DNA from: an uncultured Flavobacteriaceae bacterium
GTDB taxonomy: Bacteria > Bacteroidota > Bacteroidia > Flavobacteriales > Flavobacteriaceae
DNA length: 64,000 nt
Direction of reading: 5' to 3'
Assembly (NCBI GenBank): GCA_947489085.1
Contig: CANLCJ010000021.1
Coordinates: 1 to 64,000 of the forward strand
Below are positions 1-64,000 of the stretch, in pieces. Both the position numbers and the translations under genes were made by a program. Numbering within the stretch: the stretch's first letter is position 1; each line of letters starts with the position of its first letter. The notes beneath the pieces were generated by a model. That model made no database searches. It was not told the DNA's origin and saw nothing but the letters and a program-made list of their open reading frames with translations.

Positions 1-198
1 TAAATATAGCAGCATAAAATTAGATATTTGAACTTAAATAGACTGCTAAATTGTCCTAAACAAAGGGGGAATTATAGTATGTTAAATTGTACATATATCT
101 ATGTTAGCAAAAATTAAAATAAAATATGAATCTGAAAAAATACTCAATTAGTTCTAATTAGTCTAATTATAATTTCTTGTAATAAGAACGAATCAAAA

Positions 199-1119
199 TT
201 GAATTTAAACTTTACTAAATCATTTACAGGAAAAATAGATAATAAATATCCTTTAAATATGGAATTAAATTCTGTTAACGGAGAGATAGAAGGCACTTAC
301 TATTACGATAAAATTGGTGCTAATATTAAAATTAAAGGAACTCTTTCAAAAGATAGTATACTATCATTAAAAGAGTTTAACCAAAATGGTAAACAAACTG
401 GTCTTTGGAATGGAAAACTCATAAATGAGAACAAAATAAGTGGAATTTGGAACAATCCAGAGAGAAATTCAGCAAAAGATTTTACATTACTAACTTCTGA
501 TAAGCTAATTAGTCAAAATAATAATATTTTAACGAAAGAAGAAGTTAACACGGAAGAAAAAACTATTCCTAAAAATTCAAAAATAATAAGAGACTTTACA
601 TTTACATTTATAAAAGTAGACGAAGAAAGAGAAGCTCTTGAAGGGTTTTTACTAATTAAGAATAATAGAACAGATAAAGAAAGAAAAGTTCTAATTGAAA
701 TAGTAGAAATAGAATCTTCAGATATTAACTCATATATTAAATTTGAGGATTTTGACTATGATGGTAAAGATGAACTATTAATTGAATTAGGAGAACCTAC
801 TTATATGAGAAGAGGATTTCGAATACTTGACTATAATTCATTAGAGCCAAAAAAAATATTAAAAAAAACAAAAGAACATATTTATATTGGTAATTCTAAA
901 GAAAGAAACCAATTCACTAATATTATTAATGTTGGTAGTAGGTCTTCATATAAAATTAATAAAGAAGATAAAACTATAGAATTTGGTGGTGCTTGTGGAG
1001 CCTCTTGCACAACTATAGAGATTTATGCTTTTAACAATAAAGAATATACCCTAAAAACATCTAAAAAAATTGAAAATGGAGTAACAACAATAGAACTAAT
1101 CGAATTAGAAATAATATAG
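199..1119 (+). CDS. Hypothetical lipoprotein with split signal peptide
   Basis: I do not recognise a family. The listed start is a TTG at 199. Upstream, in the same frame, the codons back to a stop at 133 read as a lipoprotein signal peptide ending in IISC followed by NKNES. The only plausible ATG (126) is one frame off and hits a stop after 11 codons. Removing one A from the A6 run at 135-140 would join MNLK to that hydrophobic stretch and lipobox. The mature part is hydrophilic and contains an acidic FDYDGKDE stretch resembling a calcium-binding or FG-GAP loop, and a GGACGASCTT motif near the C-terminus. It is either a frameshifted gene, a phase-variable gene or a sequencing error in the homopolymer. 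Role unknown. Confidence 0.55.
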   Translation: MNLNFTKSFTGKIDNKYPLNMELNSVNGEIEGTYYYDKIGANIKIKGTLSKDSILSLKEFNQNGKQTGLWNGKLINENKISGIWNNPERNSAKDFTLLTSDKLISQNNNILTKEEVNTEEKTIPKNSKIIRDFTFTFIKVDEEREALEGFLLIKNNRTDKERKVLIEIVEIESSDINSYIKFEDFDYDGKDELLIELGEPTYMRRGFRILDYNSLEPKKILKKTKEHIYIGNSKERNQFTNIINVGSRSSYKINKEDKTIEFGGACGASCTTIEIYAFNNKEYTLKTSKKIENGVTTIELIELEII

Positions 1120-1126
1120 CCTGAAC

Positions 1127-1136
1127 GTTGCCAATA
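1127..1136. repeat. Left arm of inverted repeat flanking toxin/immunity pair
   Basis: GTTGCCAATA here is the exact reverse complement of TATTGGCAAC at 2667-2676. The two arms enclose the two overlapping genes at 1154-2657 and nothing else, so they may mark the ends of a mobile or recombining cassette. The arms are short and could match by chance. Confidence 0.4.
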
Positions 1137-1153
1137 ATGTAAACAAATTAAAG

Positions 1154-2065
1154 ATGAGTATAATTCAAGAGTTTAAAAACAATATAAGTTCTGCCTTATT
1201 TTCTGGTTCGTCAGGTAGTTTAGGAAGTCAATTACAACTACTACAAAGTAGATTAGATAGTTATGAAAGTAGTGGAATAGTTGATAAAATAGAGCCTAGA
1301 AGCAAAACGAAATTAGAAGAACTTAAAAGACGACTTAAACAAAAAATCAATACCCTCAATATACATATAGAAAAATCAAAAGGAGCTAAAAAGAAAGATT
1401 TAGAAGCTAGGATAAAGGAGTTAAAAGAAGCCTTAGAAGAAATAAAGCTTATCGAGCGTTCTCAAACCGAATATGAGTTTAGAGTTTCGGATACCCCTGA
1501 TTTTTCGTACGAGGACGTAGCCGATAAAGGAATTGTTTTTTATGACAGTACTTTGGGTAGTTTATTGAACGAGTTAAAACACGCGTTTCAATTTGAAACT
1601 GGTAAAATAGACTTCATCAAAGTAAGTGGTGAGCCCGAAAATTTACCTGGATTGTTATATGACTTAGGAGATGAAGTAGAGACATATAAACGTCAATATG
1701 CTTATGACGGAGTTTTAAAGCTTCGGGTAGTAATGACAGAAGAAGAAATGCTAAATCAACTAAAAAGTGGTAAAATCAAAAATGGACTAGGGTTAGGAAC
1801 ATTAGAGATTAAGAAAATGAAGAAAATCACTGCTGATGTTATAGTAAGAGTAGAAGACTCTTTGGGTAGTGGTTCTCTATATAGTTCAATATCAAGAAAG
1901 AGTTTAGATGTACATTCTTCTCTTGGTAGTATTAAAAAAGGAAATAGACAGAGAAGTAATTTTATTACAGGTTTAGGTATTGACAAACTAGACAAAAATG
2001 AACCATATATTGATTTTGTAAAAGTATTTATTAAAGACACCCCTTTTATTTATGTTAAATATTAA
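1154..2065 (+). CDS. Orphan polymorphic-toxin-like zincin domain protein
   Basis: The 303-residue protein has no signal peptide. Residues about 45-105 are a charged, Lys/Glu-rich predicted coiled coil. Residues about 115-190 resemble the metallopeptidase-like toxin domain found at the C-terminus of Rhs and other polymorphic toxins of Bacteroidota. The hallmark there is HELKHAYQ.ETG followed by an acidic E.Y.RQYAYD segment. Here the first zinc ligand of the HExxH motif is Asn: N139-E-L-K-H143, with DEVETYKRQYAYDG downstream. No delivery or Rhs region is present, so it looks like a detached toxin tip or a silent cassette. The stop overlaps the next gene by 14 bp, a toxin-immunity-like arrangement. 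The family assignment comes from recalled motif patterns, not a search. Confidence 0.55.
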   Translation: MSIIQEFKNNISSALFSGSSGSLGSQLQLLQSRLDSYESSGIVDKIEPRSKTKLEELKRRLKQKINTLNIHIEKSKGAKKKDLEARIKELKEALEEIKLIERSQTEYEFRVSDTPDFSYEDVADKGIVFYDSTLGSLLNELKHAFQFETGKIDFIKVSGEPENLPGLLYDLGDEVETYKRQYAYDGVLKLRVVMTEEEMLNQLKSGKIKNGLGLGTLEIKKMKKITADVIVRVEDSLGSGSLYSSISRKSLDVHSSLGSIKKGNRQRSNFITGLGIDKLDKNEPYIDFVKVFIKDTPFIYVKY

Positions 2066-2657
2066 AAAAAGTATACTTATTTGTTTGATATTAAATTCAT
2101 TTTTGGGTTTATCTCAAGAAAGCTTTATTAAAAATACATATACTACATATTCAGATGAATCACTTCCTGAACATTCTTTATTTATTGAAAATAGTAGAGT
2201 GTTATTAAAAGTGTATTCGAAAGGGTTGTTTCCTGAAAAAAACATCAACTTTATTAGTAAGATAACGAAAGATACAATATGTATTCTTGGAGAAGAAAAA
2301 GATGTTGACCAGACAAAAGGAATTAAATTAAATAATGATAAATTGGTGTCTAAATTTGTGAACACTCGTTTTTATATAAAATCAAAAAATCTTATAGTTC
2401 ATGTAGAAACTGAAAGACCATATTTCAATAAAACTGTTGTGGATAGTATTTTTGGGAATCAGATTATATACTTGGTAGATGGAAAAATTTTAAAATCTGA
2501 AAAGGATTCAATAGTCTTAAAAGATATTTTGGATAAGAAAAAATTCAAAATTCAAAAGTTAAAAATGCTTAAAGGAGAAAAAGCTATAAAATCCTATGGA
2601 ATATTGGGACTAAATGGTATTGTAGAAATAAAAGGGAGATACAGAAGGTGTCAGTGA
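2052..2657 (+). CDS. Small exported protein, candidate immunity partner
   Basis: The 201-residue protein has a hydrophobic N-terminus (ILICLILNSFLGLSQ) consistent with a Sec signal peptide. No family is recognised. The C-terminal YGILGLNGIVEIKGR recalls the end of a TonB plug or carboxypeptidase-regulatory fold, but that is weak. The ATG at 2052 lies inside the end of the preceding toxin-like gene (14 bp overlap), so the two are probably translationally coupled. Position and export suggest an immunity protein against the upstream zincin domain; this is inference only. Confidence 0.5.
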   Translation: MLNIKKSILICLILNSFLGLSQESFIKNTYTTYSDESLPEHSLFIENSRVLLKVYSKGLFPEKNINFISKITKDTICILGEEKDVDQTKGIKLNNDKLVSKFVNTRFYIKSKNLIVHVETERPYFNKTVVDSIFGNQIIYLVDGKILKSEKDSIVLKDILDKKKFKIQKLKMLKGEKAIKSYGILGLNGIVEIKGRYRRCQ

Positions 2658-2666
2658 GAAACACAC

Positions 2667-2676
2667 TATTGGCAAC
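2667..2676. repeat. Right arm of inverted repeat flanking toxin/immunity pair
   Basis: TATTGGCAAC is the exact inverse of 1127-1136. It is followed at 2692-2708 by TAGCG and CGCTA arms (5 bp each), giving a small folded structure downstream. The combination recalls recombination-site architecture, but I cannot assign it to an integron attC or any known element. Confidence 0.4.
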
Positions 2677-2735
2677 AATGTATAAAAATAATAGCGGTTT
2701 AATCGCTAAAACAAAAGTAATAATAATAAAAAAGT

Positions 2736-2861
2736 ATGTGTTTGATTGGAAAGTATGTAAATTGGTATAATTATCAAAGGTTACATTCCTCACTTGACTA
2801 CAAAACTCCTGCTGAAAAAGAATTAGAAATTAAAATCAATAACTATAGAAAAGTCGCTTAA
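2736..2861 (+). pseudogene. IS3-family transposase C-terminal remnant
   Basis: The frame from 2736 to the TAA at 2859 reads as the end of an IS3/IS150-type DDE transposase (OrfB), with the characteristic WYNYQRLHSSLDYKTPAE segment. Full-length OrfB is roughly 270-300 residues; only about 41 remain, with a stop just upstream. Just downstream is TAGGTAGTCCA (2881-2891), which may be what is left of the element's right end. It marks past insertion activity beside the toxin-like pair. Confidence 0.75.
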
Positions 2862-2932
2862 CAATTTATACCAAATTTACTAGGTAGTCCAGCTTTGCCA
2901 ATATTTAGCTTTGCTCGTCTAAAACTTTTCAG

Positions 2933-3040
2933 ATGAGTAAATATAGAAAATTAACACATGTGTATTACAAATGTAATTACCACATTGTTTTCATACCAAC
3001 CCTAACGAAACATTACAAGCCAGAGGGTATTGTAAAATAA
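2933..3040 (+). pseudogene. IS200/IS605 TnpA N-terminal remnant
   Basis: The ATG at 2933 opens a 35-codon frame starting MSKYRKLTHVYYKCNYH and continuing IVFIP. This is the typical start of the small Y1 (HUH) transposase TnpA of IS200/IS605 elements, normally about 140-150 residues. The frame ends at a TAA at 3038, before the catalytic HUH and Tyr motifs, so the gene is dead. It lies about 70 bp from the IS3 remnant. Confidence 0.7.
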
Positions 3041-3365
3041 ATAGCTCCAAAAACCACAAAATTACGACTGACGTATTGCCAGTTATATCTCAGTTTTCTT
3101 CAGGAAGTAAAATTCTAATTGTTACACGAGTTTACCCACTGGCTTTCTTATTTAAAGCCTAATATTTTTTCTACACAATAAAACTTAAAACCTCAATTAT
3201 GTGTTATAAAAAGTAAGATTATGCTCTGGTATTTTCTCAGGTTTCAAGGGTTTTGTAAAAATGATAACGTATTTTTTGAGAACATATAAAGCTGTAAATA
3301 GCTTGTATTCAGTGTGTTTTGTTTAGATATGTGTTTGTGTGTTTTTTTAATGTTATAATGTGCTT

Positions 3366-3410
3366 GCGGACAGTGCAGGATACTTTTTAATAAAAAAAAT
3401 TTTTTATTTG
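3366..3410 (+). promoter_or_regulatory. Regulon promoter A (GntR-type regulator gene)
   Basis: A tandem 10-bp repeat, GCGGACAGTG (3366-3375) and CAGGATACTT (3376-3385), is followed by TTTATTTG at 3403-3410, one mismatch from the Bacteroidota -7 box TAnnTTTG. The second repeat starts 27 bp before the -7 box, exactly as in the three sister sites at 4623, 28702 and 35687. No separate TTTG -33 box is present; the repeat occupies that position. Expected transcript start is about 3415-3418, giving a leader of about 105 nt before the ATG at 3523. Confidence 0.7.
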
Positions 3411-3522
3411 AGAGAACTAACAAGCTAGAATTACACAATTATTAAGTCTTTAGGTGGGTCTCTTATAAAATTACAGCACCGCTAAAGAACAATAATTAGA
3501 GTTGTGATTTTTTTTAAACTAT

Positions 3523-4524
3523 ATGATTGATACTAGAATTATCCTCACGGATATAGAGAGCAATAGCATCCCAAAATACAAGCGCATTGTAAATGCCTTT
3601 AAAGAATCGATAGAGATAAATGCACACAAGTCTGGGGATAGCATTCCGTCTATAAATGAATTTAGTAAGGACTATAAAATTTCACGAGACACAGTGTATA
3701 AGGCCTATAGCTTGCTAAAAAAAGAGGGGTTAATAAAATCTACGCCAAACAAAGGATATTACATATCTGAAAGTAACAAGAGAATACTTCTCCTAATAAG
3801 TACATTTAAAGCTTATAAAGAGGTGTTTTACCATTCGTTTGTTAATAGCCTTCCAGATAATATTACGGTAGATTTACAGTTTCACCACCATAATGTTAAA
3901 AATTTCAAGTCGATGTTGGATGTCGATAATGGCAAATATTTTAAATACGTTGTTATGGGGTTCGATCACCCAGAAGTGGTAGAAGCCTTATCTCAAATAG
4001 ATAAAAGCAGATTGTTGTTAATAGATTGGAAAGCCAATCTTAATAAACTAGAGAATTTCGTATTTCAAGATTTTGGTAAGTCTTTTAGCAATTGCTTAGA
4101 AGAAGGTTTATATTACTTTAAAAAATACAAAAATTTAGTTTTCGTGTATCCCTCATATACACATCATCCCTACGAAAGTGTAGAATACTTTGTTAAGTTT
4201 TGTAAAACACACGATCTTAATTACGAAATTTGCGAAACCTCAGAATCTTTCCACGTAAATAAACACAATGCCTATATTACAGTAAACGACCGCATGCTTT
4301 ACAAACTGCTTAGAGCTTGCCGCACTTATAATTACGAATTAGGTAAAGACGTTGGGGTACTGTCTTATAACGATACGCCTTTAAAAGAATTTACGCATAA
4401 AGGCATCTCTGTAATATCAGTAGATTTTACAGAGTTTGGAAAACGAGCAGCAGATTTTATAACGTCTACTGAGCCGGTAAGAAAGTATTTAACAACAAAA
4501 TTAATACTACGAGATTCTTTATAA
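3523..4524 (+). CDS. GntR/LacI-type transcriptional regulator
   Basis: The N-terminal 80 residues form a GntR-type winged helix-turn-helix (KSGDSIPSINEFSKDYKISR, then DTVYKAYSLLKKEGLI). Residues about 85-333 resemble a periplasmic-binding-protein-like sensor domain of the LacI/GalR type, as in Bacteroidota sugar regulators that combine a GntR head with a PBP1-like body. It stands directly upstream of the uronate operon in the same orientation and carries the same direct-repeat promoter as that operon, so it probably senses a uronate intermediate and controls this locus. Ligand and operator are unproven. The inverted repeat at 4830-4862 is a candidate operator. Confidence 0.85.
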   Translation: MIDTRIILTDIESNSIPKYKRIVNAFKESIEINAHKSGDSIPSINEFSKDYKISRDTVYKAYSLLKKEGLIKSTPNKGYYISESNKRILLLISTFKAYKEVFYHSFVNSLPDNITVDLQFHHHNVKNFKSMLDVDNGKYFKYVVMGFDHPEVVEALSQIDKSRLLLIDWKANLNKLENFVFQDFGKSFSNCLEEGLYYFKKYKNLVFVYPSYTHHPYESVEYFVKFCKTHDLNYEICETSESFHVNKHNAYITVNDRMLYKLLRACRTYNYELGKDVGVLSYNDTPLKEFTHKGISVISVDFTEFGKRAADFITSTEPVRKYLTTKLILRDSL

Positions 4525-4622
4525 TTGCTAATACAATGTTTAAAATTTGTAGATAACTTCGCTTAAATTATTTATTTGATAGGTTTAATACTTTTATTGA
4601 AAAGTTTACTTTTGTCTAAACT

Positions 4623-4667
4623 CAGGATAGAGCAGGACAGCTCAAGAAGGTGTCTTATCTATATTTG
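4623..4667 (+). promoter_or_regulatory. Regulon promoter B (uronate operon)
   Basis: Two direct 10-bp repeats, CAGGATAGAG (4623-4632) and CAGGACAGCT (4633-4642), precede TATATTTG (4660-4667), a perfect TAnnTTTG -7 box. The start of the second repeat is 27 bp before the -7 box, as in the sister promoters. This is the best-matching of the four -7 boxes. The expected start near 4673 leaves a long leader of about 245 nt before uxuB. Confidence 0.75.
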
Positions 4668-4829
4668 TTTGTAGTTCGAAGAGAAGAGAATAGCGATATA
4701 TTGCCATTCATTTTATGCTGTAAACTAAACCTAATAATCACAACAACGAGTATAGATCTTAAAATCTAAAGATACTTTTTGTACAAAGGGAGCATATAAA
4801 AGTATATTTTTAAAGCAATATGCTTTTGT

Positions 4830-4862
4830 AAACTATTGTTTTTGTTTTATTTACAATAGTTT
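4830..4862. promoter_or_regulatory. 10-bp inverted repeat, candidate operator
   Basis: AAACTATTGT (4830-4839) and ACAATAGTTT (4853-4862) are perfect inverse copies with a 13-bp spacer. The two half-sites are centred 23 bp apart, about two helical turns. They lie downstream of the predicted start and 60 bp before the uxuB ATG. There is no T tract, so a terminator is unlikely. It could be the operator of the adjacent GntR-type regulator or an RNA hairpin in the leader. Confidence 0.45.
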
Positions 4863-4921
4863 TAAGATGATTTTATTGAAAACATAAATTAAAGATTACT
4901 AATAATAAATACGAGGTATTG

Positions 4922-5749
4922 ATGAGTAAAACAATTGTAGTTACAGGTGCAGGAGGCGTACTATGTAGCACGCTAGCAGAAGCTTTAGCAAAAGAGGGAC
5001 ACAAGATCGCTTTATTAGATTTAAATAAAGACGCCGCAATAGCAGCAGCAAATAAAATTAATGAAGCAGGAGGAACTGCTATTGGCGTTAAAGCTAATGT
5101 TTTAGAAAAAGAGTCTTTAGTCGCTGCAAAAGAAGAAGTAAATGCAGCTTTTGGAAAATGTGATATTTTATTAAACGGAGCAGGAGGAAACCACCCGCTA
5201 GGCACAACGAGTAACCCATTTTTAGAAGCCAAAGATCTTTTAGATAAAACGGAAGGTTTTAAAACTTTTTTCGATTTAGACCCTACAGGCATTCAGTTTG
5301 TATTCAATTTAAACTTTATAGGAACATTATTGCCAACTCAAGTTTTTGCCGAAGACATGGTAGGTAGAGAAGGCTGTAGCATTTTAAATGTATCTTCTAT
5401 GAATGCATTTACACCATTAACAAAAATACCAGCATACAGTGGTGCGAAAGCAGCAGTATCTAATTTTACACAATGGTTAGCTGTACACTTTTCAAAAGTT
5501 GGTATTCGTGTAAACGCATTAGCACCAGGTTTCTTTTTAACAGAACAAAACAGAACCTTATTAACCAATACAGATGGAAGTTTAACACCTCGTGGTAACC
5601 AAATTATAGACCAAACCCCAATGGGTAAATTTGGAGAACCAGAAGATTTAGTAGGTACAACATTATGGTTGTGTGGCGAAGGGGCATCTTTCGTAACAGG
5701 CGTTGTAGTGCCAATAGATGGTGGTTTTAGCGCATATAGTGGTGTTTAA
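4922..5749 (+). CDS. uxuB: D-mannonate oxidoreductase (fructuronate reductase), SDR type
   Basis: This short-chain dehydrogenase interconverts D-fructuronate and D-mannonate with NAD(P)H in the cytoplasm. The nucleotide-binding motif is TGAGGVLCS near the N-terminus, the variant typical of the SDR-type UxuB subfamily (third Gly replaced). The catalytic pair is Y172xxxK176 (YSGAK). The NxGGG-like NGAGGNHPLG segment and IDGG C-terminus also fit. The ATG at 4922 is preferred over the TTG at 4919 because MSKTIVVTGAG is the expected start. It is the first gene of the ten-gene uronate operon and works between UxaC and UxuA. Confidence 0.85.
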   Translation: MSKTIVVTGAGGVLCSTLAEALAKEGHKIALLDLNKDAAIAAANKINEAGGTAIGVKANVLEKESLVAAKEEVNAAFGKCDILLNGAGGNHPLGTTSNPFLEAKDLLDKTEGFKTFFDLDPTGIQFVFNLNFIGTLLPTQVFAEDMVGREGCSILNVSSMNAFTPLTKIPAYSGAKAAVSNFTQWLAVHFSKVGIRVNALAPGFFLTEQNRTLLTNTDGSLTPRGNQIIDQTPMGKFGEPEDLVGTTLWLCGEGASFVTGVVVPIDGGFSAYSGV

Positions 5750-5769
5750 CATGTAAATATTGTATTGAT

Positions 5770-6738
5770 TTGGGAACACCTACTATCACTTGGGGAATTA
5801 TAGGTTGCGGCGACGTAGCAGAGGTTAAAAGTGGTCCTGCTTTTCAAAAATGTGAGCATTCAGAGCTATTGGCCGTGATGCGAAGAGATGCCAACTTAGC
5901 AGAAGATTTTGCAAAGCGACACAACGTACCTTTGTGGTATAACGATGCTAACGCACTTCTTGAAAATGAGGCTATAAACGCCGTTTATATTGCAACACCA
6001 CCCTCTACACATTTAGTTTACGCATTACAAGCTTTACAAGCAGGAAAAGATGTGTATATCGAAAAGCCTATGGTGTTATCTAACATAGAAGCAGCAGCAT
6101 TAGAAACAGCTGTTAATGCCAGTTCGCAAAAATTGGTTGTGGCGCATTACAGACGTTTTTTACCCATTTACCTCAAAGTAAAAGACCTTTTAGATTCTGG
6201 TGCCATTGGAGCTGTAAAATATGCAGATATTACCTTTTTACAACCTTTCGACTTTAATTCTAAAGCCACATGGCGATTAGATGAAGCCGTTTCAGGAGGC
6301 GGGTATTTTCATGATATTGCACCACATCAAATCGATTTAATGCATCATTTTTTTGGAGCATACCACACCGCAAAGGGGATAGCGGTAAATCAATCAGGAA
6401 TTAACAGCGTAGACGATACTGTTAATGGTATCATTAATTTTGAAAATGGCGTACAATTTAGAGGCATTTGGTCTTTTGCAATTCCCAAATACCTTCAAGA
6501 AGATAAATGCGTTATTTATGGCGAAAAAGGAACACTCGCATTTTCTTTTTACGAAGAAGAATTGACTTTGAATGTAGAAGAAAACGTATCAGTTTTTAAT
6601 TTCGAGAATCCAGAAAACATACAACAACCTTTAATACAAGAAACCGTAAATTATTTCCTAGGAAAACGCGACAACCCATGCCCAGTAGAGGCAGGCGTAT
6701 GTGTTACAGCCCTTATGGAATCGTTTACTAACACATAA
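5770..6738 (+). CDS. Gfo/Idh/MocA-family oxidoreductase
   Basis: The 322-residue NAD(P)-dependent sugar dehydrogenase-like protein has an N-terminal Rossmann fold (WGIIGCGDVAE) and the family motif EKP (K99 in IEKPM), followed by a GFO_IDH_MocA C-terminal half with GGGYFHDIAPHQIDLMHH. No in-frame ATG lies between the uxuB stop and the Rossmann motif, so TTG at 5770 is the likely start. It sits 20 bp after uxuB and 9 bp before uxuA. The standard glucuronate and unsaturated-uronate pathways do not need such an enzyme. It may oxidise or epimerise a related sugar acid from the same polysaccharide, for example iduronate. Substrate unknown. Confidence 0.85.
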   Translation: MGTPTITWGIIGCGDVAEVKSGPAFQKCEHSELLAVMRRDANLAEDFAKRHNVPLWYNDANALLENEAINAVYIATPPSTHLVYALQALQAGKDVYIEKPMVLSNIEAAALETAVNASSQKLVVAHYRRFLPIYLKVKDLLDSGAIGAVKYADITFLQPFDFNSKATWRLDEAVSGGGYFHDIAPHQIDLMHHFFGAYHTAKGIAVNQSGINSVDDTVNGIINFENGVQFRGIWSFAIPKYLQEDKCVIYGEKGTLAFSFYEEELTLNVEENVSVFNFENPENIQQPLIQETVNYFLGKRDNPCPVEAGVCVTALMESFTNT

Positions 6739-6747
6739 TTTATACAC

Positions 6748-7923
6748 ATGGAACAAACATGGAGATGGTACGGGCCTAACGACCCAGTATCTTTATCAGA
6801 TGTAAAACAAGCAGGAGCAACAGGCGTTGTCTCTGCACTACACCATATCCCAAACGGAGAAGTATGGACAGTAGAAGAAATACAAAAACGAAAGCATACT
6901 ATTGAAAACGCTGGTTTAACATGGAGTGTTGTGGAAAGTATTCCAGTACATGAAAATATAAAAACCCGTTCTGGCGATTTTAAAACCTACATAGAAAGGT
7001 ATAAAGAAAGTATCGCCAATTTAGCAAAATGCGGTATCACTATTGTATGTTATAATTTTATGCCTGTTTTAGATTGGACACGCACAGATTTAGCATATAA
7101 AGTAGAAGATGGATCGGAAGCCTTACGTTTTGATGTAACGGCATTTGCAGCGTTTGAGTTGTTTTTATTAAAACGACCAGGTGCAAAAGAGGCCTACTCT
7201 GATGCGCAGCAAAAAGCAGCAAAAGTTTACGTAGACGGGCTTTCTGAAGACGAAAAAACAAAACTGGTAAATAACATTATCGCAGGCTTACCAGGCGCAG
7301 AAGAAGGCTATACTTTAGAGCAGTTTCAAACGATTCTAGATACTTATAAAGACATAGATGCGCAAACATTACGTGATAATTTAGTAGCGTTTTTAAAAGA
7401 AATTATACCTGTGGCCTCACAAAATGAGGTATTAATGTGTATCCACCCAGACGATCCACCATATCCAATTTTAGGATTGCCAAGAGTTGTAAGTACAGAA
7501 GCAGATTATGCATATTTGTTTGATAATGTGCCAGATCGTTCTAATGGAATTACATTCTGTACAGGATCGTTAGGTGTTAGAGAAGACAATGATTTAGTGG
7601 GGATTTTTAAACGTTTTGCAGATCGTGCGCATTTCTTACATTTGCGTAGTACGAAACGCGATGCAGAAGGAAACTTTTACGAAGCCGATCATTTAGATGG
7701 AGATGTAGACATGTATGCTGTTGTAAAAGAAATTCTTATTGAAGAGAAAAGACGAAAAGCAGCAGGTATGGCAGATTTTGCAATACCAGTACGTCCAGAT
7801 CACGGACACCAAATGCTAGACGATTTACATAAAAAAACCAACCCAGGCTATTCTGGAATAGGCCGTTTAAGAGGTTTAGCAGAATTAAGAGGATTAGAAT
7901 ACGGTTTAAAACATACACTATAA
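6748..7923 (+). CDS. uxuA: Mannonate dehydratase
   Basis: This enzyme dehydrates D-mannonate to 2-keto-3-deoxy-D-gluconate (KDG). The 391-residue length and motifs match UxuA of the TIM-barrel xylose-isomerase-like type: HHIPNGEVW near residue 32, [19 protein letters not shown] in the middle, [11 protein letters not shown], and [13 protein letters not shown] near the C-terminus supply the usual metal-binding His, Cys and Asp residues. It follows the oxidoreductase by 9 bp and precedes kduI by 19 bp, so it is surely cotranscribed. Confidence 0.95.
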
Positions 7924-7942
7924 AACTAACATAACTTTAGCC

Positions 7943-8785
7943 ATGAGTACACATTACGAAACAAGATACGCGTCAAGTCCACAGGCAGTTAAGGCTTACG
8001 ATACACAACAATTACGAGATGAGTTTTTAATAGACAACTTAATGCAAGAAGACCAATTGGTTTTGGTATACACGCATTACGACAGATATATGGCAGGTTC
8101 TGCCGTTCCTGTAGCAGGTCCAGTAGCCTTAGATACTATAGACCCTCTTAAGTCTAGTTATTTTTTAGAGCGCAGAGAGTTAGGTATTATAAACGTAGGC
8201 GGTGATGGTACTGTAGAGGTAGATGGCGAAACGTATGCACTTACATTAAAAGATGCACTTTACATTGGTAGTGGTGCTAAAAATGTTGTGTTTAAAAGTG
8301 ATGATGCTAAAAACCCTGCAAAATTTTATTTAAATTCTGCACCAGCACATCAACATTTTCCAACTAAAAAGGTAAGTAAAGCAGAAGCTAATAAGATAGA
8401 GTTGGGGTCTTTAGAGACTGCAAATCACCGTACAGTAAACCAACAAATTATTGGGGGTATTGTAGAGACCTGCCAACTGCAAATGGGAATGACAGAGCTT
8501 AAAACAGGAAGTGTATGGAATACCATGCCAGCGCATGTACATGATCGTAGAATGGAAATCTATTACTACTTAGATATTCCTCAAGACCAAGCCGTATGTC
8601 ATTTTATGGGACAACCGCAAGAGACACGTCATATATGGATGCAAAACCATCAAGCGGTAATTTCACCACCATGGTCTATCCATTCTGGTTCAGGAACATC
8701 AAACTATACTTTTATTTGGGGTATGGCAGGAGAAAACTTAGACTACGGCGATATGGATGTTGCTAAAATAACAGATTTACGATAA
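7943..8785 (+). CDS. kduI: 5-keto-4-deoxyuronate isomerase
   Basis: KduI converts 4-deoxy-L-threo-5-hexosulose-uronate, which forms spontaneously from unsaturated uronic acid, to 2,5-diketo-3-deoxygluconate. The 280-residue cupin protein has the zinc ligands H198-V-H200 with E205 in AHVHDRRME, and H247 in WSIHSG, all at the positions expected for the family. Its presence ties the operon to polysaccharide lyase and GH88 products rather than to free glucuronate alone. It is followed by kduD after only 3 bp. Confidence 0.95.
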   Translation: MSTHYETRYASSPQAVKAYDTQQLRDEFLIDNLMQEDQLVLVYTHYDRYMAGSAVPVAGPVALDTIDPLKSSYFLERRELGIINVGGDGTVEVDGETYALTLKDALYIGSGAKNVVFKSDDAKNPAKFYLNSAPAHQHFPTKKVSKAEANKIELGSLETANHRTVNQQIIGGIVETCQLQMGMTELKTGSVWNTMPAHVHDRRMEIYYYLDIPQDQAVCHFMGQPQETRHIWMQNHQAVISPPWSIHSGSGTSNYTFIWGMAGENLDYGDMDVAKITDLR

Positions 8786-8788
8786 GGT

Positions 8789-9583
8789 ATGAGTATAGCA
8801 TTATTTGATGTAAAAGGCAAAGTAGCCTTAGTTACAGGCAGTACACATGGCTTAGGCATGTCTATGGCTAGAGGCTTAGGTTTAGCAGGCGCAACCATTA
8901 TTGTAAATGGAAACTCGTCTCAAGAGAAAATAGACAAAGCTGTTGCTCAGTATAAAAGTGAAGGCATTACAGCTCATGGTTACAAGTTTAATGTAACTAA
9001 TGAAGCCGAAGTAAGCACTGCTATTTCTAAAATAGAAGCAGAAGTGGGGACTATAGATATTTTAATTAACAATGCGGGGATTATAAAAAGAACACCGCTT
9101 GTTGAGATGGAAGTTGCCGATTTTAAAGAAGTTATAGACGTAGATTTAGTGAGTCCTTTTATCGTTTCTAAACATGTTGTAAAAGGCATGATAGAACGAA
9201 AAGCAGGTAAAATCATTAACATCTGTTCTATGATGAGTGAACTTGGTCGTAACAGCGTAGGTGCCTATGCCGCAGCCAAAGGTGGGTTAAAAATGTTAAC
9301 TCAAAATATGGCTACAGAATGGGCAAAGCACAATATACAAGTAAATGGTATTGGTCCAGGGTATTTTGCAACATCGCAAACCGCTCCAATACGTGTAGAT
9401 GGCCACCCGTTTAATGATTTTATTGTAAATAGAACACCAGCAGCTAAATGGGGAGACCCAGACGATTTAGCAGGTGCAGCAATATTCTTAGCGTCTAAAG
9501 CCAGCGACTTTGTAAATGGACATATCGTTTACGTAGACGGTGGGATATTAGCAACTATAGGAAAACCATCTAACGAAGACTAA
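8789..9583 (+). CDS. kduD: 2-deoxy-D-gluconate 3-dehydrogenase
   Basis: KduD reduces 2,5-diketo-3-deoxygluconate to KDG with NAD(P)H, the step after KduI. It is a classical SDR of 264 residues: TGSTHGLG cofactor motif near the N-terminus, NNAG at about residue 92, catalytic Y160xxxK164 (YAAAK), and a YVDGG C-terminus. The gene order kduI-kduD with a 3-bp gap supports the assignment over other SDRs. Confidence 0.92.
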   Translation: MSIALFDVKGKVALVTGSTHGLGMSMARGLGLAGATIIVNGNSSQEKIDKAVAQYKSEGITAHGYKFNVTNEAEVSTAISKIEAEVGTIDILINNAGIIKRTPLVEMEVADFKEVIDVDLVSPFIVSKHVVKGMIERKAGKIINICSMMSELGRNSVGAYAAAKGGLKMLTQNMATEWAKHNIQVNGIGPGYFATSQTAPIRVDGHPFNDFIVNRTPAAKWGDPDDLAGAAIFLASKASDFVNGHIVYVDGGILATIGKPSNED

Positions 9584-9586
9584 ACT

Positions 9587-10768
9587 ATGAAACATTCACT
9601 TTTTTATACCGCTTTGGTTGCTTTAACATTTTTTACAAGCTGTAAAGGCACACCACCCAAGGCTACTATTAGCATAAAAAATCCTTTAGATAGTGCACGC
9701 CAGCTTGAGACAGTAGAGGTAAAGATTTCAGACTTAAAGTTAAGTCCAGAAGATGCTATTGCCGATTTATCTGTTCAAGATGTAGCCACAAAAGCCATTT
9801 TAGTATCCCAATTGGTCGACGAAGATCAAGATGGTACTGCCGATGTATTGTTGTTTCAACCAGAACTTGAGCCTAATGCAACAAAAGCATATGCTTTGGT
9901 AAAAGTACCAGCTTCAGAACAACCAAAAGTTACCGAATATTGTTATTCTCGATTTGTACCAGAACGTACAGACGATTATGCTTGGGAAAACAATAAAGTA
10001 GGCTTTAGAACTTTTGGGCCTGTAGCACAACAAATGATAGAAGAAGGCGTTAAAGGAGGCACCCTGTCTAGTGGTATTGATGCGTGGTTAAAACGTGTGG
10101 AGTATCCCATAATAAACAAGTGGTATAAAAAAGCTGAAACAGAAAAAGGAGCGTATCACAAAGACACAGGTGAAGGTTTAGACAATTTTCATGTGGGCGT
10201 GAGTAGAGGTGTTGGTGGTATTGCTGTAAAAGCAGATACAACGTATTATGTGTCTAAAAATTTTACAGCATGGAAAACCATAACCACAGGGCCTTTAAGA
10301 ACCAGTTTTGTTTTAGAGTATGCCAATTGGGATGCTAATGGGAAAACAATTTCTGAAACCAAACACATTGCTTTAGATTACGGAAGCAACCTGTCGCGTT
10401 TTGAAATAGAAGTATCTGGAACAGATACCATTCATGCAGGCTTAACATTACATGAAAAAGATGGTACGCATACCATTAATAAAACCTCTGGTTGGGTGTC
10501 GTATTGGGAGCCGCACGACGATTCCGAATTAGGAACAGCCATTGTAGTACCAAACGGTAATTTAATATCAGGTGTACTTTACGATACGCCATTAAAAGAT
10601 AAGAGTAACGTATTTGCTCAAATTAAAGTAGAAAACGGTAAAGCTGTCTATTATGCAGGATTCGGATGGAAAAAAGCAAACGAATTTACAACCAAAGCAG
10701 CATGGGAAGAGTACTTAGCATCTTTCGCAACAAAATTAAATAATCCTTTAGTTGTTACAATCAACTAA
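9587..10768 (+). CDS. DUF4861 family lipoprotein
   Basis: The 393-residue protein has a lipoprotein signal peptide (ALTFFTSC, lipid-modified Cys at residue 19) and the features of the DUF4861 family, which recurs in uronate-containing polysaccharide loci of Bacteroidota. Visible landmarks are FRTFGPVAQQM, DNFHVGVSRGVGG, and a C-terminal YAGFGWKKA segment. It is placed between kduD (3 bp) and uxaC (8 bp), so a role on uronate-containing saccharides outside the cytoplasm is likely. The activity is unknown to me; an esterase, lyase or hydrolase cannot be told apart from sequence. Confidence 0.8.
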   Translation: MKHSLFYTALVALTFFTSCKGTPPKATISIKNPLDSARQLETVEVKISDLKLSPEDAIADLSVQDVATKAILVSQLVDEDQDGTADVLLFQPELEPNATKAYALVKVPASEQPKVTEYCYSRFVPERTDDYAWENNKVGFRTFGPVAQQMIEEGVKGGTLSSGIDAWLKRVEYPIINKWYKKAETEKGAYHKDTGEGLDNFHVGVSRGVGGIAVKADTTYYVSKNFTAWKTITTGPLRTSFVLEYANWDANGKTISETKHIALDYGSNLSRFEIEVSGTDTIHAGLTLHEKDGTHTINKTSGWVSYWEPHDDSELGTAIVVPNGNLISGVLYDTPLKDKSNVFAQIKVENGKAVYYAGFGWKKANEFTTKAAWEEYLASFATKLNNPLVVTIN

Positions 10769-10776
10769 ACCATACT

Positions 10777-12186
10777 ATGAACGCAACACATTTTATTTCA
10801 GACAATTTTGTGTTACAGTCTGATATCGCAGAAACACTTTACCATACCTATGCTAAAGATCTGCCTATAATTGATTATCATAATCACCTTTCTCCAGAAC
10901 AAATAGCAGCCAACAAGCCTGTTAAAAACATAACAGATGCTTGGTTAAATGGAGACCATTACAAATGGCGTGCTATGCGTGCCAATGGTATAGACGAATC
11001 TTATATTACAGGTGCTAATACCTCTAAAAAAGACAAGTTTTTAAAGTGGGCAGAAACGGTGCCTTATACCTTAAGAAACCCTTTATTTCACTGGACTCAT
11101 TTAGAATTAAAACGCTATTTTGGAATTGATGAAATCTTACAACCTTCTACTGCAGATGCGATTTACGATAAAATCAATACCATCTTAGAAGATAAGACGC
11201 CAGCACAACTGTTAGAACATTTAAAAGTTGAGGTGGTGTGTACAACAGACGACCCTATAGATGGTTTAGAGCACCATAAAGCTATAAAAGCTTTGGGGAT
11301 TTATACGAAAGTGTTTCCAACATTTCGTCCAGATGCCTTATTGCTTGTAGAGAAAGACAGTTTTCCAGAATATATCGGGAAATTAGCGGCTTGTTCTGGG
11401 GTAGCAATTGCTACTTTAGAAGACTTAGTTGAAGCTATAGCAGTTAGAATTGATTATTTTCATGAACAAGGTTGTCGTTTATCAGACTATGGATTAGAAG
11501 AAATTTATGCTTCAGAATTTACAGAAGTAGCTGTAGATGCTATTTTTAAAAAGCGACTTTCTGGTGCAGTACTTACTTCAGAAGAAGCTACAGAATTTGC
11601 ATCTTGTATTTTAAATACACTTTGTAAATTGTACCATGCTAAAGGGTGGACACAGCAATTTCATATTGGAGCTATTCGCAATAACAATAGCCGATTATTA
11701 GAACAAATTGGTTTAGATGCCGGAGTAGATTCTATTGGAGATTTCCCAGCAGCAAAAGCCATGTCTAAATTGTTTAACAGCTTAGACCGCTCTAGTCAAT
11801 TAGCCAAAACAATCAGTTATAACTTAAACCCATCTCAAAACGAAGTGTTTGCAACAATGATGGGGAATTATAGTGAAGCTAATGTACCTGGTAAAATGCA
11901 ATGGGGCTCAGGTTGGTGGTTTTTAGACCAAAAAGATGGTATGGAAAAGCAACTTAATTGCTTGTCTAACATGGGGCTGTTAAGCCGTTTTGTAGGCATG
12001 TTAACCGATAGTAGAAGCTTCTTGTCATTTCCTAGACATGAATATTTTAGACGCATTTTATGCAACCTTATAGGTGAAGATGTAAAGCAAGGTTTAATTC
12101 CTAATGATATTGAATTTTTAGGGAAAATGGTGCAAGACATTTGTTACTACAATGCCAAAAATTATTTTGGTTTTAATATGAAATAA
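10777..12186 (+). CDS. uxaC: Glucuronate isomerase (uronate isomerase)
   Basis: UxaC interconverts D-glucuronate and D-fructuronate (also galacturonate and tagaturonate). The 469-residue protein has the amidohydrolase-like signature IDYHNHLSPEQIA near residue 30, CTTDDPIDGL in the middle, QFHIGAIRNNN at about 290 and MLTDSRSF near 410, all hallmark UxaC segments. It feeds UxuB and UxuA in the same operon. Twelve bp separate it from dctP. Confidence 0.95.
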   Translation: MNATHFISDNFVLQSDIAETLYHTYAKDLPIIDYHNHLSPEQIAANKPVKNITDAWLNGDHYKWRAMRANGIDESYITGANTSKKDKFLKWAETVPYTLRNPLFHWTHLELKRYFGIDEILQPSTADAIYDKINTILEDKTPAQLLEHLKVEVVCTTDDPIDGLEHHKAIKALGIYTKVFPTFRPDALLLVEKDSFPEYIGKLAACSGVAIATLEDLVEAIAVRIDYFHEQGCRLSDYGLEEIYASEFTEVAVDAIFKKRLSGAVLTSEEATEFASCILNTLCKLYHAKGWTQQFHIGAIRNNNSRLLEQIGLDAGVDSIGDFPAAKAMSKLFNSLDRSSQLAKTISYNLNPSQNEVFATMMGNYSEANVPGKMQWGSGWWFLDQKDGMEKQLNCLSNMGLLSRFVGMLTDSRSFLSFPRHEYFRRILCNLIGEDVKQGLIPNDIEFLGKMVQDICYYNAKNYFGFNMK

Positions 12187-12198
12187 ACACAGAATATT

Positions 12199-13170
12199 AT
12201 GAAACATATACTTATAGCGTGTATGCTTGTTTGTGTAATGCTGTCTTGTAAAAAAGAAAGCGATACAAAAACATTCTATTTGGCACATACGCTGCCTCAA
12301 GGCCATCCTGTACACAAAGGGATTTTAGAGTTTAAAAAAGCACTGTATAAAAAATCTGGAGGCAAAATAGATGTCAAAATCTTTCCAGATGGCCAATTAG
12401 GGTCAGAACGAGAAGCCTTAGAGCTGCTTCAAATAGGAAGTGTAGCCATTACAAAAGTAAGTGCAGCCACCCTGTCTAACTTTGTGCCAGAATACCACAT
12501 GTTTGGAATTCCGTATTTATTTAGAAACAAACAACATCAATTTGATGTTTTAGAAGGTGAAATAGGGAAGTCTATTTTAGAAAAAGGAAGTAAATTCTGG
12601 TTGAGAGGTCTGTGTTATTACGATGCAGGAAGTAGAAGCTTTTATACCTCTAATAAAGCCATTAGAACTCCAGAAGATTTAAAAGGCCTTAAGATACGTG
12701 TTATGAATAATCAAATGGCGATTAACATGGTAAATGCCCTTGGGGGATCTGCTACACCAATGGCCTATGGAGAGTTATATACAGCCATACAACAAGGTGT
12801 TGTAGATGGTGCTGAAAATAACCCACCATCGTTTGTATCGTCTAACCATTACGAGGTGAGTAAATATTATACCCTAGATCAGCATTCTTCTGTGCCAGAT
12901 GTTTTACTAATAGGAACAAAATACTGGAATAAATTAACGCCCCAAGAACAAACATGGGTGCAAGATGCTGCTAACGAATCGGCACAAGCGCAAAAAGCAT
13001 TTTGGAATGCCTCTGTAGAAGCATCTATGGCTAAAGCCAAGAGTGCAGGTGTAGAAGTTATTATTCCAGAAAAATCATTGTTTCAAGAACAATCTAAATC
13101 GGTTTTAGAAGCTTTTTTAAAAGAACGACCTGAAATGAATGAGATAGTTACTAAAATTAAAAACAAATAA
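12199..13170 (+). CDS. dctP: TRAP transporter solute-binding lipoprotein (DctP family)
   Basis: This is the periplasmic solute receptor of a TRAP transporter. It has a lipoprotein signal (VCVMLSC, Cys at residue 17) instead of a cleaved Sec peptide. DctP signatures include LAHTLPQGHPVHKG, FPDGQLGSEREALELLQIG, GLKIRVMNNQMAINMV with the substrate-carboxylate Arg, and the central VVDGAENNPPSF. Closely linked dctQ and dctM follow with 3-bp gaps. Context points to uronate (glucuronate or deoxyuronate) as substrate. Confidence 0.92.
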   Translation: MKHILIACMLVCVMLSCKKESDTKTFYLAHTLPQGHPVHKGILEFKKALYKKSGGKIDVKIFPDGQLGSEREALELLQIGSVAITKVSAATLSNFVPEYHMFGIPYLFRNKQHQFDVLEGEIGKSILEKGSKFWLRGLCYYDAGSRSFYTSNKAIRTPEDLKGLKIRVMNNQMAINMVNALGGSATPMAYGELYTAIQQGVVDGAENNPPSFVSSNHYEVSKYYTLDQHSSVPDVLLIGTKYWNKLTPQEQTWVQDAANESAQAQKAFWNASVEASMAKAKSAGVEVIIPEKSLFQEQSKSVLEAFLKERPEMNEIVTKIKNK

Positions 13171-13173
13171 GGT

Positions 13174-13665
13174 ATGAAAGCAACAAACGTTCTTTTCGAT
13201 AAAGCATGTAGAGTTATGGAAATTATTCTTATTGCAATTTTTGGTTTACTCGTCATTGATGTTTTAGGGCAAGTATTTTCAAGGTATATTTTAGGCCAAT
13301 CTTTTGCATTTACAGAAGAATTAGCACGTTTTTCTCTAATATGGCTCTCTGTATTGGGGGCAGCCTATTTAAATGCAAAACGTCAACACCTGTCGATGGA
13401 TTTCTTATATCAGAAATTTTCAGAATCTGGACAAAAACGCGCCCTATATTTTATTGAACTCTGTGTGTTCTTATTTGCACTTGTTGTTATGGTTATAGGA
13501 GGTTTTAACTTAGTATATACCACATTACACTTAGGGCAGCTTTCAGGAACACTACGCATTCCTTTAGGCTATATCTATGCTATTATGCCCATAAGCGGCC
13601 TGTTAATCATGTGGTTTTCATTATACCATGTATCTCTAATTAAAGCAAACAAACTAACAAACTAA
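13174..13665 (+). CDS. dctQ: TRAP transporter small permease (DctQ family)
   Basis: The 163-residue inner-membrane protein has four predicted hydrophobic helices (about residues 15-35, 50-68, 88-110 and 128-150) and the DctQ signature around EELARFSLIWLSVLGAAY followed by a charged KRQHLSMDF stretch. It lies between the receptor and the large permease with 3-bp gaps on each side. Confidence 0.92.
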   Translation: MKATNVLFDKACRVMEIILIAIFGLLVIDVLGQVFSRYILGQSFAFTEELARFSLIWLSVLGAAYLNAKRQHLSMDFLYQKFSESGQKRALYFIELCVFLFALVVMVIGGFNLVYTTLHLGQLSGTLRIPLGYIYAIMPISGLLIMWFSLYHVSLIKANKLTN

Positions 13666-13668
13666 ACT

Positions 13669-14973
13669 ATGAGTATTGAAGTCATAAGTATAATCGTTTT
13701 ATTTGCCAGTTTCTTTACATTATTAATGTTAAAGGTACCGGTAGCTTACAGTATTGGAATTTCTACAACTATAAGTTTATTATTAAACATAGATAAATTA
13801 CCAGGTATTACCACTATTGCCCAACGTATGACCACGGGTATTGACAGTTTTGCCTTATTAGCCATTCCGTTTTTTGTACTGGCAGGTGAAATTATGAAAC
13901 GAGGAGGCATTGCCAACCGTTTAATAAATTTTGCAAAATCCTTAGTCGCGAGTTTACCAGGAGGCTTAGCCTATGTAAATGTATTGGCCTCTATGTTGTT
14001 TGGTGCCATTTCTGGATCTGCAATTGCTGCGACCTCGGCGATAGGGAGTATCATGACCGATAGAATGGAAGAAGAAGGCTTGCCACGAGCATTTAGTGCC
14101 TCTATTAATATTACATCTTCTACAACAGGACTGCTAATTCCACCAAGTAATATCTTAATTGTTTATGCCTTAGCAAGTGGCGGTACAGCTTCTGTAGCAG
14201 CCTTATTTATAGCAGGGTATTTACCAGGAATTTTATTAGGTGTAGCCATTATTGCATACATTGCTTTTGTAGCTATAACACGAAAGTTTGCAAAAGGCGA
14301 ACGTGCCCCATTGTCTTTAATTTGGACCTATTTTAGAAAAGCATTTTTTAGCTTATTATTATTGGTTATTGTTGTTGGAGGTATCGTTGCCGGTGTTTTT
14401 ACTGCAACCGAAGCTTCTGCCATTGCCGTATTATACGCTGGTGTTTTAGCCTTGATTTACGGTGATATTTCCACAAAAGATTTTCCAGAGATTTTGTTAA
14501 CTAGCGCGAAAACAACAGCCGTCGTTATGTTTTTAATATGTACGTCTATGGCCATGTCGTGGTTATTTTCTTTTGAAGGTATTCCAGCACTTATCAGTAA
14601 CTTTTTATTAGAGCAGTTTAGTAATAAAATTGTAATATTTCTTGTTATAAATTTGGTGTTACTCATTATAGGTACATTTATGGACATGACGCCAGCAGTA
14701 CTTATCTTTACACCTATATTTTTACCTGTAGTTACAGCACTAGGGATGGACCCTGTACATTTTGGTATCGTTTTGGTTCTTAATTTATGCATAGGTCTGT
14801 GTACGCCTCCTGTAGGCACCATACTCTTTGTGGGTAGTGGTATAGCAAATATTTCTGTATCTCAGGTTGTAAAGCCTTTATTGCCATTTTTATTAATAAT
14901 GGTAGTGGTACTATTACTCATAACCTATATTCCAAGCATATCGATGTATTTACCAGAATTATTCGATCTGTAA
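13669..14973 (+). CDS. dctM: TRAP transporter large permease (DctM family)
   Basis: The 434-residue polytopic membrane protein drives sodium-coupled uptake of the receptor-bound acid. Typical DctM motifs are PFFVLAGEIMKRGGIA, the GAISGSAIAATSAIGSIM re-entrant loop, LIPPSNILIVYALASGG, TEASAIAVLYA, and the C-terminal LCIGLCTPPVGTILFVG. It is the last gene of the operon; a perfect-stem terminator begins 38 bp after the stop. Confidence 0.95.
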   Translation: MSIEVISIIVLFASFFTLLMLKVPVAYSIGISTTISLLLNIDKLPGITTIAQRMTTGIDSFALLAIPFFVLAGEIMKRGGIANRLINFAKSLVASLPGGLAYVNVLASMLFGAISGSAIAATSAIGSIMTDRMEEEGLPRAFSASINITSSTTGLLIPPSNILIVYALASGGTASVAALFIAGYLPGILLGVAIIAYIAFVAITRKFAKGERAPLSLIWTYFRKAFFSLLLLVIVVGGIVAGVFTATEASAIAVLYAGVLALIYGDISTKDFPEILLTSAKTTAVVMFLICTSMAMSWLFSFEGIPALISNFLLEQFSNKIVIFLVINLVLLIIGTFMDMTPAVLIFTPIFLPVVTALGMDPVHFGIVLVLNLCIGLCTPPVGTILFVGSGIANISVSQVVKPLLPFLLIMVVVLLLITYIPSISMYLPELFDL

Positions 14974-15010
14974 ATCGTATAGTTACAATTTAACGTATCA
15001 TTAGCGTTCA

Positions 15011-15045
15011 AAAAACACCAAAATCTTACAGATTTTGGTGTTTTT
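15011..15045 (+). terminator. Terminator of the uronate/TRAP operon
   Basis: A perfect 15-bp stem (15011-15025 with 15031-15045, ACACCAAAATC paired to GATTTTGGTGT) encloses the loop TTACA and ends in a T tract. The A run on the left makes it potentially bidirectional. Confidence 0.92.
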
Positions 15046-15514
15046 GTTTAATGTAAAAAAAGAATAGTATCTTAGAAAGATCAACTAAACCAAAAACAAC
15101 TACTACAATGCATATACCACCACGATCTTCACTAAAATTCAAAATAACGTTTTCAAACTTTACTCTAATATCAAGTACTTGACCAAAATAAGCGTTAGTA
15201 TAGAATTTTGATTTCTCACATTTTTTAAGACAGGAATGCTTTCTACAGGTATTTGCAGTGTTTCTAAAATGTATACCCTCTACATTTTTAATATCAAGTG
15301 ATTGGATGGACGACATGATGAAAAAACATGCAGTTTTCTTCGCTATGAAGGTGTTTCGATTCAAACCTTAGCTCAACGTAAAAATTTCATTTAAATAATT
15401 CGATCTGTTTATTTTAAATACCTATAGCGAATACCCTATACAATTACAAAAAACAGTATTAAATGTAAAATGCTTATATTTCTAATTATCAATTATATAT
15501 GGAATTTAAGGGTG

Positions 15515-15545
15515 TTTGTTTGAGAGAAAAACAATTATAAATTTA
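15515..15545 (+). promoter_or_regulatory. Canonical promoter of the hybrid sensor gene
   Basis: TTTG at 15515-15518 and TAAATTTA at 15538-15545 are separated by 19 bp, which fits the Bacteroidota primary-sigma promoter (TTTG, 19-21 bp, TAnnTTTG) with one mismatch in the last base. The predicted leader is about 200 nt long and contains several inverted repeats. Confidence 0.55.
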
Positions 15546-15637
15546 GTGTTTACGGTTATTTTCATCTTGAAAAAAGTTTAAATCACTTCGATATTACAGA
15601 GCCATGATTTTCTGTAAAGTAAAACAATTTAGAAGAC

Positions 15638-15649
15638 CACTTGCAAGTG
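15638..15649. promoter_or_regulatory. 12-bp perfect palindrome in sensor gene leader
   Basis: CACTTGCAAGTG is self-complementary and lies about 100 bp before the ATG of the hybrid sensor. It could be a binding site for a dimeric regulator. No second copy was noticed in the window. Confidence 0.35.
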
Positions 15650-15751
15650 CAATTGTAAACCCAAGAAATTAGAGTTCTCTTTAAAAGAAGAGAAAAGCTT
15701 CCTCTTAAACGCAATATTATAGTTAAATTAGTAAGTAATTATATGTTTTAA

Positions 15752-18700
15752 ATGAGAAAAATCTTTAGCATTGTTTTTGTTGTAATTCTAAGTTGTTTTG
15801 GGCATGCTCAGCAAAATCCCTATGTATTTAATCATCTTACAAGTAAAGAAGGTTTGTCTCAAAGTTCTGTTATTGCCATTCATCAAGATAAACTCGGGCA
15901 GATATGGATGGGCACAAGAGACGGTTTAAATAAGTATGATGGCACGAAAATAACGATATATAGAAGTGAGCCAGACAACCCTAAAACCATCAGTAATAAC
16001 GATATTTTAGCTATTCAAGAAGATGCAGAGGGCTACCTTTGGATAGGTACTTATAATGGGCTTAACAAATACAATCCAAAAACCAATACGTTTACAAGGT
16101 ATTTCCATACCCAAGACGATAATTCGTTATCGAATAACGTTGTTTGGACGCTAAAAGTGCTTTCAAACGATAACATTTGTATTGGTACTAAAGAAGGACT
16201 TTCTATTTACGATAAAACAACAAATACATTTACCAACTATTTAAATAAAGTAGAACTAGGAGAAGAGGTTGGCGTACACATAACGTCTATTTTGGAAGCA
16301 CAAAACGGCGCATTGTATCTCGGGACACCTAAAAATGTATTAAGATCTAAAACAGTATTAAACCCACAATTTGAAGTGGTGAATACCCAAGAAAGCCTTT
16401 ATATACAAGACCTTATCGAAGCCAATAATAACGTTATTTTAATAGCAACACAAACCAAAGGCATACTAGCCTTAACACCACAAACTAAAACGTATACACC
16501 TTATGTCTTAAAAAATGCAGAGGTTATGGATAACAAGAATGTAAGACGCCTGTTATTTGGCGCAGATGGTAAGCTCTGGGCAGGCACTTATAACGGCTTA
16601 TTTGTAATAGATAAAAAGCGGCATGTGTTAGCATTAAAATCAGATTTAGATACAAAAAATAGCCTGAGTAAAAACTCGATTAAATCGTTGTTTAAAGACG
16701 ATAAAGGCACGATATGGATAGGGACGTATTATGGTGGTGTTAATATTTGGGATAAATCTAATGGAAATTTTAGAACACTATCAGAAAACAGAAAAGGTAA
16801 AGGCTTAAATTATAACGTAGTAAGCTCTATAGCCACATATAGAAATAGTGTTTTTTTTGGAACAGAAGGCGGAGGGCTTAATCTTCTAAATAAAAACACA
16901 GGAAATTACAGTTATCTACATACTGGCAATTCTAAAATTAAAGATGACAATATAAAGGCGTTAATGCGTTCGCATAAAGATGAATTGTGGATAGGAACGT
17001 TTAAAAACGGGATAGAACTTTACGATTTAAAAACAGGAATTTTAAAAACAGAGACTCTGCCAGATACATTAATTCAATGTTTAAAAGCAACAGGTGTCTA
17101 TGCCATAAAAGAAGATGTATCCTCTCATACGATATGGATAGGTACCTTTGGAAAAGGTGTTTTAAAGTACGATACAATAACGCAAAATATTGAAATATTT
17201 CAATATTCAGAAACTAAAACTAATGCATTATCAAGTAATTTAATACGTGCAATTTGTATAGATAGCAAGCATAATGTTTGGGTAGGTACCGAAAAAGGCT
17301 TGAATAAAATAACAACATCAGGAGCAATTTCTCATTTTTTCTACAATAAAGCAGTACAGTATGGCGACGATATATTAACTGTTTACGAAGACCAGGCAAA
17401 CACCATATGGGTAGGTACCAAATCTAAAGGGTTATACGTTTACAATCGAGATGCTTTTAAAGCAGTAAACCTCGCGTTAAAAGATGCACAAGTTCCAGTA
17501 GTAAACAGTATTCTGGAAGACAATAAACAGTGTTTATGGATGGGTACAAACCTAGGAATCCTAAAGTTTGACACCAGACAGAAGCACACGAAATTATTCA
17601 ACCAAAAAGAAGGCTTAATTGGTAATGAATTTAATAATAATGCCTGTTTAAAAATAGGGGCTGCCAAATTTTATTTTGGAGGCCCTTTGGGGGTTACCTA
17701 TTTCGATGTTAATAAGCTAAAGACAAATACCCACGTACCAGCTGTTATTTTAACAGATTTTGCCATTAAGAATAGCGAGCTTAAAGAAAGTGAAAGTACC
17801 AGCCCCAAATTAAAAGGGCTAAGCTTGCCTTTTACAAAAGCCATCGATTTGGACTACAACCAAGGCAATTTTAGTATTTCTTTTGCAATACCCAGTTACA
17901 TCAATTCTAGTAATAATAGCTATAAATACAGGCTTAAAGGGCTTGAAAACGAATGGAACGTTACATCGACAGGCCTTGCAGCCTATACCATACAAAAACC
18001 AGGCAACTACAAGTTTGAGGTAAAGGGGGCCAATGGAGACGGTATTTGGAATGCTAAAACAACCACATTACAAATTAAAGTAGCACCAGCACCGTGGCGC
18101 ACGTGGTGGGCTTTTACCATTTATGGATTTTTAATACTAACAGCACTACATTTTTTAATAACAATTTTAAAATCTAAAGCAGCACTAAAACACGAGCTAA
18201 ATCTAGAACACATAGAAACAGAGCGCTCAAAAGAACTCAACAAGACAAAATTGCAGTTTTTTACAAATATTTCACACGAATTTAGAACCCCTCTAGCACT
18301 TATATTAGGCCCCCTTCATCAAATTATAGAGGAGTATAAAGGAAGCAGCGCCATCTACAAAAAGCTATTAGTTATAGAGAATAGTGCAAACCACTTGTTA
18401 CATTTAATTAATAGATTAATGGACTTTAGAAAATTTGAAAGTAACCTTTTTAAATTAGAAGCAGCAGAAGGCAACATCGTAAAGTTTTTAAGAGAAATAT
18501 ACCTTTCCTTTACTGAGTTTGCTAAAAATGGAGCATACAATTTTGAATTTGAAAGTGCTTTTGAGCATATATTAGTCTATTACGACCGTAACAAACTGGA
18601 ACGCGTTTTCTATAATTTAATATCTAATGCGTTTAGATACACACCAAAAGGCGGTACTATAACTATAAGCATTAAAAAAAATAGCACAGAAGTTGTTGTA

Positions 18701-19831
18701 GAAGTAAGTGACTCTGGAGTAGGCGTTTCAGAAGAATACAGAGATAAAATATTTGAGCGCTTTTTCGAATTATCTGTTAATAATAAACCAGATAACCAAT
18801 ACAATAAGGGTACAGGTATTGGCTTGTCTATTGCAAAAAATATAGTAGAATTACACAAGGGTAAACTAAATTATAGGGCAAATGCAGAAGGAAAAGGCTC
18901 TGTATTTTCGGTAAGTTTGGCCTTAGGAAAATCGCATCTAAAACCTTCCGAAATTTTAAGCGATTTTAAATTTAGCGACGATCTTTCCCAATATGTCTCC
19001 CAGCCAGAAGCTGTTACACTTCCACTAGAAGAAAATATGGCAGAGATTAAAGACGAAGACAAGCCCACCTTGCTACTAGTAGAAGATAATAAAGATCTGC
19101 GTAAATTTATTAAGGGCTTACTTGAGCTAAATTACAATGTACTGGAGGCAGAAAATGGCAGTATTGCCTTTAATATAGCAAAGAGAGAACCACTAGATTT
19201 AATTATAAGTGATGTTATAATGCCAGAAATGACGGGGACAGAATTGTGTGCAGCAATAAAAGGAGACTTAAAAACAAGCCATATTCCAATTGTTTTGCTA
19301 ACATCAAGATCTGCTTTGATATTTAAATTAGAAGGGCTAGAACGTGGTGCAGACGATTATATTAGCAAACCCTTCAATGTTAAAGAATTTAAACTACGCG
19401 TTAAAAATTTATTGCAAAGCAGGGAAAAATTAAAGCAAAAATTTAGAGCAAGTGATGGTTTGGATGCCGAAGAAGTATTAATGTCTTCCTACGATGAAAA
19501 ATTGTATAAAAAAGCTCTAGAATTGGTTAAAAAGCACATAGCTAACGAGCAATTCGATATTCCTTATTTCTGCTCAGAGTTAGGCGTAAGTAGAACCATG
19601 CTGTTTACAAAAATAAAAGCATGGTCTGGTTTAACACCAAACGAATTTATACTGCATTTTAGAATGAAAAAAGCCGTTCAATTATTAGAACAGGGCAAAT
19701 TGAATATATCTCAAGTAAGCTATCAGGTAGGATTTAAAAACCCCAAGTATTTTAGCAAATGTTTTCAGAAGAAAATAGGACAAACACCTTCTCAATACGC
19801 AAATCAATTTTCTGAAAAAACTGATTCGTGA
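15752..19831 (+). CDS. Hybrid two-component system sensor/AraC-type regulator
   Basis: This is a 1359-residue one-protein signalling system of the kind that controls polysaccharide loci in Bacteroidota. Order: Sec signal peptide (cleavage near AQQ21); about 14 Reg_prop propeller blades with repeated IWIGT..GLN; a Y_Y_Y domain (about 700-775); a membrane helix (about 786-810); HisKA with phospho-acceptor H842 in SHEFRTP; an HATPase domain with NAFRYTPKGG and GTGIGLSIAK; a receiver domain with phospho-acceptor D1154 in ISDVIMPE; and a C-terminal AraC-type HTH (about 1245-1355). The periplasmic propeller probably binds an oligosaccharide of the locus substrate. It is followed at once by SusC/SusD. 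Confidence 0.95.
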   Translation: MRKIFSIVFVVILSCFGHAQQNPYVFNHLTSKEGLSQSSVIAIHQDKLGQIWMGTRDGLNKYDGTKITIYRSEPDNPKTISNNDILAIQEDAEGYLWIGTYNGLNKYNPKTNTFTRYFHTQDDNSLSNNVVWTLKVLSNDNICIGTKEGLSIYDKTTNTFTNYLNKVELGEEVGVHITSILEAQNGALYLGTPKNVLRSKTVLNPQFEVVNTQESLYIQDLIEANNNVILIATQTKGILALTPQTKTYTPYVLKNAEVMDNKNVRRLLFGADGKLWAGTYNGLFVIDKKRHVLALKSDLDTKNSLSKNSIKSLFKDDKGTIWIGTYYGGVNIWDKSNGNFRTLSENRKGKGLNYNVVSSIATYRNSVFFGTEGGGLNLLNKNTGNYSYLHTGNSKIKDDNIKALMRSHKDELWIGTFKNGIELYDLKTGILKTETLPDTLIQCLKATGVYAIKEDVSSHTIWIGTFGKGVLKYDTITQNIEIFQYSETKTNALSSNLIRAICIDSKHNVWVGTEKGLNKITTSGAISHFFYNKAVQYGDDILTVYEDQANTIWVGTKSKGLYVYNRDAFKAVNLALKDAQVPVVNSILEDNKQCLWMGTNLGILKFDTRQKHTKLFNQKEGLIGNEFNNNACLKIGAAKFYFGGPLGVTYFDVNKLKTNTHVPAVILTDFAIKNSELKESESTSPKLKGLSLPFTKAIDLDYNQGNFSISFAIPSYINSSNNSYKYRLKGLENEWNVTSTGLAAYTIQKPGNYKFEVKGANGDGIWNAKTTTLQIKVAPAPWRTWWAFTIYGFLILTALHFLITILKSKAALKHELNLEHIETERSKELNKTKLQFFTNISHEFRTPLALILGPLHQIIEEYKGSSAIYKKLLVIENSANHLLHLINRLMDFRKFESNLFKLEAAEGNIVKFLREIYLSFTEFAKNGAYNFEFESAFEHILVYYDRNKLERVFYNLISNAFRYTPKGGTITISIKKNSTEVVVEVSDSGVGVSEEYRDKIFERFFELSVNNKPDNQYNKGTGIGLSIAKNIVELHKGKLNYRANAEGKGSVFSVSLALGKSHLKPSEILSDFKFSDDLSQYVSQPEAVTLPLEENMAEIKDEDKPTLLLVEDNKDLRKFIKGLLELNYNVLEAENGSIAFNIAKREPLDLIISDVIMPEMTGTELCAAIKGDLKTSHIPIVLLTSRSALIFKLEGLERGADDYISKPFNVKEFKLRVKNLLQSREKLKQKFRASDGLDAEEVLMSSYDEKLYKKALELVKKHIANEQFDIPYFCSELGVSRTMLFTKIKAWSGLTPNEFILHFRMKKAVQLLEQGKLNISQVSYQVGFKNPKYFSKCFQKKIGQTPSQYANQFSEKTDS

Positions 19832-19920
19832 TGTTTTAAGTGTTTGACTTATAGGCATCTGAACTATATTGTACCTCATTTGTACTTCAGCAAAAGCTAT
19901 TTCTTATACATTTATATCAG

Positions 19921-20013
19921 ATGAAAAAAATCAAATTCAACACGAAATATGTAGAAGCTATACTCATAACGATTATAGTGTCTTTAGGTTTGATTATGAT
20001 CTATCTGAATTAA
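19921..20013 (+). CDS. Putative 30-residue single-helix membrane peptide
   Basis: An ATG-initiated frame between the hybrid sensor and susC encodes a 30-residue peptide: a short basic N-terminus (MKKIKFNTK) and then one hydrophobic helix (AILITIIVSLGLIMIYLN). The basic-then-hydrophobic design is that of small membrane proteins. No family is known to me and a chance frame cannot be excluded. A perfect -7-like box, TAGGTTTG (19985-19992), lies inside it and may instead be part of the susC promoter. Confidence 0.35.
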   Translation: MKKIKFNTKYVEAILITIIVSLGLIMIYLN

Positions 20014-20043
20014 CGAATACTATTGTATAACTAAACTAAACAG

Positions 20044-23000
20044 ATGAAAAAAACTAAACAATTAAGAGGGGTGCTTTTCCTTATGTTAAGTCTTTGTTTT
20101 GTCGCAGAAATTACCGCACAAAGTAAAACGATAACGGGGCAAGTAACATCAAAGGAAGACGGCTTAGCGCTTCCAGGTGTAAATGTGGTAGTTAAGGGCT
20201 CTAATAAGGGCGCTTCTACAGATTTTGATGGCAATTACACCATAACTTTAGAAGGGGAAAATAAAGTGCTTGTATTTAGCTATGTGGGCTATGCAACACA
20301 AGAAATAGTAGTAGGGCGTACATCCAAAACAATAAATGCCGTACTGGAAGAAGATCTTGCAGCTCTAGATGAGGTTGTGGTAGTTGGGTATGGTGCTAGA
20401 AAGAAAAGCGATATTACAGGAGCAGTATCTTCGGTAAAATCTGAAGAATTAAATGCATTTCCAGTACTAAATGCAGAACAAGCCCTTCAAGGAAGAGCAG
20501 CAGGGGTTGTTGTACAGTCCAATAACGGAGGCGAACCAGGAGCACCTATAAGCATTCAAATACGCGGAAACACCTCTATAAGTGCCAGCAGTGCACCACT
20601 TATAGTTGTAGATGGCTTTGTAGGAGCTGTTATGCCACAGCCTAACGACATCCAGTCTATGGAAGTGCTTAAAGATGCATCTGCCACAGCCATATACGGT
20701 TCTAGAGGTGCTAATGGTGTAATACTAGTAACTACTAAAAAAGGAAGAAAAGGAGCCTTGACTGTAGAAGTAAACTCTAACTACGCTTTACAAAACACCA
20801 CAAACAAATTAGATTTATTAAATGCAGACGAATTTGCAGCATACCAACGTATTTTAAACCCAGAATACGTGCAAGGTCCAGCAAATACAGATTGGCAAGA
20901 TTTGGTATATAGAACAGGGAGTACGCAAAACCATCAATTTTCTTTCTCAGGAGGAAGCGATAAGGTGAATTTTTATGCCTCAGCAACATACTTTCAACAA
21001 GAAGGGGTAATTATAAACTCTAAATTTGAACGCTTGTCCTTCCTCTCTAATGTAGATGCACAGGTAACAGATAAATTAAAATTGGGCATTAATGTCTTTG
21101 GAAGTCGAGGAAACAGAGACGGTGTACCAACACAATCCAGAGGAGGAAGAATAACAGGAGGAGGAGACGATGTGGTGTCTTCTGTGTTTAGGTTTGCGCC
21201 AGATTTAGGCGTTCAAGACGCCAGTGGCGTAAACACACTTAATTCTGTAGGAGAAGATATTGATAACCCTTTTGCCGTAGCTACAGAAGGTATAAACGAA
21301 AGAAAAACAGATAACTATAGGGCGAACCTCTATGCAAATTACGATATTTTAGAAAACCTAACGTTTAAAACAACTTTTGGTTACAGCACATTAAACGAAA
21401 CTACTGGAGATTATAGACCTTCAACTCTAACAGCTACAGCTGGAGGCGATCCAGGAGGAAGGGCACTAGTTGGAAACTTAAAACGAACAAATGTTTTAAG
21501 CGAGAATTATTTAACCTATAAACTGGAGTTAGGTAAAGGCGATTTAACGTTGTTGGGAGGATATTCTTATCAAAAAAATACAAACCAGACCTTTGCTACA
21601 GGTGCAGAAGGATTTGTTTCAGACTCGTTTTCGTTTCATAATTTAGGGCAAGGCGTAAATCCAATAAGGCCAGAATCCAATTTATCAGAGTCTGAAATTC
21701 AATCTCAATTCGGACGATTAAATTATGATTATGATGATAAATATTTAGTAACGGCAACCTTAAGAAGAGATGGTGCCTCCAACTTTGCTGAAAACGAGAA
21801 ATACGCTTTATTTCCATCTGGAGCATTGGCATGGCGGATTTCTAATGAAGAATTTTTGAAAAACAATGACAAAATCTCTAATTTAAAGCTGAGACTAAGT
21901 TACGGTGTAACAGGAAACCAAGCCATAGCACCCTACCAATCTTTAGCAACATTTAGTTCTGTTTTTACGCCGTTAGCAGGCGGTAATGTCGCTAACGTTT
22001 TGCCAGAGCGTATAGCCAATCCTAATTTAAAATGGGAAACCTCATTTCAAACAAACGTAGGGATAGATTTAGGGTTTTTTAATAACAGAATAGCGCTGTC
22101 TTTGGATTATTACAACATAGATACAAAAGATCTTATCATGGAAGATGCAAGTCAACCAGAGTTTTTAGGCTTTCTAGATGCTAGAAGTCTTAGAAATGTT
22201 GGAGAAGTAAACAACAGGGGGTTTGAAATTACAATAAATACCAGAAACATAAGTACCAAAGACTTTACATGGACAACAGATATTAACTGGGCAACCAATA
22301 AAAATGAGTTTGTGACTCTACTTGATGGGGAAGATTTTTTTCCGCCCAGTGCAGCGCCAGCATTTTTTAATGTAAACGATAATACCCACATATTAAGAGA
22401 AGGAGAGCCTATTGGGCAATTTTGGGGCTTCGAATATAGAGGTGTTTATCAAGGTGGAGCGCTTCCTGAAGGTACAGCTGTACTTACAGGAGAAAACATA
22501 GCACCAGGAGACCAGTTATTTACAGATGTGCCAGATGCAGATGGTGTAAGAGATGGGCAAATAAATTCGAACGATCAACAAATAATAGGAGATCCAAACC
22601 CAGACTGGACAATAGGGATTACAAACAGTTTTACCTATAAGAATTTCGATTTAAATTTCTTTTTTCAAGGTGTGTTTGGAGGCGATATTATGAATCTTAC
22701 AAACGTACTTTTATTTAACGGAGACTCTAATGCCAGACGAGAAATACTAAACGCATGGACACCAACAAACACAGACACAAATATACCCCGCGTAGCAAAT
22801 AGATCTAAAGAAATTACATCGCGTTTTGTAGAAGATGGTACTTATGTAAGGTTAAAAAACTTGGCCTTTGGGTATACATTGCCATCAGAAGTGGCGGAAA
22901 AAATAGGTCTGCAAAGCGCCAGAGTATCTGTAAGCGGACAAAACCTATTAACCTTTACCGATTATTCGGGTTTAGACCCAGAAGTAAGTTTTGGTGTTGT

Positions 23001-23103
23001 TGGGCAAAGCAATGCTACAGCAGCAAGTACAACCCAAGGATTCGACTTTGGAAATTACCCAACAGTTAGATCTGTAACCTTTGGTGTGAATTTAAAATTT
23101 TAA
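20044..23103 (+). CDS. SusC-family TonB-dependent outer-membrane transporter 1
   Basis: The 1019-residue transporter has a signal peptide ending near residue 26 (AEITAQ), a carboxypeptidase-regulatory-like domain (about 30-105: GQVTSKEDGLALPGVNVVVK), a TonB plug with IQIRGNTSISASSAPLIVVDG and KDASATAIYGSRGANGVILV, and a 22-strand barrel ending in FGVNLKF. It is paired with the SusD gene 16 bp downstream and presumably imports oligosaccharides that GH88 and GH2 from the same operon then trim. It is the likely target of the adjacent hybrid sensor. No CAGGAYA-type site was found in front of it. Confidence 0.95.
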   Translation: MKKTKQLRGVLFLMLSLCFVAEITAQSKTITGQVTSKEDGLALPGVNVVVKGSNKGASTDFDGNYTITLEGENKVLVFSYVGYATQEIVVGRTSKTINAVLEEDLAALDEVVVVGYGARKKSDITGAVSSVKSEELNAFPVLNAEQALQGRAAGVVVQSNNGGEPGAPISIQIRGNTSISASSAPLIVVDGFVGAVMPQPNDIQSMEVLKDASATAIYGSRGANGVILVTTKKGRKGALTVEVNSNYALQNTTNKLDLLNADEFAAYQRILNPEYVQGPANTDWQDLVYRTGSTQNHQFSFSGGSDKVNFYASATYFQQEGVIINSKFERLSFLSNVDAQVTDKLKLGINVFGSRGNRDGVPTQSRGGRITGGGDDVVSSVFRFAPDLGVQDASGVNTLNSVGEDIDNPFAVATEGINERKTDNYRANLYANYDILENLTFKTTFGYSTLNETTGDYRPSTLTATAGGDPGGRALVGNLKRTNVLSENYLTYKLELGKGDLTLLGGYSYQKNTNQTFATGAEGFVSDSFSFHNLGQGVNPIRPESNLSESEIQSQFGRLNYDYDDKYLVTATLRRDGASNFAENEKYALFPSGALAWRISNEEFLKNNDKISNLKLRLSYGVTGNQAIAPYQSLATFSSVFTPLAGGNVANVLPERIANPNLKWETSFQTNVGIDLGFFNNRIALSLDYYNIDTKDLIMEDASQPEFLGFLDARSLRNVGEVNNRGFEITINTRNISTKDFTWTTDINWATNKNEFVTLLDGEDFFPPSAAPAFFNVNDNTHILREGEPIGQFWGFEYRGVYQGGALPEGTAVLTGENIAPGDQLFTDVPDADGVRDGQINSNDQQIIGDPNPDWTIGITNSFTYKNFDLNFFFQGVFGGDIMNLTNVLLFNGDSNARREILNAWTPTNTDTNIPRVANRSKEITSRFVEDGTYVRLKNLAFGYTLPSEVAEKIGLQSARVSVSGQNLLTFTDYSGLDPEVSFGVVGQSNATAASTTQGFDFGNYPTVRSVTFGVNLKF

Positions 23104-23119
23104 CAGAAAAAGAGATAAA

Positions 23120-24667
23120 ATGAAAACATATAAACACATATTGTTATTAATAGGATTATCCGTTTTTGGATGTTCAGATTTAGAAGAAGACCCCGTAAGC
23201 CAACTGTCTCCAGACGGTTTGTTTAATAGTGTAGAGCGTATAGAAACAGCAACTAACGCTGCATTTGGTAATATGACGCACGAAGATTTTTGGGGCAGAA
23301 AAATGTCTCTAGCCATTATGTTACGTAGCGATATGGTTGCCATTGGAGATCCTACAACCGCGAGAAGACGCATAGATCATGACGATTTTAATGTTTTGGC
23401 AGATAATGGCATGATACCAGACAATTGGAGGAGGTCTTACCAAGCCATTGCAGCAGCAAACCAAGCCATAGCAGGGGCAGAATTGGTTGATGTGGCCGAT
23501 GAGGTTAAAAACCCAATTACAGCAAGAGCCTATTTTGCAAGAGCGTTTATGTACTTTCATTTGGTACGGCAATTTGGAGAAATCCCGTATTTAGATAAAC
23601 CTATTGAAGATCTAGAACAAGCAAGCAATATAGGTAAGATGCCTGTAACACAAGTATACGAAAACATAATAGCAGATTTGCAATTTGCAAAACTATGGTT
23701 ACCCGATACGCAAATTGCACGATCCATACCAGCAAAATCTGCAGCACAATCCTATTTGGCCTTAGTGTATTTAACAATGGAAAACTACCAAATGGCTTAT
23801 AATGAAGCTAAAGGTGTTATTGATAGTGAAGGCGAATATGAGTTAGGTTTAGAGCCAGACTTTCAAAACCTATTTAATTCATCAAGCATAGACAGTTCTA
23901 ACGAGCCTATTTTTGTGTTAGATTATGTTGGTATAACAGATGGAGACGAAGGTAGAGATTATCAGCCAGCGTTAACAGGTCTTAGAGACGATCAACAATA
24001 CGGAATAGGTGGCGGTTGGTCTGTAGCAGTACCATCATTAGAAGTTTTTAATACTTGGGATAGTCGAGATTATAGAAAAAGTGTAAGTCTAGACACTACA
24101 GGGGTATTTAATATTACAAACCCAGAAACAAATGCCACCGCTCAAGAGACAAGACCTTTTGCTGTTTTTAAAGAAAGCGGAAGAGGTAGAGGGGTAAACA
24201 GACCTCATATAGCCAAATACACCCGTAATACAGGGAGTACAGCAGCCAACAACGGTAGAGGTTCACAAAATAATTATGCCATGATGCGTTATGCAGAGGT
24301 TTTGCTAATAGCAGCAGAAGCTTTAAATGAAGTGCAGCCAGGAGCGGCAGAGGCACACGCCTATATAAATAGAGTGAGAGCAAGAGCTAGAAACGGTAAC
24401 GGTTCTAACTTTCCAGAAGATGTTTCTGGTTTGTCTCAAGACGATTTTAGAACAATGGTTTTAGAAGAGCGCAAGTGGGAGTTGGCTTTTGAGTTTAAGC
24501 GATGGTACGATATCGCCAGAAGACGTTTAGGAAATGAAGTTTTTAGTGCATCAGGCTTAGAAGGCGCTAAACCTAATTTCGATCCAAATCAAGATTATCT
24601 ACTGCCATTACCAGCTACAGAATTGGCAAGAAATTCTAATCTTGAACCCAACAACCCAGGGTATTAA
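23120..24667 (+). CDS. SusD/RagB family glycan-binding lipoprotein 1
   Basis: The 515-residue surface lipoprotein has a lipobox at SVFGC (Cys at residue 15). N-terminal TPR-like helices (AYFARAFMYFHLVRQFGEIPYL) and the C-terminal SusD half (RYAEVLLIAAEALNEV, EERKWELAFEFKRWYDIARR) are clear. It forms the lid on the SusC barrel encoded just upstream. The stop at 24667 is 10 bp before the GH88 ATG. Confidence 0.95.
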   Translation: MKTYKHILLLIGLSVFGCSDLEEDPVSQLSPDGLFNSVERIETATNAAFGNMTHEDFWGRKMSLAIMLRSDMVAIGDPTTARRRIDHDDFNVLADNGMIPDNWRRSYQAIAAANQAIAGAELVDVADEVKNPITARAYFARAFMYFHLVRQFGEIPYLDKPIEDLEQASNIGKMPVTQVYENIIADLQFAKLWLPDTQIARSIPAKSAAQSYLALVYLTMENYQMAYNEAKGVIDSEGEYELGLEPDFQNLFNSSSIDSSNEPIFVLDYVGITDGDEGRDYQPALTGLRDDQQYGIGGGWSVAVPSLEVFNTWDSRDYRKSVSLDTTGVFNITNPETNATAQETRPFAVFKESGRGRGVNRPHIAKYTRNTGSTAANNGRGSQNNYAMMRYAEVLLIAAEALNEVQPGAAEAHAYINRVRARARNGNGSNFPEDVSGLSQDDFRTMVLEERKWELAFEFKRWYDIARRRLGNEVFSASGLEGAKPNFDPNQDYLLPLPATELARNSNLEPNNPGY

Positions 24668-24677
24668 AACGTATAAT

Positions 24678-25877
24678 ATGATTAAATTTAGTTGTTTATT
24701 AGTTGCCCTTGGGTTAGCATGCTTGTCGTGCAAGTCCGAGGGTACAAATAAAAATCAAGATAACAGTACAGCTGCTCTTAAGATAGAAGAATTATTAGAC
24801 CACAGGTATAAAAAGTTAGTAGCTTATCAGGTAGATTCCTTAGGGTTTCCAAGAAGCTTTACCAAATCAAAAAATCATATACGCAAAGTAGCCTCTAAAG
24901 ATTGGACAAGCGGTTTTTTTCCAGGGAATTTGTGGCAATTGTATAAACTTACAGGAGATAAAGTTTATATGGAGAAAGCCAGTAAGTGGACAGCATTTGT
25001 AGAGAAAGAGAAATTAAATAACCATACACACGACATGGGGTTTAAAGTATTTTCTAGTTTTGGAGAAGGTTATAAAATTACACGAGATAATCATTACAAA
25101 AGAATTATCATAGAAAGTGCAAATACACTAATTACACGCTACAATAAAAATGTAGAAAGTATTCGATCTTGGGATTTTAATGCAGATGTTTGGACATTTC
25201 CTGTAATTATTGACAATATGATGAATTTGGAGTTGCTTTTTGAAGCCACAAAACTATCTCAAGATAGCATTTACCATAAAATAGCGATTAAGCATGCAAA
25301 CACAACACTTAAAAATCATTTTAGAGCAGATGGCAGTACTTGGCATGTGTTAGATTATAATCCAAATTCAGGTAAAGTTAAATCCAGAATAACCCACCAA
25401 GGCATTCACGACAATTCAGTATGGTCCAGAGGACAAGCATGGGCTATTTATGGTTATACAATGGCATACAGATACACAAAAGACGATACCTATTTAAATA
25501 GAGCGGTAGCTACAGCAAATTATATGACAACCCATAAAAATATGCCCGAAGATGGCGTACCATATTGGGATTTAGATCACCAAGCCATACCCAACATATC
25601 GAGAGATGTTTCAGCGGCGGCAATAATGGCATCGGCGCTATTAGAATTGTACAGTTATACCAATAACAAAAGATTTTTAAATTATAGCATAAAAGTAATA
25701 ACCACATTAAAAACCGAAACCTATATATTAGGCCAAGACGTAAATGCTCCATTTATATTAGATCACAGTTTTGGAGATTGGTCTAAAAAATTAGAAATGA
25801 ACGAGCCGATAGTTTATGGCGATTATTATTTCTTACAAGCGCTTTTAAGATTAAAAGATCTAAAGCAACAGATATAA
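24678..25877 (+). CDS. GH88 unsaturated glucuronyl hydrolase
   Basis: The enzyme removes the 4,5-unsaturated glucuronyl residue from the non-reducing end of lyase products by hydration of the double bond. The 399-residue (alpha/alpha)6-barrel protein has the two key aspartates in D119 (HTHDMGF) and D179 (IIDNMMN), plus HQGIHDNSVWSRGQAWAIYG, a GH88 hallmark. ATG 24678 is chosen over upstream alternatives because it gives a proper lipoprotein signal (GLACLSC, Cys at residue 18). The released uronate is the substrate of kduI/kduD at 7.9-9.6 kb, so the two operons serve one pathway. Confidence 0.93.
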   Translation: MIKFSCLLVALGLACLSCKSEGTNKNQDNSTAALKIEELLDHRYKKLVAYQVDSLGFPRSFTKSKNHIRKVASKDWTSGFFPGNLWQLYKLTGDKVYMEKASKWTAFVEKEKLNNHTHDMGFKVFSSFGEGYKITRDNHYKRIIIESANTLITRYNKNVESIRSWDFNADVWTFPVIIDNMMNLELLFEATKLSQDSIYHKIAIKHANTTLKNHFRADGSTWHVLDYNPNSGKVKSRITHQGIHDNSVWSRGQAWAIYGYTMAYRYTKDDTYLNRAVATANYMTTHKNMPEDGVPYWDLDHQAIPNISRDVSAAAIMASALLELYSYTNNKRFLNYSIKVITTLKTETYILGQDVNAPFILDHSFGDWSKKLEMNEPIVYGDYYFLQALLRLKDLKQQI

Positions 25878-25938
25878 CTTTTTAAATAGCGAATTTAGTT
25901 GTTACTTGTTCGGCAAAAAAACCATCAATTTACTTTAA

Positions 25939-28350
25939 ATGAGATTATCTAAACACCTCTATATTTTTTTTATAACACTAGTTGTAATGTCCTGCCATAA
26001 AAAAGCAGGCGAAGCCACTTCGAGAGAAAAAAAGAATATTAACGACAATTGGTTGTATTTAGAGGATGATACTAATAACATTAATAAGGCCAAAGCCTCA
26101 ACAAGATGGACAACTATTAGTTTGCCTCACAGTTGGAATGCACTAGATGCAACAGATGTAGTTCCCGGGTATAGAAGAAGTGCTAGTTGGTACAGAAGAA
26201 CAATCCCCATAAAAACGGTAAACCCTTCTAGAAAATACCAACTTTATTTTGAAGGGGTTAATATAGAAAGTGAAATTTATGTAAACGGAGAAAAAGCAGG
26301 GAGCCATACAGGAGGTTATATAGGTTTTAAAGTAGATATAACTAAATATTTGAAACGTGGAGAGAACGATATTTTAGTTAGAGCAGATAATAGTTATAAC
26401 CCAGAGGTCATACCTTCTCAAAAAAGCGACTTTTTTATTTTTGGAGGCATAACTAGGGACGTTTGGTTAGAAAGTATTCCTGTAGAACACATTTCCAACT
26501 TGCATATTACAACACCAAAAGTTTCAAAAAAAGAAGCGCACTTAAAAGCAGAAGTATCTTTAGCTAATATTAAAGACGCATCCATAAATGAAATTGCAGC
26601 GTCGCTTATAGATGCCAAGGGTACCTCTATAGCAACTTCAATTTTCAAAATAAAAAACAATACAGCCCAAATAGATTTTAAAAACATTAAAAATCCGAAA
26701 TTATGGAGCACTCAAACACCATATTTATATACGTTAAAAATAGCTCTAGTAGAAAACGGTGAAATTGAAAAGGATGTTATTCAAAATAAAGTAGGATTTA
26801 GATGGTTTGAGTTTAAAGATTATGGTGCATTTTATCTAAACGGAGAGCGTTTACTATTAAGAGGTACGCATAGGCATGAAGAACATGCAGGAGTGGGCGC
26901 AGCTATGACAAATGCACAACATATCGCAGATGTAAAAGCCATAAAAGAGATGGGAGCTAATTTTGTAAGATTGGCGCACTATCCTCAAGATCCAGAAATT
27001 TATAAAGCGTGCGATTCGCTTGGTCTACTTGTATGGGACGAACTCCCTTGGTGTCGTGGCGGTGTAGGGAATTTAAATTGGAAAAAAAACACCAAACAGA
27101 TGCTTAAAGAAATCATCACTCAAAATTACAACCATCCAAGTGTAATTATATGGTCTTTAGGAAATGAGATATACTGGTTACCAGATTTTGACGATGGGGG
27201 CAATACAGATAAAATAAATACATATTTAAAAGAACTTAACGCTTACGCACACGAATTAGATCCATCAAGACAAACTGCAATTAGAAAATATTATGAAGGC
27301 GCAGCTATAGTAGATGTTTTTTCGCCCTCAATATGGTCTGGGTGGTATTCTGGAAGTTATAAGAGTTACAAGAAAGCTTTAGATGTGTACAAAAAAAAGT
27401 ACCCACATTTCTTGCATGCAGAATATGGAGGGTCTAGCCACTTAGGTAGACATACAGAAAACCCTATAACGGGAGAAGGAAAGATTAAATCAGACGGTTG
27501 GGAGGAAGCAATAGTGCAAACAAACGTTTCCAACATTGCGCAGATAGGAGACTGGAGCGAAAACTACATTGTAGATTTATTCGATTGGCACCTGCACGTT
27601 TCAGAAAACGATTCTACACTTACAGGTAATATACAATGGGCATTTAAAGACTTTGGGACACCACTTCGTCCAGAAAATGCAATACCTTATATAAATCAAA
27701 AAGGAATAACAGATAGAGCAGGACAACCTAAAGATGCCTATTACGTTTTTAAAAGCTATTGGAGTGAAGTACCATTTGCGTATATAGAGTCTCATACTTG
27801 GAACAGTCGGCAAGGCCCTAAAGGTAAAAAACGGAATATAAACGTGTACAGTAATTGTACTGAAGTAGAACTTTATTTAAATGGAAAAAGCTTAGGCGTA
27901 AAAAAGCGAAACCTAAAAGTCTACCCAGCTTGCGGACTAAATTGGAATGTGAATTTTAAAGAAGGTGAAAATAATTTAGTAGCCAAAGGTATTAAAGGCT
28001 CTAATAAGGTTAAAGACAGTTTAAGTTTAACCTATCGCTTCCAGCAAAACACAAAACCAGTAGCTTTACAATTAAAATCTAAAAAAATAAGCAATGGTAA
28101 TTATTTAGTAGAAGCTACCGCAGTGGATAAAAATGGGCTAAGATGTCTGGATTATGAGGCACGTGTGTATTTTCAATGTTTAAAAGGCGGAAAGTTATCC
28201 AAGAGCTTAGGAACACCAACAGGAAGTGAAAGTATAGAAATGGCAAACGGCAAAGCAGCAATAGAAATAATACCGCATGTAAAAGGGGAATTAGTACAAG
28301 TTATGGTAATTAACCAAAACTTTAAGGGTACTTATATAGATATAAAGTAG
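25939..28350 (+). CDS. GH2 family glycoside hydrolase lipoprotein
   Basis: The 803-residue protein has a lipobox at VVMSC (Cys at residue 19). It follows the GH2 plan: jelly-roll sugar-binding domain (about 30-190), immunoglobulin-like domain (about 190-290), TIM barrel with the acid/base E410 in WSLGNEIYW and the predicted nucleophile E495 in HAEYGG, then C-terminal beta-sandwich domains including a LYLNGKSLG module. The GH2 family covers beta-galactosidase, beta-glucuronidase, beta-mannosidase and others. Context with GH88 and uronate genes makes a uronic-acid or ulvan side-chain specificity attractive but unproven. It starts 61 bp after the GH88 stop. Confidence 0.9.
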   Translation: MRLSKHLYIFFITLVVMSCHKKAGEATSREKKNINDNWLYLEDDTNNINKAKASTRWTTISLPHSWNALDATDVVPGYRRSASWYRRTIPIKTVNPSRKYQLYFEGVNIESEIYVNGEKAGSHTGGYIGFKVDITKYLKRGENDILVRADNSYNPEVIPSQKSDFFIFGGITRDVWLESIPVEHISNLHITTPKVSKKEAHLKAEVSLANIKDASINEIAASLIDAKGTSIATSIFKIKNNTAQIDFKNIKNPKLWSTQTPYLYTLKIALVENGEIEKDVIQNKVGFRWFEFKDYGAFYLNGERLLLRGTHRHEEHAGVGAAMTNAQHIADVKAIKEMGANFVRLAHYPQDPEIYKACDSLGLLVWDELPWCRGGVGNLNWKKNTKQMLKEIITQNYNHPSVIIWSLGNEIYWLPDFDDGGNTDKINTYLKELNAYAHELDPSRQTAIRKYYEGAAIVDVFSPSIWSGWYSGSYKSYKKALDVYKKKYPHFLHAEYGGSSHLGRHTENPITGEGKIKSDGWEEAIVQTNVSNIAQIGDWSENYIVDLFDWHLHVSENDSTLTGNIQWAFKDFGTPLRPENAIPYINQKGITDRAGQPKDAYYVFKSYWSEVPFAYIESHTWNSRQGPKGKKRNINVYSNCTEVELYLNGKSLGVKKRNLKVYPACGLNWNVNFKEGENNLVAKGIKGSNKVKDSLSLTYRFQQNTKPVALQLKSKKISNGNYLVEATAVDKNGLRCLDYEARVYFQCLKGGKLSKSLGTPTGSESIEMANGKAAIEIIPHVKGELVQVMVINQNFKGTYIDIK

Positions 28351-28701
28351 TACTAGAGCCTTTAATTTAATGTGTAAACTATAATTTGAAAGATTAAACA
28401 TTTAATACCGTTAGATGTAAATAGAACATTTTTATTATTGATAATCCAGTCATTCTTTTGTTTTGATTTATTTAATATAACTTTAACGTAATTTTAATAA
28501 TAATTTATCAATTTATAATCCTTCTAAAGTAGCTTCTGTTCCTCATAAAAAATGTCTTGCTACATTTGCCATGTATCATTTTTTAGTATTTTGCTCCTTT
28601 AAATACTTATCAATGTGGCGTGTATACACAGTATCAAAAGTATTTTCACTCATAACATAAATGTTAAAATCTCAAATTCTTTACAGAAAGTAGCAGTCAT
28701 G

Positions 28702-28746
28702 CAGTACAGTACAGGATACTGAAATAAAGAGCAATTCGTAAAATTG
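28702..28746 (+). promoter_or_regulatory. Regulon promoter C (second SusCD operon)
   Basis: Direct repeats CAGTACAGTA (28702-28711) and CAGGATACTG (28712-28721) precede TAAAATTG (28739-28746), one mismatch from TAnnTTTG. The second repeat starts exactly 27 bp before the -7 box, as at 3376/3403, 4633/4660 and 35697/35724. The predicted leader to the susC ATG at 28817 is about 65 nt. Confidence 0.7.
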
Positions 28747-28764
28747 TTAACATTTATTTATGAA

Positions 28765-28791
28765 AAAGTGAAAATGCATACATTTCACTTT
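28765..28791 (+). promoter_or_regulatory. Leader hairpin before second susC
   Basis: AAAGTGAAAATG (28765-28776) pairs with CATTTCACTTT (28781-28791) over 11 bp with one bulged A and a 4-nt loop, about 25 nt before the start codon. It may act in translation control or messenger stability. No T tract follows. Confidence 0.4.
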
Positions 28792-28816
28792 CATATTTAA
28801 TAATAAACTAAATTGT

Positions 28817-31800
28817 ATGTTAAAACTTAAACTTAAAATGAAACAAAAATTTAAAAAGCAATTTCCTGTTTCGAGTTTGATGTTAATGTTAGTATTGGTG
28901 CTATCCAGTTTTACTAGTATTAGCTTGCAAGCTCAAGATCGCGTTACAGGTACAGTTACGGGCGATGATGGCATCCCGTTACCAGGTGTAAATGTATTAC
29001 AAAAAGGAACTTCCAAAGGAGCTGTTACAGATTTCGATGGAAAATTTACTTTATTACTAGCATCAGGAAACAAAACCTTAGTGTTCTCTTACATTGGTTT
29101 TAAAACCAAAGAAGTTGCTCTAGGAGAAGAAAATAACGTAACAGTTGTTTTAGAAGAAGATGTTGAAAGTTTAGAAGAAGTTGTAGTAATTGGTTATGCA
29201 GCTGTAGAACGTGAAAAAATATTAGGATCTGTAGCAACAGTTAAGTCAGAATCTATACAACAAGCAGCACCAGTAGATGTATTACAAGGTGTGCAAGGTA
29301 AATTATCTGGGGTTCAAGTACTCTCAAATAACGGGCCAGGAGAAGGTTTTGATATTCGAATTAGAGGTATTAATACATTCAATGCAGGCGCAACAGGACC
29401 TTTATATGTTGTAGATGGTCAACAAACATTTGATATTGATAACTTAGATCCAGCAGATATTGAATCTTTAGAAGTAATTAAAGATGGTGCCACTGCGGCA
29501 ATTTATGGTGCAAGAGCAGGTAATGGTGTTGTTATCATAAAAACTAAAAGTGGTAAATCTGGTAAATTAAATGTAACTATTAATACGTCTACAGGTGTTA
29601 ATACTCTAGTAGGTCAAGTGCCAGTTGCTACCGGTGCCCAAGGTTTGTTAGTTGAGCAATTAGCAACACAAGGTAATGCTAGAAGTAACAGACAAAGAGA
29701 TACACTTAACTTGTTATTTAGAAACTCTCCAGATTTACAAGATTTGTTAACGAGACCAGGAATAAGACAGCAGACAAACATTGCGATTAGTGGAGGAACA
29801 GATAAGGCAACGTTTTACTGGAATACAGGATATATAGACGAGGAAACTATTATTAACAATAGCGATTTTAGGAGAATAAATACCCGTTTAAAGGTAGATG
29901 TAACCCCATCAGATAAGTTTAAATTAGGAACTTTAATCAACTTGTCTTTCGAAGAAATAAACGGTGCTAACATAAGACAGATTCTTCAACAAGCGGTAAG
30001 ACGTGTAACTTTCCTGCCTTTATTTGAGCCAGATGGTACTTTTGCTACATCGACACCTGCATTTAGATCTATCAACCCTCTTGCAGTAGCAGAACTAGAA
30101 ACGAGAAATGAAAGACGACTAAGAGGTAATGTGTTTAGTTATTTACAGTTTAACATTACCCCAAAATTATCTATTAAATCTACATTAGGTCTTGATTTTA
30201 GAAATAGAATCAATAGAGTTTTTACTCCTAACGAGCTAAATGCGCAATTCAATCCTCTAACTCCTGAAAACTTTCCAATTGTAGGGTCTGAAAGGAATCG
30301 TTTTGATTATAATATTCAGCAAGAGAATTTTATCAATTACAAGAATACATGGGGCAGACACAATTTTTCAGCTTTTGCCGGTATGCAATTGCAAGAGAAT
30401 TCGCTAGAAGATGTTAACATAACAGGAAACTTTACCAATTCGTTAATACGAACTTTTAATAACACAGAACCAGAATCTATAGTAGTAAATAATAGTACTG
30501 GAGATACTAGATCTTCTTTATTTTCTTTATTCTCAGGTTTTAGTTACGATTTCGATAGCAAGTATTTAGTTAGTGCAACAGTAAGAAGAGATGGGTCTTC
30601 AAGATTTGGAGATGGTAACAGATTTGGATATTTTCCTTCAGCTTCTTTGGGTTGGAAAATTAGCAACGAAAATTTCTTAAAAAATAACTCAACAATTAAT
30701 AACCTATTATTGAGAGCAAGTTACGGTATCACAGGTAACGATAGAGTAGGTAACTTTAGATCTCAAGCGCTTTTAGAGCCCAACCAAATATTTAATGCGC
30801 AAACAGGTTTCGATGCTGTTCAGATTGCTAATGATGATTTAAAATGGGAAGAAACTACATCTATAAATTTAGGTTTAGACCTAGGTTTATTTAAAAATCG
30901 CTTAAAATTTGCTTTCGATATTTACAGAACAGATACAGAAGATTTATTACAAGATTTACCACTAGCAGAAGAGTCTGGTTTTAATGAGGTTACGGCTAAC
31001 GTTGGTGCTATTAGAAACGAAGGTATCGATATATCTATTAACGGTACAGTATTAAAAACAAAAAACTTTTCTTGGGATGCTGGTTTCACGATAGGTTTAA
31101 CTCGTAACGAAGTATTAGAGTTATCATTATTTGATGAAGATGAAGCAAGTTTCCAAGTGCCTGGTCCAGGTACAAGTTTAGAGCCTTACTTACTAGAAGT
31201 AGGTCAGCCTATAGGTAATATTATTGGATTTAGACAAGATGGTGTTTTTCAATACGACGAGTCCAATGCTTTTATTACAGTTGGAGAAGGCGATAATGTG
31301 CGCTCAGAGCGTTTATTTCCAAATTTTGATGAAAATGGTTTCTTTTTAGGGACATATAACAGAGCAGACGGTACAGCTTTCCCTCAAGAGCGTGTTGGAG
31401 AAATCCAAAAGCTATCTGCAGCAGGTAGAGAATTAGGTGCAGGAGATTTTATATGGAATGATGTTAATGGAGACCTAATAATAGACGCCGAAAATGATGG
31501 AAGACAAGTTTTAGGTAATGGTGTAGCAACCGTGTTTGGTGGATTTACGCATGATTTTAAATACAAAACATTTACTTTAGGATTGTTATTTGACTATAGT
31601 TTTGGTAACGACTCATATAGAGAATACGACCATGAAAGAAACGCACAACGTGCCAGAATATTTACACCTAGCCCAGAGCGTATTGAGAATGCATGGATGA
31701 ACCCTGGAGACATTGCAGTATTTCCAAATTTAAACAGGCTTCCACAAAACAGAATAGATTTTGCAGGGGTTAATTCTCCTACAGCTAACAATCTGTATGT

Positions 31801-32056
31801 AGACGATGGTAGTTTTATTAAATGGCGATATGCACGTTTTGGATACGACATTCCAAAGAAAACCTTACAGTCTCTTAAGTTAGGTTTAACTAAAGTTAAT
31901 TTTAACTTTGCTGTAAACAATGTGTTAACTTGGACAAATTACCAAGGCTTTAATCCTGAATTTGGATCTCGTGGAAATCCTTTAACTCCAGGTAATGATG
32001 AATTGAGATTCCCTAACGACAGAGAATTCTTGTTAGGAATGCAAGTTAAATTTTAA
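28817..32056 (+). CDS. SusC-family TonB-dependent outer-membrane transporter 2
   Basis: The 1079-residue transporter has a signal peptide ending near SLQAQD, a carboxypeptidase-regulatory-like domain (TGTVTGDDGIPLPGVNVLQK), a plug domain (FDIRIRGINTFNAGATGPLY, then VVDG) and a long barrel ending in LLGMQVKF. An ATG 21 bp downstream (28838) is an alternative start; both give a signal peptide. It is paired with susD 19 bp downstream. It is the first gene of the operon under regulon promoter C and differs clearly in sequence from the SusC at 20.0 kb, so it probably takes a different oligosaccharide of the same polymer. Confidence 0.95.
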   Translation: MLKLKLKMKQKFKKQFPVSSLMLMLVLVLSSFTSISLQAQDRVTGTVTGDDGIPLPGVNVLQKGTSKGAVTDFDGKFTLLLASGNKTLVFSYIGFKTKEVALGEENNVTVVLEEDVESLEEVVVIGYAAVEREKILGSVATVKSESIQQAAPVDVLQGVQGKLSGVQVLSNNGPGEGFDIRIRGINTFNAGATGPLYVVDGQQTFDIDNLDPADIESLEVIKDGATAAIYGARAGNGVVIIKTKSGKSGKLNVTINTSTGVNTLVGQVPVATGAQGLLVEQLATQGNARSNRQRDTLNLLFRNSPDLQDLLTRPGIRQQTNIAISGGTDKATFYWNTGYIDEETIINNSDFRRINTRLKVDVTPSDKFKLGTLINLSFEEINGANIRQILQQAVRRVTFLPLFEPDGTFATSTPAFRSINPLAVAELETRNERRLRGNVFSYLQFNITPKLSIKSTLGLDFRNRINRVFTPNELNAQFNPLTPENFPIVGSERNRFDYNIQQENFINYKNTWGRHNFSAFAGMQLQENSLEDVNITGNFTNSLIRTFNNTEPESIVVNNSTGDTRSSLFSLFSGFSYDFDSKYLVSATVRRDGSSRFGDGNRFGYFPSASLGWKISNENFLKNNSTINNLLLRASYGITGNDRVGNFRSQALLEPNQIFNAQTGFDAVQIANDDLKWEETTSINLGLDLGLFKNRLKFAFDIYRTDTEDLLQDLPLAEESGFNEVTANVGAIRNEGIDISINGTVLKTKNFSWDAGFTIGLTRNEVLELSLFDEDEASFQVPGPGTSLEPYLLEVGQPIGNIIGFRQDGVFQYDESNAFITVGEGDNVRSERLFPNFDENGFFLGTYNRADGTAFPQERVGEIQKLSAAGRELGAGDFIWNDVNGDLIIDAENDGRQVLGNGVATVFGGFTHDFKYKTFTLGLLFDYSFGNDSYREYDHERNAQRARIFTPSPERIENAWMNPGDIAVFPNLNRLPQNRIDFAGVNSPTANNLYVDDGSFIKWRYARFGYDIPKKTLQSLKLGLTKVNFNFAVNNVLTWTNYQGFNPEFGSRGNPLTPGNDELRFPNDREFLLGMQVKF

Positions 32057-32075
32057 ATTTTAAAATTATTTAAAG

Positions 32076-33650
32076 ATGATGTTTTTTAATAAATATAAAA
32101 AAGTAAAGTACTTTGCAGCTATGTCTTTAGTTGTAGTTAGCGCCTTATTTTCGTGCGAGGAAGTGGTAATTCAAGAGCCAGAAAGTTCAATATCTCCCGA
32201 AGGTTTCTTCAGCACAAATACGAACTTAGAATCGAGTCTGGTAACTGGGTATTCGTTCCTTAGAAGGACTTATAGGAACCGTTATTTTGAGTGGGGAGAT
32301 TTAAGGTCTGATAGTTTCGATCCCTCTGGTTCAAATGTAGTAAGAGAGTCTATACATAATAGCATCATGGATCCTGGTAACGCAGGACTTCTAAGATGGG
32401 CAGATCCTTACCAAGCCATAGATGCTGTAAATAGAGTTATAGATGCAGCGCCGAGTGTTCCGAATGTAGATAGAGAAATATTAGGACAAGCCTATGCTAT
32501 AAGAGCAAAATTATATTTTGATCTTACTCGTGTTTGGGGAAATGTACCTGTATTTACAACGGCCGTAAGTGCTGTTACAGATGTATTTACTGATGCAGTA
32601 CCTTCTTCCACAATTATAAATGAAGTTGTTATACCAGACATGCGAATAGCAGATTCTTTATTAACTGTACAAAGCGATGAGTTTAGGTTTACGAGGTCTA
32701 GTATATTAGCACTACAAGGTGAAGTATATCTATGGGAAGGCGAAAACGAACTTGCTAGACAAGCACTTTTAGAACTAGAAGCCTTGGGCACACATAGATT
32801 GGTAACGACTCCTCAAGAATGGGAAGACTTATTTTCTAATCAACAACCAGTACCAAGCTTTCCCGAAGGACGTGGTAAATTACAAGAAGGACCAGAGTTA
32901 ATATTCTCTATCCCTTTTGATGATCCTCTTACCGAAGGCATAAACTCTTCTGTATTAGGGCTTTTTGCAGGTGGAGCTGAGGTAACCGTAGTATCTACTT
33001 CAGTAGAAGAAAAATGGTTAGAGCGTTTTCCTATAGATTCGACATGGGAAGATCTTTATCCAGATACCCCTCCTGTGTTTACGACAACCGAAGAGGATGA
33101 AGATGGTGTAGAAATGGAAGTGCCGTTATATGGAGATTGGAGATTATTTGCCATTCGAGAAGATGGTAATTTTGAAGAAGGTATTGGTGTAGCGTTAGGA
33201 GAAGCTCGTATAGAAAAATGGCAAGAAGAACGTATTGGTTTATCCAGTGCTAATGATGATACAGATATAGTGGTATATCGTTATGCTGACATTGTATTGA
33301 TGATTGCAGAAGCGGAGTTAAAATTGGGGAATATAGATGCTGCTCTAAATAGAATTAATGAAATAAGAACAGCTCGACAATTGCCTTTAGTTACAGCAGA
33401 AGATTTTGGTAGCGATTTTGATTCTCGTTTAGATTACTTATTAGATGAAAGACAATTTGAATTATTTGCTGAAGGTAAGCGTTGGTGGGATTTGGTTAGA
33501 AACGATAGAGCAATTAGTACTATGAATCCAATACTTACAGATCGTTTAGACACAGAAGTTGTGCCTTTAACACCAAACAGAATACTGTGGCCTATACTCA
33601 ATGAGCATTTAATTGATAACCCGAACCTATCGCAAAACCCTGAGTGGTAA
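32076..33650 (+). CDS. SusD/RagB family glycan-binding lipoprotein 2
   Basis: The 524-residue SusD homologue has lipobox SALFSC (Cys at about residue 27), N-terminal helices with AIRAKLYFDLTRVWGNVPVF, and the C-terminal RYADIVLMIAEAELKLGNID and DERQFELFAEGKRWWDLVRN motifs. It is the partner of the upstream SusC. Unlike the first SusCD pair, it is followed by two fasciclin-domain lipoproteins and not by enzymes. Confidence 0.94.
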   Translation: MMFFNKYKKVKYFAAMSLVVVSALFSCEEVVIQEPESSISPEGFFSTNTNLESSLVTGYSFLRRTYRNRYFEWGDLRSDSFDPSGSNVVRESIHNSIMDPGNAGLLRWADPYQAIDAVNRVIDAAPSVPNVDREILGQAYAIRAKLYFDLTRVWGNVPVFTTAVSAVTDVFTDAVPSSTIINEVVIPDMRIADSLLTVQSDEFRFTRSSILALQGEVYLWEGENELARQALLELEALGTHRLVTTPQEWEDLFSNQQPVPSFPEGRGKLQEGPELIFSIPFDDPLTEGINSSVLGLFAGGAEVTVVSTSVEEKWLERFPIDSTWEDLYPDTPPVFTTTEEDEDGVEMEVPLYGDWRLFAIREDGNFEEGIGVALGEARIEKWQEERIGLSSANDDTDIVVYRYADIVLMIAEAELKLGNIDAALNRINEIRTARQLPLVTAEDFGSDFDSRLDYLLDERQFELFAEGKRWWDLVRNDRAISTMNPILTDRLDTEVVPLTPNRILWPILNEHLIDNPNLSQNPEW

Positions 33651-33672
33651 TAAATAAAATAGTAAAGAAATT

Positions 33673-34476
33673 ATGAAAACATATTTTAAAATATCTATAC
33701 TTAGTGTTATTGCTTTAATAATCACTTCGTGTACACTTGATGTTCAAGACGAATTTAATTTCAGACCAGACATCAACGATAACGATCCTTTTGAGAATTT
33801 AACGGCTTGGCAATTTATATTAGCTAGACAAACAAATACAATAGCGGATCCAGAAACCGGTGCTAGACGACTTGATGATGATAATTTAGATTATTTTAGA
33901 GCGGCAGTTGAAGCCACAGGTTTACAAAGCCTGTATGCAAACGCTAATACAACTTCAACCTTCTTATTTCTATCAAACAGATCTTTTATAAATGGTAATC
34001 ACGATAGAAATGTAAATGTTATTACCAATGGAAGAAGAGGTGTTGCACCGCGAACAGTTAATGTAGATGAGTTCTTCAACGATTTATCTGATGAACAATT
34101 AAACAGGCTTAGAGCAGTACTTCTATACCATATTGTTCCTGGAGAGTTTTTAGACCAGTTACAAGCTTTTCCATCAATAAACACACCTAGAGAATTTCCA
34201 ACATTGTTGCCTCAGGTAACAACGGATCTTGTAACGGAAGAAGCTGTAGCTATAAGTAATGAATCAAGTCTAATTGGTATAGAAAGGCGACAAGAATTTC
34301 TGTTATTTATAAATCCAGATACTGCAGCTTTAATACCGTCTGCATCATCAGATAACTTCGACCAAGGTGTAGCATTACACAACTTTGTTTTGAGTAACGG
34401 TATCGGTCATTTTATAGAAGAGGCTGTACGTTTCCAAGATTACGATTTATATAGTAATTTTGACTTAAGTTTATAA
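33673..34476 (+). CDS. Fasciclin-domain lipoprotein, single domain
   Basis: The 267-residue lipoprotein (lipobox IITSC, Cys at residue 20) carries one divergent fasciclin (FAS1) domain, with the family pattern of a first FLFLSNRSF block and a later LLYHIVPGEFL block. FAS1 domains mediate adhesion or ligand binding. It lies 22 bp after susD and is surely cotranscribed, suggesting a surface-exposed accessory glycan-binding protein of this SusCD complex. No catalytic motif is seen. Confidence 0.75.
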   Translation: MKTYFKISILSVIALIITSCTLDVQDEFNFRPDINDNDPFENLTAWQFILARQTNTIADPETGARRLDDDNLDYFRAAVEATGLQSLYANANTTSTFLFLSNRSFINGNHDRNVNVITNGRRGVAPRTVNVDEFFNDLSDEQLNRLRAVLLYHIVPGEFLDQLQAFPSINTPREFPTLLPQVTTDLVTEEAVAISNESSLIGIERRQEFLLFINPDTAALIPSASSDNFDQGVALHNFVLSNGIGHFIEEAVRFQDYDLYSNFDLSL

Positions 34477-34508
34477 ATAGATAATAAATACATTTAAATA
34501 CAAAATAA

Positions 34509-35612
34509 ATGAAAAAACATATAATTAATAAATGCGTTCTATTTATGATGGGTTTAGGTTTGCTTAGCTCTTGTAATATAGAAGACGACAGTACAGCGGT
34601 AATTCCCTTTGTGCCTGGAGTAGTTGAAAATCCAGTAACAATTTCGCAACTTATCATAGCGAATCCTAATTTAACAATTTTAGAGAGAGCTCTAAGAGTT
34701 GTGGAAGCTGAAACAAATACGAGACTAATTACAGACTTAAATATTCCAGGTAATTCTACGTTTTTTGCGCCAAGTGATGCAGCGTTCATGGAGTTGTTGG
34801 CAACTAACGGTATTGATAACATTGAGGATATAACCCCTGATGATCTTATCGAGATTTTGCAAAATCATATTCTGCCAATAGAAGTTATGTCTGCAAACTT
34901 ACAAACAGGTTATTTTGAGACGGCCTTAGAAAGTGATGACAATGATGATTTAAACATCAGCATGTTTATCAACACAGCAGAAGGTGTAGTTATTAATGGT
35001 AATGCTACAGTAGTAATGCCAGACATTGATGCTAATAATGGTGTTATACACATTGTAGATGCTGTAATACAATTACCAACAATAGCAACCTTTACAGGAA
35101 ATGATCCTAGCTTATCTGGTTTCCATAATACGGTAATTGCCCAAGGTCTAAGACCTATAGTGGGAGCATTGGCAACAAGAGCTGCTTTTGTGCCTACCAA
35201 TGAGGCTTTTAATGCTTTTGCATCTGGATTAGACATAGCTGAAGAAGGCGAAGAACAAGATCCTCTTGTAATATTAAACCTTAGAAATACACTTCAAAAC
35301 CATGTAGTGGTTGATGATTTAAGCGCTCCAGAATTGTTGGACATGAGTGATGAGGAGAACCCTTTTATGGTAGAAACTATAGCAGAGTCTAACTTAAGTA
35401 TTAATGTTACAACATCTGTAGAAGATGTGGACGATGCAGGTGTTGAAGTTACAGCTATAGCTTCTTTTACAATTACAGATGCTTTGGGTAATGTTGCTAA
35501 CACTGTAACAACAGATGTACAGGCTTCAAATGGTACCTTAACTATAATAAACGCTGTACTACAACCAGAACCTATACTTGAATTACCAGTTGTTGAAGAA
35601 GAAATGGAATAA
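34509..35612 (+). CDS. Fasciclin-domain lipoprotein, two domains
   Basis: The 367-residue lipoprotein (lipobox GLLSSC, Cys at residue 22) contains two FAS1 domains. The first (about 45-195) shows the consensus STFFAPSDAAFMELL, LQNHILPIEVM and ANNGVIHIVDAVI. The second (about 200-355) has AAFVPTNEAFNAF, LQNHVV and GTLTIINAVL. It starts 32 bp after the single-domain fasciclin gene and ends the operon just before a strong terminator at 35641. Probably a surface adhesin or binding protein; the ligand is unknown. Confidence 0.85.
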   Translation: MKKHIINKCVLFMMGLGLLSSCNIEDDSTAVIPFVPGVVENPVTISQLIIANPNLTILERALRVVEAETNTRLITDLNIPGNSTFFAPSDAAFMELLATNGIDNIEDITPDDLIEILQNHILPIEVMSANLQTGYFETALESDDNDDLNISMFINTAEGVVINGNATVVMPDIDANNGVIHIVDAVIQLPTIATFTGNDPSLSGFHNTVIAQGLRPIVGALATRAAFVPTNEAFNAFASGLDIAEEGEEQDPLVILNLRNTLQNHVVVDDLSAPELLDMSDEENPFMVETIAESNLSINVTTSVEDVDDAGVEVTAIASFTITDALGNVANTVTTDVQASNGTLTIINAVLQPEPILELPVVEEEME

Positions 35613-35640
35613 TAAAATTAATTCAGTTTTATTACAAATT

Positions 35641-35669
35641 AAAGGGTTGCCATTTGGCAACCCTTTTTT
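35641..35669 (+). terminator. Terminator of second SusCD/fasciclin operon
   Basis: AAAGGGTTGCC (35641-35651) pairs perfectly with GGCAACCCTTT (35656-35666) around an ATTT loop and runs into a T tract. It isolates the SusCD/fasciclin operon from the sulfatase gene, whose own regulon promoter begins 18 bp further on. Confidence 0.93.
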
Positions 35670-35686
35670 ATGCACTAAAATGTTAT

Positions 35687-35731
35687 CAGGACAGAACAGG
35701 ATACACCTAGTGTTTTTAAAACTTATTTTTA
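35687..35731 (+). promoter_or_regulatory. Regulon promoter D (sulfatase-rhamnosidase gene)
   Basis: Direct repeats CAGGACAGAA (35687-35696) and CAGGATACAC (35697-35706) precede TATTTTTA (35724-35731), one mismatch from TAnnTTTG. The 27-bp offset from the second repeat to the -7 box equals that of the three other sites. The leader to the ATG at 35781 is short, about 43 nt. Confidence 0.72.
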
Positions 35732-35780
35732 AGCCTTGTGAAATAAATGAGAACTCTTTAAAATTAATTCGAAAGCCAGT

Positions 35781-38700
35781 ATGTGCAAAAAAAGTTTTTT
35801 ACTAGTATTGTTTGGTGCTTTAAGCTGTTTTAGCAGTGTAGTTAAAGCTCAAAATAAGGGAACTAAAGATAAACCTAACATTATATTTATACTTACCGAC
35901 GATCAGCGTTTCGATGCTATAGGCTACGTAGGTAACAAATACGTACAAACACCAGAAATGGATGATTTGGCACGTAAAGGAACGTATTTTAATACAGCAA
36001 TTGTTACCACTCCTATTTGTGCTGCAAGTCGTGCAAGTATTTTAACAGGTTTGCATGAAAGAGCACATAATTTCAATTTTCAAACAGGAAATGTTAGAGA
36101 GGAGTACATGCAGAATTCTTACCCAACATTACTTAAAAATAATGGGTATTATACAGGTTTTTATGGTAAATATGGTGTAAGATATAATGATCTTGAAAAG
36201 CAATTCCATGAGTTTGAGTCTTACGACAGAAATAACCAATATAAAGACAGAAGAGGATATTACTATAAAACCTTAGACAAAGACACGGTACACTTAACGA
36301 GGTACACAGGCCAAAAAGCTTTAGATTTTATTGAAAACAACGGTAAAAACAATAAACCATTCTGTTTATCTTTAAGTTTTAGTGCGCCTCACGCACACGA
36401 TAAAGCTGTAGATCAATATTTCTGGCAAAAAACAACTGATGGTTTATTAACAGATACAACAATACCAGAACCAGAATTAGGAGACGATAAGTATTTCGAT
36501 GCGCAACCCAAATTTGTAAGAGATGGTTTTAATAGGCTAAGATGGACATGGCGATACGATACACCAGAGAAATACCAACACAGTTTAAAAGGATACTACA
36601 GAATGATTTCTGGAGTTGATCTAGAAATAAAGAAGATACGTAGCAAATTAAAAGAAAAAGGATTAGAAAAGAATACTGTTATTATTGTAATGGGAGATAA
36701 TGGATATTTTCTAGGGGAACGTCAGTTAGCAGGAAAATGGTTGATGTACGACAATTCTATTCGAGTACCTTTAATAGTGTTTGATCCTAGAGTTAATAAG
36801 CACCAAGATGTTAGCGACATGGCTTTAAATATAGATGTGCCTTATACAATAGCAGACGTTGCTGGCGTAAAAATACCAGACACGTGGCAAGGGAAAAGTT
36901 TAATGCCGATAGTGAAACAAGAAACTAATTCTATAGGAAGAGATACTATATTAATAGAGCACATTTGGGATTTTAGCGAAATACCTCCAAGTGAAGGCGT
37001 AAGAACTAAAAAATGGAAATATTTTAGATACGTAAACGATAAAACCGTAGAAGAACTTTACGATTTAGAAAAAGACCCTAAAGAAATTAAAAATTTAATA
37101 GGTAAGAAAAAATATAATACTGTTGCAAGCAAGTTAAGAACAAAATTAGATGCGCTTATTAAAAAGAACAGTAACGTTTATAGAGCAGCACCAACAGATT
37201 TAACGGTTGAATTAATTAGAGAACCAAGTACAGAAGTTAAAATTTTTGATACAAAACCTGAATTTGGGTGGACAGTGCCTTTGGGCTCTAAATTTCAATC
37301 TGCTTATCAAATTTTATTAGCGTCTTCAGAAGACATTATAAACGCCAACAATGGAGATGTATGGGACAGTCGTCAGGTAAGATCATCATTGTCTACAAAT
37401 GTGGAATACACTGGAAAACCTTTGGAGGTTGGTAAAACTTATTTTTGGAAGGTAAGAATCTGGGAACAAGACAATAGACTTGTAGATTATTCCAAAGCAC
37501 AAAAATTTACAGTAGGGCAAAGCGACAGTTATATTGTATCAACAGAAAATAAATTTGTTACCGATAAAATAAAACCTGTAAAGTTTGAAAAAAGAGGAGA
37601 TCGTTATGTAATAGATTTTGGCAAAGCTGCTTTTGCTACAATGAATTTTAATTACAACGCAACAAGACCACATACGTTAACAGTTCGAGTAGGTGAAATG
37701 GCTGATGATAAGGGTAACGTTAACAGAACACCGCCAAAGAAAAGTAACATTCGTTATCAAGAAATTAAAGTAGATGTTAAGCCTGGACAAACGCAGTACC
37801 AAATAAAAGTACAAACGGACGAAAGAAATACAAGAGCCAATAAAGCCATACCTTTACCAGAAGGTTTCCCACCTTTAGTACCGTTTAGATACGCAGAGTT
37901 AGAAGGAGCGCAAATAGAGTTGAAGGCAAACGATTTTGAACAACTAGCCTTCCACACCTATTGGGACGATGCAGCAAGTAGTTTTGAGAGCGACAACAAA
38001 ATATTAAACCAAGTATGGGATTTATGTAAATATTCCATAAAAGCAACTACATTCAATGGCTTATATGTAGATGGAGACAGAGAGCGTATACCTTACGAAG
38101 CAGATGCTTATTTAAATCAATTAAGCCACTACACAACAGACAGAGAGTTTGCGATAGCCAGACGTACCATAGAGTATTTTATGAAAAACCCAACCTGGCC
38201 TACAGAATGGCAGCAACACGTAGCGTTGTTAATTCATGCCGACTACATGTACACAGGTAACACAGAACTTATAGAACGCTATTACGAAGCTTTAAAACAT
38301 AAAACACTTTACGAATTATCTAACGAAGATGGACTTATAACATCAACCAAAGTCGACAAAGCTTTTATGAAAAAGTTAGGCTTTAGTGAAGGGTATAAAA
38401 AGCCATTAACAGATATAGTAGACTGGCCTTCAGCTAATTTTAATGGCAGTAAAACCAAAGGAGAGCGCGACGGTTTTGTGTTTAAGCCTTACAGTACTGT
38501 TATAAATGCTTTTTTCTATGAAAACATGAAAATAATGGCGCAGTTTGCTCAAATATTAGGAAAAACTCAAGAAGTTTTAGATTTTGAATTGAGAGCTGCC
38601 AAAGCGAAAAAAGCTGTAAATGAGCAGATGTTCGATAAAGAAAGAGGTATTTATGTAGACGGTATTGGTACAGACCACGCTTCTTTACACGCCAATATGA

Positions 38701-39311
38701 TGCCTTTAGCTTTTGGATTAGTTCCAGAAGAACATTTCGAGTCTGTGGTAAACTTTGTAAAGTCACGAAAAATGGCCTGTAGTGTATATGGTGCTCAATT
38801 TTTAATGGACGGCCTCTATAATGCAGGAGAAGAAGATTATGCTCTAGAACTTTTAAAGAGCAAATCAGACAGAAGTTGGTACAATATGATACGTATTGGT
38901 TCTACAATTACTCTAGAAGCTTGGGATAATAAGTATAAAAATAATCTAGATTGGAACCATGCATGGGGAGCTGTGCCAGCAAATGTAATTCCTAGAGGCT
39001 TATGGGGCATAAAACCAAAAACACCAGGATTTGGAATAGCCAGTATTAAACCGCAAATGAGTAAGTTAAAATCCAGCAGTATAACTGTACCAACAGTTAG
39101 AGGAGCTATAAAAGCACAATTTAAGCACAATGGCCCAAGGCTACAGACATATACTGTAGAAATTCCAGGTAACATGGTTGCAGAATTTTCTTTAAATAAT
39201 TTAGACGGAAAGGACTTTATTCATAACGGAGAAAAAGTACCATCTGCTTTTAAAACCATAAGATTGGATCCAGGAAAGCATACCATACAATTAAAAATTA
39301 ATTCGTTTTAA
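35781..39311 (+). CDS. Sulfatase (S1)-GH78 alpha-L-rhamnosidase fusion
   Basis: This 1176-residue exported fusion enzyme has a Sec signal peptide (to about residue 24, VVKAQ). Residues about 30-460 form a formylglycine sulfatase of family S1: metal ligands in FILTDDQR, the modification motif C80-A-A-S-R84, and [16 protein letters not shown]. Residues about 475-1170 are GH78: a fibronectin-like N-domain ([12 protein letters not shown]), then the (alpha/alpha)6 barrel with [16 protein letters not shown] (likely acid E768) and [20 protein letters not shown], and a C-terminal beta domain. Same-chain desulfation and rhamnose release fits rhamnose-3-sulfate in ulvan. A similar fusion is known from the Formosa agariphila ulvan locus (from memory). 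Confidence 0.92.
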
Positions 39312-39327
39312 ACGAATTAGTTATTAT

Positions 39328-39379
39328 AATTAGCGATAAGAATAATTGATATTTCTATCAGTTATTCTTATCGCTAATT
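39328..39379 (+). terminator. Long hairpin after sulfatase-GH78 gene
   Basis: AATTAGCGATAAGAATAA (39328-39345) pairs perfectly with 39362-39379. The interior TGATA/TATCA extends the stem through one T-G wobble to about 24 bp with a TTTC loop. There is no T tract after the stem. It probably stabilises the 3' end or terminates with the help of the AT-rich context. A smaller palindrome, ATTCGTTT-T-AAACGAAT (39301-39317), overlaps the stop codon. Confidence 0.6.
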
Positions 39380-39577
39380 TGCTTTAAAAGCCATATAATA
39401 GTCTAACTTAGAGCTATTACACCAACCAACCAACTAAATAAATCTTCTCGAAATTTTATAAGATACGTGTTTTATAATACAAAAAAACAGTTCTATTTCG
39501 GACTGTATTGGCACTATCTTAACCAACAACCATACACTAAACTAAAAGGATAAGTAAAATTAAATTAAGAAAAAGAA

Positions 39578-41824
39578 ATGAAAAAAATCTATGTTTTAAT
39601 GTTTGCTTTTTTGGCAGTTCATGCTATTAAAGCACAAAATGTATTAGCTGTAGAATTAGATAATGCAACACAAGTGTCGGGAGAAGGCGAAGGTGGACTT
39701 TATTTTGCTGGAAATAGAAATCAGCAGTTCAGGTTTTCGCAACGTATAACACCACATGGAGACTGTTTGGATATTGTAAACGGATATGCTTTTGTAACTT
39801 GGTATAAAGGCGGTGTAGAATTTAGAAATTTAATGCTATCTAGAAAAAATCTGAATGAACCGAATTCAGAATGGGTTACCATAGAATTTCCGCACAAACA
39901 TGTGGGCATACGTGGTGAGTTTTTAAATGGAACGAACCCAGCTCGAGGAGACTCTCATAATACGGCGGCAATAGGTATAAGTACCATTGATAATACCATA
40001 CATATTATTTACGATATGCATTCTTATTCAAGAAACACTAGTGCGCCTTTTTTAGAAACAAGCTTTTTTAACTACACAGTATCCATGGCAAATGCTGCAT
40101 TTGTTCCAGATGAAGAATTCACGATCGATAAATTCCTAAACGCAGATACACAATACAAGCAAAATATGCTGAATAATCGTGAGAATTATGAGCGCATGAC
40201 CTATCCATTTTTAATGCGAGCAACAGATGGTAGCTTGATTGTGAGGTATAGACAAGGTGGCTCTGGAAATGGAGACATCCTATTTGCGCGTTATGATGGA
40301 ACAGAATGGTCAGACCATTGGACGTTTCATGATGGTACCCTAAGCGAACCAAATACGCAGAGTTTATATGGTGGAGAACGTTTTATAAACGGAAAATTCT
40401 ATGCGTGTTTTTCAATAAGATTTAATGTGTTTAGAAATTATTTTGCAAACAGTGGTTTTTATTTCGCATTTACCAATGATGGTGTACCAACATCCGAGAG
40501 CCAGTGGCTCAATGCAAACAATCAAGAATTTGATTTACCGTTTCAAAACCCAGATAATGAAGTTGCACCAGGTGTAAGCATTAAAGTAGCAGAACCATCA
40601 GATGATTATGGAACAGTTGATTTACCTCGTACAACTTTTGATCCAGCGTGGACTGTTACTGCCAGTGGAGCTATACATTTTGTGAATCGTGTAGATGGTA
40701 GAAATGTACATTATTACAGAGGCGCTGAAGCAACTGAATTTTCTAGTAATAATGGCGGACGTATCCCAAACCCACAAGTTAGAGGGAAAATGTTTAGTTA
40801 CGAAGACCAAGTATTTATGGTAGAACTATTAGGAGGTAGAGTAAATGTATTAACAACGCCAGAAGGAAAAGATGCTTGGAAAGTAGTATATACAGGATCA
40901 GAACCAACGCTTTACCAACATTTTAATGCGATTGTAGAAGGTGATAAGTTATATGTGTATTTAATGGAGAGAGGTAGTAATGTTGCAGGAGAAGGCGATT
41001 CCAGACCACTTTTCTTTCAAGAATTTTCATTATCTACAGAATTAGACACTAATCCAGCTGTAGTTAGAGCGCCAGATGTTATAGAAATAGAAGAAGCGCC
41101 AGAAGAACCTGCTAGAAATATTGTTGTAAGTATAGAAGCAGAAGATTTTGACAGCGGAGGTCAAGATGTATCTTATTTCGATAGAACTTCTGAAAACACA
41201 GGAAATGCTGGATATAGAACGGACGAAGCTGTAGACATAGAAGCTTCAGCAACAGCATCAGGAGGACGCGTGGTTACTATTTTTGAAGGTACAGAATATA
41301 TGGTATACACGTTCGATGTAGAAACGGCAGGTCAATACGATTTTATATTGACAGCTTCCGTAAGAACAAGAGACGACTCCATTATGGATATAGAGATAAA
41401 TGGAGAGCTTTTTGAAAACGTGCCAATAGTGAGAACAGGAGATTGGGATGTGTTTGAAGAAAACGTAATTCCAGACGTAACCTTAAATCAAGGACAAAAT
41501 ACAGTAAGATTAACCCAACGCAGATCGCAATCAAGCAGACCAGATAAGCTAGAGTTTGCGGCGTTATCTACATTAAATACTAACGATATAGAAGCTAATG
41601 CAGCTATAACCGTATTTCCTAATCCTAGTGAAGGTGTTTTTAACATCAGATCAAGACAAACAAATCTACAATATGCCTTAAGAAATATACAAGGTCAATT
41701 GGTAGATAGTGGTAATGTATCTAACAACCAAGTCGATTTTTCACAATTTAATACTGGAATTTACTTTTTAGAGTTAACAAATAATGCCAATATTAATACA
41801 GTAGAGAAGATTATCATTAAATAA
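39578..41824 (+). CDS. Secreted BNR_4 family protein, ulvan-lyase-like (copy 1)
   Basis: The 748-residue protein has a Sec signal peptide (to about residue 19, IKAQ). Residues about 25-480 match the BNR_4 seven-bladed propeller fold of PL24/PL25-type ulvan lyases. Two His spaced 21 residues apart (H127 in GDSHNT and H148 in YDMHSY), Tyr204/Tyr209 in NYERMTYP, and Arg in RYRQGGSGNGD are conserved with copy 2 and are the likely active site. A CBM6-like module follows (about 500-660, SIEAEDFDSGGQDVSYFD) and then a type IX secretion sorting tail (about 670-748, ITVFPNPSEG). Expected reaction: beta-elimination of rhamnose-3-sulfate/uronate chains outside the cell. The activity is inferred. Confidence 0.8.
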   Translation: MKKIYVLMFAFLAVHAIKAQNVLAVELDNATQVSGEGEGGLYFAGNRNQQFRFSQRITPHGDCLDIVNGYAFVTWYKGGVEFRNLMLSRKNLNEPNSEWVTIEFPHKHVGIRGEFLNGTNPARGDSHNTAAIGISTIDNTIHIIYDMHSYSRNTSAPFLETSFFNYTVSMANAAFVPDEEFTIDKFLNADTQYKQNMLNNRENYERMTYPFLMRATDGSLIVRYRQGGSGNGDILFARYDGTEWSDHWTFHDGTLSEPNTQSLYGGERFINGKFYACFSIRFNVFRNYFANSGFYFAFTNDGVPTSESQWLNANNQEFDLPFQNPDNEVAPGVSIKVAEPSDDYGTVDLPRTTFDPAWTVTASGAIHFVNRVDGRNVHYYRGAEATEFSSNNGGRIPNPQVRGKMFSYEDQVFMVELLGGRVNVLTTPEGKDAWKVVYTGSEPTLYQHFNAIVEGDKLYVYLMERGSNVAGEGDSRPLFFQEFSLSTELDTNPAVVRAPDVIEIEEAPEEPARNIVVSIEAEDFDSGGQDVSYFDRTSENTGNAGYRTDEAVDIEASATASGGRVVTIFEGTEYMVYTFDVETAGQYDFILTASVRTRDDSIMDIEINGELFENVPIVRTGDWDVFEENVIPDVTLNQGQNTVRLTQRRSQSSRPDKLEFAALSTLNTNDIEANAAITVFPNPSEGVFNIRSRQTNLQYALRNIQGQLVDSGNVSNNQVDFSQFNTGIYFLELTNNANINTVEKIIIK

Positions 41825-41848
41825 ACAACAGTTAATAGATTACAAAAA

Positions 41849-41886
41849 CAAAAAAACAGCTTAAATTAATTTAAGCTGTTTTTTTG
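41849..41886 (+). terminator. Terminator after BNR_4 copy 1
   Basis: A perfect palindromic stem centred at 41867/41868 (AACAGCTTAAAT paired to ATTTAAGCTGTT, extended by A and T runs) ends in T7. It is symmetrical and could act in both directions. The TTTG of the next promoter follows directly. Confidence 0.92.
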
Positions 41887-41919
41887 TTTGTATAAGTAAG
41901 CTTTTTTATGTTAACTTTG
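41887..41919 (+). promoter_or_regulatory. Canonical promoter of BNR_4 copy 2
   Basis: TTTG (41887-41890) and TAACTTTG (41912-41919), a perfect -7 box, are 21 bp apart. It has no CAGGAYA-type repeats, so this gene appears to be transcribed by the basal machinery, with a leader of about 120 nt to the ATG at 42047. Confidence 0.65.
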
Positions 41920-42046
41920 TATTATATCGATTTTTATTGTTTTTAAACGATGAAAATTAATTCGTATAATTATAAAATACATAACCACAAATTATTAAAT
42001 ACTTTTATAACTAATAGCCCTCCCCCAAATTTTTAAACTAAATCTC

Positions 42047-44167
42047 ATGAAAAAAAATTACCTACTATTGGGTTTAATTGTTGCAACATTATGGACAGTT
42101 AACGCCCAAAAACAGCTGTTACCAACGCTTATCGACAGCTCAAAATTAACCGACGATGGTCTCTATTACGATGGCGAACAAGGTGTAAACTATCAATTCT
42201 CTCAACGTATGTCTCCCCACGGTGATTGTATTGATATTATAAACGGATACGCTTTTTTAACCTGGTACAAAGGCGGCGTAAACTTCCGAAATGTAATGTT
42301 ATCCAGAAAAGATTTAAGTAATCCTAATTCAGATTGGGTAACCATAGAATTTCCACACCAACACGTAGGGCATCAAGGTACTAATCCAACGCGAGGCGAT
42401 TCTCATAACACCATAGCCATTGGTGTGAGCCCCATAGATGGCACAATACATATGTTGTATGATATGCATTCGTATACCTCGGCAAATTTGCCCAACGACT
42501 TTTTCAATTACTCTGTATCTAAAAAAAATATGGCATTTGTTCCTGATTCTGAATTTAACATAGATATTTTTAATGAAAAGCGTACGTTTTTAAAATCTGG
42601 TCAAAATTATGAAAGAGTAACTTATCCAATGCTGCACAGAGCAGATGATGGCAGTTTATTGGCTAGATTTAGGATAGGTGGTTCTGGTAATGGAGACATT
42701 ATGTTAGCCACTTACGATGGTACATCATGGTCTAACAATCTATTTTATTCAGACGGTTCTATACCCTTACCAAACAGATATAGCCTATATGGAGGAGAAA
42801 AATTTTTAAATGGAACGTTTTATTCTTGTTTTTCGATTAGATATGCTCAAAACAATACAATTACAAACCCTATGAGAGGCTATACTCTTAATAGTGGATT
42901 GTATTTTGCAGAAACTAATAGTTTACCAAGTCCATCGAGTGCATGGACAGATGCCAATGGCAATTCAGTATCGTTACCAATAGGAGTTCCAGATGCTATA
43001 AAAATTGCAGAACCAGGAGACGATTATGGCACCACTACAAATCCAAGAACAACTTACGATCCATCATTTACTGTAACAGAGAATAATGCAATTCATATTG
43101 TTACTCAAGTTGATGGTATAAACGTACATTATTATAGAGGCGAAGGCGAAACTGAATTTTCAAGCGCCTCAGGTGGTTTAATTCCAGATCCTGAAGTGCG
43201 TGGAGACGTATTTAGCTATAAAGATCACGTATTTATGGTAGAACTTATAGGAGGAAAACCAGTTATAAAATCGACAAAAGAAGGCACGAACGATTGGAAA
43301 GTAGTTTATTCTTCTTTAGGAGAAGCAGCAACGTTCTTGCATTTCGATGCATTTATAGAAGGCGATAAATTGTATGTGTATTTAATGGCTACAGGCTCTG
43401 GAGATGCCAGACCTTTACACATGCAAATTTTTGAATTATCTGAAGAAGACGCACCCAGCGAAAACGATCCAAACTTTATAAGAATTGAAGCAGAAGATTA
43501 CGATCAAGGCGGACAAAATGTTGGTTATTTCGATTCTACAGCTGGAAATTCTGGTGGTGTTTATAGAACAGACGATGTTGATATAGAAGGGAGTGATGCA
43601 GTCTCAAATGGATATTACGTTACCAATTATGCAGGTAATGAATGGATGCAATACACGTTTAATGTTGCTACAGCAGGAACTTACGATTTTGCAATCACGG
43701 CTGCGAATAGAAATAGAGACGATTCTACTATGGATATTCAAATTAACGACGTAGTGTACGAAGACGTACTAATAACACGTACGTTCGATTGGAATTTTTA
43801 TTTAGATACGAGAATACAAGACGTAGAATTACAACAAGGTACAAATACAGTAAGGTTAACTCAGCGAAGAGCCTTATCTAGTAGAATAGACAAATTCGAA
43901 TTTGGTACAGCAGCAACTTTAACTGCCAAAGATTTTGCTAATACAACGGTAGCTGTTTTTCCTAATCCAAGTACAGGGATATTCAACATTACGTCTAATG
44001 TGCTTAACTTAGAGTATGCTTTAGTAAATATACAAGGTCAAGCGATAGAAGAAGGAAGCGTATTGAATAATAAAGTAGACTTCTCAAAGCGCACGTCTGG
44101 AATTTATTTTCTGAGGCTTTCAAACAATACAGGAGAAAGTTTCGTGGAAAAATTGATAATTAAGTAA
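42047..44167 (+). CDS. Secreted BNR_4 family protein, ulvan-lyase-like (copy 2)
   Basis: The 706-residue paralogue of the gene upstream has the same plan: signal peptide (to about residue 20, VNAQ), propeller with RMSPHGDCIDIINGYAFLTW, the same two His 21 residues apart (GDSHNT, YDMHSY), YERVTYP and RIGGSGNGD, a CBM6-like module (IEAEDYDQGGQNVGYFD) and a type IX secretion tail (VAVFPNPSTG, ending VEKLIIK). The two genes clearly arose by tandem duplication and have diverged in loops, so they may differ in cut site or in mode of attack. It has its own promoter and terminator. Confidence 0.8.
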   Translation: MKKNYLLLGLIVATLWTVNAQKQLLPTLIDSSKLTDDGLYYDGEQGVNYQFSQRMSPHGDCIDIINGYAFLTWYKGGVNFRNVMLSRKDLSNPNSDWVTIEFPHQHVGHQGTNPTRGDSHNTIAIGVSPIDGTIHMLYDMHSYTSANLPNDFFNYSVSKKNMAFVPDSEFNIDIFNEKRTFLKSGQNYERVTYPMLHRADDGSLLARFRIGGSGNGDIMLATYDGTSWSNNLFYSDGSIPLPNRYSLYGGEKFLNGTFYSCFSIRYAQNNTITNPMRGYTLNSGLYFAETNSLPSPSSAWTDANGNSVSLPIGVPDAIKIAEPGDDYGTTTNPRTTYDPSFTVTENNAIHIVTQVDGINVHYYRGEGETEFSSASGGLIPDPEVRGDVFSYKDHVFMVELIGGKPVIKSTKEGTNDWKVVYSSLGEAATFLHFDAFIEGDKLYVYLMATGSGDARPLHMQIFELSEEDAPSENDPNFIRIEAEDYDQGGQNVGYFDSTAGNSGGVYRTDDVDIEGSDAVSNGYYVTNYAGNEWMQYTFNVATAGTYDFAITAANRNRDDSTMDIQINDVVYEDVLITRTFDWNFYLDTRIQDVELQQGTNTVRLTQRRALSSRIDKFEFGTAATLTAKDFANTTVAVFPNPSTGIFNITSNVLNLEYALVNIQGQAIEEGSVLNNKVDFSKRTSGIYFLRLSNNTGESFVEKLIIK

Positions 44168-44197
44168 AAAATAGTTATTAAAAAATAAATTGTAAAG

Positions 44198-44227
44198 GTG
44201 CCTGAAATTGATTCAGGCACTTTTTTT
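44198..44227 (+). terminator. Terminator after BNR_4 copy 2
   Basis: GTGCCTGAA (44198-44206) pairs perfectly with TTCAGGCAC (44212-44220) around ATTGA and is followed by T7. It closes the polysaccharide locus on its right side. Confidence 0.93.
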
Positions 44228-44430
44228 ATGTCAAAAATTAAGCGCCCAAAAATAGCATCTTTTTTAGGTTTATTTAATCATTAAACTTAGAATAAGTATT
44301 AACCTCTGTCGACAAGATTTCAACGCATAAGGGTAAGCAGATTACGATTTAAACAATCGATTTGGCAGTGTTAGTAAAAAAATAGAGGCTGTATATTCTT
44401 AAATGAGACAACTATATTTTAGAAACAAAA

Positions 44431-44462
44431 AAGAAGCAATACCAGATGTAGTATTGTTTCTT
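44431..44462 (-). terminator. Terminator of the leftward ArsC-like/HPF pair
   Basis: AAGAAGCAATAC (44431-44442) pairs with GTATTGTTTCTT (44451-44462) over 12 bp with one wobble. On the minus strand the stem is followed by TTTTTTGTTT, as expected for a terminator of the genes at 44608-45319. Confidence 0.7.
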
Positions 44463-44607
44463 TTATTATTTCAAAACAGGTATTGCGGTAGCGCACAAAA
44501 GATTTAATGTCTTAGAAGTTGGCCTTGAAATAGAACGTTTTATTTTTTCTAATAACTGCCTTATAGGTTTTCCCAGAAGTAGTAGTTACTTTTATAAAAG
44601 AGACATT

Positions 44608-45003
44608 TTAAGTGTTGTAAGGCTTAGATATCGCAGCCGAATCGTTTCCAATAAAGCGTTTAGCATTAGAGGGTTTTTTAATTTGCATAGCTTTACCTTC
44701 TGTAAATACAATAGCTCCGTCGAGAGCATCTGGATTTTCTCTTAAAATGGTTATGCAATCATTTTCGTCAAAATCTTCTACGTTGCCATCAATCTTTTCA
44801 GAGTTTAATAACGTTTTAATTGGAGTATCAAGTCTTTCTGCTAGTTCAGCCCATTGTGTTCCAGTTAAAGTTGTTTTCGTAATGTCTACGGCATTTAAAT
44901 GTTTTTCAGAAGCTTTTAGATACCCTAAAGTTTGCGTATCTGTATCGTTCTTGCTGTTAAAAACGCATGTCAATTCTCTTTTATCATCGCTAAATATCCC
45001 CAT
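44608..45003 (-). CDS. ArsC/Spx-like thioredoxin-fold protein without catalytic Cys
   Basis: The 131-residue protein resembles small ArsC-family proteins of Flavobacteriia: a CVFNSKNDTDTQTLGYLKA start, DITKTTLTGTQWAELAERL in the middle and an IVFTEGKAMQIKKPS end. The resolving CxxC or CX(n)R arsenate reductase site is not present; the single Cys is not in the usual loop. It lies directly behind the hibernation factor gene (1 bp between), so the two form an operon. A stress-related, non-reductase role is inferred. Confidence 0.7.
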   Translation of the reverse strand: MGIFSDDKRELTCVFNSKNDTDTQTLGYLKASEKHLNAVDITKTTLTGTQWAELAERLDTPIKTLLNSEKIDGNVEDFDENDCITILRENPDALDGAIVFTEGKAMQIKKPSNAKRFIGNDSAAISKPYNT

Positions 45004-45004
45004 A

Positions 45005-45319
45005 TTAATATGTTTTCATTTTATCTTTTCGTTTTCTTAATTGTGCAGTAAGTTCGTTTATTGTTTCTGAAACAGCATCATGAAACGTGCTATGAGAAGA
45101 TTCGGCAAATAGTCTTGGTCCAGGCGCGCTTAAACGAATACCACATTTCATCCCTGTTTCGTTAGATGTGGTGTTTTCAGTTTTAAAAAATACATCCGCA
45201 CGTATTACAAATTCGTAATGTTCAAATATAGTTTTCAGTTTATTCTTTGTAAAGTTTTCTAAAGTATCACTTGCTGTAACATCGTGATATTCGAAAATAA
45301 TAGAGTCCATAATTATCAT
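45005..45319 (-). CDS. hpf: Ribosome hibernation-promoting factor (HPF/RaiA family)
   Basis: The 104-residue protein belongs to the short HPF/YfiA family, which binds the 30S decoding region and stores ribosomes in stationary phase. Signs are the IIFEYHDVTASDTLENFTKN start, where residues target helix 1, and a basic C-terminus (LRKRKDKMKTY). A second ATG (residue 4, at 45310) is an equally good start. A perfect -7 box lies upstream on the minus strand at 45336-45343. Confidence 0.85.
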   Translation of the reverse strand: MIIMDSIIFEYHDVTASDTLENFTKNKLKTIFEHYEFVIRADVFFKTENTTSNETGMKCGIRLSAPGPRLFAESSHSTFHDAVSETINELTAQLRKRKDKMKTY

Positions 45320-45335
45320 ATTAAAGTGTCAAGTC

Positions 45336-45343
45336 CAAAACTA
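45336..45343 (-). promoter_or_regulatory. -7 box for the HPF operon
   Basis: On the minus strand this reads TAGTTTTG, a perfect TAnnTTTG, placed 17 bp before the first ATG. No convincing TTTG -33 box is seen at 19-21 bp. Confidence 0.5.
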
Positions 45344-45522
45344 ACTAAAGCACAGCGCTAAACTTAACTGGTTTGCTATACATATGTTCTTTAATCAAAG
45401 CAATTCGAGTTTTTTTGTATCGATACCTAGTAGTTTCAAATCAACTACTCTTTGCATCTTTAGAGCTAAAGTTCCTCTTCAATAATATAGAACTTCGTTG
45501 TCTACTATTAAAATATAAATAA

Positions 45523-46188
45523 ATGAGTTATACCATAAAAATTCAACAGATAGAACACATAAATCATAACGTTATTCGCATGGTTACAGATAAACCTGCG
45601 AACTATAGTTTTAAATCAGGCCAGGCTACCAATTTAGCTATAAATAAGGAGGGATTAGCTTCTAAAAAACGCCCATTTACTTTTACAAGTTTGCCAGAGG
45701 ACGAAACCTTAGAGTTTATAATTAAAATATATCCATCTCACAATGGTGTAACAGCCCAAATAGAAAAACTTGTTGTAGGAGACGAATTAATAATAGAAGC
45801 AGCCTGGGGTGCCATTACATACAAAGGAGAGGGGGCTTTTATAGCAGGAGGAGCTGGAATTACGCCGTTTATAGCTATTTTAAGAGATTTGAGCCGTAAA
45901 GGTGCACTAGAAGGACATAAATTGTTTTTTAGTGTGAATGAAAAGAAAGACATCCTATTAGAGCATAATTTGGAAGTTTGGTTGGCAGACAATTTACATC
46001 TTACGTTATCTGATGAGGATTGCGATGCGTATGATTATGGTTATATAGACACGTCTTTTCTTAAATCTAAAAATTTAAACCCAACAAATCCAGTTTATTT
46101 GTGTGGTCCGCCAGATATGATGGATGCCGTTAAAGCTAGTCTATACGAGCTAGGAGTATCAAAATCTCTAATTGTAACCGAAGCCTAA
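45523..46188 (+). CDS. Ferredoxin/flavodoxin NAD(P)H reductase-like protein
   Basis: The 221-residue FNR-superfamily protein has the FAD-binding motif RPFTFTS (near residue 50), a pyrophosphate/NAD(P)-binding GGAGITPFIAIL and the C-terminal CGPPDMMDAV. It lacks a plant-type ferredoxin domain, so it is a stand-alone reductase of unknown electron partner. The upstream gap has two palindromes: AGTAGTT/AACTACT at 45429-45449 and CTTTAGAGCTAAAG at 45458-45471. Confidence 0.88.
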   Translation: MSYTIKIQQIEHINHNVIRMVTDKPANYSFKSGQATNLAINKEGLASKKRPFTFTSLPEDETLEFIIKIYPSHNGVTAQIEKLVVGDELIIEAAWGAITYKGEGAFIAGGAGITPFIAILRDLSRKGALEGHKLFFSVNEKKDILLEHNLEVWLADNLHLTLSDEDCDAYDYGYIDTSFLKSKNLNPTNPVYLCGPPDMMDAVKASLYELGVSKSLIVTEA

Positions 46189-46210
46189 TTTATTTTAACC
46201 ATTATTTATT

Positions 46211-47110
46211 ATGATAACATTACTTCAAACCGACACTAAAACTCTAGTAACAGTATTACAGCAATATTACAATAGTTTTTTAGAGGTCTTGCCAAGAATA
46301 GCCTTAAGCATATTGGTAATTATTGCTGGTGTTCTAGTGGCAAAATTTCTAACAGAAGTGTACAAGCGCAGAATTTTAAAAAAGGCTGAGGATCCACTCA
46401 TGGCGTGCTTTCTTGCACAGGCTATTAAACTTGTATTTATTATAATAGCCATTTTATTGGCATTGCAGGTCGCAGGGTTAACCGGAGTGGCAACAGGACT
46501 ATTAACAGCAGCTGGTGGAGCAGCCATTGTTTTAGGTTTTGCTTTTCAAGACATAGGAAAAAACTTTTTAGCAGGTATAATTTTAGCTTTTAACAGGCCT
46601 TTCGATATTAACGATACTATTAAAGTAGGCGAGCTGTTTGGCAAAATAAAGGCATTGAATTTTAGGTATATGCATATTAAAACATTCGATGGCAGAGATA
46701 TTTATGTACCAAACAGTGATGTTTTAACTAAACCTGTTGAAAATTACACTGCAGATGGTTTTTTTAGAAACGATTTTGTTGTTGGTATTGGTTATGAAGA
46801 CGATATTGATAAAGCAAAACGTATTATACAAACTATTTTAGACGATAACGAATTTATTGTACACGATGCAGACCATGAAAACTTTGTGTTTGAAGATGAA
46901 CTAGCTGCTAGTACGGTGAATTTAAAAGTGTTTTTTTGGGTTTACACTAAAGATTACAGGAAATCTGGTATCGTAATAAGAGGTAACCTAATTAGGAAAA
47001 TTAAAGAAGCTTTAGATGAAAACGGGCTGAATTTACCAGCGGACATTACAGAGCTTAAGTTATATGGAAATGAGGAAGATATCCCACTACGCGTTAAACA
47101 AGATGCTTAG
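46211..47110 (+). CDS. MscS-family small-conductance mechanosensitive channel
   Basis: The 299-residue inner-membrane channel releases solutes on hypo-osmotic shock. Three N-terminal hydrophobic segments lie at about 25-50, 68-90 and 93-120, the last being the pore-lining helix (GAAIVLGFAFQDIGKNFLAG). The MscS beta domain follows (FDINDTIKVGELFGKIKALN; DGRDIYVPNSDVL) and a cytoplasmic alpha/beta end. Length fits the short MscS type. It starts 23 bp after the reductase gene, so cotranscription is likely. Confidence 0.93.
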   Translation: MITLLQTDTKTLVTVLQQYYNSFLEVLPRIALSILVIIAGVLVAKFLTEVYKRRILKKAEDPLMACFLAQAIKLVFIIIAILLALQVAGLTGVATGLLTAAGGAAIVLGFAFQDIGKNFLAGIILAFNRPFDINDTIKVGELFGKIKALNFRYMHIKTFDGRDIYVPNSDVLTKPVENYTADGFFRNDFVVGIGYEDDIDKAKRIIQTILDDNEFIVHDADHENFVFEDELAASTVNLKVFFWVYTKDYRKSGIVIRGNLIRKIKEALDENGLNLPADITELKLYGNEEDIPLRVKQDA

Positions 47111-47208
47111 CACTAATAGAGCTGCCAATAGCGTTCTATTTTACTTTATTCAAGATAATTTATTGTCGAATAGCGTTAAAAGGTACATCGCCTAAAACGT
47201 AAATTTAC

Positions 47209-47228
47209 AATGTTGTTTTGTTACTAAT
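47209..47228 (+). repeat. 20-bp direct repeat, left copy (flanks csbD-like gene)
   Basis: AATGTTGTTTTGTTACTAAT here recurs with a single change at 47453-47472, on the other side of the small CsbD-family gene. The distance between copies is 244 bp. Confidence 0.6.
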
Positions 47229-47244
47229 ATAAAAACTTAAAATT

Positions 47245-47445
47245 ATGTCTAAACCATGGGAAGATAAAGCCAAAGGCAATTGGAATATTGCCAAGGGGAA
47301 ATTAAAACAAAAATGGGGAGAACTTACAGATGACGATTTAGATTATACCGAAGGTAAAGAAGACGAACTGATAGGTAAAATCCAAAAACGCACTGGCGAA
47401 TCTAAAGAAAAAGTAAATAACTTTCTCGAAGATTTAAAGTACTAA
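47245..47445 (+). CDS. CsbD-family stress protein
   Basis: The 66-residue hydrophilic protein belongs to the CsbD/YjbJ family, induced by general stress in many bacteria: KPWEDKAKGNWNIAKGKLKQ, KWGELTDDDLDYTEGKEDEL and a coiled end typical of the family. Function at the molecular level is unknown. It is a single gene with its own terminator, flanked by a 20-bp direct repeat. Confidence 0.92.
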   Translation: MSKPWEDKAKGNWNIAKGKLKQKWGELTDDDLDYTEGKEDELIGKIQKRTGESKEKVNNFLEDLKY

Positions 47446-47452
47446 GTAAATT

Positions 47453-47472
47453 AATGTTGTTTTGTTAGTAAT
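47453..47472 (+). repeat. 20-bp direct repeat, right copy (flanks csbD-like gene)
   Basis: AATGTTGTTTTGTTAGTAAT matches the copy at 47209-47228 in 19 of 20 positions. It sits between the stop codon and the terminator. Confidence 0.6.
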
Positions 47473-47473
47473 T

Positions 47474-47503
47474 AAAAATCCTGCGAAAAGCAGGATTTTT
47501 TTT
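47474..47503 (+). terminator. Terminator after CsbD-family gene
   Basis: AAAAATCCTGC (47474-47484) pairs with GCAGGATTTTT (47490-47500) around GAAAA; T8 ends at 47503. Being nearly symmetrical, it can also serve the converging minus-strand gene ending at 47527. Confidence 0.92.
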
Positions 47504-47526
47504 GGTTTAAACTGTAATAGGGGGTA

Positions 47527-48813
47527 TTATCCTTTACCGCTATTTTCTGTCTTTTTCTGCTGTTCCTTAAAAAGCTGTTTGTTAATTTTTTTAATGGCAT
47601 TTTCTATAGATTTTTCGGGCTCGATAATATTGTAAACGCCCCAAAATTCTGGATCTGTAAAACCAGAAGTTTGGTCTGTAAGTATGGTTGTAGGTCTTAA
47701 CATTTTGGTTTGTGTTCTTGCTATTTTGGCTTTTGGTACTTCCCAGTCTGTTACAGCCATTTCACTATTTAACGTATACACACTATTAAATAATTTGCCC
47801 TCCCAATTAACCTTAAATGTTAAACTAATATTGCTGTAAGCGTAATGCCACCTTCCGTTTTGGGTTCTATATTTTACCTTGTAGCTTGCATTGGTTGGGT
47901 AAACTTCAACCTGTCTCGGTTTTTTATTTACAAACAGCTTGCTGGATAGCTCTCTGTTTTCAACATTCAAACTGTATTCTGCATCTGTAAGTGCAAGTGT
48001 ATTGGCATCAATATATAGCTTGCCGTAATACATAGGGTATGTAATTTCAGGCTTCTGTTTAAAGTTAACAACATACACCACATTTTTATTAGTAGTGGTA
48101 GATTTTTCAAAATTGAAATTATAAAGATCTATATGGTCTTTGTTAAATATAAATTCTGGATATTTTACCAAATCAGTATACAGGTTGCTAAACGGGCCGC
48201 CTTGAAGTTTTAAAGCCAGGGTATCTAGTTTATCGTAATCTGTATTTTTGCGAGATTTAATAAGTTCTATATGGTCTCTGCGAAAGTTACTGTAAGGTTG
48301 CTTGTGGATTTTTACAACTGCTTCCGAGAGGGAAGCATTTTTACGTCTTTTTTTTATGGTTTCTCTGTAAAACGCCGTCATAAGCGCATTTTTATCATTA
48401 TAAGCAGTACTCTTATTTTTTAAAGTTTTCTTTACCAACGTTAAAGCATCGTAGGTAGGAGAAGAGATGCTTATAGCATTGAGTTCTGTAAGGCTTGGTG
48501 CTAACATTATTTTTTCGTCGGTAGCCAGATCTACAATATTTAAGGTTTTACGTTGGTACCCCAAATGGGTAATTACCAGTTTACCATCTAAATACTTATA
48601 AGGTACTTTTAAAAGGAATTCTCCAGTGGAGTTTGTTACGGTACCAATATTAGTGCCTTCCACAATAATATCGGTAAAAACAAGTTTATCTTTAGTATCA
48701 GCATCGAATATTTTACCACTAATTTCTTTTATGGCTTCAGTATTTTGAGCCTTTAGCGATATTGTAAAACATAATAGAAGGCAGATAATGCTTAAGTTCG
48801 TAAATTTAGTCAT
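47527..48813 (-). CDS. Carboxypeptidase-regulatory-like domain outer-membrane protein
   Basis: The 428-residue protein has a Sec signal peptide (to about residue 22, SLKAQ) and then a CarboxypepD_reg-like beta-sandwich (about 30-115: SGKIFDADTKDKLVFTDIIV, GTVTNSTGEFLLKVP). The rest is a conserved Bacteroidota region of unknown function (TAFYRETIKKR; FNSVYTLNSEMAVTDWEVPK) seen in exported proteins of this group. It is probably periplasmic or outer-membrane-associated. No enzyme motif is seen. Confidence 0.75.
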   Translation of the reverse strand: MTKFTNLSIICLLLCFTISLKAQNTEAIKEISGKIFDADTKDKLVFTDIIVEGTNIGTVTNSTGEFLLKVPYKYLDGKLVITHLGYQRKTLNIVDLATDEKIMLAPSLTELNAISISSPTYDALTLVKKTLKNKSTAYNDKNALMTAFYRETIKKRRKNASLSEAVVKIHKQPYSNFRRDHIELIKSRKNTDYDKLDTLALKLQGGPFSNLYTDLVKYPEFIFNKDHIDLYNFNFEKSTTTNKNVVYVVNFKQKPEITYPMYYGKLYIDANTLALTDAEYSLNVENRELSSKLFVNKKPRQVEVYPTNASYKVKYRTQNGRWHYAYSNISLTFKVNWEGKLFNSVYTLNSEMAVTDWEVPKAKIARTQTKMLRPTTILTDQTSGFTDPEFWGVYNIIEPEKSIENAIKKINKQLFKEQQKKTENSGKG

Positions 48814-48905
48814 GGCAGTAACAATTTAATTTTTCAGTTACTAAGATACTGAAAAAGAGAGATACCTCTAAATATTAGGTTGTACTTTAACTAAAGCCTT
48901 AACGT

Positions 48906-50717
48906 TTAATAGTCAGTTAATGGCGCATTGAGAGTTTTCATAAAAGCAATAACATCATTTTGCTCTTTTGTGGTGAGATTTAACTTATCGAAAGGTAATG
49001 TTTGGTGTTCTATGTTAAAACCCAAACCGCTGCCACCACCTTTGTTGTAAAAATTCATAACTTCTTCTAAAGTGCTGTAGACTCCATTATGCATATAAGG
49101 TGCAGTATGTTCTATATTTCGTATAGAAGGTGTTTTAAACATACCTTTGTGTAAATCTTCACCAAACACCCAATAAAACCCAAGATCATCATCTAAAGTT
49201 TTATTAGCGTTCGTTGCTGGAACGCCTATAACTTCCTTTTCTGTTTCATTATAAAACGGAGGCACTGTACCGTTTGTTAAGGGGATAAAATGACATGTAG
49301 CGCAAAGTGCTTTCCCCATAAAAATATTAAATCCATTCTTTTCGCTTTCAGTAAACGTATCGATGTCTCCTCTAATATTTTTATCGAATTTAGAATTAAA
49401 ACTGTACAATGTTGCCACGTAAGCCGATAGTGCTTTAATGGTTATTTTATTTGTTTTTGGAGTGTTTTTATAAATTTCTTCGAATAGGGCCGTATAAGTT
49501 GAATCTTTTAATAATCTATTAGAAAAACGGTGAACGTCTGTATTAAACTCTTTTGTGTTAGTAAATACTGCTGTAATTTGATCGGTAATAGATTGAGACC
49601 TGCCATCCCAGAAAAATGATTTTTGAAATACGGAATTGATTAGAGTAGGTGTGTTTCTTGCGAGTTTTGCGTTAGTATTGTCTAGGCCAAATTGCAAACC
49701 ATCTGTATATGCCTTGTCTGGATTGTGGCAGGTGGCACAAGACATGGTACCGCTTTCAGAGAGTTTTTTCTCAAAAAACAATTGTTTGCCAAGTGCAATT
49801 TCTGTTTGAGATGGTAGTGCACTTGTAGAGGTTTGAAAGTAATGGGCATTAAAGCTATTAGTTTCGAAAAACGTAGGTGCATCGAAATTTAAGGGATGAC
49901 CTTTAAAAGGCCTTTGCCATAAGCCACTAACTTTTCTTATGGCTACCCAATGTTTGGTAATTGGATTTAGATGTGCTTTAATATAGGTATACCTATCGAA
50001 AGCATCTGGTACTTTGTTACTTTTAGCTAAAGCTATAGCACCGGCTATTTGGTTTATAAAATCTTTGTGTAAATCTATATTTTTAGCTTTAATAATTGGG
50101 GCTATACTATTTAGGTAAACATGTTCTAAGCTCTCTAACGATGTAGCAGTTTCTTGTATGCTAAGTTTGCTTACAGGTGTATCGAAACAGGACATGGCTA
50201 AGGCCACCAACCTTAACAATTGCTGGTGTGTGCTAATAAAAAAACGCTTGGCGTTGAGTGCCCTGTGGATTATGTTAGCATTTAAAATATTCAACATGCC
50301 TTTTAATACATAGATTTCTCTTTTAAAATCGTTTTCGTTGTGCGTGTCATAGATGGTTTCCTCTAATTTTTGCAGTCCATTTGGTTTAAGTATTTTACCG
50401 TTATCTTCTTTGTAAACAGGTAAAGCAGGACCATTAACCTTGTGGCCTACTTGTGGATTTAAATATGCAGCATAAGGTTCTGCTCTCTTAAAGGCTTGGC
50501 GCACTTTAGTAAAGTAATGTTTTGTGTGTTTTCCAGAAACACCCTGAGTTTCGAGTGTGTCTAAAAATAAAATAGCATGCTGCATCTGCTTAGAGTAATA
50601 GTTCTGTACAGGTTGCCAATTTACAGCAGTTGTGTGGTGTAATGGTGTTTTTAAGGCAGTGTCTTTGCAGTTAAAAATTACAACGCTTATGATAAGTATT
50701 AGTACAAGTTTACGCAT
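48906..50717 (-). CDS. Di-haem cytochrome c peroxidase lipoprotein (CCP/MauG)
   Basis: The 603-residue protein has a lipobox VVIFNC (Cys at residue 17). The C-terminal half (about 285-600) is a CCP/MauG domain with two haem sites, CATCHNP at about residue 327 and CATCHFIP at about residue 472, a KSFFWDGRSQSITDQ segment, and HTAPYMHNGVYSTLEEVMNF. The N-terminal 270 residues are an extra helical region (imelysin/peptidase M75-like in feel, low confidence). It reduces peroxide or oxidises a partner in the periplasm. It lies downstream of the PhoX-like gene in the same orientation. Confidence 0.9.
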   Translation of the reverse strand: MRKLVLILIISVVIFNCKDTALKTPLHHTTAVNWQPVQNYYSKQMQHAILFLDTLETQGVSGKHTKHYFTKVRQAFKRAEPYAAYLNPQVGHKVNGPALPVYKEDNGKILKPNGLQKLEETIYDTHNENDFKREIYVLKGMLNILNANIIHRALNAKRFFISTHQQLLRLVALAMSCFDTPVSKLSIQETATSLESLEHVYLNSIAPIIKAKNIDLHKDFINQIAGAIALAKSNKVPDAFDRYTYIKAHLNPITKHWVAIRKVSGLWQRPFKGHPLNFDAPTFFETNSFNAHYFQTSTSALPSQTEIALGKQLFFEKKLSESGTMSCATCHNPDKAYTDGLQFGLDNTNAKLARNTPTLINSVFQKSFFWDGRSQSITDQITAVFTNTKEFNTDVHRFSNRLLKDSTYTALFEEIYKNTPKTNKITIKALSAYVATLYSFNSKFDKNIRGDIDTFTESEKNGFNIFMGKALCATCHFIPLTNGTVPPFYNETEKEVIGVPATNANKTLDDDLGFYWVFGEDLHKGMFKTPSIRNIEHTAPYMHNGVYSTLEEVMNFYNKGGGSGLGFNIEHQTLPFDKLNLTTKEQNDVIAFMKTLNAPLTDY

Positions 50718-50750
50718 TATTAAAGTGTGTGGTTAAAAACGAAATACATA

Positions 50751-50780
50751 AAAAGTTCTCTGAAATTTCAGAGAACTTTT
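50751..50780 (-). terminator. Terminator between PhoX-like and peroxidase genes
   Basis: AAAAGTTCTCTGAAA (50751-50765) is followed directly by its perfect inverse (50766-50780). It lies just after the stop of the minus-strand gene at 50805, so it terminates that gene ahead of the peroxidase gene. Confidence 0.85.
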
Positions 50781-50804
50781 AAAAATTAAAAAACTTATTG
50801 GTTC

Positions 50805-52391
50805 TTATCTAGGCAAACCTCTTAGAATTACTATTTGAGAGGCTTGGTCGTCTTCTCTAGAGCAGAATGATGTCGATCTTGGGTCGCAAACTGTAGCGCC
50901 AGACCTGTCATGACCATCTAGATTTTTAAAGCTATCACTTTCCCAATAGTGAGGTTGCAATGCTAATAAAAAGGTGTTTGGTTCTCCAACCTTGTCTGAA
51001 ATGTCTATTAAAGACCCAAACTCCCCACTTAAACTCGTACTATTGTTAGGGTCTAAATCTTGGCGAACTACCAATTCTAAAACAGGTTTAGGGTTATTAC
51101 CATTTAAATCGGTTTGGTAAATATAGGCCGCATGCCCTCTGCTAAAAGAGTTAGGATCTTCTTGTAGATAAATAAAGTTTTCGGTAACTAAAATATTATC
51201 AGGGCTTTGTAATTCGGATAAGTTACCATCTCTATTATTTGTATCGGTATTACCACTAACAATTTGTGTAAGTCTGCCCTGTAGTGGGTTATCGGCATCT
51301 AAAACAAGTTTGTATGCAGTACCCCAATCGTTATAAGTACCACGACCAGGACCTCTACCTGTAACAGCAAAAAATACATTTTGAGCATTAGTATCGCTAC
51401 CTTTTTGGTAATCTACATCTTCTACTCTCATAAATCGAGAAGCGAATATGTCATTACAAGCCTGCCCCATTTCAATAAAAGAGAAGTCTCTACCATTTTC
51501 AATCTCTACAAACTCGACATCATACGTTGCGCCAAAGTCTAAATCACCTTCATTATAAATGGTATTAGGTATAACATCTTGTACACCTCCATTACCGTCT
51601 GATACTTGTTTAAAACGCAGTACATAAATTCTACCGTTTTCTAAATCGGCATCTCCATTTTCAGACATGTACATGGTAACCTGGCCTTGAGCAGTAGCTT
51701 CGCCACTATCGTCATCGCCACCAATAATAACTGTTTTCCCAGGATATGCATTGCGTGGCAACGGCACTGCATTTTCCCAACCAAACTCCCCTAAGGCATC
51801 AAGTCCAAAATCTGCTGTAGGAGTAGGCGTGGTTACCCAGGGATCTATGCCTTTTACGTCGAAGAAGAACGCCTCTGATGCAGAAAGAAATAAATCTCTA
51901 TCTCCACCGTGAATATCTCTTTCCCACATTGTACCAGAACATTGGCGAGATACATCGCTAACGCCAGAGTTTAATAAGTAGTCTCCAGAAATTGGAGTAA
52001 GATTTTCGTCTAAACGTATTCTAGCAACAGAATAGCTGTCCTCGCAATTTACAATGTAAGTAAAGCCATCATCATCAGGGTTTTCTAAAAACCCAGCACC
52101 ATCGGCAGAACCTGCAAGCTGAAAACCATCTACAACATCTGGAGTAGATATTAAGGAAAAGGCTTCAACAAAATTAAATTGAGGAAACATAGCTACTAAG
52201 GGCTTAACAGAAGATTTGTTAGTAAACATTGCTTCATTTGGCGTAAAATCTTCGCCATCTGCACCATCTTGCCCGTCGATACCATCAACACCATCGGTGC
52301 CATTTATACCGTCTTCACCTTCGCAACTCACTGTGGTTATAGAGATAGCAAGTGTTAAAAGTAAAATTGTTAATTGCAATAAATTTTTCAT
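50805..52391 (-). CDS. PhoX-like (DUF839) lipoprotein with collagen-like stretch
   Basis: The 528-residue lipoprotein (lipobox TTVSC, Cys at residue 23) begins with a short collagen-like run of Gly-x-x triplets (GEDGINGTDGVDG to about residue 46), a spacer that is common on surface proteins. The main body resembles the DUF839/PhoX beta-propeller phosphatases (FMRVEDVDYQKGS; VFFAVTGRGPG; ELQSPDNILVTE). In marine bacteria PhoX enzymes are calcium/iron phosphatases. The assignment is moderate because the metal-ligand set was not traced. It is paired with a di-haem peroxidase downstream. Confidence 0.6.
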   Translation of the reverse strand: MKNLLQLTILLLTLAISITTVSCEGEDGINGTDGVDGIDGQDGADGEDFTPNEAMFTNKSSVKPLVAMFPQFNFVEAFSLISTPDVVDGFQLAGSADGAGFLENPDDDGFTYIVNCEDSYSVARIRLDENLTPISGDYLLNSGVSDVSRQCSGTMWERDIHGGDRDLFLSASEAFFFDVKGIDPWVTTPTPTADFGLDALGEFGWENAVPLPRNAYPGKTVIIGGDDDSGEATAQGQVTMYMSENGDADLENGRIYVLRFKQVSDGNGGVQDVIPNTIYNEGDLDFGATYDVEFVEIENGRDFSFIEMGQACNDIFASRFMRVEDVDYQKGSDTNAQNVFFAVTGRGPGRGTYNDWGTAYKLVLDADNPLQGRLTQIVSGNTDTNNRDGNLSELQSPDNILVTENFIYLQEDPNSFSRGHAAYIYQTDLNGNNPKPVLELVVRQDLDPNNSTSLSGEFGSLIDISDKVGEPNTFLLALQPHYWESDSFKNLDGHDRSGATVCDPRSTSFCSREDDQASQIVILRGLPR

Positions 52392-52425
52392 GTTTTTGTG
52401 ATTAATTATAGATTTTATTTGCCAC

Positions 52426-52433
52426 CAAAATTA
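52426..52433 (-). promoter_or_regulatory. -7 box for the PhoX-like gene
   Basis: On the minus strand this is TAATTTTG, a perfect TAnnTTTG, 34 bp before the ATG at 52391. No TTTG lies at the standard distance. Confidence 0.45.
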
Positions 52434-52671
52434 GAAGCAATAGGCAAAAACAGTGTTACCTAAATACTGCACTATTATTAAATAAGCATCATCTAAAAGT
52501 TAAGCACTTTATCTAAATATTAAAAGGGTTAACTAAACATTAAATTGTGTTAAGTGGAGATTAAAAAAACTCAACTTTAAAAGAAAAAACAGATAAAGCA
52601 ATTTGGGATTAACTTAAATTTTAGACTTAAGAATTGTTAATAACTGTATATTTACAGGATTATATTTAAGC

Positions 52672-54279
52672 ATGCACCAAGATTACATACCATTTAAAAG
52701 CACTGGTTTTTTTTCGTCTTTAATTAACGATTATTTAGATGAAGTACCTGATTTAAAACCGTTTTACAATAGAGCGCCTAAAATAGAGAATTTTGAAGCT
52801 CAAATACAAGACAAGCTAGATTCGGCTTTACCATCAGAACATCAAAGGCAAATATTGGTTTCAACGTTAAAGGATCAATATAAAGACATAGAGACCTCAG
52901 AACTTACCCTTCAGCATATAGAACGTTTAAAGGCAGAAAATACCTTTACCATTACAACGGGGCATCAACTGAATTTGTTTACAGGGCCGCTATATTTTTT
53001 ATATAAAATTGTATCTGCTATCAACTTAGCGAAAGCTTTAAAGGCAAAATATGCCAACTATAATTTTGTGCCAGTGTATTGGATGGCAACGGAAGATCAT
53101 GATTTTGAAGAAATAAACTATTTTAATTTTAAAGGAAAGAAATTCCAGTGGCACAGGGCTTTTGGAGGAGCGGTTGGCGAGTTGTCTACAGAGGGCTTAA
53201 ACGAAGTATTGCATCTTTTTGCCCAAGATTTAGGCACTGGCAATAACGCCACGGTGTTAAAACAATTGTTTGAAGAAGCTTATCTACAGCACGATAATCT
53301 TGCAGATGCCACCCGATTTTTAGCAAATACCTTGTTTAAAGCCCAAGGTTTGGTAATTATAGATGCTAATACAGCTAATTTAAAGCGTGTGTTTAAGCCG
53401 CACATGGAAAAAGAATTATTCGAACAAACAGCTTACAACTTTGTAAATGCTACAAATGCTAATTTAACCAAAGTTTCTAAAAATTATAAAATACAAGTAA
53501 ACCCAAGACCTATTAACTTATTTTATATAAAGGAGGGCTTGAGAGAACGTATAGTTTTAGAAGATGGTGTGTATAAAGTGGTACACACCACTATAGCGTG
53601 GAGTAAAACTGAAATTGCTGAAGAGTTGGAGCGCTACCCCGAGCGCTTTTCTCCAAATGTTATTATGCGACCTTTGTATCAAGAAGTTATCCTGCCTAAT
53701 TTATGCTACATAGGCGGCGGTGGAGAATTAGCATACTGGTTACAGTTAAAGGCTTATTTTGAAGCTATGCATGTTGTGTTTCCTGTTTTATTGCTTAGAA
53801 ATTCTGCGTTAATACAAGCCAAAAAACAGGCAGAAAAATTAAAACGTTTGCAAATTTCTAACACCGATTTGTTTTTAAAACGCGACCATTTTATAAATAA
53901 AAAAGTAAGAGACATATCTAACATAGACATTAATTTTTCTGCACAAAAACAATATTTAGAGACTCAATTCCAAGAGATTTACGCTTTAGCAAAACAAACA
54001 GATGCTTCGTTTTTAGGAGCAGTAAAGGCTCAAGAAGTAAAACAAAAACAAGGTTTAGTGCATTTGGAAAAACGCTTGCTTAAGGCCCAAAAGCAAAAAC
54101 TTAAAGATGAGGTGGAGCGTATGGTAACGTTGCAAAACGAGCTGTTTCCTAACGGTAATTTACAGGAGCGCAATGCCAATTTTTCTACATTTTATTTAGA
54201 GTACGGTACAGCGCTTATACCTAATTTACTAAAAAGTTTAAATCCTTTGCGAGAAGCCTTTTCCATATTAGAGCTCTAA
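52672..54279 (+). CDS. bshC: Bacillithiol biosynthesis protein BshC
   Basis: BshC catalyses the last step of bacillithiol synthesis, adding cysteine to glucosaminyl malate. The 535-residue protein matches the family in length and motifs: TITTGHQLNLFTGPLYFLYK near residue 100, PVYWMATEDHDFEEINYF near 140, and NVIMRPLYQEVILPNLCYIG near 340. Many Bacteroidota use bacillithiol. It stands alone in front of guaA. Confidence 0.95.
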   Translation: MHQDYIPFKSTGFFSSLINDYLDEVPDLKPFYNRAPKIENFEAQIQDKLDSALPSEHQRQILVSTLKDQYKDIETSELTLQHIERLKAENTFTITTGHQLNLFTGPLYFLYKIVSAINLAKALKAKYANYNFVPVYWMATEDHDFEEINYFNFKGKKFQWHRAFGGAVGELSTEGLNEVLHLFAQDLGTGNNATVLKQLFEEAYLQHDNLADATRFLANTLFKAQGLVIIDANTANLKRVFKPHMEKELFEQTAYNFVNATNANLTKVSKNYKIQVNPRPINLFYIKEGLRERIVLEDGVYKVVHTTIAWSKTEIAEELERYPERFSPNVIMRPLYQEVILPNLCYIGGGGELAYWLQLKAYFEAMHVVFPVLLLRNSALIQAKKQAEKLKRLQISNTDLFLKRDHFINKKVRDISNIDINFSAQKQYLETQFQEIYALAKQTDASFLGAVKAQEVKQKQGLVHLEKRLLKAQKQKLKDEVERMVTLQNELFPNGNLQERNANFSTFYLEYGTALIPNLLKSLNPLREAFSILEL

Positions 54280-54377
54280 ATAGAAGGTGTTTTTGCAGTT
54301 GCTTAAAGTTTATACTTATTCGCAAAAATATGTTTAAAAAATACGCATGTGTAATGGGTGAATAAAAAATCAATTCC

Positions 54378-54385
54378 TATTTTTG
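54378..54385 (+). promoter_or_regulatory. -7 box immediately before guaA
   Basis: TATTTTTG is a perfect TAnnTTTG but ends only 3 bp before the guaA ATG at 54389. If functional, transcription would begin at or next to the start codon and the messenger would be leaderless or nearly so. Confidence 0.4.
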
Positions 54386-54388
54386 CGC

Positions 54389-55921
54389 ATGCAACATGAT
54401 AAGGTACTTATATTAGACTTCGGATCCCAGTACACACAACTTATTGGGCGTAGAGTAAGAGAACTCAACATCTATTCCGAGATACATCCATTTAATAAAA
54501 TTCCAAAAGACATAGAAGATTACAAAGCTGTAATTCTTTCTGGTAGTCCTAATTCTGTTAGGGGAGAGGCTGCGTTACATCCAGATTTATCGCAAATAAG
54601 AGGAAAAAAACCAATGCTGGCCGTGTGTTATGGCGCACAGTATTTAGCACACTTTTCTGGTGGAGAAGTTGCTCCTTCAAATACCAGAGAATACGGTAGG
54701 GCAAACCTATCCTACATTAAAGAAGATGCTTTTTTTAAAGAGATAAAGGAAGGGACTCAGGTTTGGATGAGCCACAGCGATACTATAAAAAAACTCCCTA
54801 CAAAAGCGGTGTTATTGGCAAGCACGAACGACGTTACCAATGCGGCTTATAAGATAGAAGGCGAAACTACGTATGCCATTCAATTTCACCCAGAAGTTTA
54901 CCATTCTACAGACGGTAAACAATTACTAGAGAATTTTTTAGTGCGTATAGCAGGACTACAACAAGATTGGACACCACAATCTTTTGTAGAAGAAACTGTA
55001 GACGCTATAAAAGCTAAAGTAGGAAGCGACAAGGTTGTTTTAGGGCTCTCTGGAGGTGTAGACTCTACAGTAGCCGCCGTACTTTTAAATAAAGCCATAG
55101 GAGAAAATTTATACTGTATTTTTGTAAATAATGGTTTGTTAAGAAAGAACGAATTTAAAAGCGTTTTAAAACAATACGAAGGTATGGGGCTCAATGTAAA
55201 AGGCGTTGATGCTTCCGAACGCTTTTTAAACGCTTTAAAAGGTATCGAAGACCCAGAAAAAAAGCGCAAAGCTATTGGCAACGCATTTATTGAGGTTTTT
55301 GATGATGAAGCGAACAAGCTTACCGATGTTAAATGGTTAGCACAAGGAACCATATACCCAGATGTAATCGAAAGTGTGTCTGCAACGGGAGGCCCATCTG
55401 CAACCATAAAAAGTCATCATAATGTAGGCGGCTTGCCAGATTTTATGAAATTAAAAATTGTTGAGCCTTTGCGCGCTATATTTAAAGATGAAGTTAGGCG
55501 CGTAGGAGCAACCCTAGGCATAGATCCTGAACTGCTTGGGAGACACCCATTTCCTGGTCCAGGTTTAGGTATTCGCATTTTAGGAGATATTACAGCCGAA
55601 AAAGTACGCATGCTACAGGAAGTAGATGCTATTTTTATAGACGGATTGAAATCTTGGGGACTTTACGACAAAGTATGGCAGGCAGGCGCAATGTTATTAC
55701 CTGTTAATAGTGTTGGGGTAATGGGAGACGAACGTACTTACGAAAAATGTGTAGCATTGCGAGCTGTAGAAAGTACAGATGGCATGACGGCAGATTGGGT
55801 AAACCTACCTTATGAATTTTTACAAAAAACATCGAACGAAATTATAAATAAAGTAAAGGGCGTTAATCGCGTCGTTTACGATATAAGCTCTAAGCCACCA
55901 GCAACCATAGAATGGGAATAA
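54389..55921 (+). CDS. guaA: GMP synthase (glutamine-hydrolysing)
   Basis: GuaA makes GMP from XMP, glutamine and ATP. Order: class I glutamine amidotransferase ([18 protein letters not shown]; nucleophile C80 in AVCYGAQ; His and Glu in FHPEVYHS), ATP pyrophosphatase with the P-loop LGLSGGVDS at about residue 218, and the C-terminal dimerisation domain ([24 protein letters not shown]). The ATG at 54389 gives [14 protein letters not shown], the expected start; the TTG at 54383 falls inside a -7 box. Confidence 0.97.
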
Positions 55922-55989
55922 ACGTATAAATATATATACACCATTCTGGCATGTTATGTGCTAAGTGTAATGTAGTGTGTTTGTATGTT

Positions 55990-55997
55990 TACCTTTG
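55990..55997 (+). promoter_or_regulatory. -7 box for the LysM protein gene
   Basis: TACCTTTG is a perfect TAnnTTTG, 89 bp before the ATG at 56087. No TTTG at 19-21 bp upstream was seen. Confidence 0.45.
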
Positions 55998-56086
55998 TAG
56001 TACGCATTAAAGTTAAGATTACAAACGCCAAAATTAATTTGTAATACAAACTTATTTGCGCTTGGTTAGCCATTAAAAACTAAATA

Positions 56087-58015
56087 ATGAATCGATTTTT
56101 ATTAATTCTTACAACTGTGTGTCTTGTTGGTATAGGCACTGTAAATGCCCAAAAGTTTAGCACTCATAATGTTAAAAACGGAGAAACTATAGAGGCACTA
56201 GCAAAACGTTACGGTGTTACTGTTACAGCTCTATATAAGTTAAACCCAGATGCTAAAGATGGTTTAAAACCCAATACAATACTTATAATACCAACCGCTC
56301 AGGATGCATCTTCTAAGTTAACAGAAACTAAAGAGTTAATAGGGTTTAAAAAACATAAAACCAAGAAAAAAGAAACCTTATATGGTTTAGCAAAGCAGTA
56401 TGGTGTTACAGAAGCAGAAATTAAAAAACACAATACATTTTTGTATGCCGAAAATTTAAGAAAAGGAGACAAGCTACAAATTCCGGTATTTAAAGTTAAA
56501 AAACAAGAAATCGAACAAGGACCACAAACTTATACTGTAAAATCTAAAGAAGGCAAATGGCGTATAGCATACAAATATGGTATTACTATTGCTGAGTTGG
56601 AAGCGTTAAACCCAGAAATGGGAGCTGTATTAAAAGAAGGGCAGAAGATAAACGTACCTAACATTGATGCCGCCGAAGAGAAAATAATAGACGAGGAACA
56701 ATACAGCTACTATAGAGTACTACCCAAAGAAGGATTTTACCGTTTAAAATTAAAATTAAATTTAGATCAAGAAGCATTAGAAGCACTTAATCCAGAATTA
56801 AAAGAAGGTGGCTTAAAAGCAGGAATGATTTTAAAAGTACCTTTTTCTGAAAAAGCGGAAGGCGAAAAACTATTAGAAGTTACAGATTTATCGAGTCAAA
56901 TTACAAACTTCAATACCAAGCGCATAGCTTTAATGCTACCGTTTAAGCTGAATAAAGTAGAATTTGATTCCATTTTAGAAACTAGAAACCACATAGAGAA
57001 AGATCCTTACTTAGACGTGTCTTTAGATTTTTACTCAGGCGTACTTACCGCTTTAGATTCTTTGAAACATTTAGGCGTGTCGGTAACATTAGATGTTTAT
57101 GATACTAGAAACGAAACAACAACCGTATCGCGATTAGTTGGAGAAAAAGTATTTGAGGCTACAGATGCAGTAATAGGGCCTTTAAATCCTAAAAGTTTTG
57201 ATATTGTATCTAAAACTTTAAAATCGCGACATGTTCCCGTAGTGTCTCCTATTGGGACAAACTTGCAACTTTACGATAATGTTTTTCAATCTCGTCCCTC
57301 TGATGAGTTGTTAAAAACGAAAATCGTTAAGTTTATTAAAAGCGATTCGTTACCAAAACATATTTTGATTGTATCCGATTCTAAAAATAAAGCAACAGCG
57401 GAATACTTAATGCGTGAATTTAATGCGGCCAATGTTGTGTATTCCAGAAAGGATAAAAAAGGTAAAGACGAAAATTACGTTATGGTAGACGATATAAAGT
57501 CGGGGCTAAAACCAGGTCGAAACGTTGTGTTCTTAGAAACCCAAAACGAAGGTTTTGCTTCTAACGTAACAAGTGTTTTAGCATCTTTACACCAAAATGC
57601 CAACAGTACTAGCTCTAGTGAGGTTATGGATATTGTTTTAGCAACAACACGCTTTAATAGAGCTTTTGAAGGCGACGAAATTAATAATTCTCATTTATCG
57701 AAGTTACAGTTTCACTTTGCGGCAATATCCAAAAGTTATTCTGATGAGGAGCAAAATACTTTTGTAAACATTTACGATAAAACTTATAACGTAACTCCAA
57801 GTAGAGCAGCCATTAAGGGCTTTGATCTAATGATGGATGTAGTGTTGCGATTGGCAACCTCCGAAGATTTATATTTATCTACAGATAAGTTTCCATTAAC
57901 CTCTTACGTAGAGCATAAATTTGCATACAAGAAGAAGCCTTTTGGTGGCTATTTTAACGACGCAGTATATTTGGTTAAGTACGATAACTTGAGGATTGTA
58001 CAGGTAGAAAACTAA
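56087..58015 (+). CDS. LysM repeat protein with PBP1-like receptor domain
   Basis: The 642-residue exported protein (signal peptide to about residue 21, VNAQ) has three to four LysM-type repeats in the first 270 residues (VKNGETIEALAKRYGVTVTA; KKKETLYGLAKQYGVTEAEI; KEGKWRIAYKYGITIAEL) that bind peptidoglycan. The second part (about 285-640) is a type I periplasmic-binding-protein-like fold (RIALMLPFKL; DAVIGPLNP; HVPVVSPIGTN). This LysM plus receptor-like plan is common in Bacteroidota and may anchor an envelope sensor or assembly factor. Exact role unknown. Confidence 0.88.
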   Translation: MNRFLLILTTVCLVGIGTVNAQKFSTHNVKNGETIEALAKRYGVTVTALYKLNPDAKDGLKPNTILIIPTAQDASSKLTETKELIGFKKHKTKKKETLYGLAKQYGVTEAEIKKHNTFLYAENLRKGDKLQIPVFKVKKQEIEQGPQTYTVKSKEGKWRIAYKYGITIAELEALNPEMGAVLKEGQKINVPNIDAAEEKIIDEEQYSYYRVLPKEGFYRLKLKLNLDQEALEALNPELKEGGLKAGMILKVPFSEKAEGEKLLEVTDLSSQITNFNTKRIALMLPFKLNKVEFDSILETRNHIEKDPYLDVSLDFYSGVLTALDSLKHLGVSVTLDVYDTRNETTTVSRLVGEKVFEATDAVIGPLNPKSFDIVSKTLKSRHVPVVSPIGTNLQLYDNVFQSRPSDELLKTKIVKFIKSDSLPKHILIVSDSKNKATAEYLMREFNAANVVYSRKDKKGKDENYVMVDDIKSGLKPGRNVVFLETQNEGFASNVTSVLASLHQNANSTSSSEVMDIVLATTRFNRAFEGDEINNSHLSKLQFHFAAISKSYSDEEQNTFVNIYDKTYNVTPSRAAIKGFDLMMDVVLRLATSEDLYLSTDKFPLTSYVEHKFAYKKKPFGGYFNDAVYLVKYDNLRIVQVEN

Positions 58016-58048
58016 CCCCACAGCATCTTGTTTTAACATTTAAAGCTT

Positions 58049-58600
58049 ATGGGTATTAAAACATGTATTTTATTTTTTTTAACCTTCTGTATTCAAAGTA
58101 CAGATGTGGAGCCTCCAGTATTAAAATGGGATGCAAAAACAAAGCTGTCTTGGCAAGATTTTAAGGGGCAACCCAATGCATTATCAAGTGCTGCCGCAAT
58201 TACAGCATCTGGGCTTACTTTTGGCTTTTCGGTAGACGAAGTAGATAAAAAAATAGTTGATTTTACATCTAGTGTAGAGGCGCATTTTTATCCAGATAAA
58301 TCCTGGTACAAACCAGAGGAAGCAGATGCACATATATTAGCACACGAACAATTGCATTTTGACATTACAGAACTACACGCTCGTAAATTTAGACAAGGCA
58401 TAAGCCAATTAAAAATATCTAAAACTTTAGTACGGGAGTTAAAAGCATTGCACAACGCGATAAACAAAGATTTGGCCTCTTACCAAGATACCTACGATGC
58501 CGAAACTAACTTTTCCAGAGATAGTATTAAACAGGTAGAATGGCAACAAAAAGTAACGACAGCTATAGTACAATTAGATGCTTACAGCGCTAACCCCTAA
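58049..58600 (+). CDS. DUF922-like predicted zinc protease
   Basis: The 183-residue protein has a hydrophobic N-terminus (CILFFLTFCIQ), probably a signal peptide. The zincin motif H99-E-Q-L-H103 is followed by a conserved ELHARKFR stretch, the pattern of the DUF922 family of secreted putative proteases. LSWQDFKGQP near the N-terminus is also typical. Substrate unknown. It follows the LysM gene by 33 bp and precedes the DUF3820 gene by 3 bp, so the three are likely cotranscribed. Confidence 0.75.
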   Translation: MGIKTCILFFLTFCIQSTDVEPPVLKWDAKTKLSWQDFKGQPNALSSAAAITASGLTFGFSVDEVDKKIVDFTSSVEAHFYPDKSWYKPEEADAHILAHEQLHFDITELHARKFRQGISQLKISKTLVRELKALHNAINKDLASYQDTYDAETNFSRDSIKQVEWQQKVTTAIVQLDAYSANP

Positions 58601-58603
58601 TTT

Positions 58604-58840
58604 ATGCTACCAGACCAAACATTTCTTATAGATTTAGCGCATACCAAAATGCCTTATGGTAAATACAAAGAACGCTATTTAATAGACTTGCCAGAATATT
58701 ACTTAGTATGGTACAATAATAAAGGTTTTCCAAAAGGAAAATTAGGCAGTATGTTGCAACAGGTTTATGAGTTAAAATTAAATGGTTTAGAAGATTTAAT
58801 TAGAAATATAAGAAAGCAATACCCTAAACGGCAACCTTAG
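58604..58840 (+). CDS. DUF3820 family small protein
   Basis: The 78-residue protein has the DUF3820 signature MPYGKYKERYLIDLPEYYLV followed by WYNNKGFPKGKLG. Its function is unknown; the family is related to small putative nucleic-acid-processing domains. It starts 3 bp after the DUF922-like gene. Confidence 0.88.
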   Translation: MLPDQTFLIDLAHTKMPYGKYKERYLIDLPEYYLVWYNNKGFPKGKLGSMLQQVYELKLNGLEDLIRNIRKQYPKRQP

Positions 58841-58904
58841 TACCCACATGTTTAAGGGATAACATCAACAACATTGATTTAGTAAAATGCAGGTGTTTTT
58901 AGAT

Positions 58905-59411
58905 TTAATGTCTAGTTAATTTGGTAATAATAGCAGCATGTTGAGGAAACTGAGAGATTAAAGTGCTGCGGTTTGGCATTTCAAAATCATCAAAATCAAA
59001 ACCAGGAGCTACTGTACATCCAGAGAGCACGTAACTATCATTTTGAGATACTTCGGCAGCAAACCAGTCTCCTGCAGGCACTACATATTGGGGCTGTTCA
59101 CCTTTAACAATATTGTTTCCTATAAGAATGCAAGAGTACACCCCTGTTTTAGAAATGATATGTAATTTTAAAGTACTTCCTTTATAAAAATGCCACATTT
59201 CGTCTTGTCTTATGCGATGAAATGCTGAAAATGTTTGGCTAGTCAATAAAAAATAGATGCCTGTACAGTAATGCCTATCTCCCGAAAACTGAGGGTCTAA
59301 ATTGCCTTGAGCAATATAACCTGTACTTCTGTAAGTCTCTTTATAGTAGCCGCCTTCAGGATGCGCTTTGAGATCTAGAGTTTCTATAAGTTGTTGAATT
59401 TCAATATCCAT
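58905..59411 (-). CDS. Cupin protein of the DUF985 family
   Basis: The 168-residue beta-barrel protein matches DUF985: LIETLDLKAHPEGGYYKETY at the start, IYFLLTSQTFSAFHRIRQDE with metal-ligand-like His, and VVPAGDWFAAEV in the middle. The ATG at 59411 overlaps the stop of the helicase gene by one base (TAATG), favouring it over an upstream start and implying translational coupling. Substrate unknown. Confidence 0.85.
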   Translation of the reverse strand: MDIEIQQLIETLDLKAHPEGGYYKETYRSTGYIAQGNLDPQFSGDRHYCTGIYFLLTSQTFSAFHRIRQDEMWHFYKGSTLKLHIISKTGVYSCILIGNNIVKGEQPQYVVPAGDWFAAEVSQNDSYVLSGCTVAPGFDFDDFEMPNRSTLISQFPQHAAIITKLTRH

Positions 59412-60652
59412 TAATACCAACGTTTCTTTTTCTTTTTAGAAGCGACACTTTTTCGCCCTTTTTTGTGTTTACTTCCTGTTTTTTTAGAGGTATGTATAAT
59501 GGGTTTTGCCTTAGGATCTAAAGGATAGGGATGGTCTTCTATAACATCTAATTGCAACTGTATAAGCTGCTGTATAGCTTTAATATAATTCTTCTCATCT
59601 GCAGAACAAAACGTATGTGCGACCCCAGTATGTCCAGCACGAGCCGTTCTACCAATACGATGTACATAGGTTTCGGGAACGCTGGGGAGGTCAAAATTAA
59701 CAACAGCATCTAGGGCATCAATATCTATACCTCTAGCAGCTACATCGGTAGCAATTAAAATGGTAACATCTTTACTTTTAAACCGCTTTAGGGCTTCCTG
59801 TCTGGCCGTTTGGCTTTTATCACCATGAATACTATCTACTTTATAGCCATTTTTTAATAGTGTTTTTTCTAATTTGTCGACACCAAATTTGGTACGCCTA
59901 AATATGATAATATGTCCTTTTATGGTATTACGTAATAAATGTAAACACAATTCAATTTTATTGCGTTTAGGAACATAGTACGCTAACTGATGTATGTTTT
60001 TAGAGGTTGTTTTGTTAGGGGTAACATCTATACGGTGTGGCGCTTCTAATAGCGCGTTGGCAAGTTGCTCTACCTTATATGGAATAGTAGCAGAAAACAA
60101 AAGGGTTTGCTTGCTGGAAGGGCATAAGCGTTCTACTTTTTTAACATCGTCCACAAAGCCCATGTCTAACATTAAATCGGCTTCATCGAGAACAAATGTC
60201 TCTACATAATCTAAGTTTACACAATCTTGTTTGTGTAAATCTAAAAGACGACCAGGCGTAGCAATTAAAATATCAACCCCCTTTTTAAGCACCTCTTTTT
60301 GAGATTCTATGGAAGTCCCCCCATAAATAACAGTAGACCTTAAATTGGTATATGTGCTATAGGTTTTAAAATTTTCGCCAATTTGTAATGCAAGTTCTCG
60401 AGTAGGACTTATAATTAACGCCTTAACCTTTTTTCCTTTTTTAGGCGTATCCTGTTTATCGAATAGTAACTGCAAAATAGGAAGTGCAAATGCAGCAGTT
60501 TTACCAGTACCTGTTTGTGCAGAAACAACAACATCGTTTCTGTTTAGAATAAGTGGTATTGCTTTTTCTTGAACCAAAGTTGGATTATCGTATCCTGCTT
60601 CGGCAATAGCTCTTAAAATAGGTTTATTTATTTTTAAGTCTTTAAAGGACAT
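59411..60652 (-). CDS. DEAD-box RNA helicase (RhlE-type)
   Basis: The 413-residue helicase remodels structured RNA and ribosome precursors. All motifs are present in order: Q-motif (FKDLKINKPILRAIAEAGYD), AQTGTGKT (I), PTRELALQ (Ia), GG and TPGRLLDL (Ib), DEAD (II), SAT (III), ATDVAARGID (V) and HRIGRTARAG (VI). The C-terminus is a Lys/Arg-rich tail (KKTGSKHKKGRK) that binds RNA, as in RhlE. A -7 box TACCTTTG lies upstream on the minus strand at 60677-60670. Confidence 0.95.
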   Translation of the reverse strand: MSFKDLKINKPILRAIAEAGYDNPTLVQEKAIPLILNRNDVVVSAQTGTGKTAAFALPILQLLFDKQDTPKKGKKVKALIISPTRELALQIGENFKTYSTYTNLRSTVIYGGTSIESQKEVLKKGVDILIATPGRLLDLHKQDCVNLDYVETFVLDEADLMLDMGFVDDVKKVERLCPSSKQTLLFSATIPYKVEQLANALLEAPHRIDVTPNKTTSKNIHQLAYYVPKRNKIELCLHLLRNTIKGHIIIFRRTKFGVDKLEKTLLKNGYKVDSIHGDKSQTARQEALKRFKSKDVTILIATDVAARGIDIDALDAVVNFDLPSVPETYVHRIGRTARAGHTGVAHTFCSADEKNYIKAIQQLIQLQLDVIEDHPYPLDPKAKPIIHTSKKTGSKHKKGRKSVASKKKKKRWY

Positions 60653-60669
60653 GCATTATAGTTTTAAAG

Positions 60670-60677
60670 CAAAGGTA
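60670..60677 (-). promoter_or_regulatory. -7 box for the DEAD-box helicase gene
   Basis: On the minus strand this is TACCTTTG, a perfect TAnnTTTG, 17 bp before the ATG at 60652. No clear -33 box is seen. Confidence 0.5.
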
Positions 60678-60710
60678 ATGTATTAAGAGCTATTTGGATC
60701 TCAGCTTATA

Positions 60711-60732
60711 GGTAGTATTTAAAAATACTACC
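60711..60732. promoter_or_regulatory. Perfect 10-bp inverted repeat upstream of helicase
   Basis: GGTAGTATTT (60711-60720) and AAATACTACC (60723-60732) are exact inverse copies two bases apart. It lies at about -35 to -55 relative to the helicase -7 box on the minus strand, so it fits an operator better than a terminator. Confidence 0.45.
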
Positions 60733-60876
60733 AAACAATAAAATTGTGTAAAATGTTCAAAAGAAGCACCATTAAAAAACTTACGACCGATTAAAAAAGA
60801 CTAACAGCTTTTGTAAGTTAGACTTTTGATTTAATTTGAAGAAGGAATTTTAGCATGAAGTGATTTAGATTTTTCT

Positions 60877-61095
60877 TATTTTAATTCACAACCTATGATG
60901 ATATACGTCTACCAAGGAAAAGCAGTTATAACAAGTAAAGCCATTTAGAGAAACATTAGCGTTTACAGTTGGGAGTAGTAATAGTTATAAATTAAAAGCA
61001 AAAAATATGCCTTAGGAATCCAAATTGCAATTTACAGATCATGAAAATATTGTAGAGGCTTATTTTACGTGTAAAAATGAAATATTATCCCCAAA
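60877..61095 (+). pseudogene. Decayed copy of module from the downstream large gene
   Basis: Two blocks match the intact gene at about 63423-63720. The first reads FNSQPMMIYVYQGKAVI and corresponds to FNSRPIIIDVCQGKTVV. The second reads LAFTVGSSNSYKLKA... QFTDHENIVEAYF... LSP and corresponds to LTFKVSGSAYKLKG... QLTERESITAAYF... LSP. Between them about 60 bp are missing, the frame shifts, and in-frame stops occur (for example TAG after KAI and after NMP). It is the relic of a former duplicate or of a displaced C-terminal cassette. Confidence 0.7.
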
Positions 61096-61391
61096 ATGAT
61101 AATATAATAGTTCGAAATTATAGAAAACTACTGTTATTATGATTCTTTGAGTACTTAGAATATTAATTAGCCGAGCCTCTAAAGTCAACTTTTTAATAAG
61201 GTTACACATATTAATAGTTTAGTTAATATTTTAAAATATGTATTGAAATACTGAAAACACTGAAAATTAAATAGCAACAGTATTTTGTTTTTAGCTGTTT
61301 TTAGTAAGTTACAAGGTGGTTTATAGAGATATTTATCTTTAAAAAAAGAAGTGTAAACCCGAATGTATGTTTTATTTTAAGATAGAGACCA

Positions 61392-64000
61392 TTGAATACC
61401 GAAGACCATTATATAAATATTAATACTATTGCTATAGATGTGGCGCAATTTGCGGCACACGAAACTCCAGAATATATAGTGGAACGTTTGCAACAAGCAA
61501 TTAAAGAGGTGCTACAAAAGTATGGGGAGAACTACAATCAATCGACCTCTCCTTTTAAAATATCTAGCACAGCAGCTCACCAATTACAGCAAGATCGAAA
61601 GCAATTAAACTTTGCAAATTTCAATGGTTTTAAACAAACTAGAACCCAAACTGTACCGCAAACAAGCGTTGTGCCGCAAATGGCTGCTTTTCAAACAAAC
61701 CAAGTTGGGCAATATCCTGCTCCATTACAAAATATTACTGGCTCCACTACTACAGAAAGTAATAAAAGCGAATCTATAAATACCGCAACAGCACAAGGTA
61801 TTACAACGTCTAATACATCCAGTGGCAACAGCCTCGTGCCAGAAGAGACAGCACTTGTAACAGCGATACAAGAAAAATATCTTAGTAAAACTTCTCCAGA
61901 TTATAATGAGAATCGCGTTTCGTATTGGCAACGTATTGTAGAAAAAATAGAAAAAGGAGAAGATGTCTTAAAGATGATTAAAGCGCCAGAACATATAGAG
62001 CTAAAAGCATTATATACAACAGTAATAAAACAAACGGCATTACAAAATACTTTAGACAAAGCAGTGCTGCGCAAGCGTATGATTGCGCATATTGAAACAC
62101 AATATCTAAAAGATAAAAGGCTAAAAAAAGAGCAGAAAACATTTTGGCAAATCATCTTAGAAAAGCTTAAAAATCCTAGTCAGGAGTTATTAAATATCCT
62201 TAGTGAAAACCCTGAACTCCTTTTATTCTTAGATTTGTTAACGCCAGAATACGACGATTTCGAGTTGTCATTAAAAGCACTTTTTAAAACCAACATCTTC
62301 ACCAGCTATAGAAACATATATCCAAAATTGGATACAAAAAGCATCTATACCAATTTAGGAAAGCTAAAAGATCTTACAGGTAGTAGTATAAGAGGTATTA
62401 ATAAAGATAAAGTAGGACTAATACACAAAGAAGGTCAAACTATTATTTTTAAGGTAGTAAAACCAAAAAATGCTAAGAATTTAGAACATACAAATTGGAA
62501 AATTTATAAAAAAGACGGTACTGTAATACATACATATATAGATAAAGGCGCAACATTAGCGTATACCTTTTTAGAACGTGGAATGTTTGTTGTAGAAGCC
62601 TATGGTAGTTTAGCAGAATATAAGAGTGATAAGCAATACAACGCCGCCGTTGCAGTTAAAGATAAAGGCACAAAAAGTTATATGGCCGTACATATAGTCG
62701 GACCTTTAAAAGGGATACAACTTTTAGGGCAAGATATTTTACGACTAGGAGAAGCGCTTAGTTTTGCACCAGAATGGCATTTTCAATTGGAAACTTTTCC
62801 AACACTAGAATGGACTTACCGTTTTAAAGCGACTAAGAAAGCCAGTTTTGGCCCAGAAATTCCAATAACAACACTACCAAATCAAAATAACACTTTAACA
62901 CATGTGTTTGAAGACAAAGGTTTTTACGAAATAAGTGTTAGCGAAACCGGTATAGATAAGCCATTTAAAGCTGTAAAAACTATAACTGTAGGTCACAATT
63001 GGGTAGTTGGTATAAAAGAAACGGAAAACAAGCATCTAAAATTAGCACATACAGACACAAGGTTTTTATTTGAAGTAGACAACTACCGTATTAACCCCGC
63101 AACTCCTGAAGAAATAGAACATGTGAAGTGGTTAGTGTTCAAAGCAGGTAAAATTTATACACCTAAAGGCAAAACACTACGGAAAGATGTTAATGGCAAA
63201 CCTTACCTAGATAAAGGCGCTTCTTTTGATGTGTTTATAGACGACGAAGGAGAGTATGGTATAGAAGCTTATATGAATGGCTATAGTATGCGGGGTAAAA
63301 GTTTTGCAAAAATAAGTGTAGTACATCCTAAGGTAACAGAAGCTTCATGGGTATACGAAGATGGCCAACCAAAGCAAATAACAGGACTAACTGAAGATAA
63401 TTATATAAAAGGTAAAATACCTAATTTTAATTCACGCCCTATTATAATAGACGTCTGCCAAGGAAAAACTGTAGTCTTCACAAAACAAACAGTTACTACA
63501 GATAAGGGCGCATTTAGAATACAGATACCTACAGTAAAAATTTTAGAACAGGTAAAAACGCTAGCAAAAGCACTAACGTTTAAAGTAAGCGGTAGCGCTT
63601 ATAAACTAAAAGGACAAGAAGTACTTTTAGCATCTCAATTACAGCTTACAGAACGCGAAAGTATTACGGCAGCTTATTTTATGCATAAAAATAACAAACT
63701 GTCTCCAATACGAAATGCAGTGCTATATGGTACGCGTATAATGTTTGTTGTAGAAACTGCCAATATGGTAGGGCAAAAATTAATTTTAGCGCTTTATAGT
63801 GCTAAAGATGTTAAAGATTATTCTTATTTTAGAACGCCATTGCGAACCAAGGAAGCCGTGGTAGTTACTGCAAGTGGTAAAGCTGCTGTAGAGTTTGAAC
63901 TGCAAAAAGATTGGGCTAACACTGACCGATATTATTATGTAAGCATAGCAAGTGGTACAAAATTTAGTTATTTGAAACAACAGTTTAACTCTAGTATGTT
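61392..64000 (+). CDS. Large multidomain exported-effector-like protein (partial)
   Basis: The frame starts at TTG 61392 (a stop lies 9 bp upstream) and is open for 869 codons to the window edge, so the 3' end is missing. The N-terminal 60 residues (NTIAIDVAQFAAHETPEYIV) are followed by a Ser/Thr/Gln-rich linker (about 60-150), a charged helical region (about 150-290), and then repeated beta-sandwich-like modules with Ig/PKD character from about residue 330 on. Typical segments are FKATKKASFGPE, LTHVFEDKGFYEISVSETG and YLDKGASFDVFIDDEGEYGI. I read it as the stalk of a polymorphic-toxin or contractile-system effector, with an expected C-terminal toxin beyond the window. The family assignment is uncertain. 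Confidence 0.6.
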   Translation, partial: MNTEDHYININTIAIDVAQFAAHETPEYIVERLQQAIKEVLQKYGENYNQSTSPFKISSTAAHQLQQDRKQLNFANFNGFKQTRTQTVPQTSVVPQMAAFQTNQVGQYPAPLQNITGSTTTESNKSESINTATAQGITTSNTSSGNSLVPEETALVTAIQEKYLSKTSPDYNENRVSYWQRIVEKIEKGEDVLKMIKAPEHIELKALYTTVIKQTALQNTLDKAVLRKRMIAHIETQYLKDKRLKKEQKTFWQIILEKLKNPSQELLNILSENPELLLFLDLLTPEYDDFELSLKALFKTNIFTSYRNIYPKLDTKSIYTNLGKLKDLTGSSIRGINKDKVGLIHKEGQTIIFKVVKPKNAKNLEHTNWKIYKKDGTVIHTYIDKGATLAYTFLERGMFVVEAYGSLAEYKSDKQYNAAVAVKDKGTKSYMAVHIVGPLKGIQLLGQDILRLGEALSFAPEWHFQLETFPTLEWTYRFKATKKASFGPEIPITTLPNQNNTLTHVFEDKGFYEISVSETGIDKPFKAVKTITVGHNWVVGIKETENKHLKLAHTDTRFLFEVDNYRINPATPEEIEHVKWLVFKAGKIYTPKGKTLRKDVNGKPYLDKGASFDVFIDDEGEYGIEAYMNGYSMRGKSFAKISVVHPKVTEASWVYEDGQPKQITGLTEDNYIKGKIPNFNSRPIIIDVCQGKTVVFTKQTVTTDKGAFRIQIPTVKILEQVKTLAKALTFKVSGSAYKLKGQEVLLASQLQLTERESITAAYFMHKNNKLSPIRNAVLYGTRIMFVVETANMVGQKLILALYSAKDVKDYSYFRTPLRTKEAVVVTASGKAAVEFELQKDWANTDRYYYVSIASGTKFSYLKQQFNSSM

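Follow-up and report, generated by a model that had tools for sequence, protein, structure and literature searches.

AraR of Bacillus subtilis joins a GntR winged helix to a LacI-type sugar-binding domain and governs a regulon of sugar and polysaccharide genes, as described in PMC4494728 and PMC4218819, and the GntR protein encoded in the DNA analysed here is like it in domain make-up and in its putative regulon. However, AraR is described as a repressor with palindromic boxes (PMC4218819), whereas the sites here are direct repeats 10 bp apart, fixed in distance to a -7 box; they are not palindromic operators of the kind bound by B. subtilis AraR, the repeat being direct and at offset 10. AusR of the marine flavobacterium Zobellia galactanivorans offers another instance of GntR-family control of an algal-polysaccharide (alginate) system; it is likened to the present regulator by family and putative role, and unlike the activator proposed below it is described as a repressor (PMC8286568). 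Direct repeats in place of palindromes are reported for the GntR-family regulators NanR, FarR, NagQ and the MocR subfamily, but these represent other subfamilies and other repeats, and the passages of PMC4494728 that treat them mention no fixed offset to a -10 or -7 box. Bacteroides HTCS regulons also have direct repeats before PUL genes, but these are on average 21 bp apart (PMC3878776) and not 10 bp as here. The DeoR-family RhaR acts at rhamnose genes through direct repeats of 10-11 bp periodicity (PMC3870299), but no HTH_DeoR match is present in genomes G002, G003 and G004, all of which have many sites, and a DeoR-type RhaR was rejected as a candidate. None of the literature matches listed concerns an ulvan GntR regulator, its motif or the letters of the site.

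The window, that is, the whole stretch of 64,000 nucleotides analysed, holds four sites composed of a tandem 10-bp repeat and a -7-like box. They are listed below together with the surrounding genes, which were assigned with Pfam.

3366 to 3383, forward strand: first tandem 10-bp repeat, TTGCGGACAG-TGCAGGATAC, second repeat at 3376; precedes the gene of the GntR-type regulator
3403 to 3410, forward strand: box of the first site, -7-like TTTATTTG, N20 after the second repeat
3523 to 4524, forward strand: GntR winged-helix and Peripla_BP_3 regulator, 333 amino acids, uronate-type GntR
4623 to 4640, forward strand: second tandem repeat, CTCAGGATAG-AGCAGGACAG = CAGGATAG-AG-CAGGACAG, second repeat at 4633; precedes the uronate/TRAP operon
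4660 to 4667, forward strand: -7 box of the second site, TATATTTG, N20
4919 to 14973, forward strand: uronate genes for SDR, GFO/IDH, UxuA, KduI, SDR, DUF4861, UxaC and TRAP DctP, DctQ and DctM, probably one operon judging from gene order and strand
15752 to 19831, forward strand: hybrid two-component sensor with an AraC HTH at the C-terminus
28702 to 28719, forward strand: third tandem repeat, TGCAGTACAG-TACAGGATAC = CAGTACAG-TA-CAGGATAC, second repeat at 28712; precedes the second susCD-fasciclin operon
28739 to 28746, forward strand: box of the third site, TAAAATTG, N20
28817 to 35612, forward strand: SusC, SusD, a 267 amino acid protein without a Pfam match, and a fasciclin-domain protein
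35687 to 35704, forward strand: fourth tandem repeat, ATCAGGACAG-AACAGGATAC = CAGGACAG-AA-CAGGATAC, second repeat at 35697; precedes the sulfatase-rhamnosidase gene
35724 to 35731, forward strand: -7 box of the fourth site, TATTTTTA, N20
35781 to 39311, forward strand: fusion of a sulfatase and an alpha-L-rhamnosidase (GH78-type), 1176 amino acids

An earlier note on this DNA had claimed two 10-bp repeats at each site and a distance of 27 bp from the second repeat to a TAnnTTTG-like box. The distance is exactly 27 bp (7 + N20) at all four sites, and the two repeats are present at all four as well, with the qualification that the first copy is imperfect at two of them (two of seven positions off at 3366 and one of seven at 28702). 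The boxes at 3403 and 28739 depart from TANNTTTR. Relatives share both kinds of departure, the imperfect first repeat and the deviant box: TT for TA in the box at 3403 occurs also in orthologues, and the deviant box of 28739 is found again in relatives. The note had further described the normal -33 TTTG as absent. None stands at the -33 place of these sites, but a contrast with other TANNTTTG boxes is unsupported, because 67 other intergenic TANNTTTG boxes gave no TTG signal at -33 from which a baseline could be taken.

An unbiased test of the spacing is provided by a whole-genome search in which the gap is left free (N 8-32). The pattern CAGGAYR-N{8,32}-TANNTTTR gives 73 matches, against 38 for the backward control, and the gap is N20 in 18 of the 73, while the other gaps average 2.09 (a mean that omits N30, an echo of the first repeat), with a Poisson P of ~1e-11 over the whole genome. 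The 27-bp rule thus extends genome-wide as a peak at N20 and not as random positions, and the earlier judgement that chance is very unlikely is borne out for repeat plus spacing. The 18 N20 sites were picked blind to the first repeat; an upstream copy (at least 5/7) lies at offset 10 in 12 of them, and at each of ten other offsets tested in 0 or 1. Taken by itself, the CAGGAYA repeat does not exceed chance in the window at three mismatches (19 matches against a shuffled mean of 26) and is mostly background in the genome at two mismatches (119 matches, against 79 read backwards).

A weight matrix trained on 38 sites, from relatives only, scores the window sites at 36.9 (35687), 36.7 (4623), 31.1 (28702) and 21.0 bits (3366) and finds no fifth site of at least 12 bits in the window. 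The same matrix gives 19 matches at or above 20 bits in 435 kb of the own genome, against 0.0 in five shuffles. This sequence and the relatives' regions (395,838 bases in sum) were chosen for pattern matches, some found with the N20 box, so that the matrix counts, the logo and the gap counts made blind to the box are not genome-wide: behind tandem sites picked without regard to the box, the exact box lies at N20 in 42 cases, at N21 in 4 and at all other gaps in 5. A 5-of-6 box is missing at N20 from 21 of 74 intergenic tandem sites, and 13 of the 74 have none anywhere from N19 to N21. The logo of 53 sites, in which the repeats and the N20 box were partly put there by selection, reveals no additional element between -87 and +32 relative to the box.

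From these comparisons of sequence, we consider it probable that the sites belong to a regulon for which the GntR/LacI-type family supplies the putative binder of the 18-bp sites. Of 199 family genomes, 41 contain the pattern and none its reversed control, and its association with the rha-type GntR is close: both occur in 40 genomes, the site only in 1, the GntR only in 4 and neither in 154, that is, the GntR is present in 40/41 genomes with a site and 4/158 others (Fisher P 3e-36, at a GntR E-value cut of 1e-78 set after the table was seen). All 34 genomes with at least two sites have this GntR. The four GntR-only genomes do have an N20 site beside gntR, missed by the scan because it has at least two differences from the scan pattern; the exception on the other side is G033, which lacks such a GntR but has a single site with 1 mismatch. 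In 15 genomes with only weaker GntR matches (E 1e-60 to 1e-72), the family scan found no site. Within the genus, sites and rha-type GntR occur together in 10 of 12 genomes (G004 assigned by identity and G005 by score alone), while the site-free G007 and G009 have only other GntR types; the uronate-type GntR of the window is present in 9 of the 12. GntR genes sit within the pathways that they would control, which makes the rhamnose-type operon a confounder of the co-occurrence. The GntR-type regulator, treated before mainly as a target, is the best candidate for the binder, and the window GntR (3523 to 4524) is likely to be one of the putative binders. Its N-terminal winged helix (PF00392) is matched at E 2.1e-9, and paralogues on contigs C7 and C18 also exceed the cut-off; the LacI-type effector domain (Peripla_BP_3, PF13377) is above cut-off in the window protein and the C7 paralogue and below it in the C18 paralogue (21.9 of 26.5 bits). 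Solved GntR-family chains were matched too.

Related GntR types own different 10-bp tandem repeats. Ahead of the gene for the gal-type GntR (DNA-binding domain SRDTVxMAF), 8 of 10 genus loci carry CTAGTAGGGTCTAGTAGG or a sequence close to it, as does G017; the repeat of G009 is degenerate and on the opposite strand, and no CTAGTAGGGTCTAGTAGG-like repeat was seen at this genome's own gal-type gntR (L134). Eleven hand-chosen loci were looked at closely, four of them with other GntR types (G119, G048, G172 and G017): two of these have a CAGAACAG-like site at N20, namely the SVNDLL-type loci of G119 and G048, whose repeats came from a search for CAGGAYR-like repeats, and two have none with a good box. 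For homologues from rumen Bacteroidales, at 38-44% identity, gntR is preceded at 5/5 loci, four of which are close relatives, by tandem repeats of CAGCACAG or CAGCAAAG, and these repeats sit directly downstream of the -7 box, the place of a repressor. A general reading would see the GntR/LacI-type sugar regulators of Bacteroidota as a family of class II activators on head-to-tail 10-bp repeats, with half-sites that vary with the winged helix (CAGGAYAG, CAGAACAG, CAGCACAG, CTAGTAGG); the uronate-type and rhamnose-type paralogues of ulvan degraders would then share a half-site, and with it every ulvan promoter would read both sugars of the polymer. We regard this extension as speculative and rather unlikely.

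Other binders fit the distribution and geometry less well. The earlier note had named the hybrid sensor at 15752 as a candidate, and this protein, or the AraC protein encoded at the C7 locus, could act as a class II activator on the repeats: both are encoded amid the regulated genes, direct repeats are a known target of AraC-type regulators, and a second hybrid sensor on C18 has a site before it. However, the site-rich G004 (11 sites) and G010 (12 sites) lack a close orthologue of the sensor (at least 59% identity), G001 (8 sites), G006 (3), G008 (4) and G010 (12) lack one of the AraC protein, and HTCS repeats are about 21 bp apart according to PMC3878776, while a copy at offset 20-22 is present here in at most 1 of 18 sites. 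Both proteins were rejected because of their distribution across genomes, and we judge such a role very improbable. OmpR/PhoB sites typically consist of tandem repeats, 10-11 bp each, that overlie the -35 region. A regulator of that type is a slightly better but still unlikely candidate, since it leaves the GntR co-occurrence and the repeats specific to GntR types unexplained. The other earlier proposal, that CAGGAYA serves an alternative sigma factor as its -35 element, would account for the fixed spacing and the absent -33 element. It appears extremely unlikely because the -7 box matches the ordinary sigma-A consensus given in PMC9723704 and because an upstream copy lies exactly 10 bp away in 12 of 18 sites that were not selected for it; two sites even carry four in-phase repeats.

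With a GntR-family binder, the 18-bp site CAGGAYAG-NN-CAGGAYAV would be occupied by the GntR winged helix and sugar-binding Peripla_BP_3 regulator, two winged helices binding head to tail on one DNA face, 10 bp apart. In Flavobacterium psychrophilum the sigma-A -7 box is mapped to -12 to -5 (PMC9723704); with the start position borrowed from that other flavobacterium, the site would span about -49 to -32 with its centre at -40.5, replacing the -33 element. The regulator bound together with an ulvan-derived sugar may then contact RNA polymerase at the -7 box (class II activation), the effector being a uronate-derived sugar for the window paralogue and a rhamnose-derived one for its counterpart next to the rhamnose-type operon; binding, head-to-tail mode, effectors and activation are what we infer from the arrangement. 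The class II site of the earlier note stands as regards the fixed-distance overlap of the -35/-33 region, and for activation itself it is the position that is suggestive. The same proteins might instead be repressors that occlude the -33 region without sugar and are released by ulvan sugars, as AraR (PMC4218819) and AusR (PMC8286568) are both described as repressing, the repeats of distant homologues adjoin the transcription start, and gntR carries a site itself. However, occlusion has no evident need of such strict spacing, and no -33 TTTG stands at the sites, an absence for which no baseline could be obtained. The gaps of gal-type sites (N20 in 5 of 8, N18 in 2 and N17 in 1) favour N20 too, and spacing can therefore not cleanly tell activator from repressor. 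We tentatively rank class II activation above repression, which we hold to be a plausible but less probable reading.

The tandem-repeat sites define one ulvan regulon. The earlier note had drawn it as linking depolymerisation to uronate use, and that regulon is real but was drawn too narrowly, since on other contigs there are sites ahead of PL28 ulvan lyases, the rhamnose-type operon, rhamnosidases and the second hybrid sensor (contig C18). The uronate-type gntR is flanked by sites on both sides: the upstream one has a counterpart in 9/9 orthologous genus loci (in three of them the first half, as taken from the alignment, is degenerate), and the downstream one is present in 8/9 genus loci and 14/15 flavobacterial loci. 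Sites also adjoin the rha-type gntR. Ulvan use in marine Flavobacteriaceae thereby acquires a readable regulatory code whose sites can be listed from sequence, and a cytoplasmic sugar sensor of GntR type replaces the hybrid sensor as the protein to look at. It also becomes directly testable whether the switch for degradation is the extracellular polymer or its intracellular sugars. The arrangement also suggests an unusual binding mode for a GntR regulator of the AraR type. The code also catches lyases encoded on other contigs, which would escape gene-cluster methods. Among the sites on other contigs, C7:83415 is counted as a promoter site, its coding flag being due to an over-long ORF start.

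The four window sites are as the earlier note had claimed: CAGGAYA starts 27 bp (7 + N20, N20 being the gap) ahead of a TAnnTTTG-like -7 box in each, and all four have a further copy whose start lies 10 bp upstream of it; at 3366 and 28702 this first copy has mismatches. The 27-bp rule goes beyond chance. A search of all 3.65 Mb of the genome for CAGGAYR...TANNTTTR, in which the gap could take any length from 8 to 32, gave 73 matches versus 38 for the pattern read backwards, and these peak at N20 (18 of 73), with 5 at N21, 7 at N30 (mostly an echo of the first repeat) and a mean of 2.09 at gaps except 20 and 30. The 18 N20 matches were selected without regard to the first repeat, and 12 of them have, at offset 10, an upstream copy that matches in at least 5 of 7 positions, against only 0 or 1 of 18 at ten other offsets tested. 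Three (on contigs C1, C6 and C35) lie inside coding sequence, lack the upstream copy and are probably chance.

We also selected 91 tandem sites blind to the box, in 435,236 bases of the same genome together with 395,838 bases from three relatives. In 42 of them an exact TANNTTTR follows at N20 and in 4 at N21, and the remaining gaps between 5 and 33 together account for 5; since these regions had been picked for matches, the free-gap genome scan is the cleaner spacing test. Among the 74 intergenic tandem sites the box at N20 is exact in 40 and at least 5-of-6 in 53, while 61 have a 5-of-6 box at N19-N21 and 13 have no such box.

On the other contigs of the genome, the sites precede the following genes:

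C7 (119.5 kb), 11784: rhamnose-type operon (aldolase II and short-chain dehydrogenase fusion, FGGY kinase, FMN dehydrogenase)
C7, other sites: two alpha-L-rhamnosidases, BNR_4 genes with ulvan-lyase beta-trefoil, GH43, a PL28 gene, and some further genes
C9: two PL28-type genes (one scanned)
C10: GH43 gene
C14: two GH39-like genes with ulvan-lyase beta-trefoil (one scanned)
C17: gene with a PL28 match just under the cut-off
C18: second hybrid sensor gene
C16 and C32: other protein genes

The 'rhamnose' label is a putative one, taken from known relatives. The genes on C7, C9, C10, C14 and C17 bear out the proposed regulon joining depolymerisation to sugar use; added to the uronate/TRAP operon, the SusCD-fasciclin operon and the sulfatase-rhamnosidase gene of the window, they form a predicted ulvan regulon over at least six contigs of the draft assembly. 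No description of the site or of this regulon was found among the literature matches listed.

On C14, the sites at 93859 and 96717 (locus L038) have four in-phase 10-bp repeats instead of two, at N21, and precede two similar genes, the scanned one being the GH39-like gene. On C18 (9037-14481), a GntR gene adjoins the hybrid sensor gene with the site TTCAGTACTG-TTCAGGACAC in between, and in relatives G002 and G011 a gene with a sensor-like start likewise follows a GntR gene.

Of the 12 genus genomes, 10 carry the pattern of two repeats plus N20 box with 1 mismatch allowed, as do 41 of the 199 genomes of the family; the reversed pattern gave 0 in every row of the same scans. Next to orthologues of the window GntR gene, the upstream site is kept in all 9 genus loci and the downstream site in 8 of them. 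The alignment shows a degenerate first half for three of the upstream sites, and at L124 and L125 the upstream site stands at N19. The downstream site stands at N20 in 14 of 15 flavobacterial loci (Algibacter, Hyunsoonleella, Seonamhaeicola, Aestuariivivens, Tamlana, Flaviramulus and others; at least 5 of the contigs appear to match genomes already counted), the exception being L152. At L153 and L159 the box reads TAAAATTG/TAACATTG, and the site there may be that of a different operon.

Of the 12 genus genomes, 8 have a close orthologue of the hybrid sensor, an earlier candidate binder, at 59% identity or more; none was found in site-rich G004 (11 sites) and G010 (12 sites), which argues against it. 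The C7 AraC protein, present in 6 of 12, was rejected as it was not found in G001, G006, G008 and G010, all site-bearing. The HTH_DeoR profile had 0 matches in G002-G004. Uronate-type GntR occurs in 9 of 12 (G006, without it, has 3 sites), and rhamnose-type GntR in 10 of 10 site-bearing genus genomes. In G004 the type was assigned by identity, in G005 solely by score. All GntR genes of this group in G007 and G009 are of other types. Among the 199 family genomes, 40 have site and rhamnose-type GntR, 1 site only, 4 GntR only and 154 neither (P 3e-36, which takes no account of relatedness; the genomes span 198 genera). The sole site-only genome has one match and is 88% complete, and all four GntR-only genomes, examined closely, have N20 sites beside gntR with at least 2 differences from the pattern. 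The GntR/Peripla_BP_3 group thus fits the site distribution as predicted binder. GntR proteins on direct repeats include NanR, FarR, NagQ and MocR (passages of PMC4494728); for AraR-type GntR, however, the literature passages give palindromes only, whereas here we see direct repeats 10 bp apart.

Were GntR the reader of the repeat, GntR types that differ in their recognition helix would be expected to have different repeats with an unchanged period. For gal-type GntR (SRDTVxMAF), 8 of the 10 genus loci have CTAGTAGGGTCTAGTAGG or a near copy before gntR; the box follows at N20 in 5 of these, at N18 in 2 and at N17 in 1:

L128, L129, L131-L133, L135, L136, L141: CTAGTAGGGTCTAGTAGG or near copy

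The repeat is also in G017; in G009 it is degenerate and on the other strand, and the own genome's gal-type gntR has no CTAGTAGGGTCTAGTAGG repeat before it. Beside gal-type GntR lie galactose-type genes, identified by eye as galM, galK and a transporter. In G119 and G048, the gene for SVNDLL-type GntR is closely followed by CAGAACAG-like repeats at N20, found by a CAGGAYR-like search that favours such letters. Rumen Bacteroidales homologues have CAGCACAG-AA-CAGCACAG in four loci, whose proteins are 86-97% alike over the aligned parts, and CAGCAAAG-TA-CAGCACAG in a fifth (35-41% alike to the other four), in each case directly after a TAnnTTTG box. Chance alone will often enough place one short tandem repeat within 400 bp, and it is the recurrence that counts. 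By eye, the genes beside one rumen locus, L163, resemble GH51, GH43 and a sugar transporter.

Class II activators are centred near -40.5. A -7 box at -12 to -5, as given in passages of PMC9723704, puts the site centre near this place, and the strict spacing with the missing -33 element favours activation. The same GntR proteins could instead be repressors, as are the known relatives AusR (PMC8286568) and AraR (PMC4218819); the rumen Bacteroidales repeats lie at what would be a repressor's place, and gal-type sites prefer N20 as well. Against repression stand the strict spacing and the absent -33 element, and activation by the predicted GntR binder appears only slightly more likely.

Among the boxes themselves, that of the window susC promoter (28739-28746, TAAAATTG) is found again behind repeats of this kind in further genomes and genera. 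The deviant TT-NN-TTTG box of the gntR promoter (3403-3410) is kept in the window and in orthologues, and looks as if held weak on purpose.
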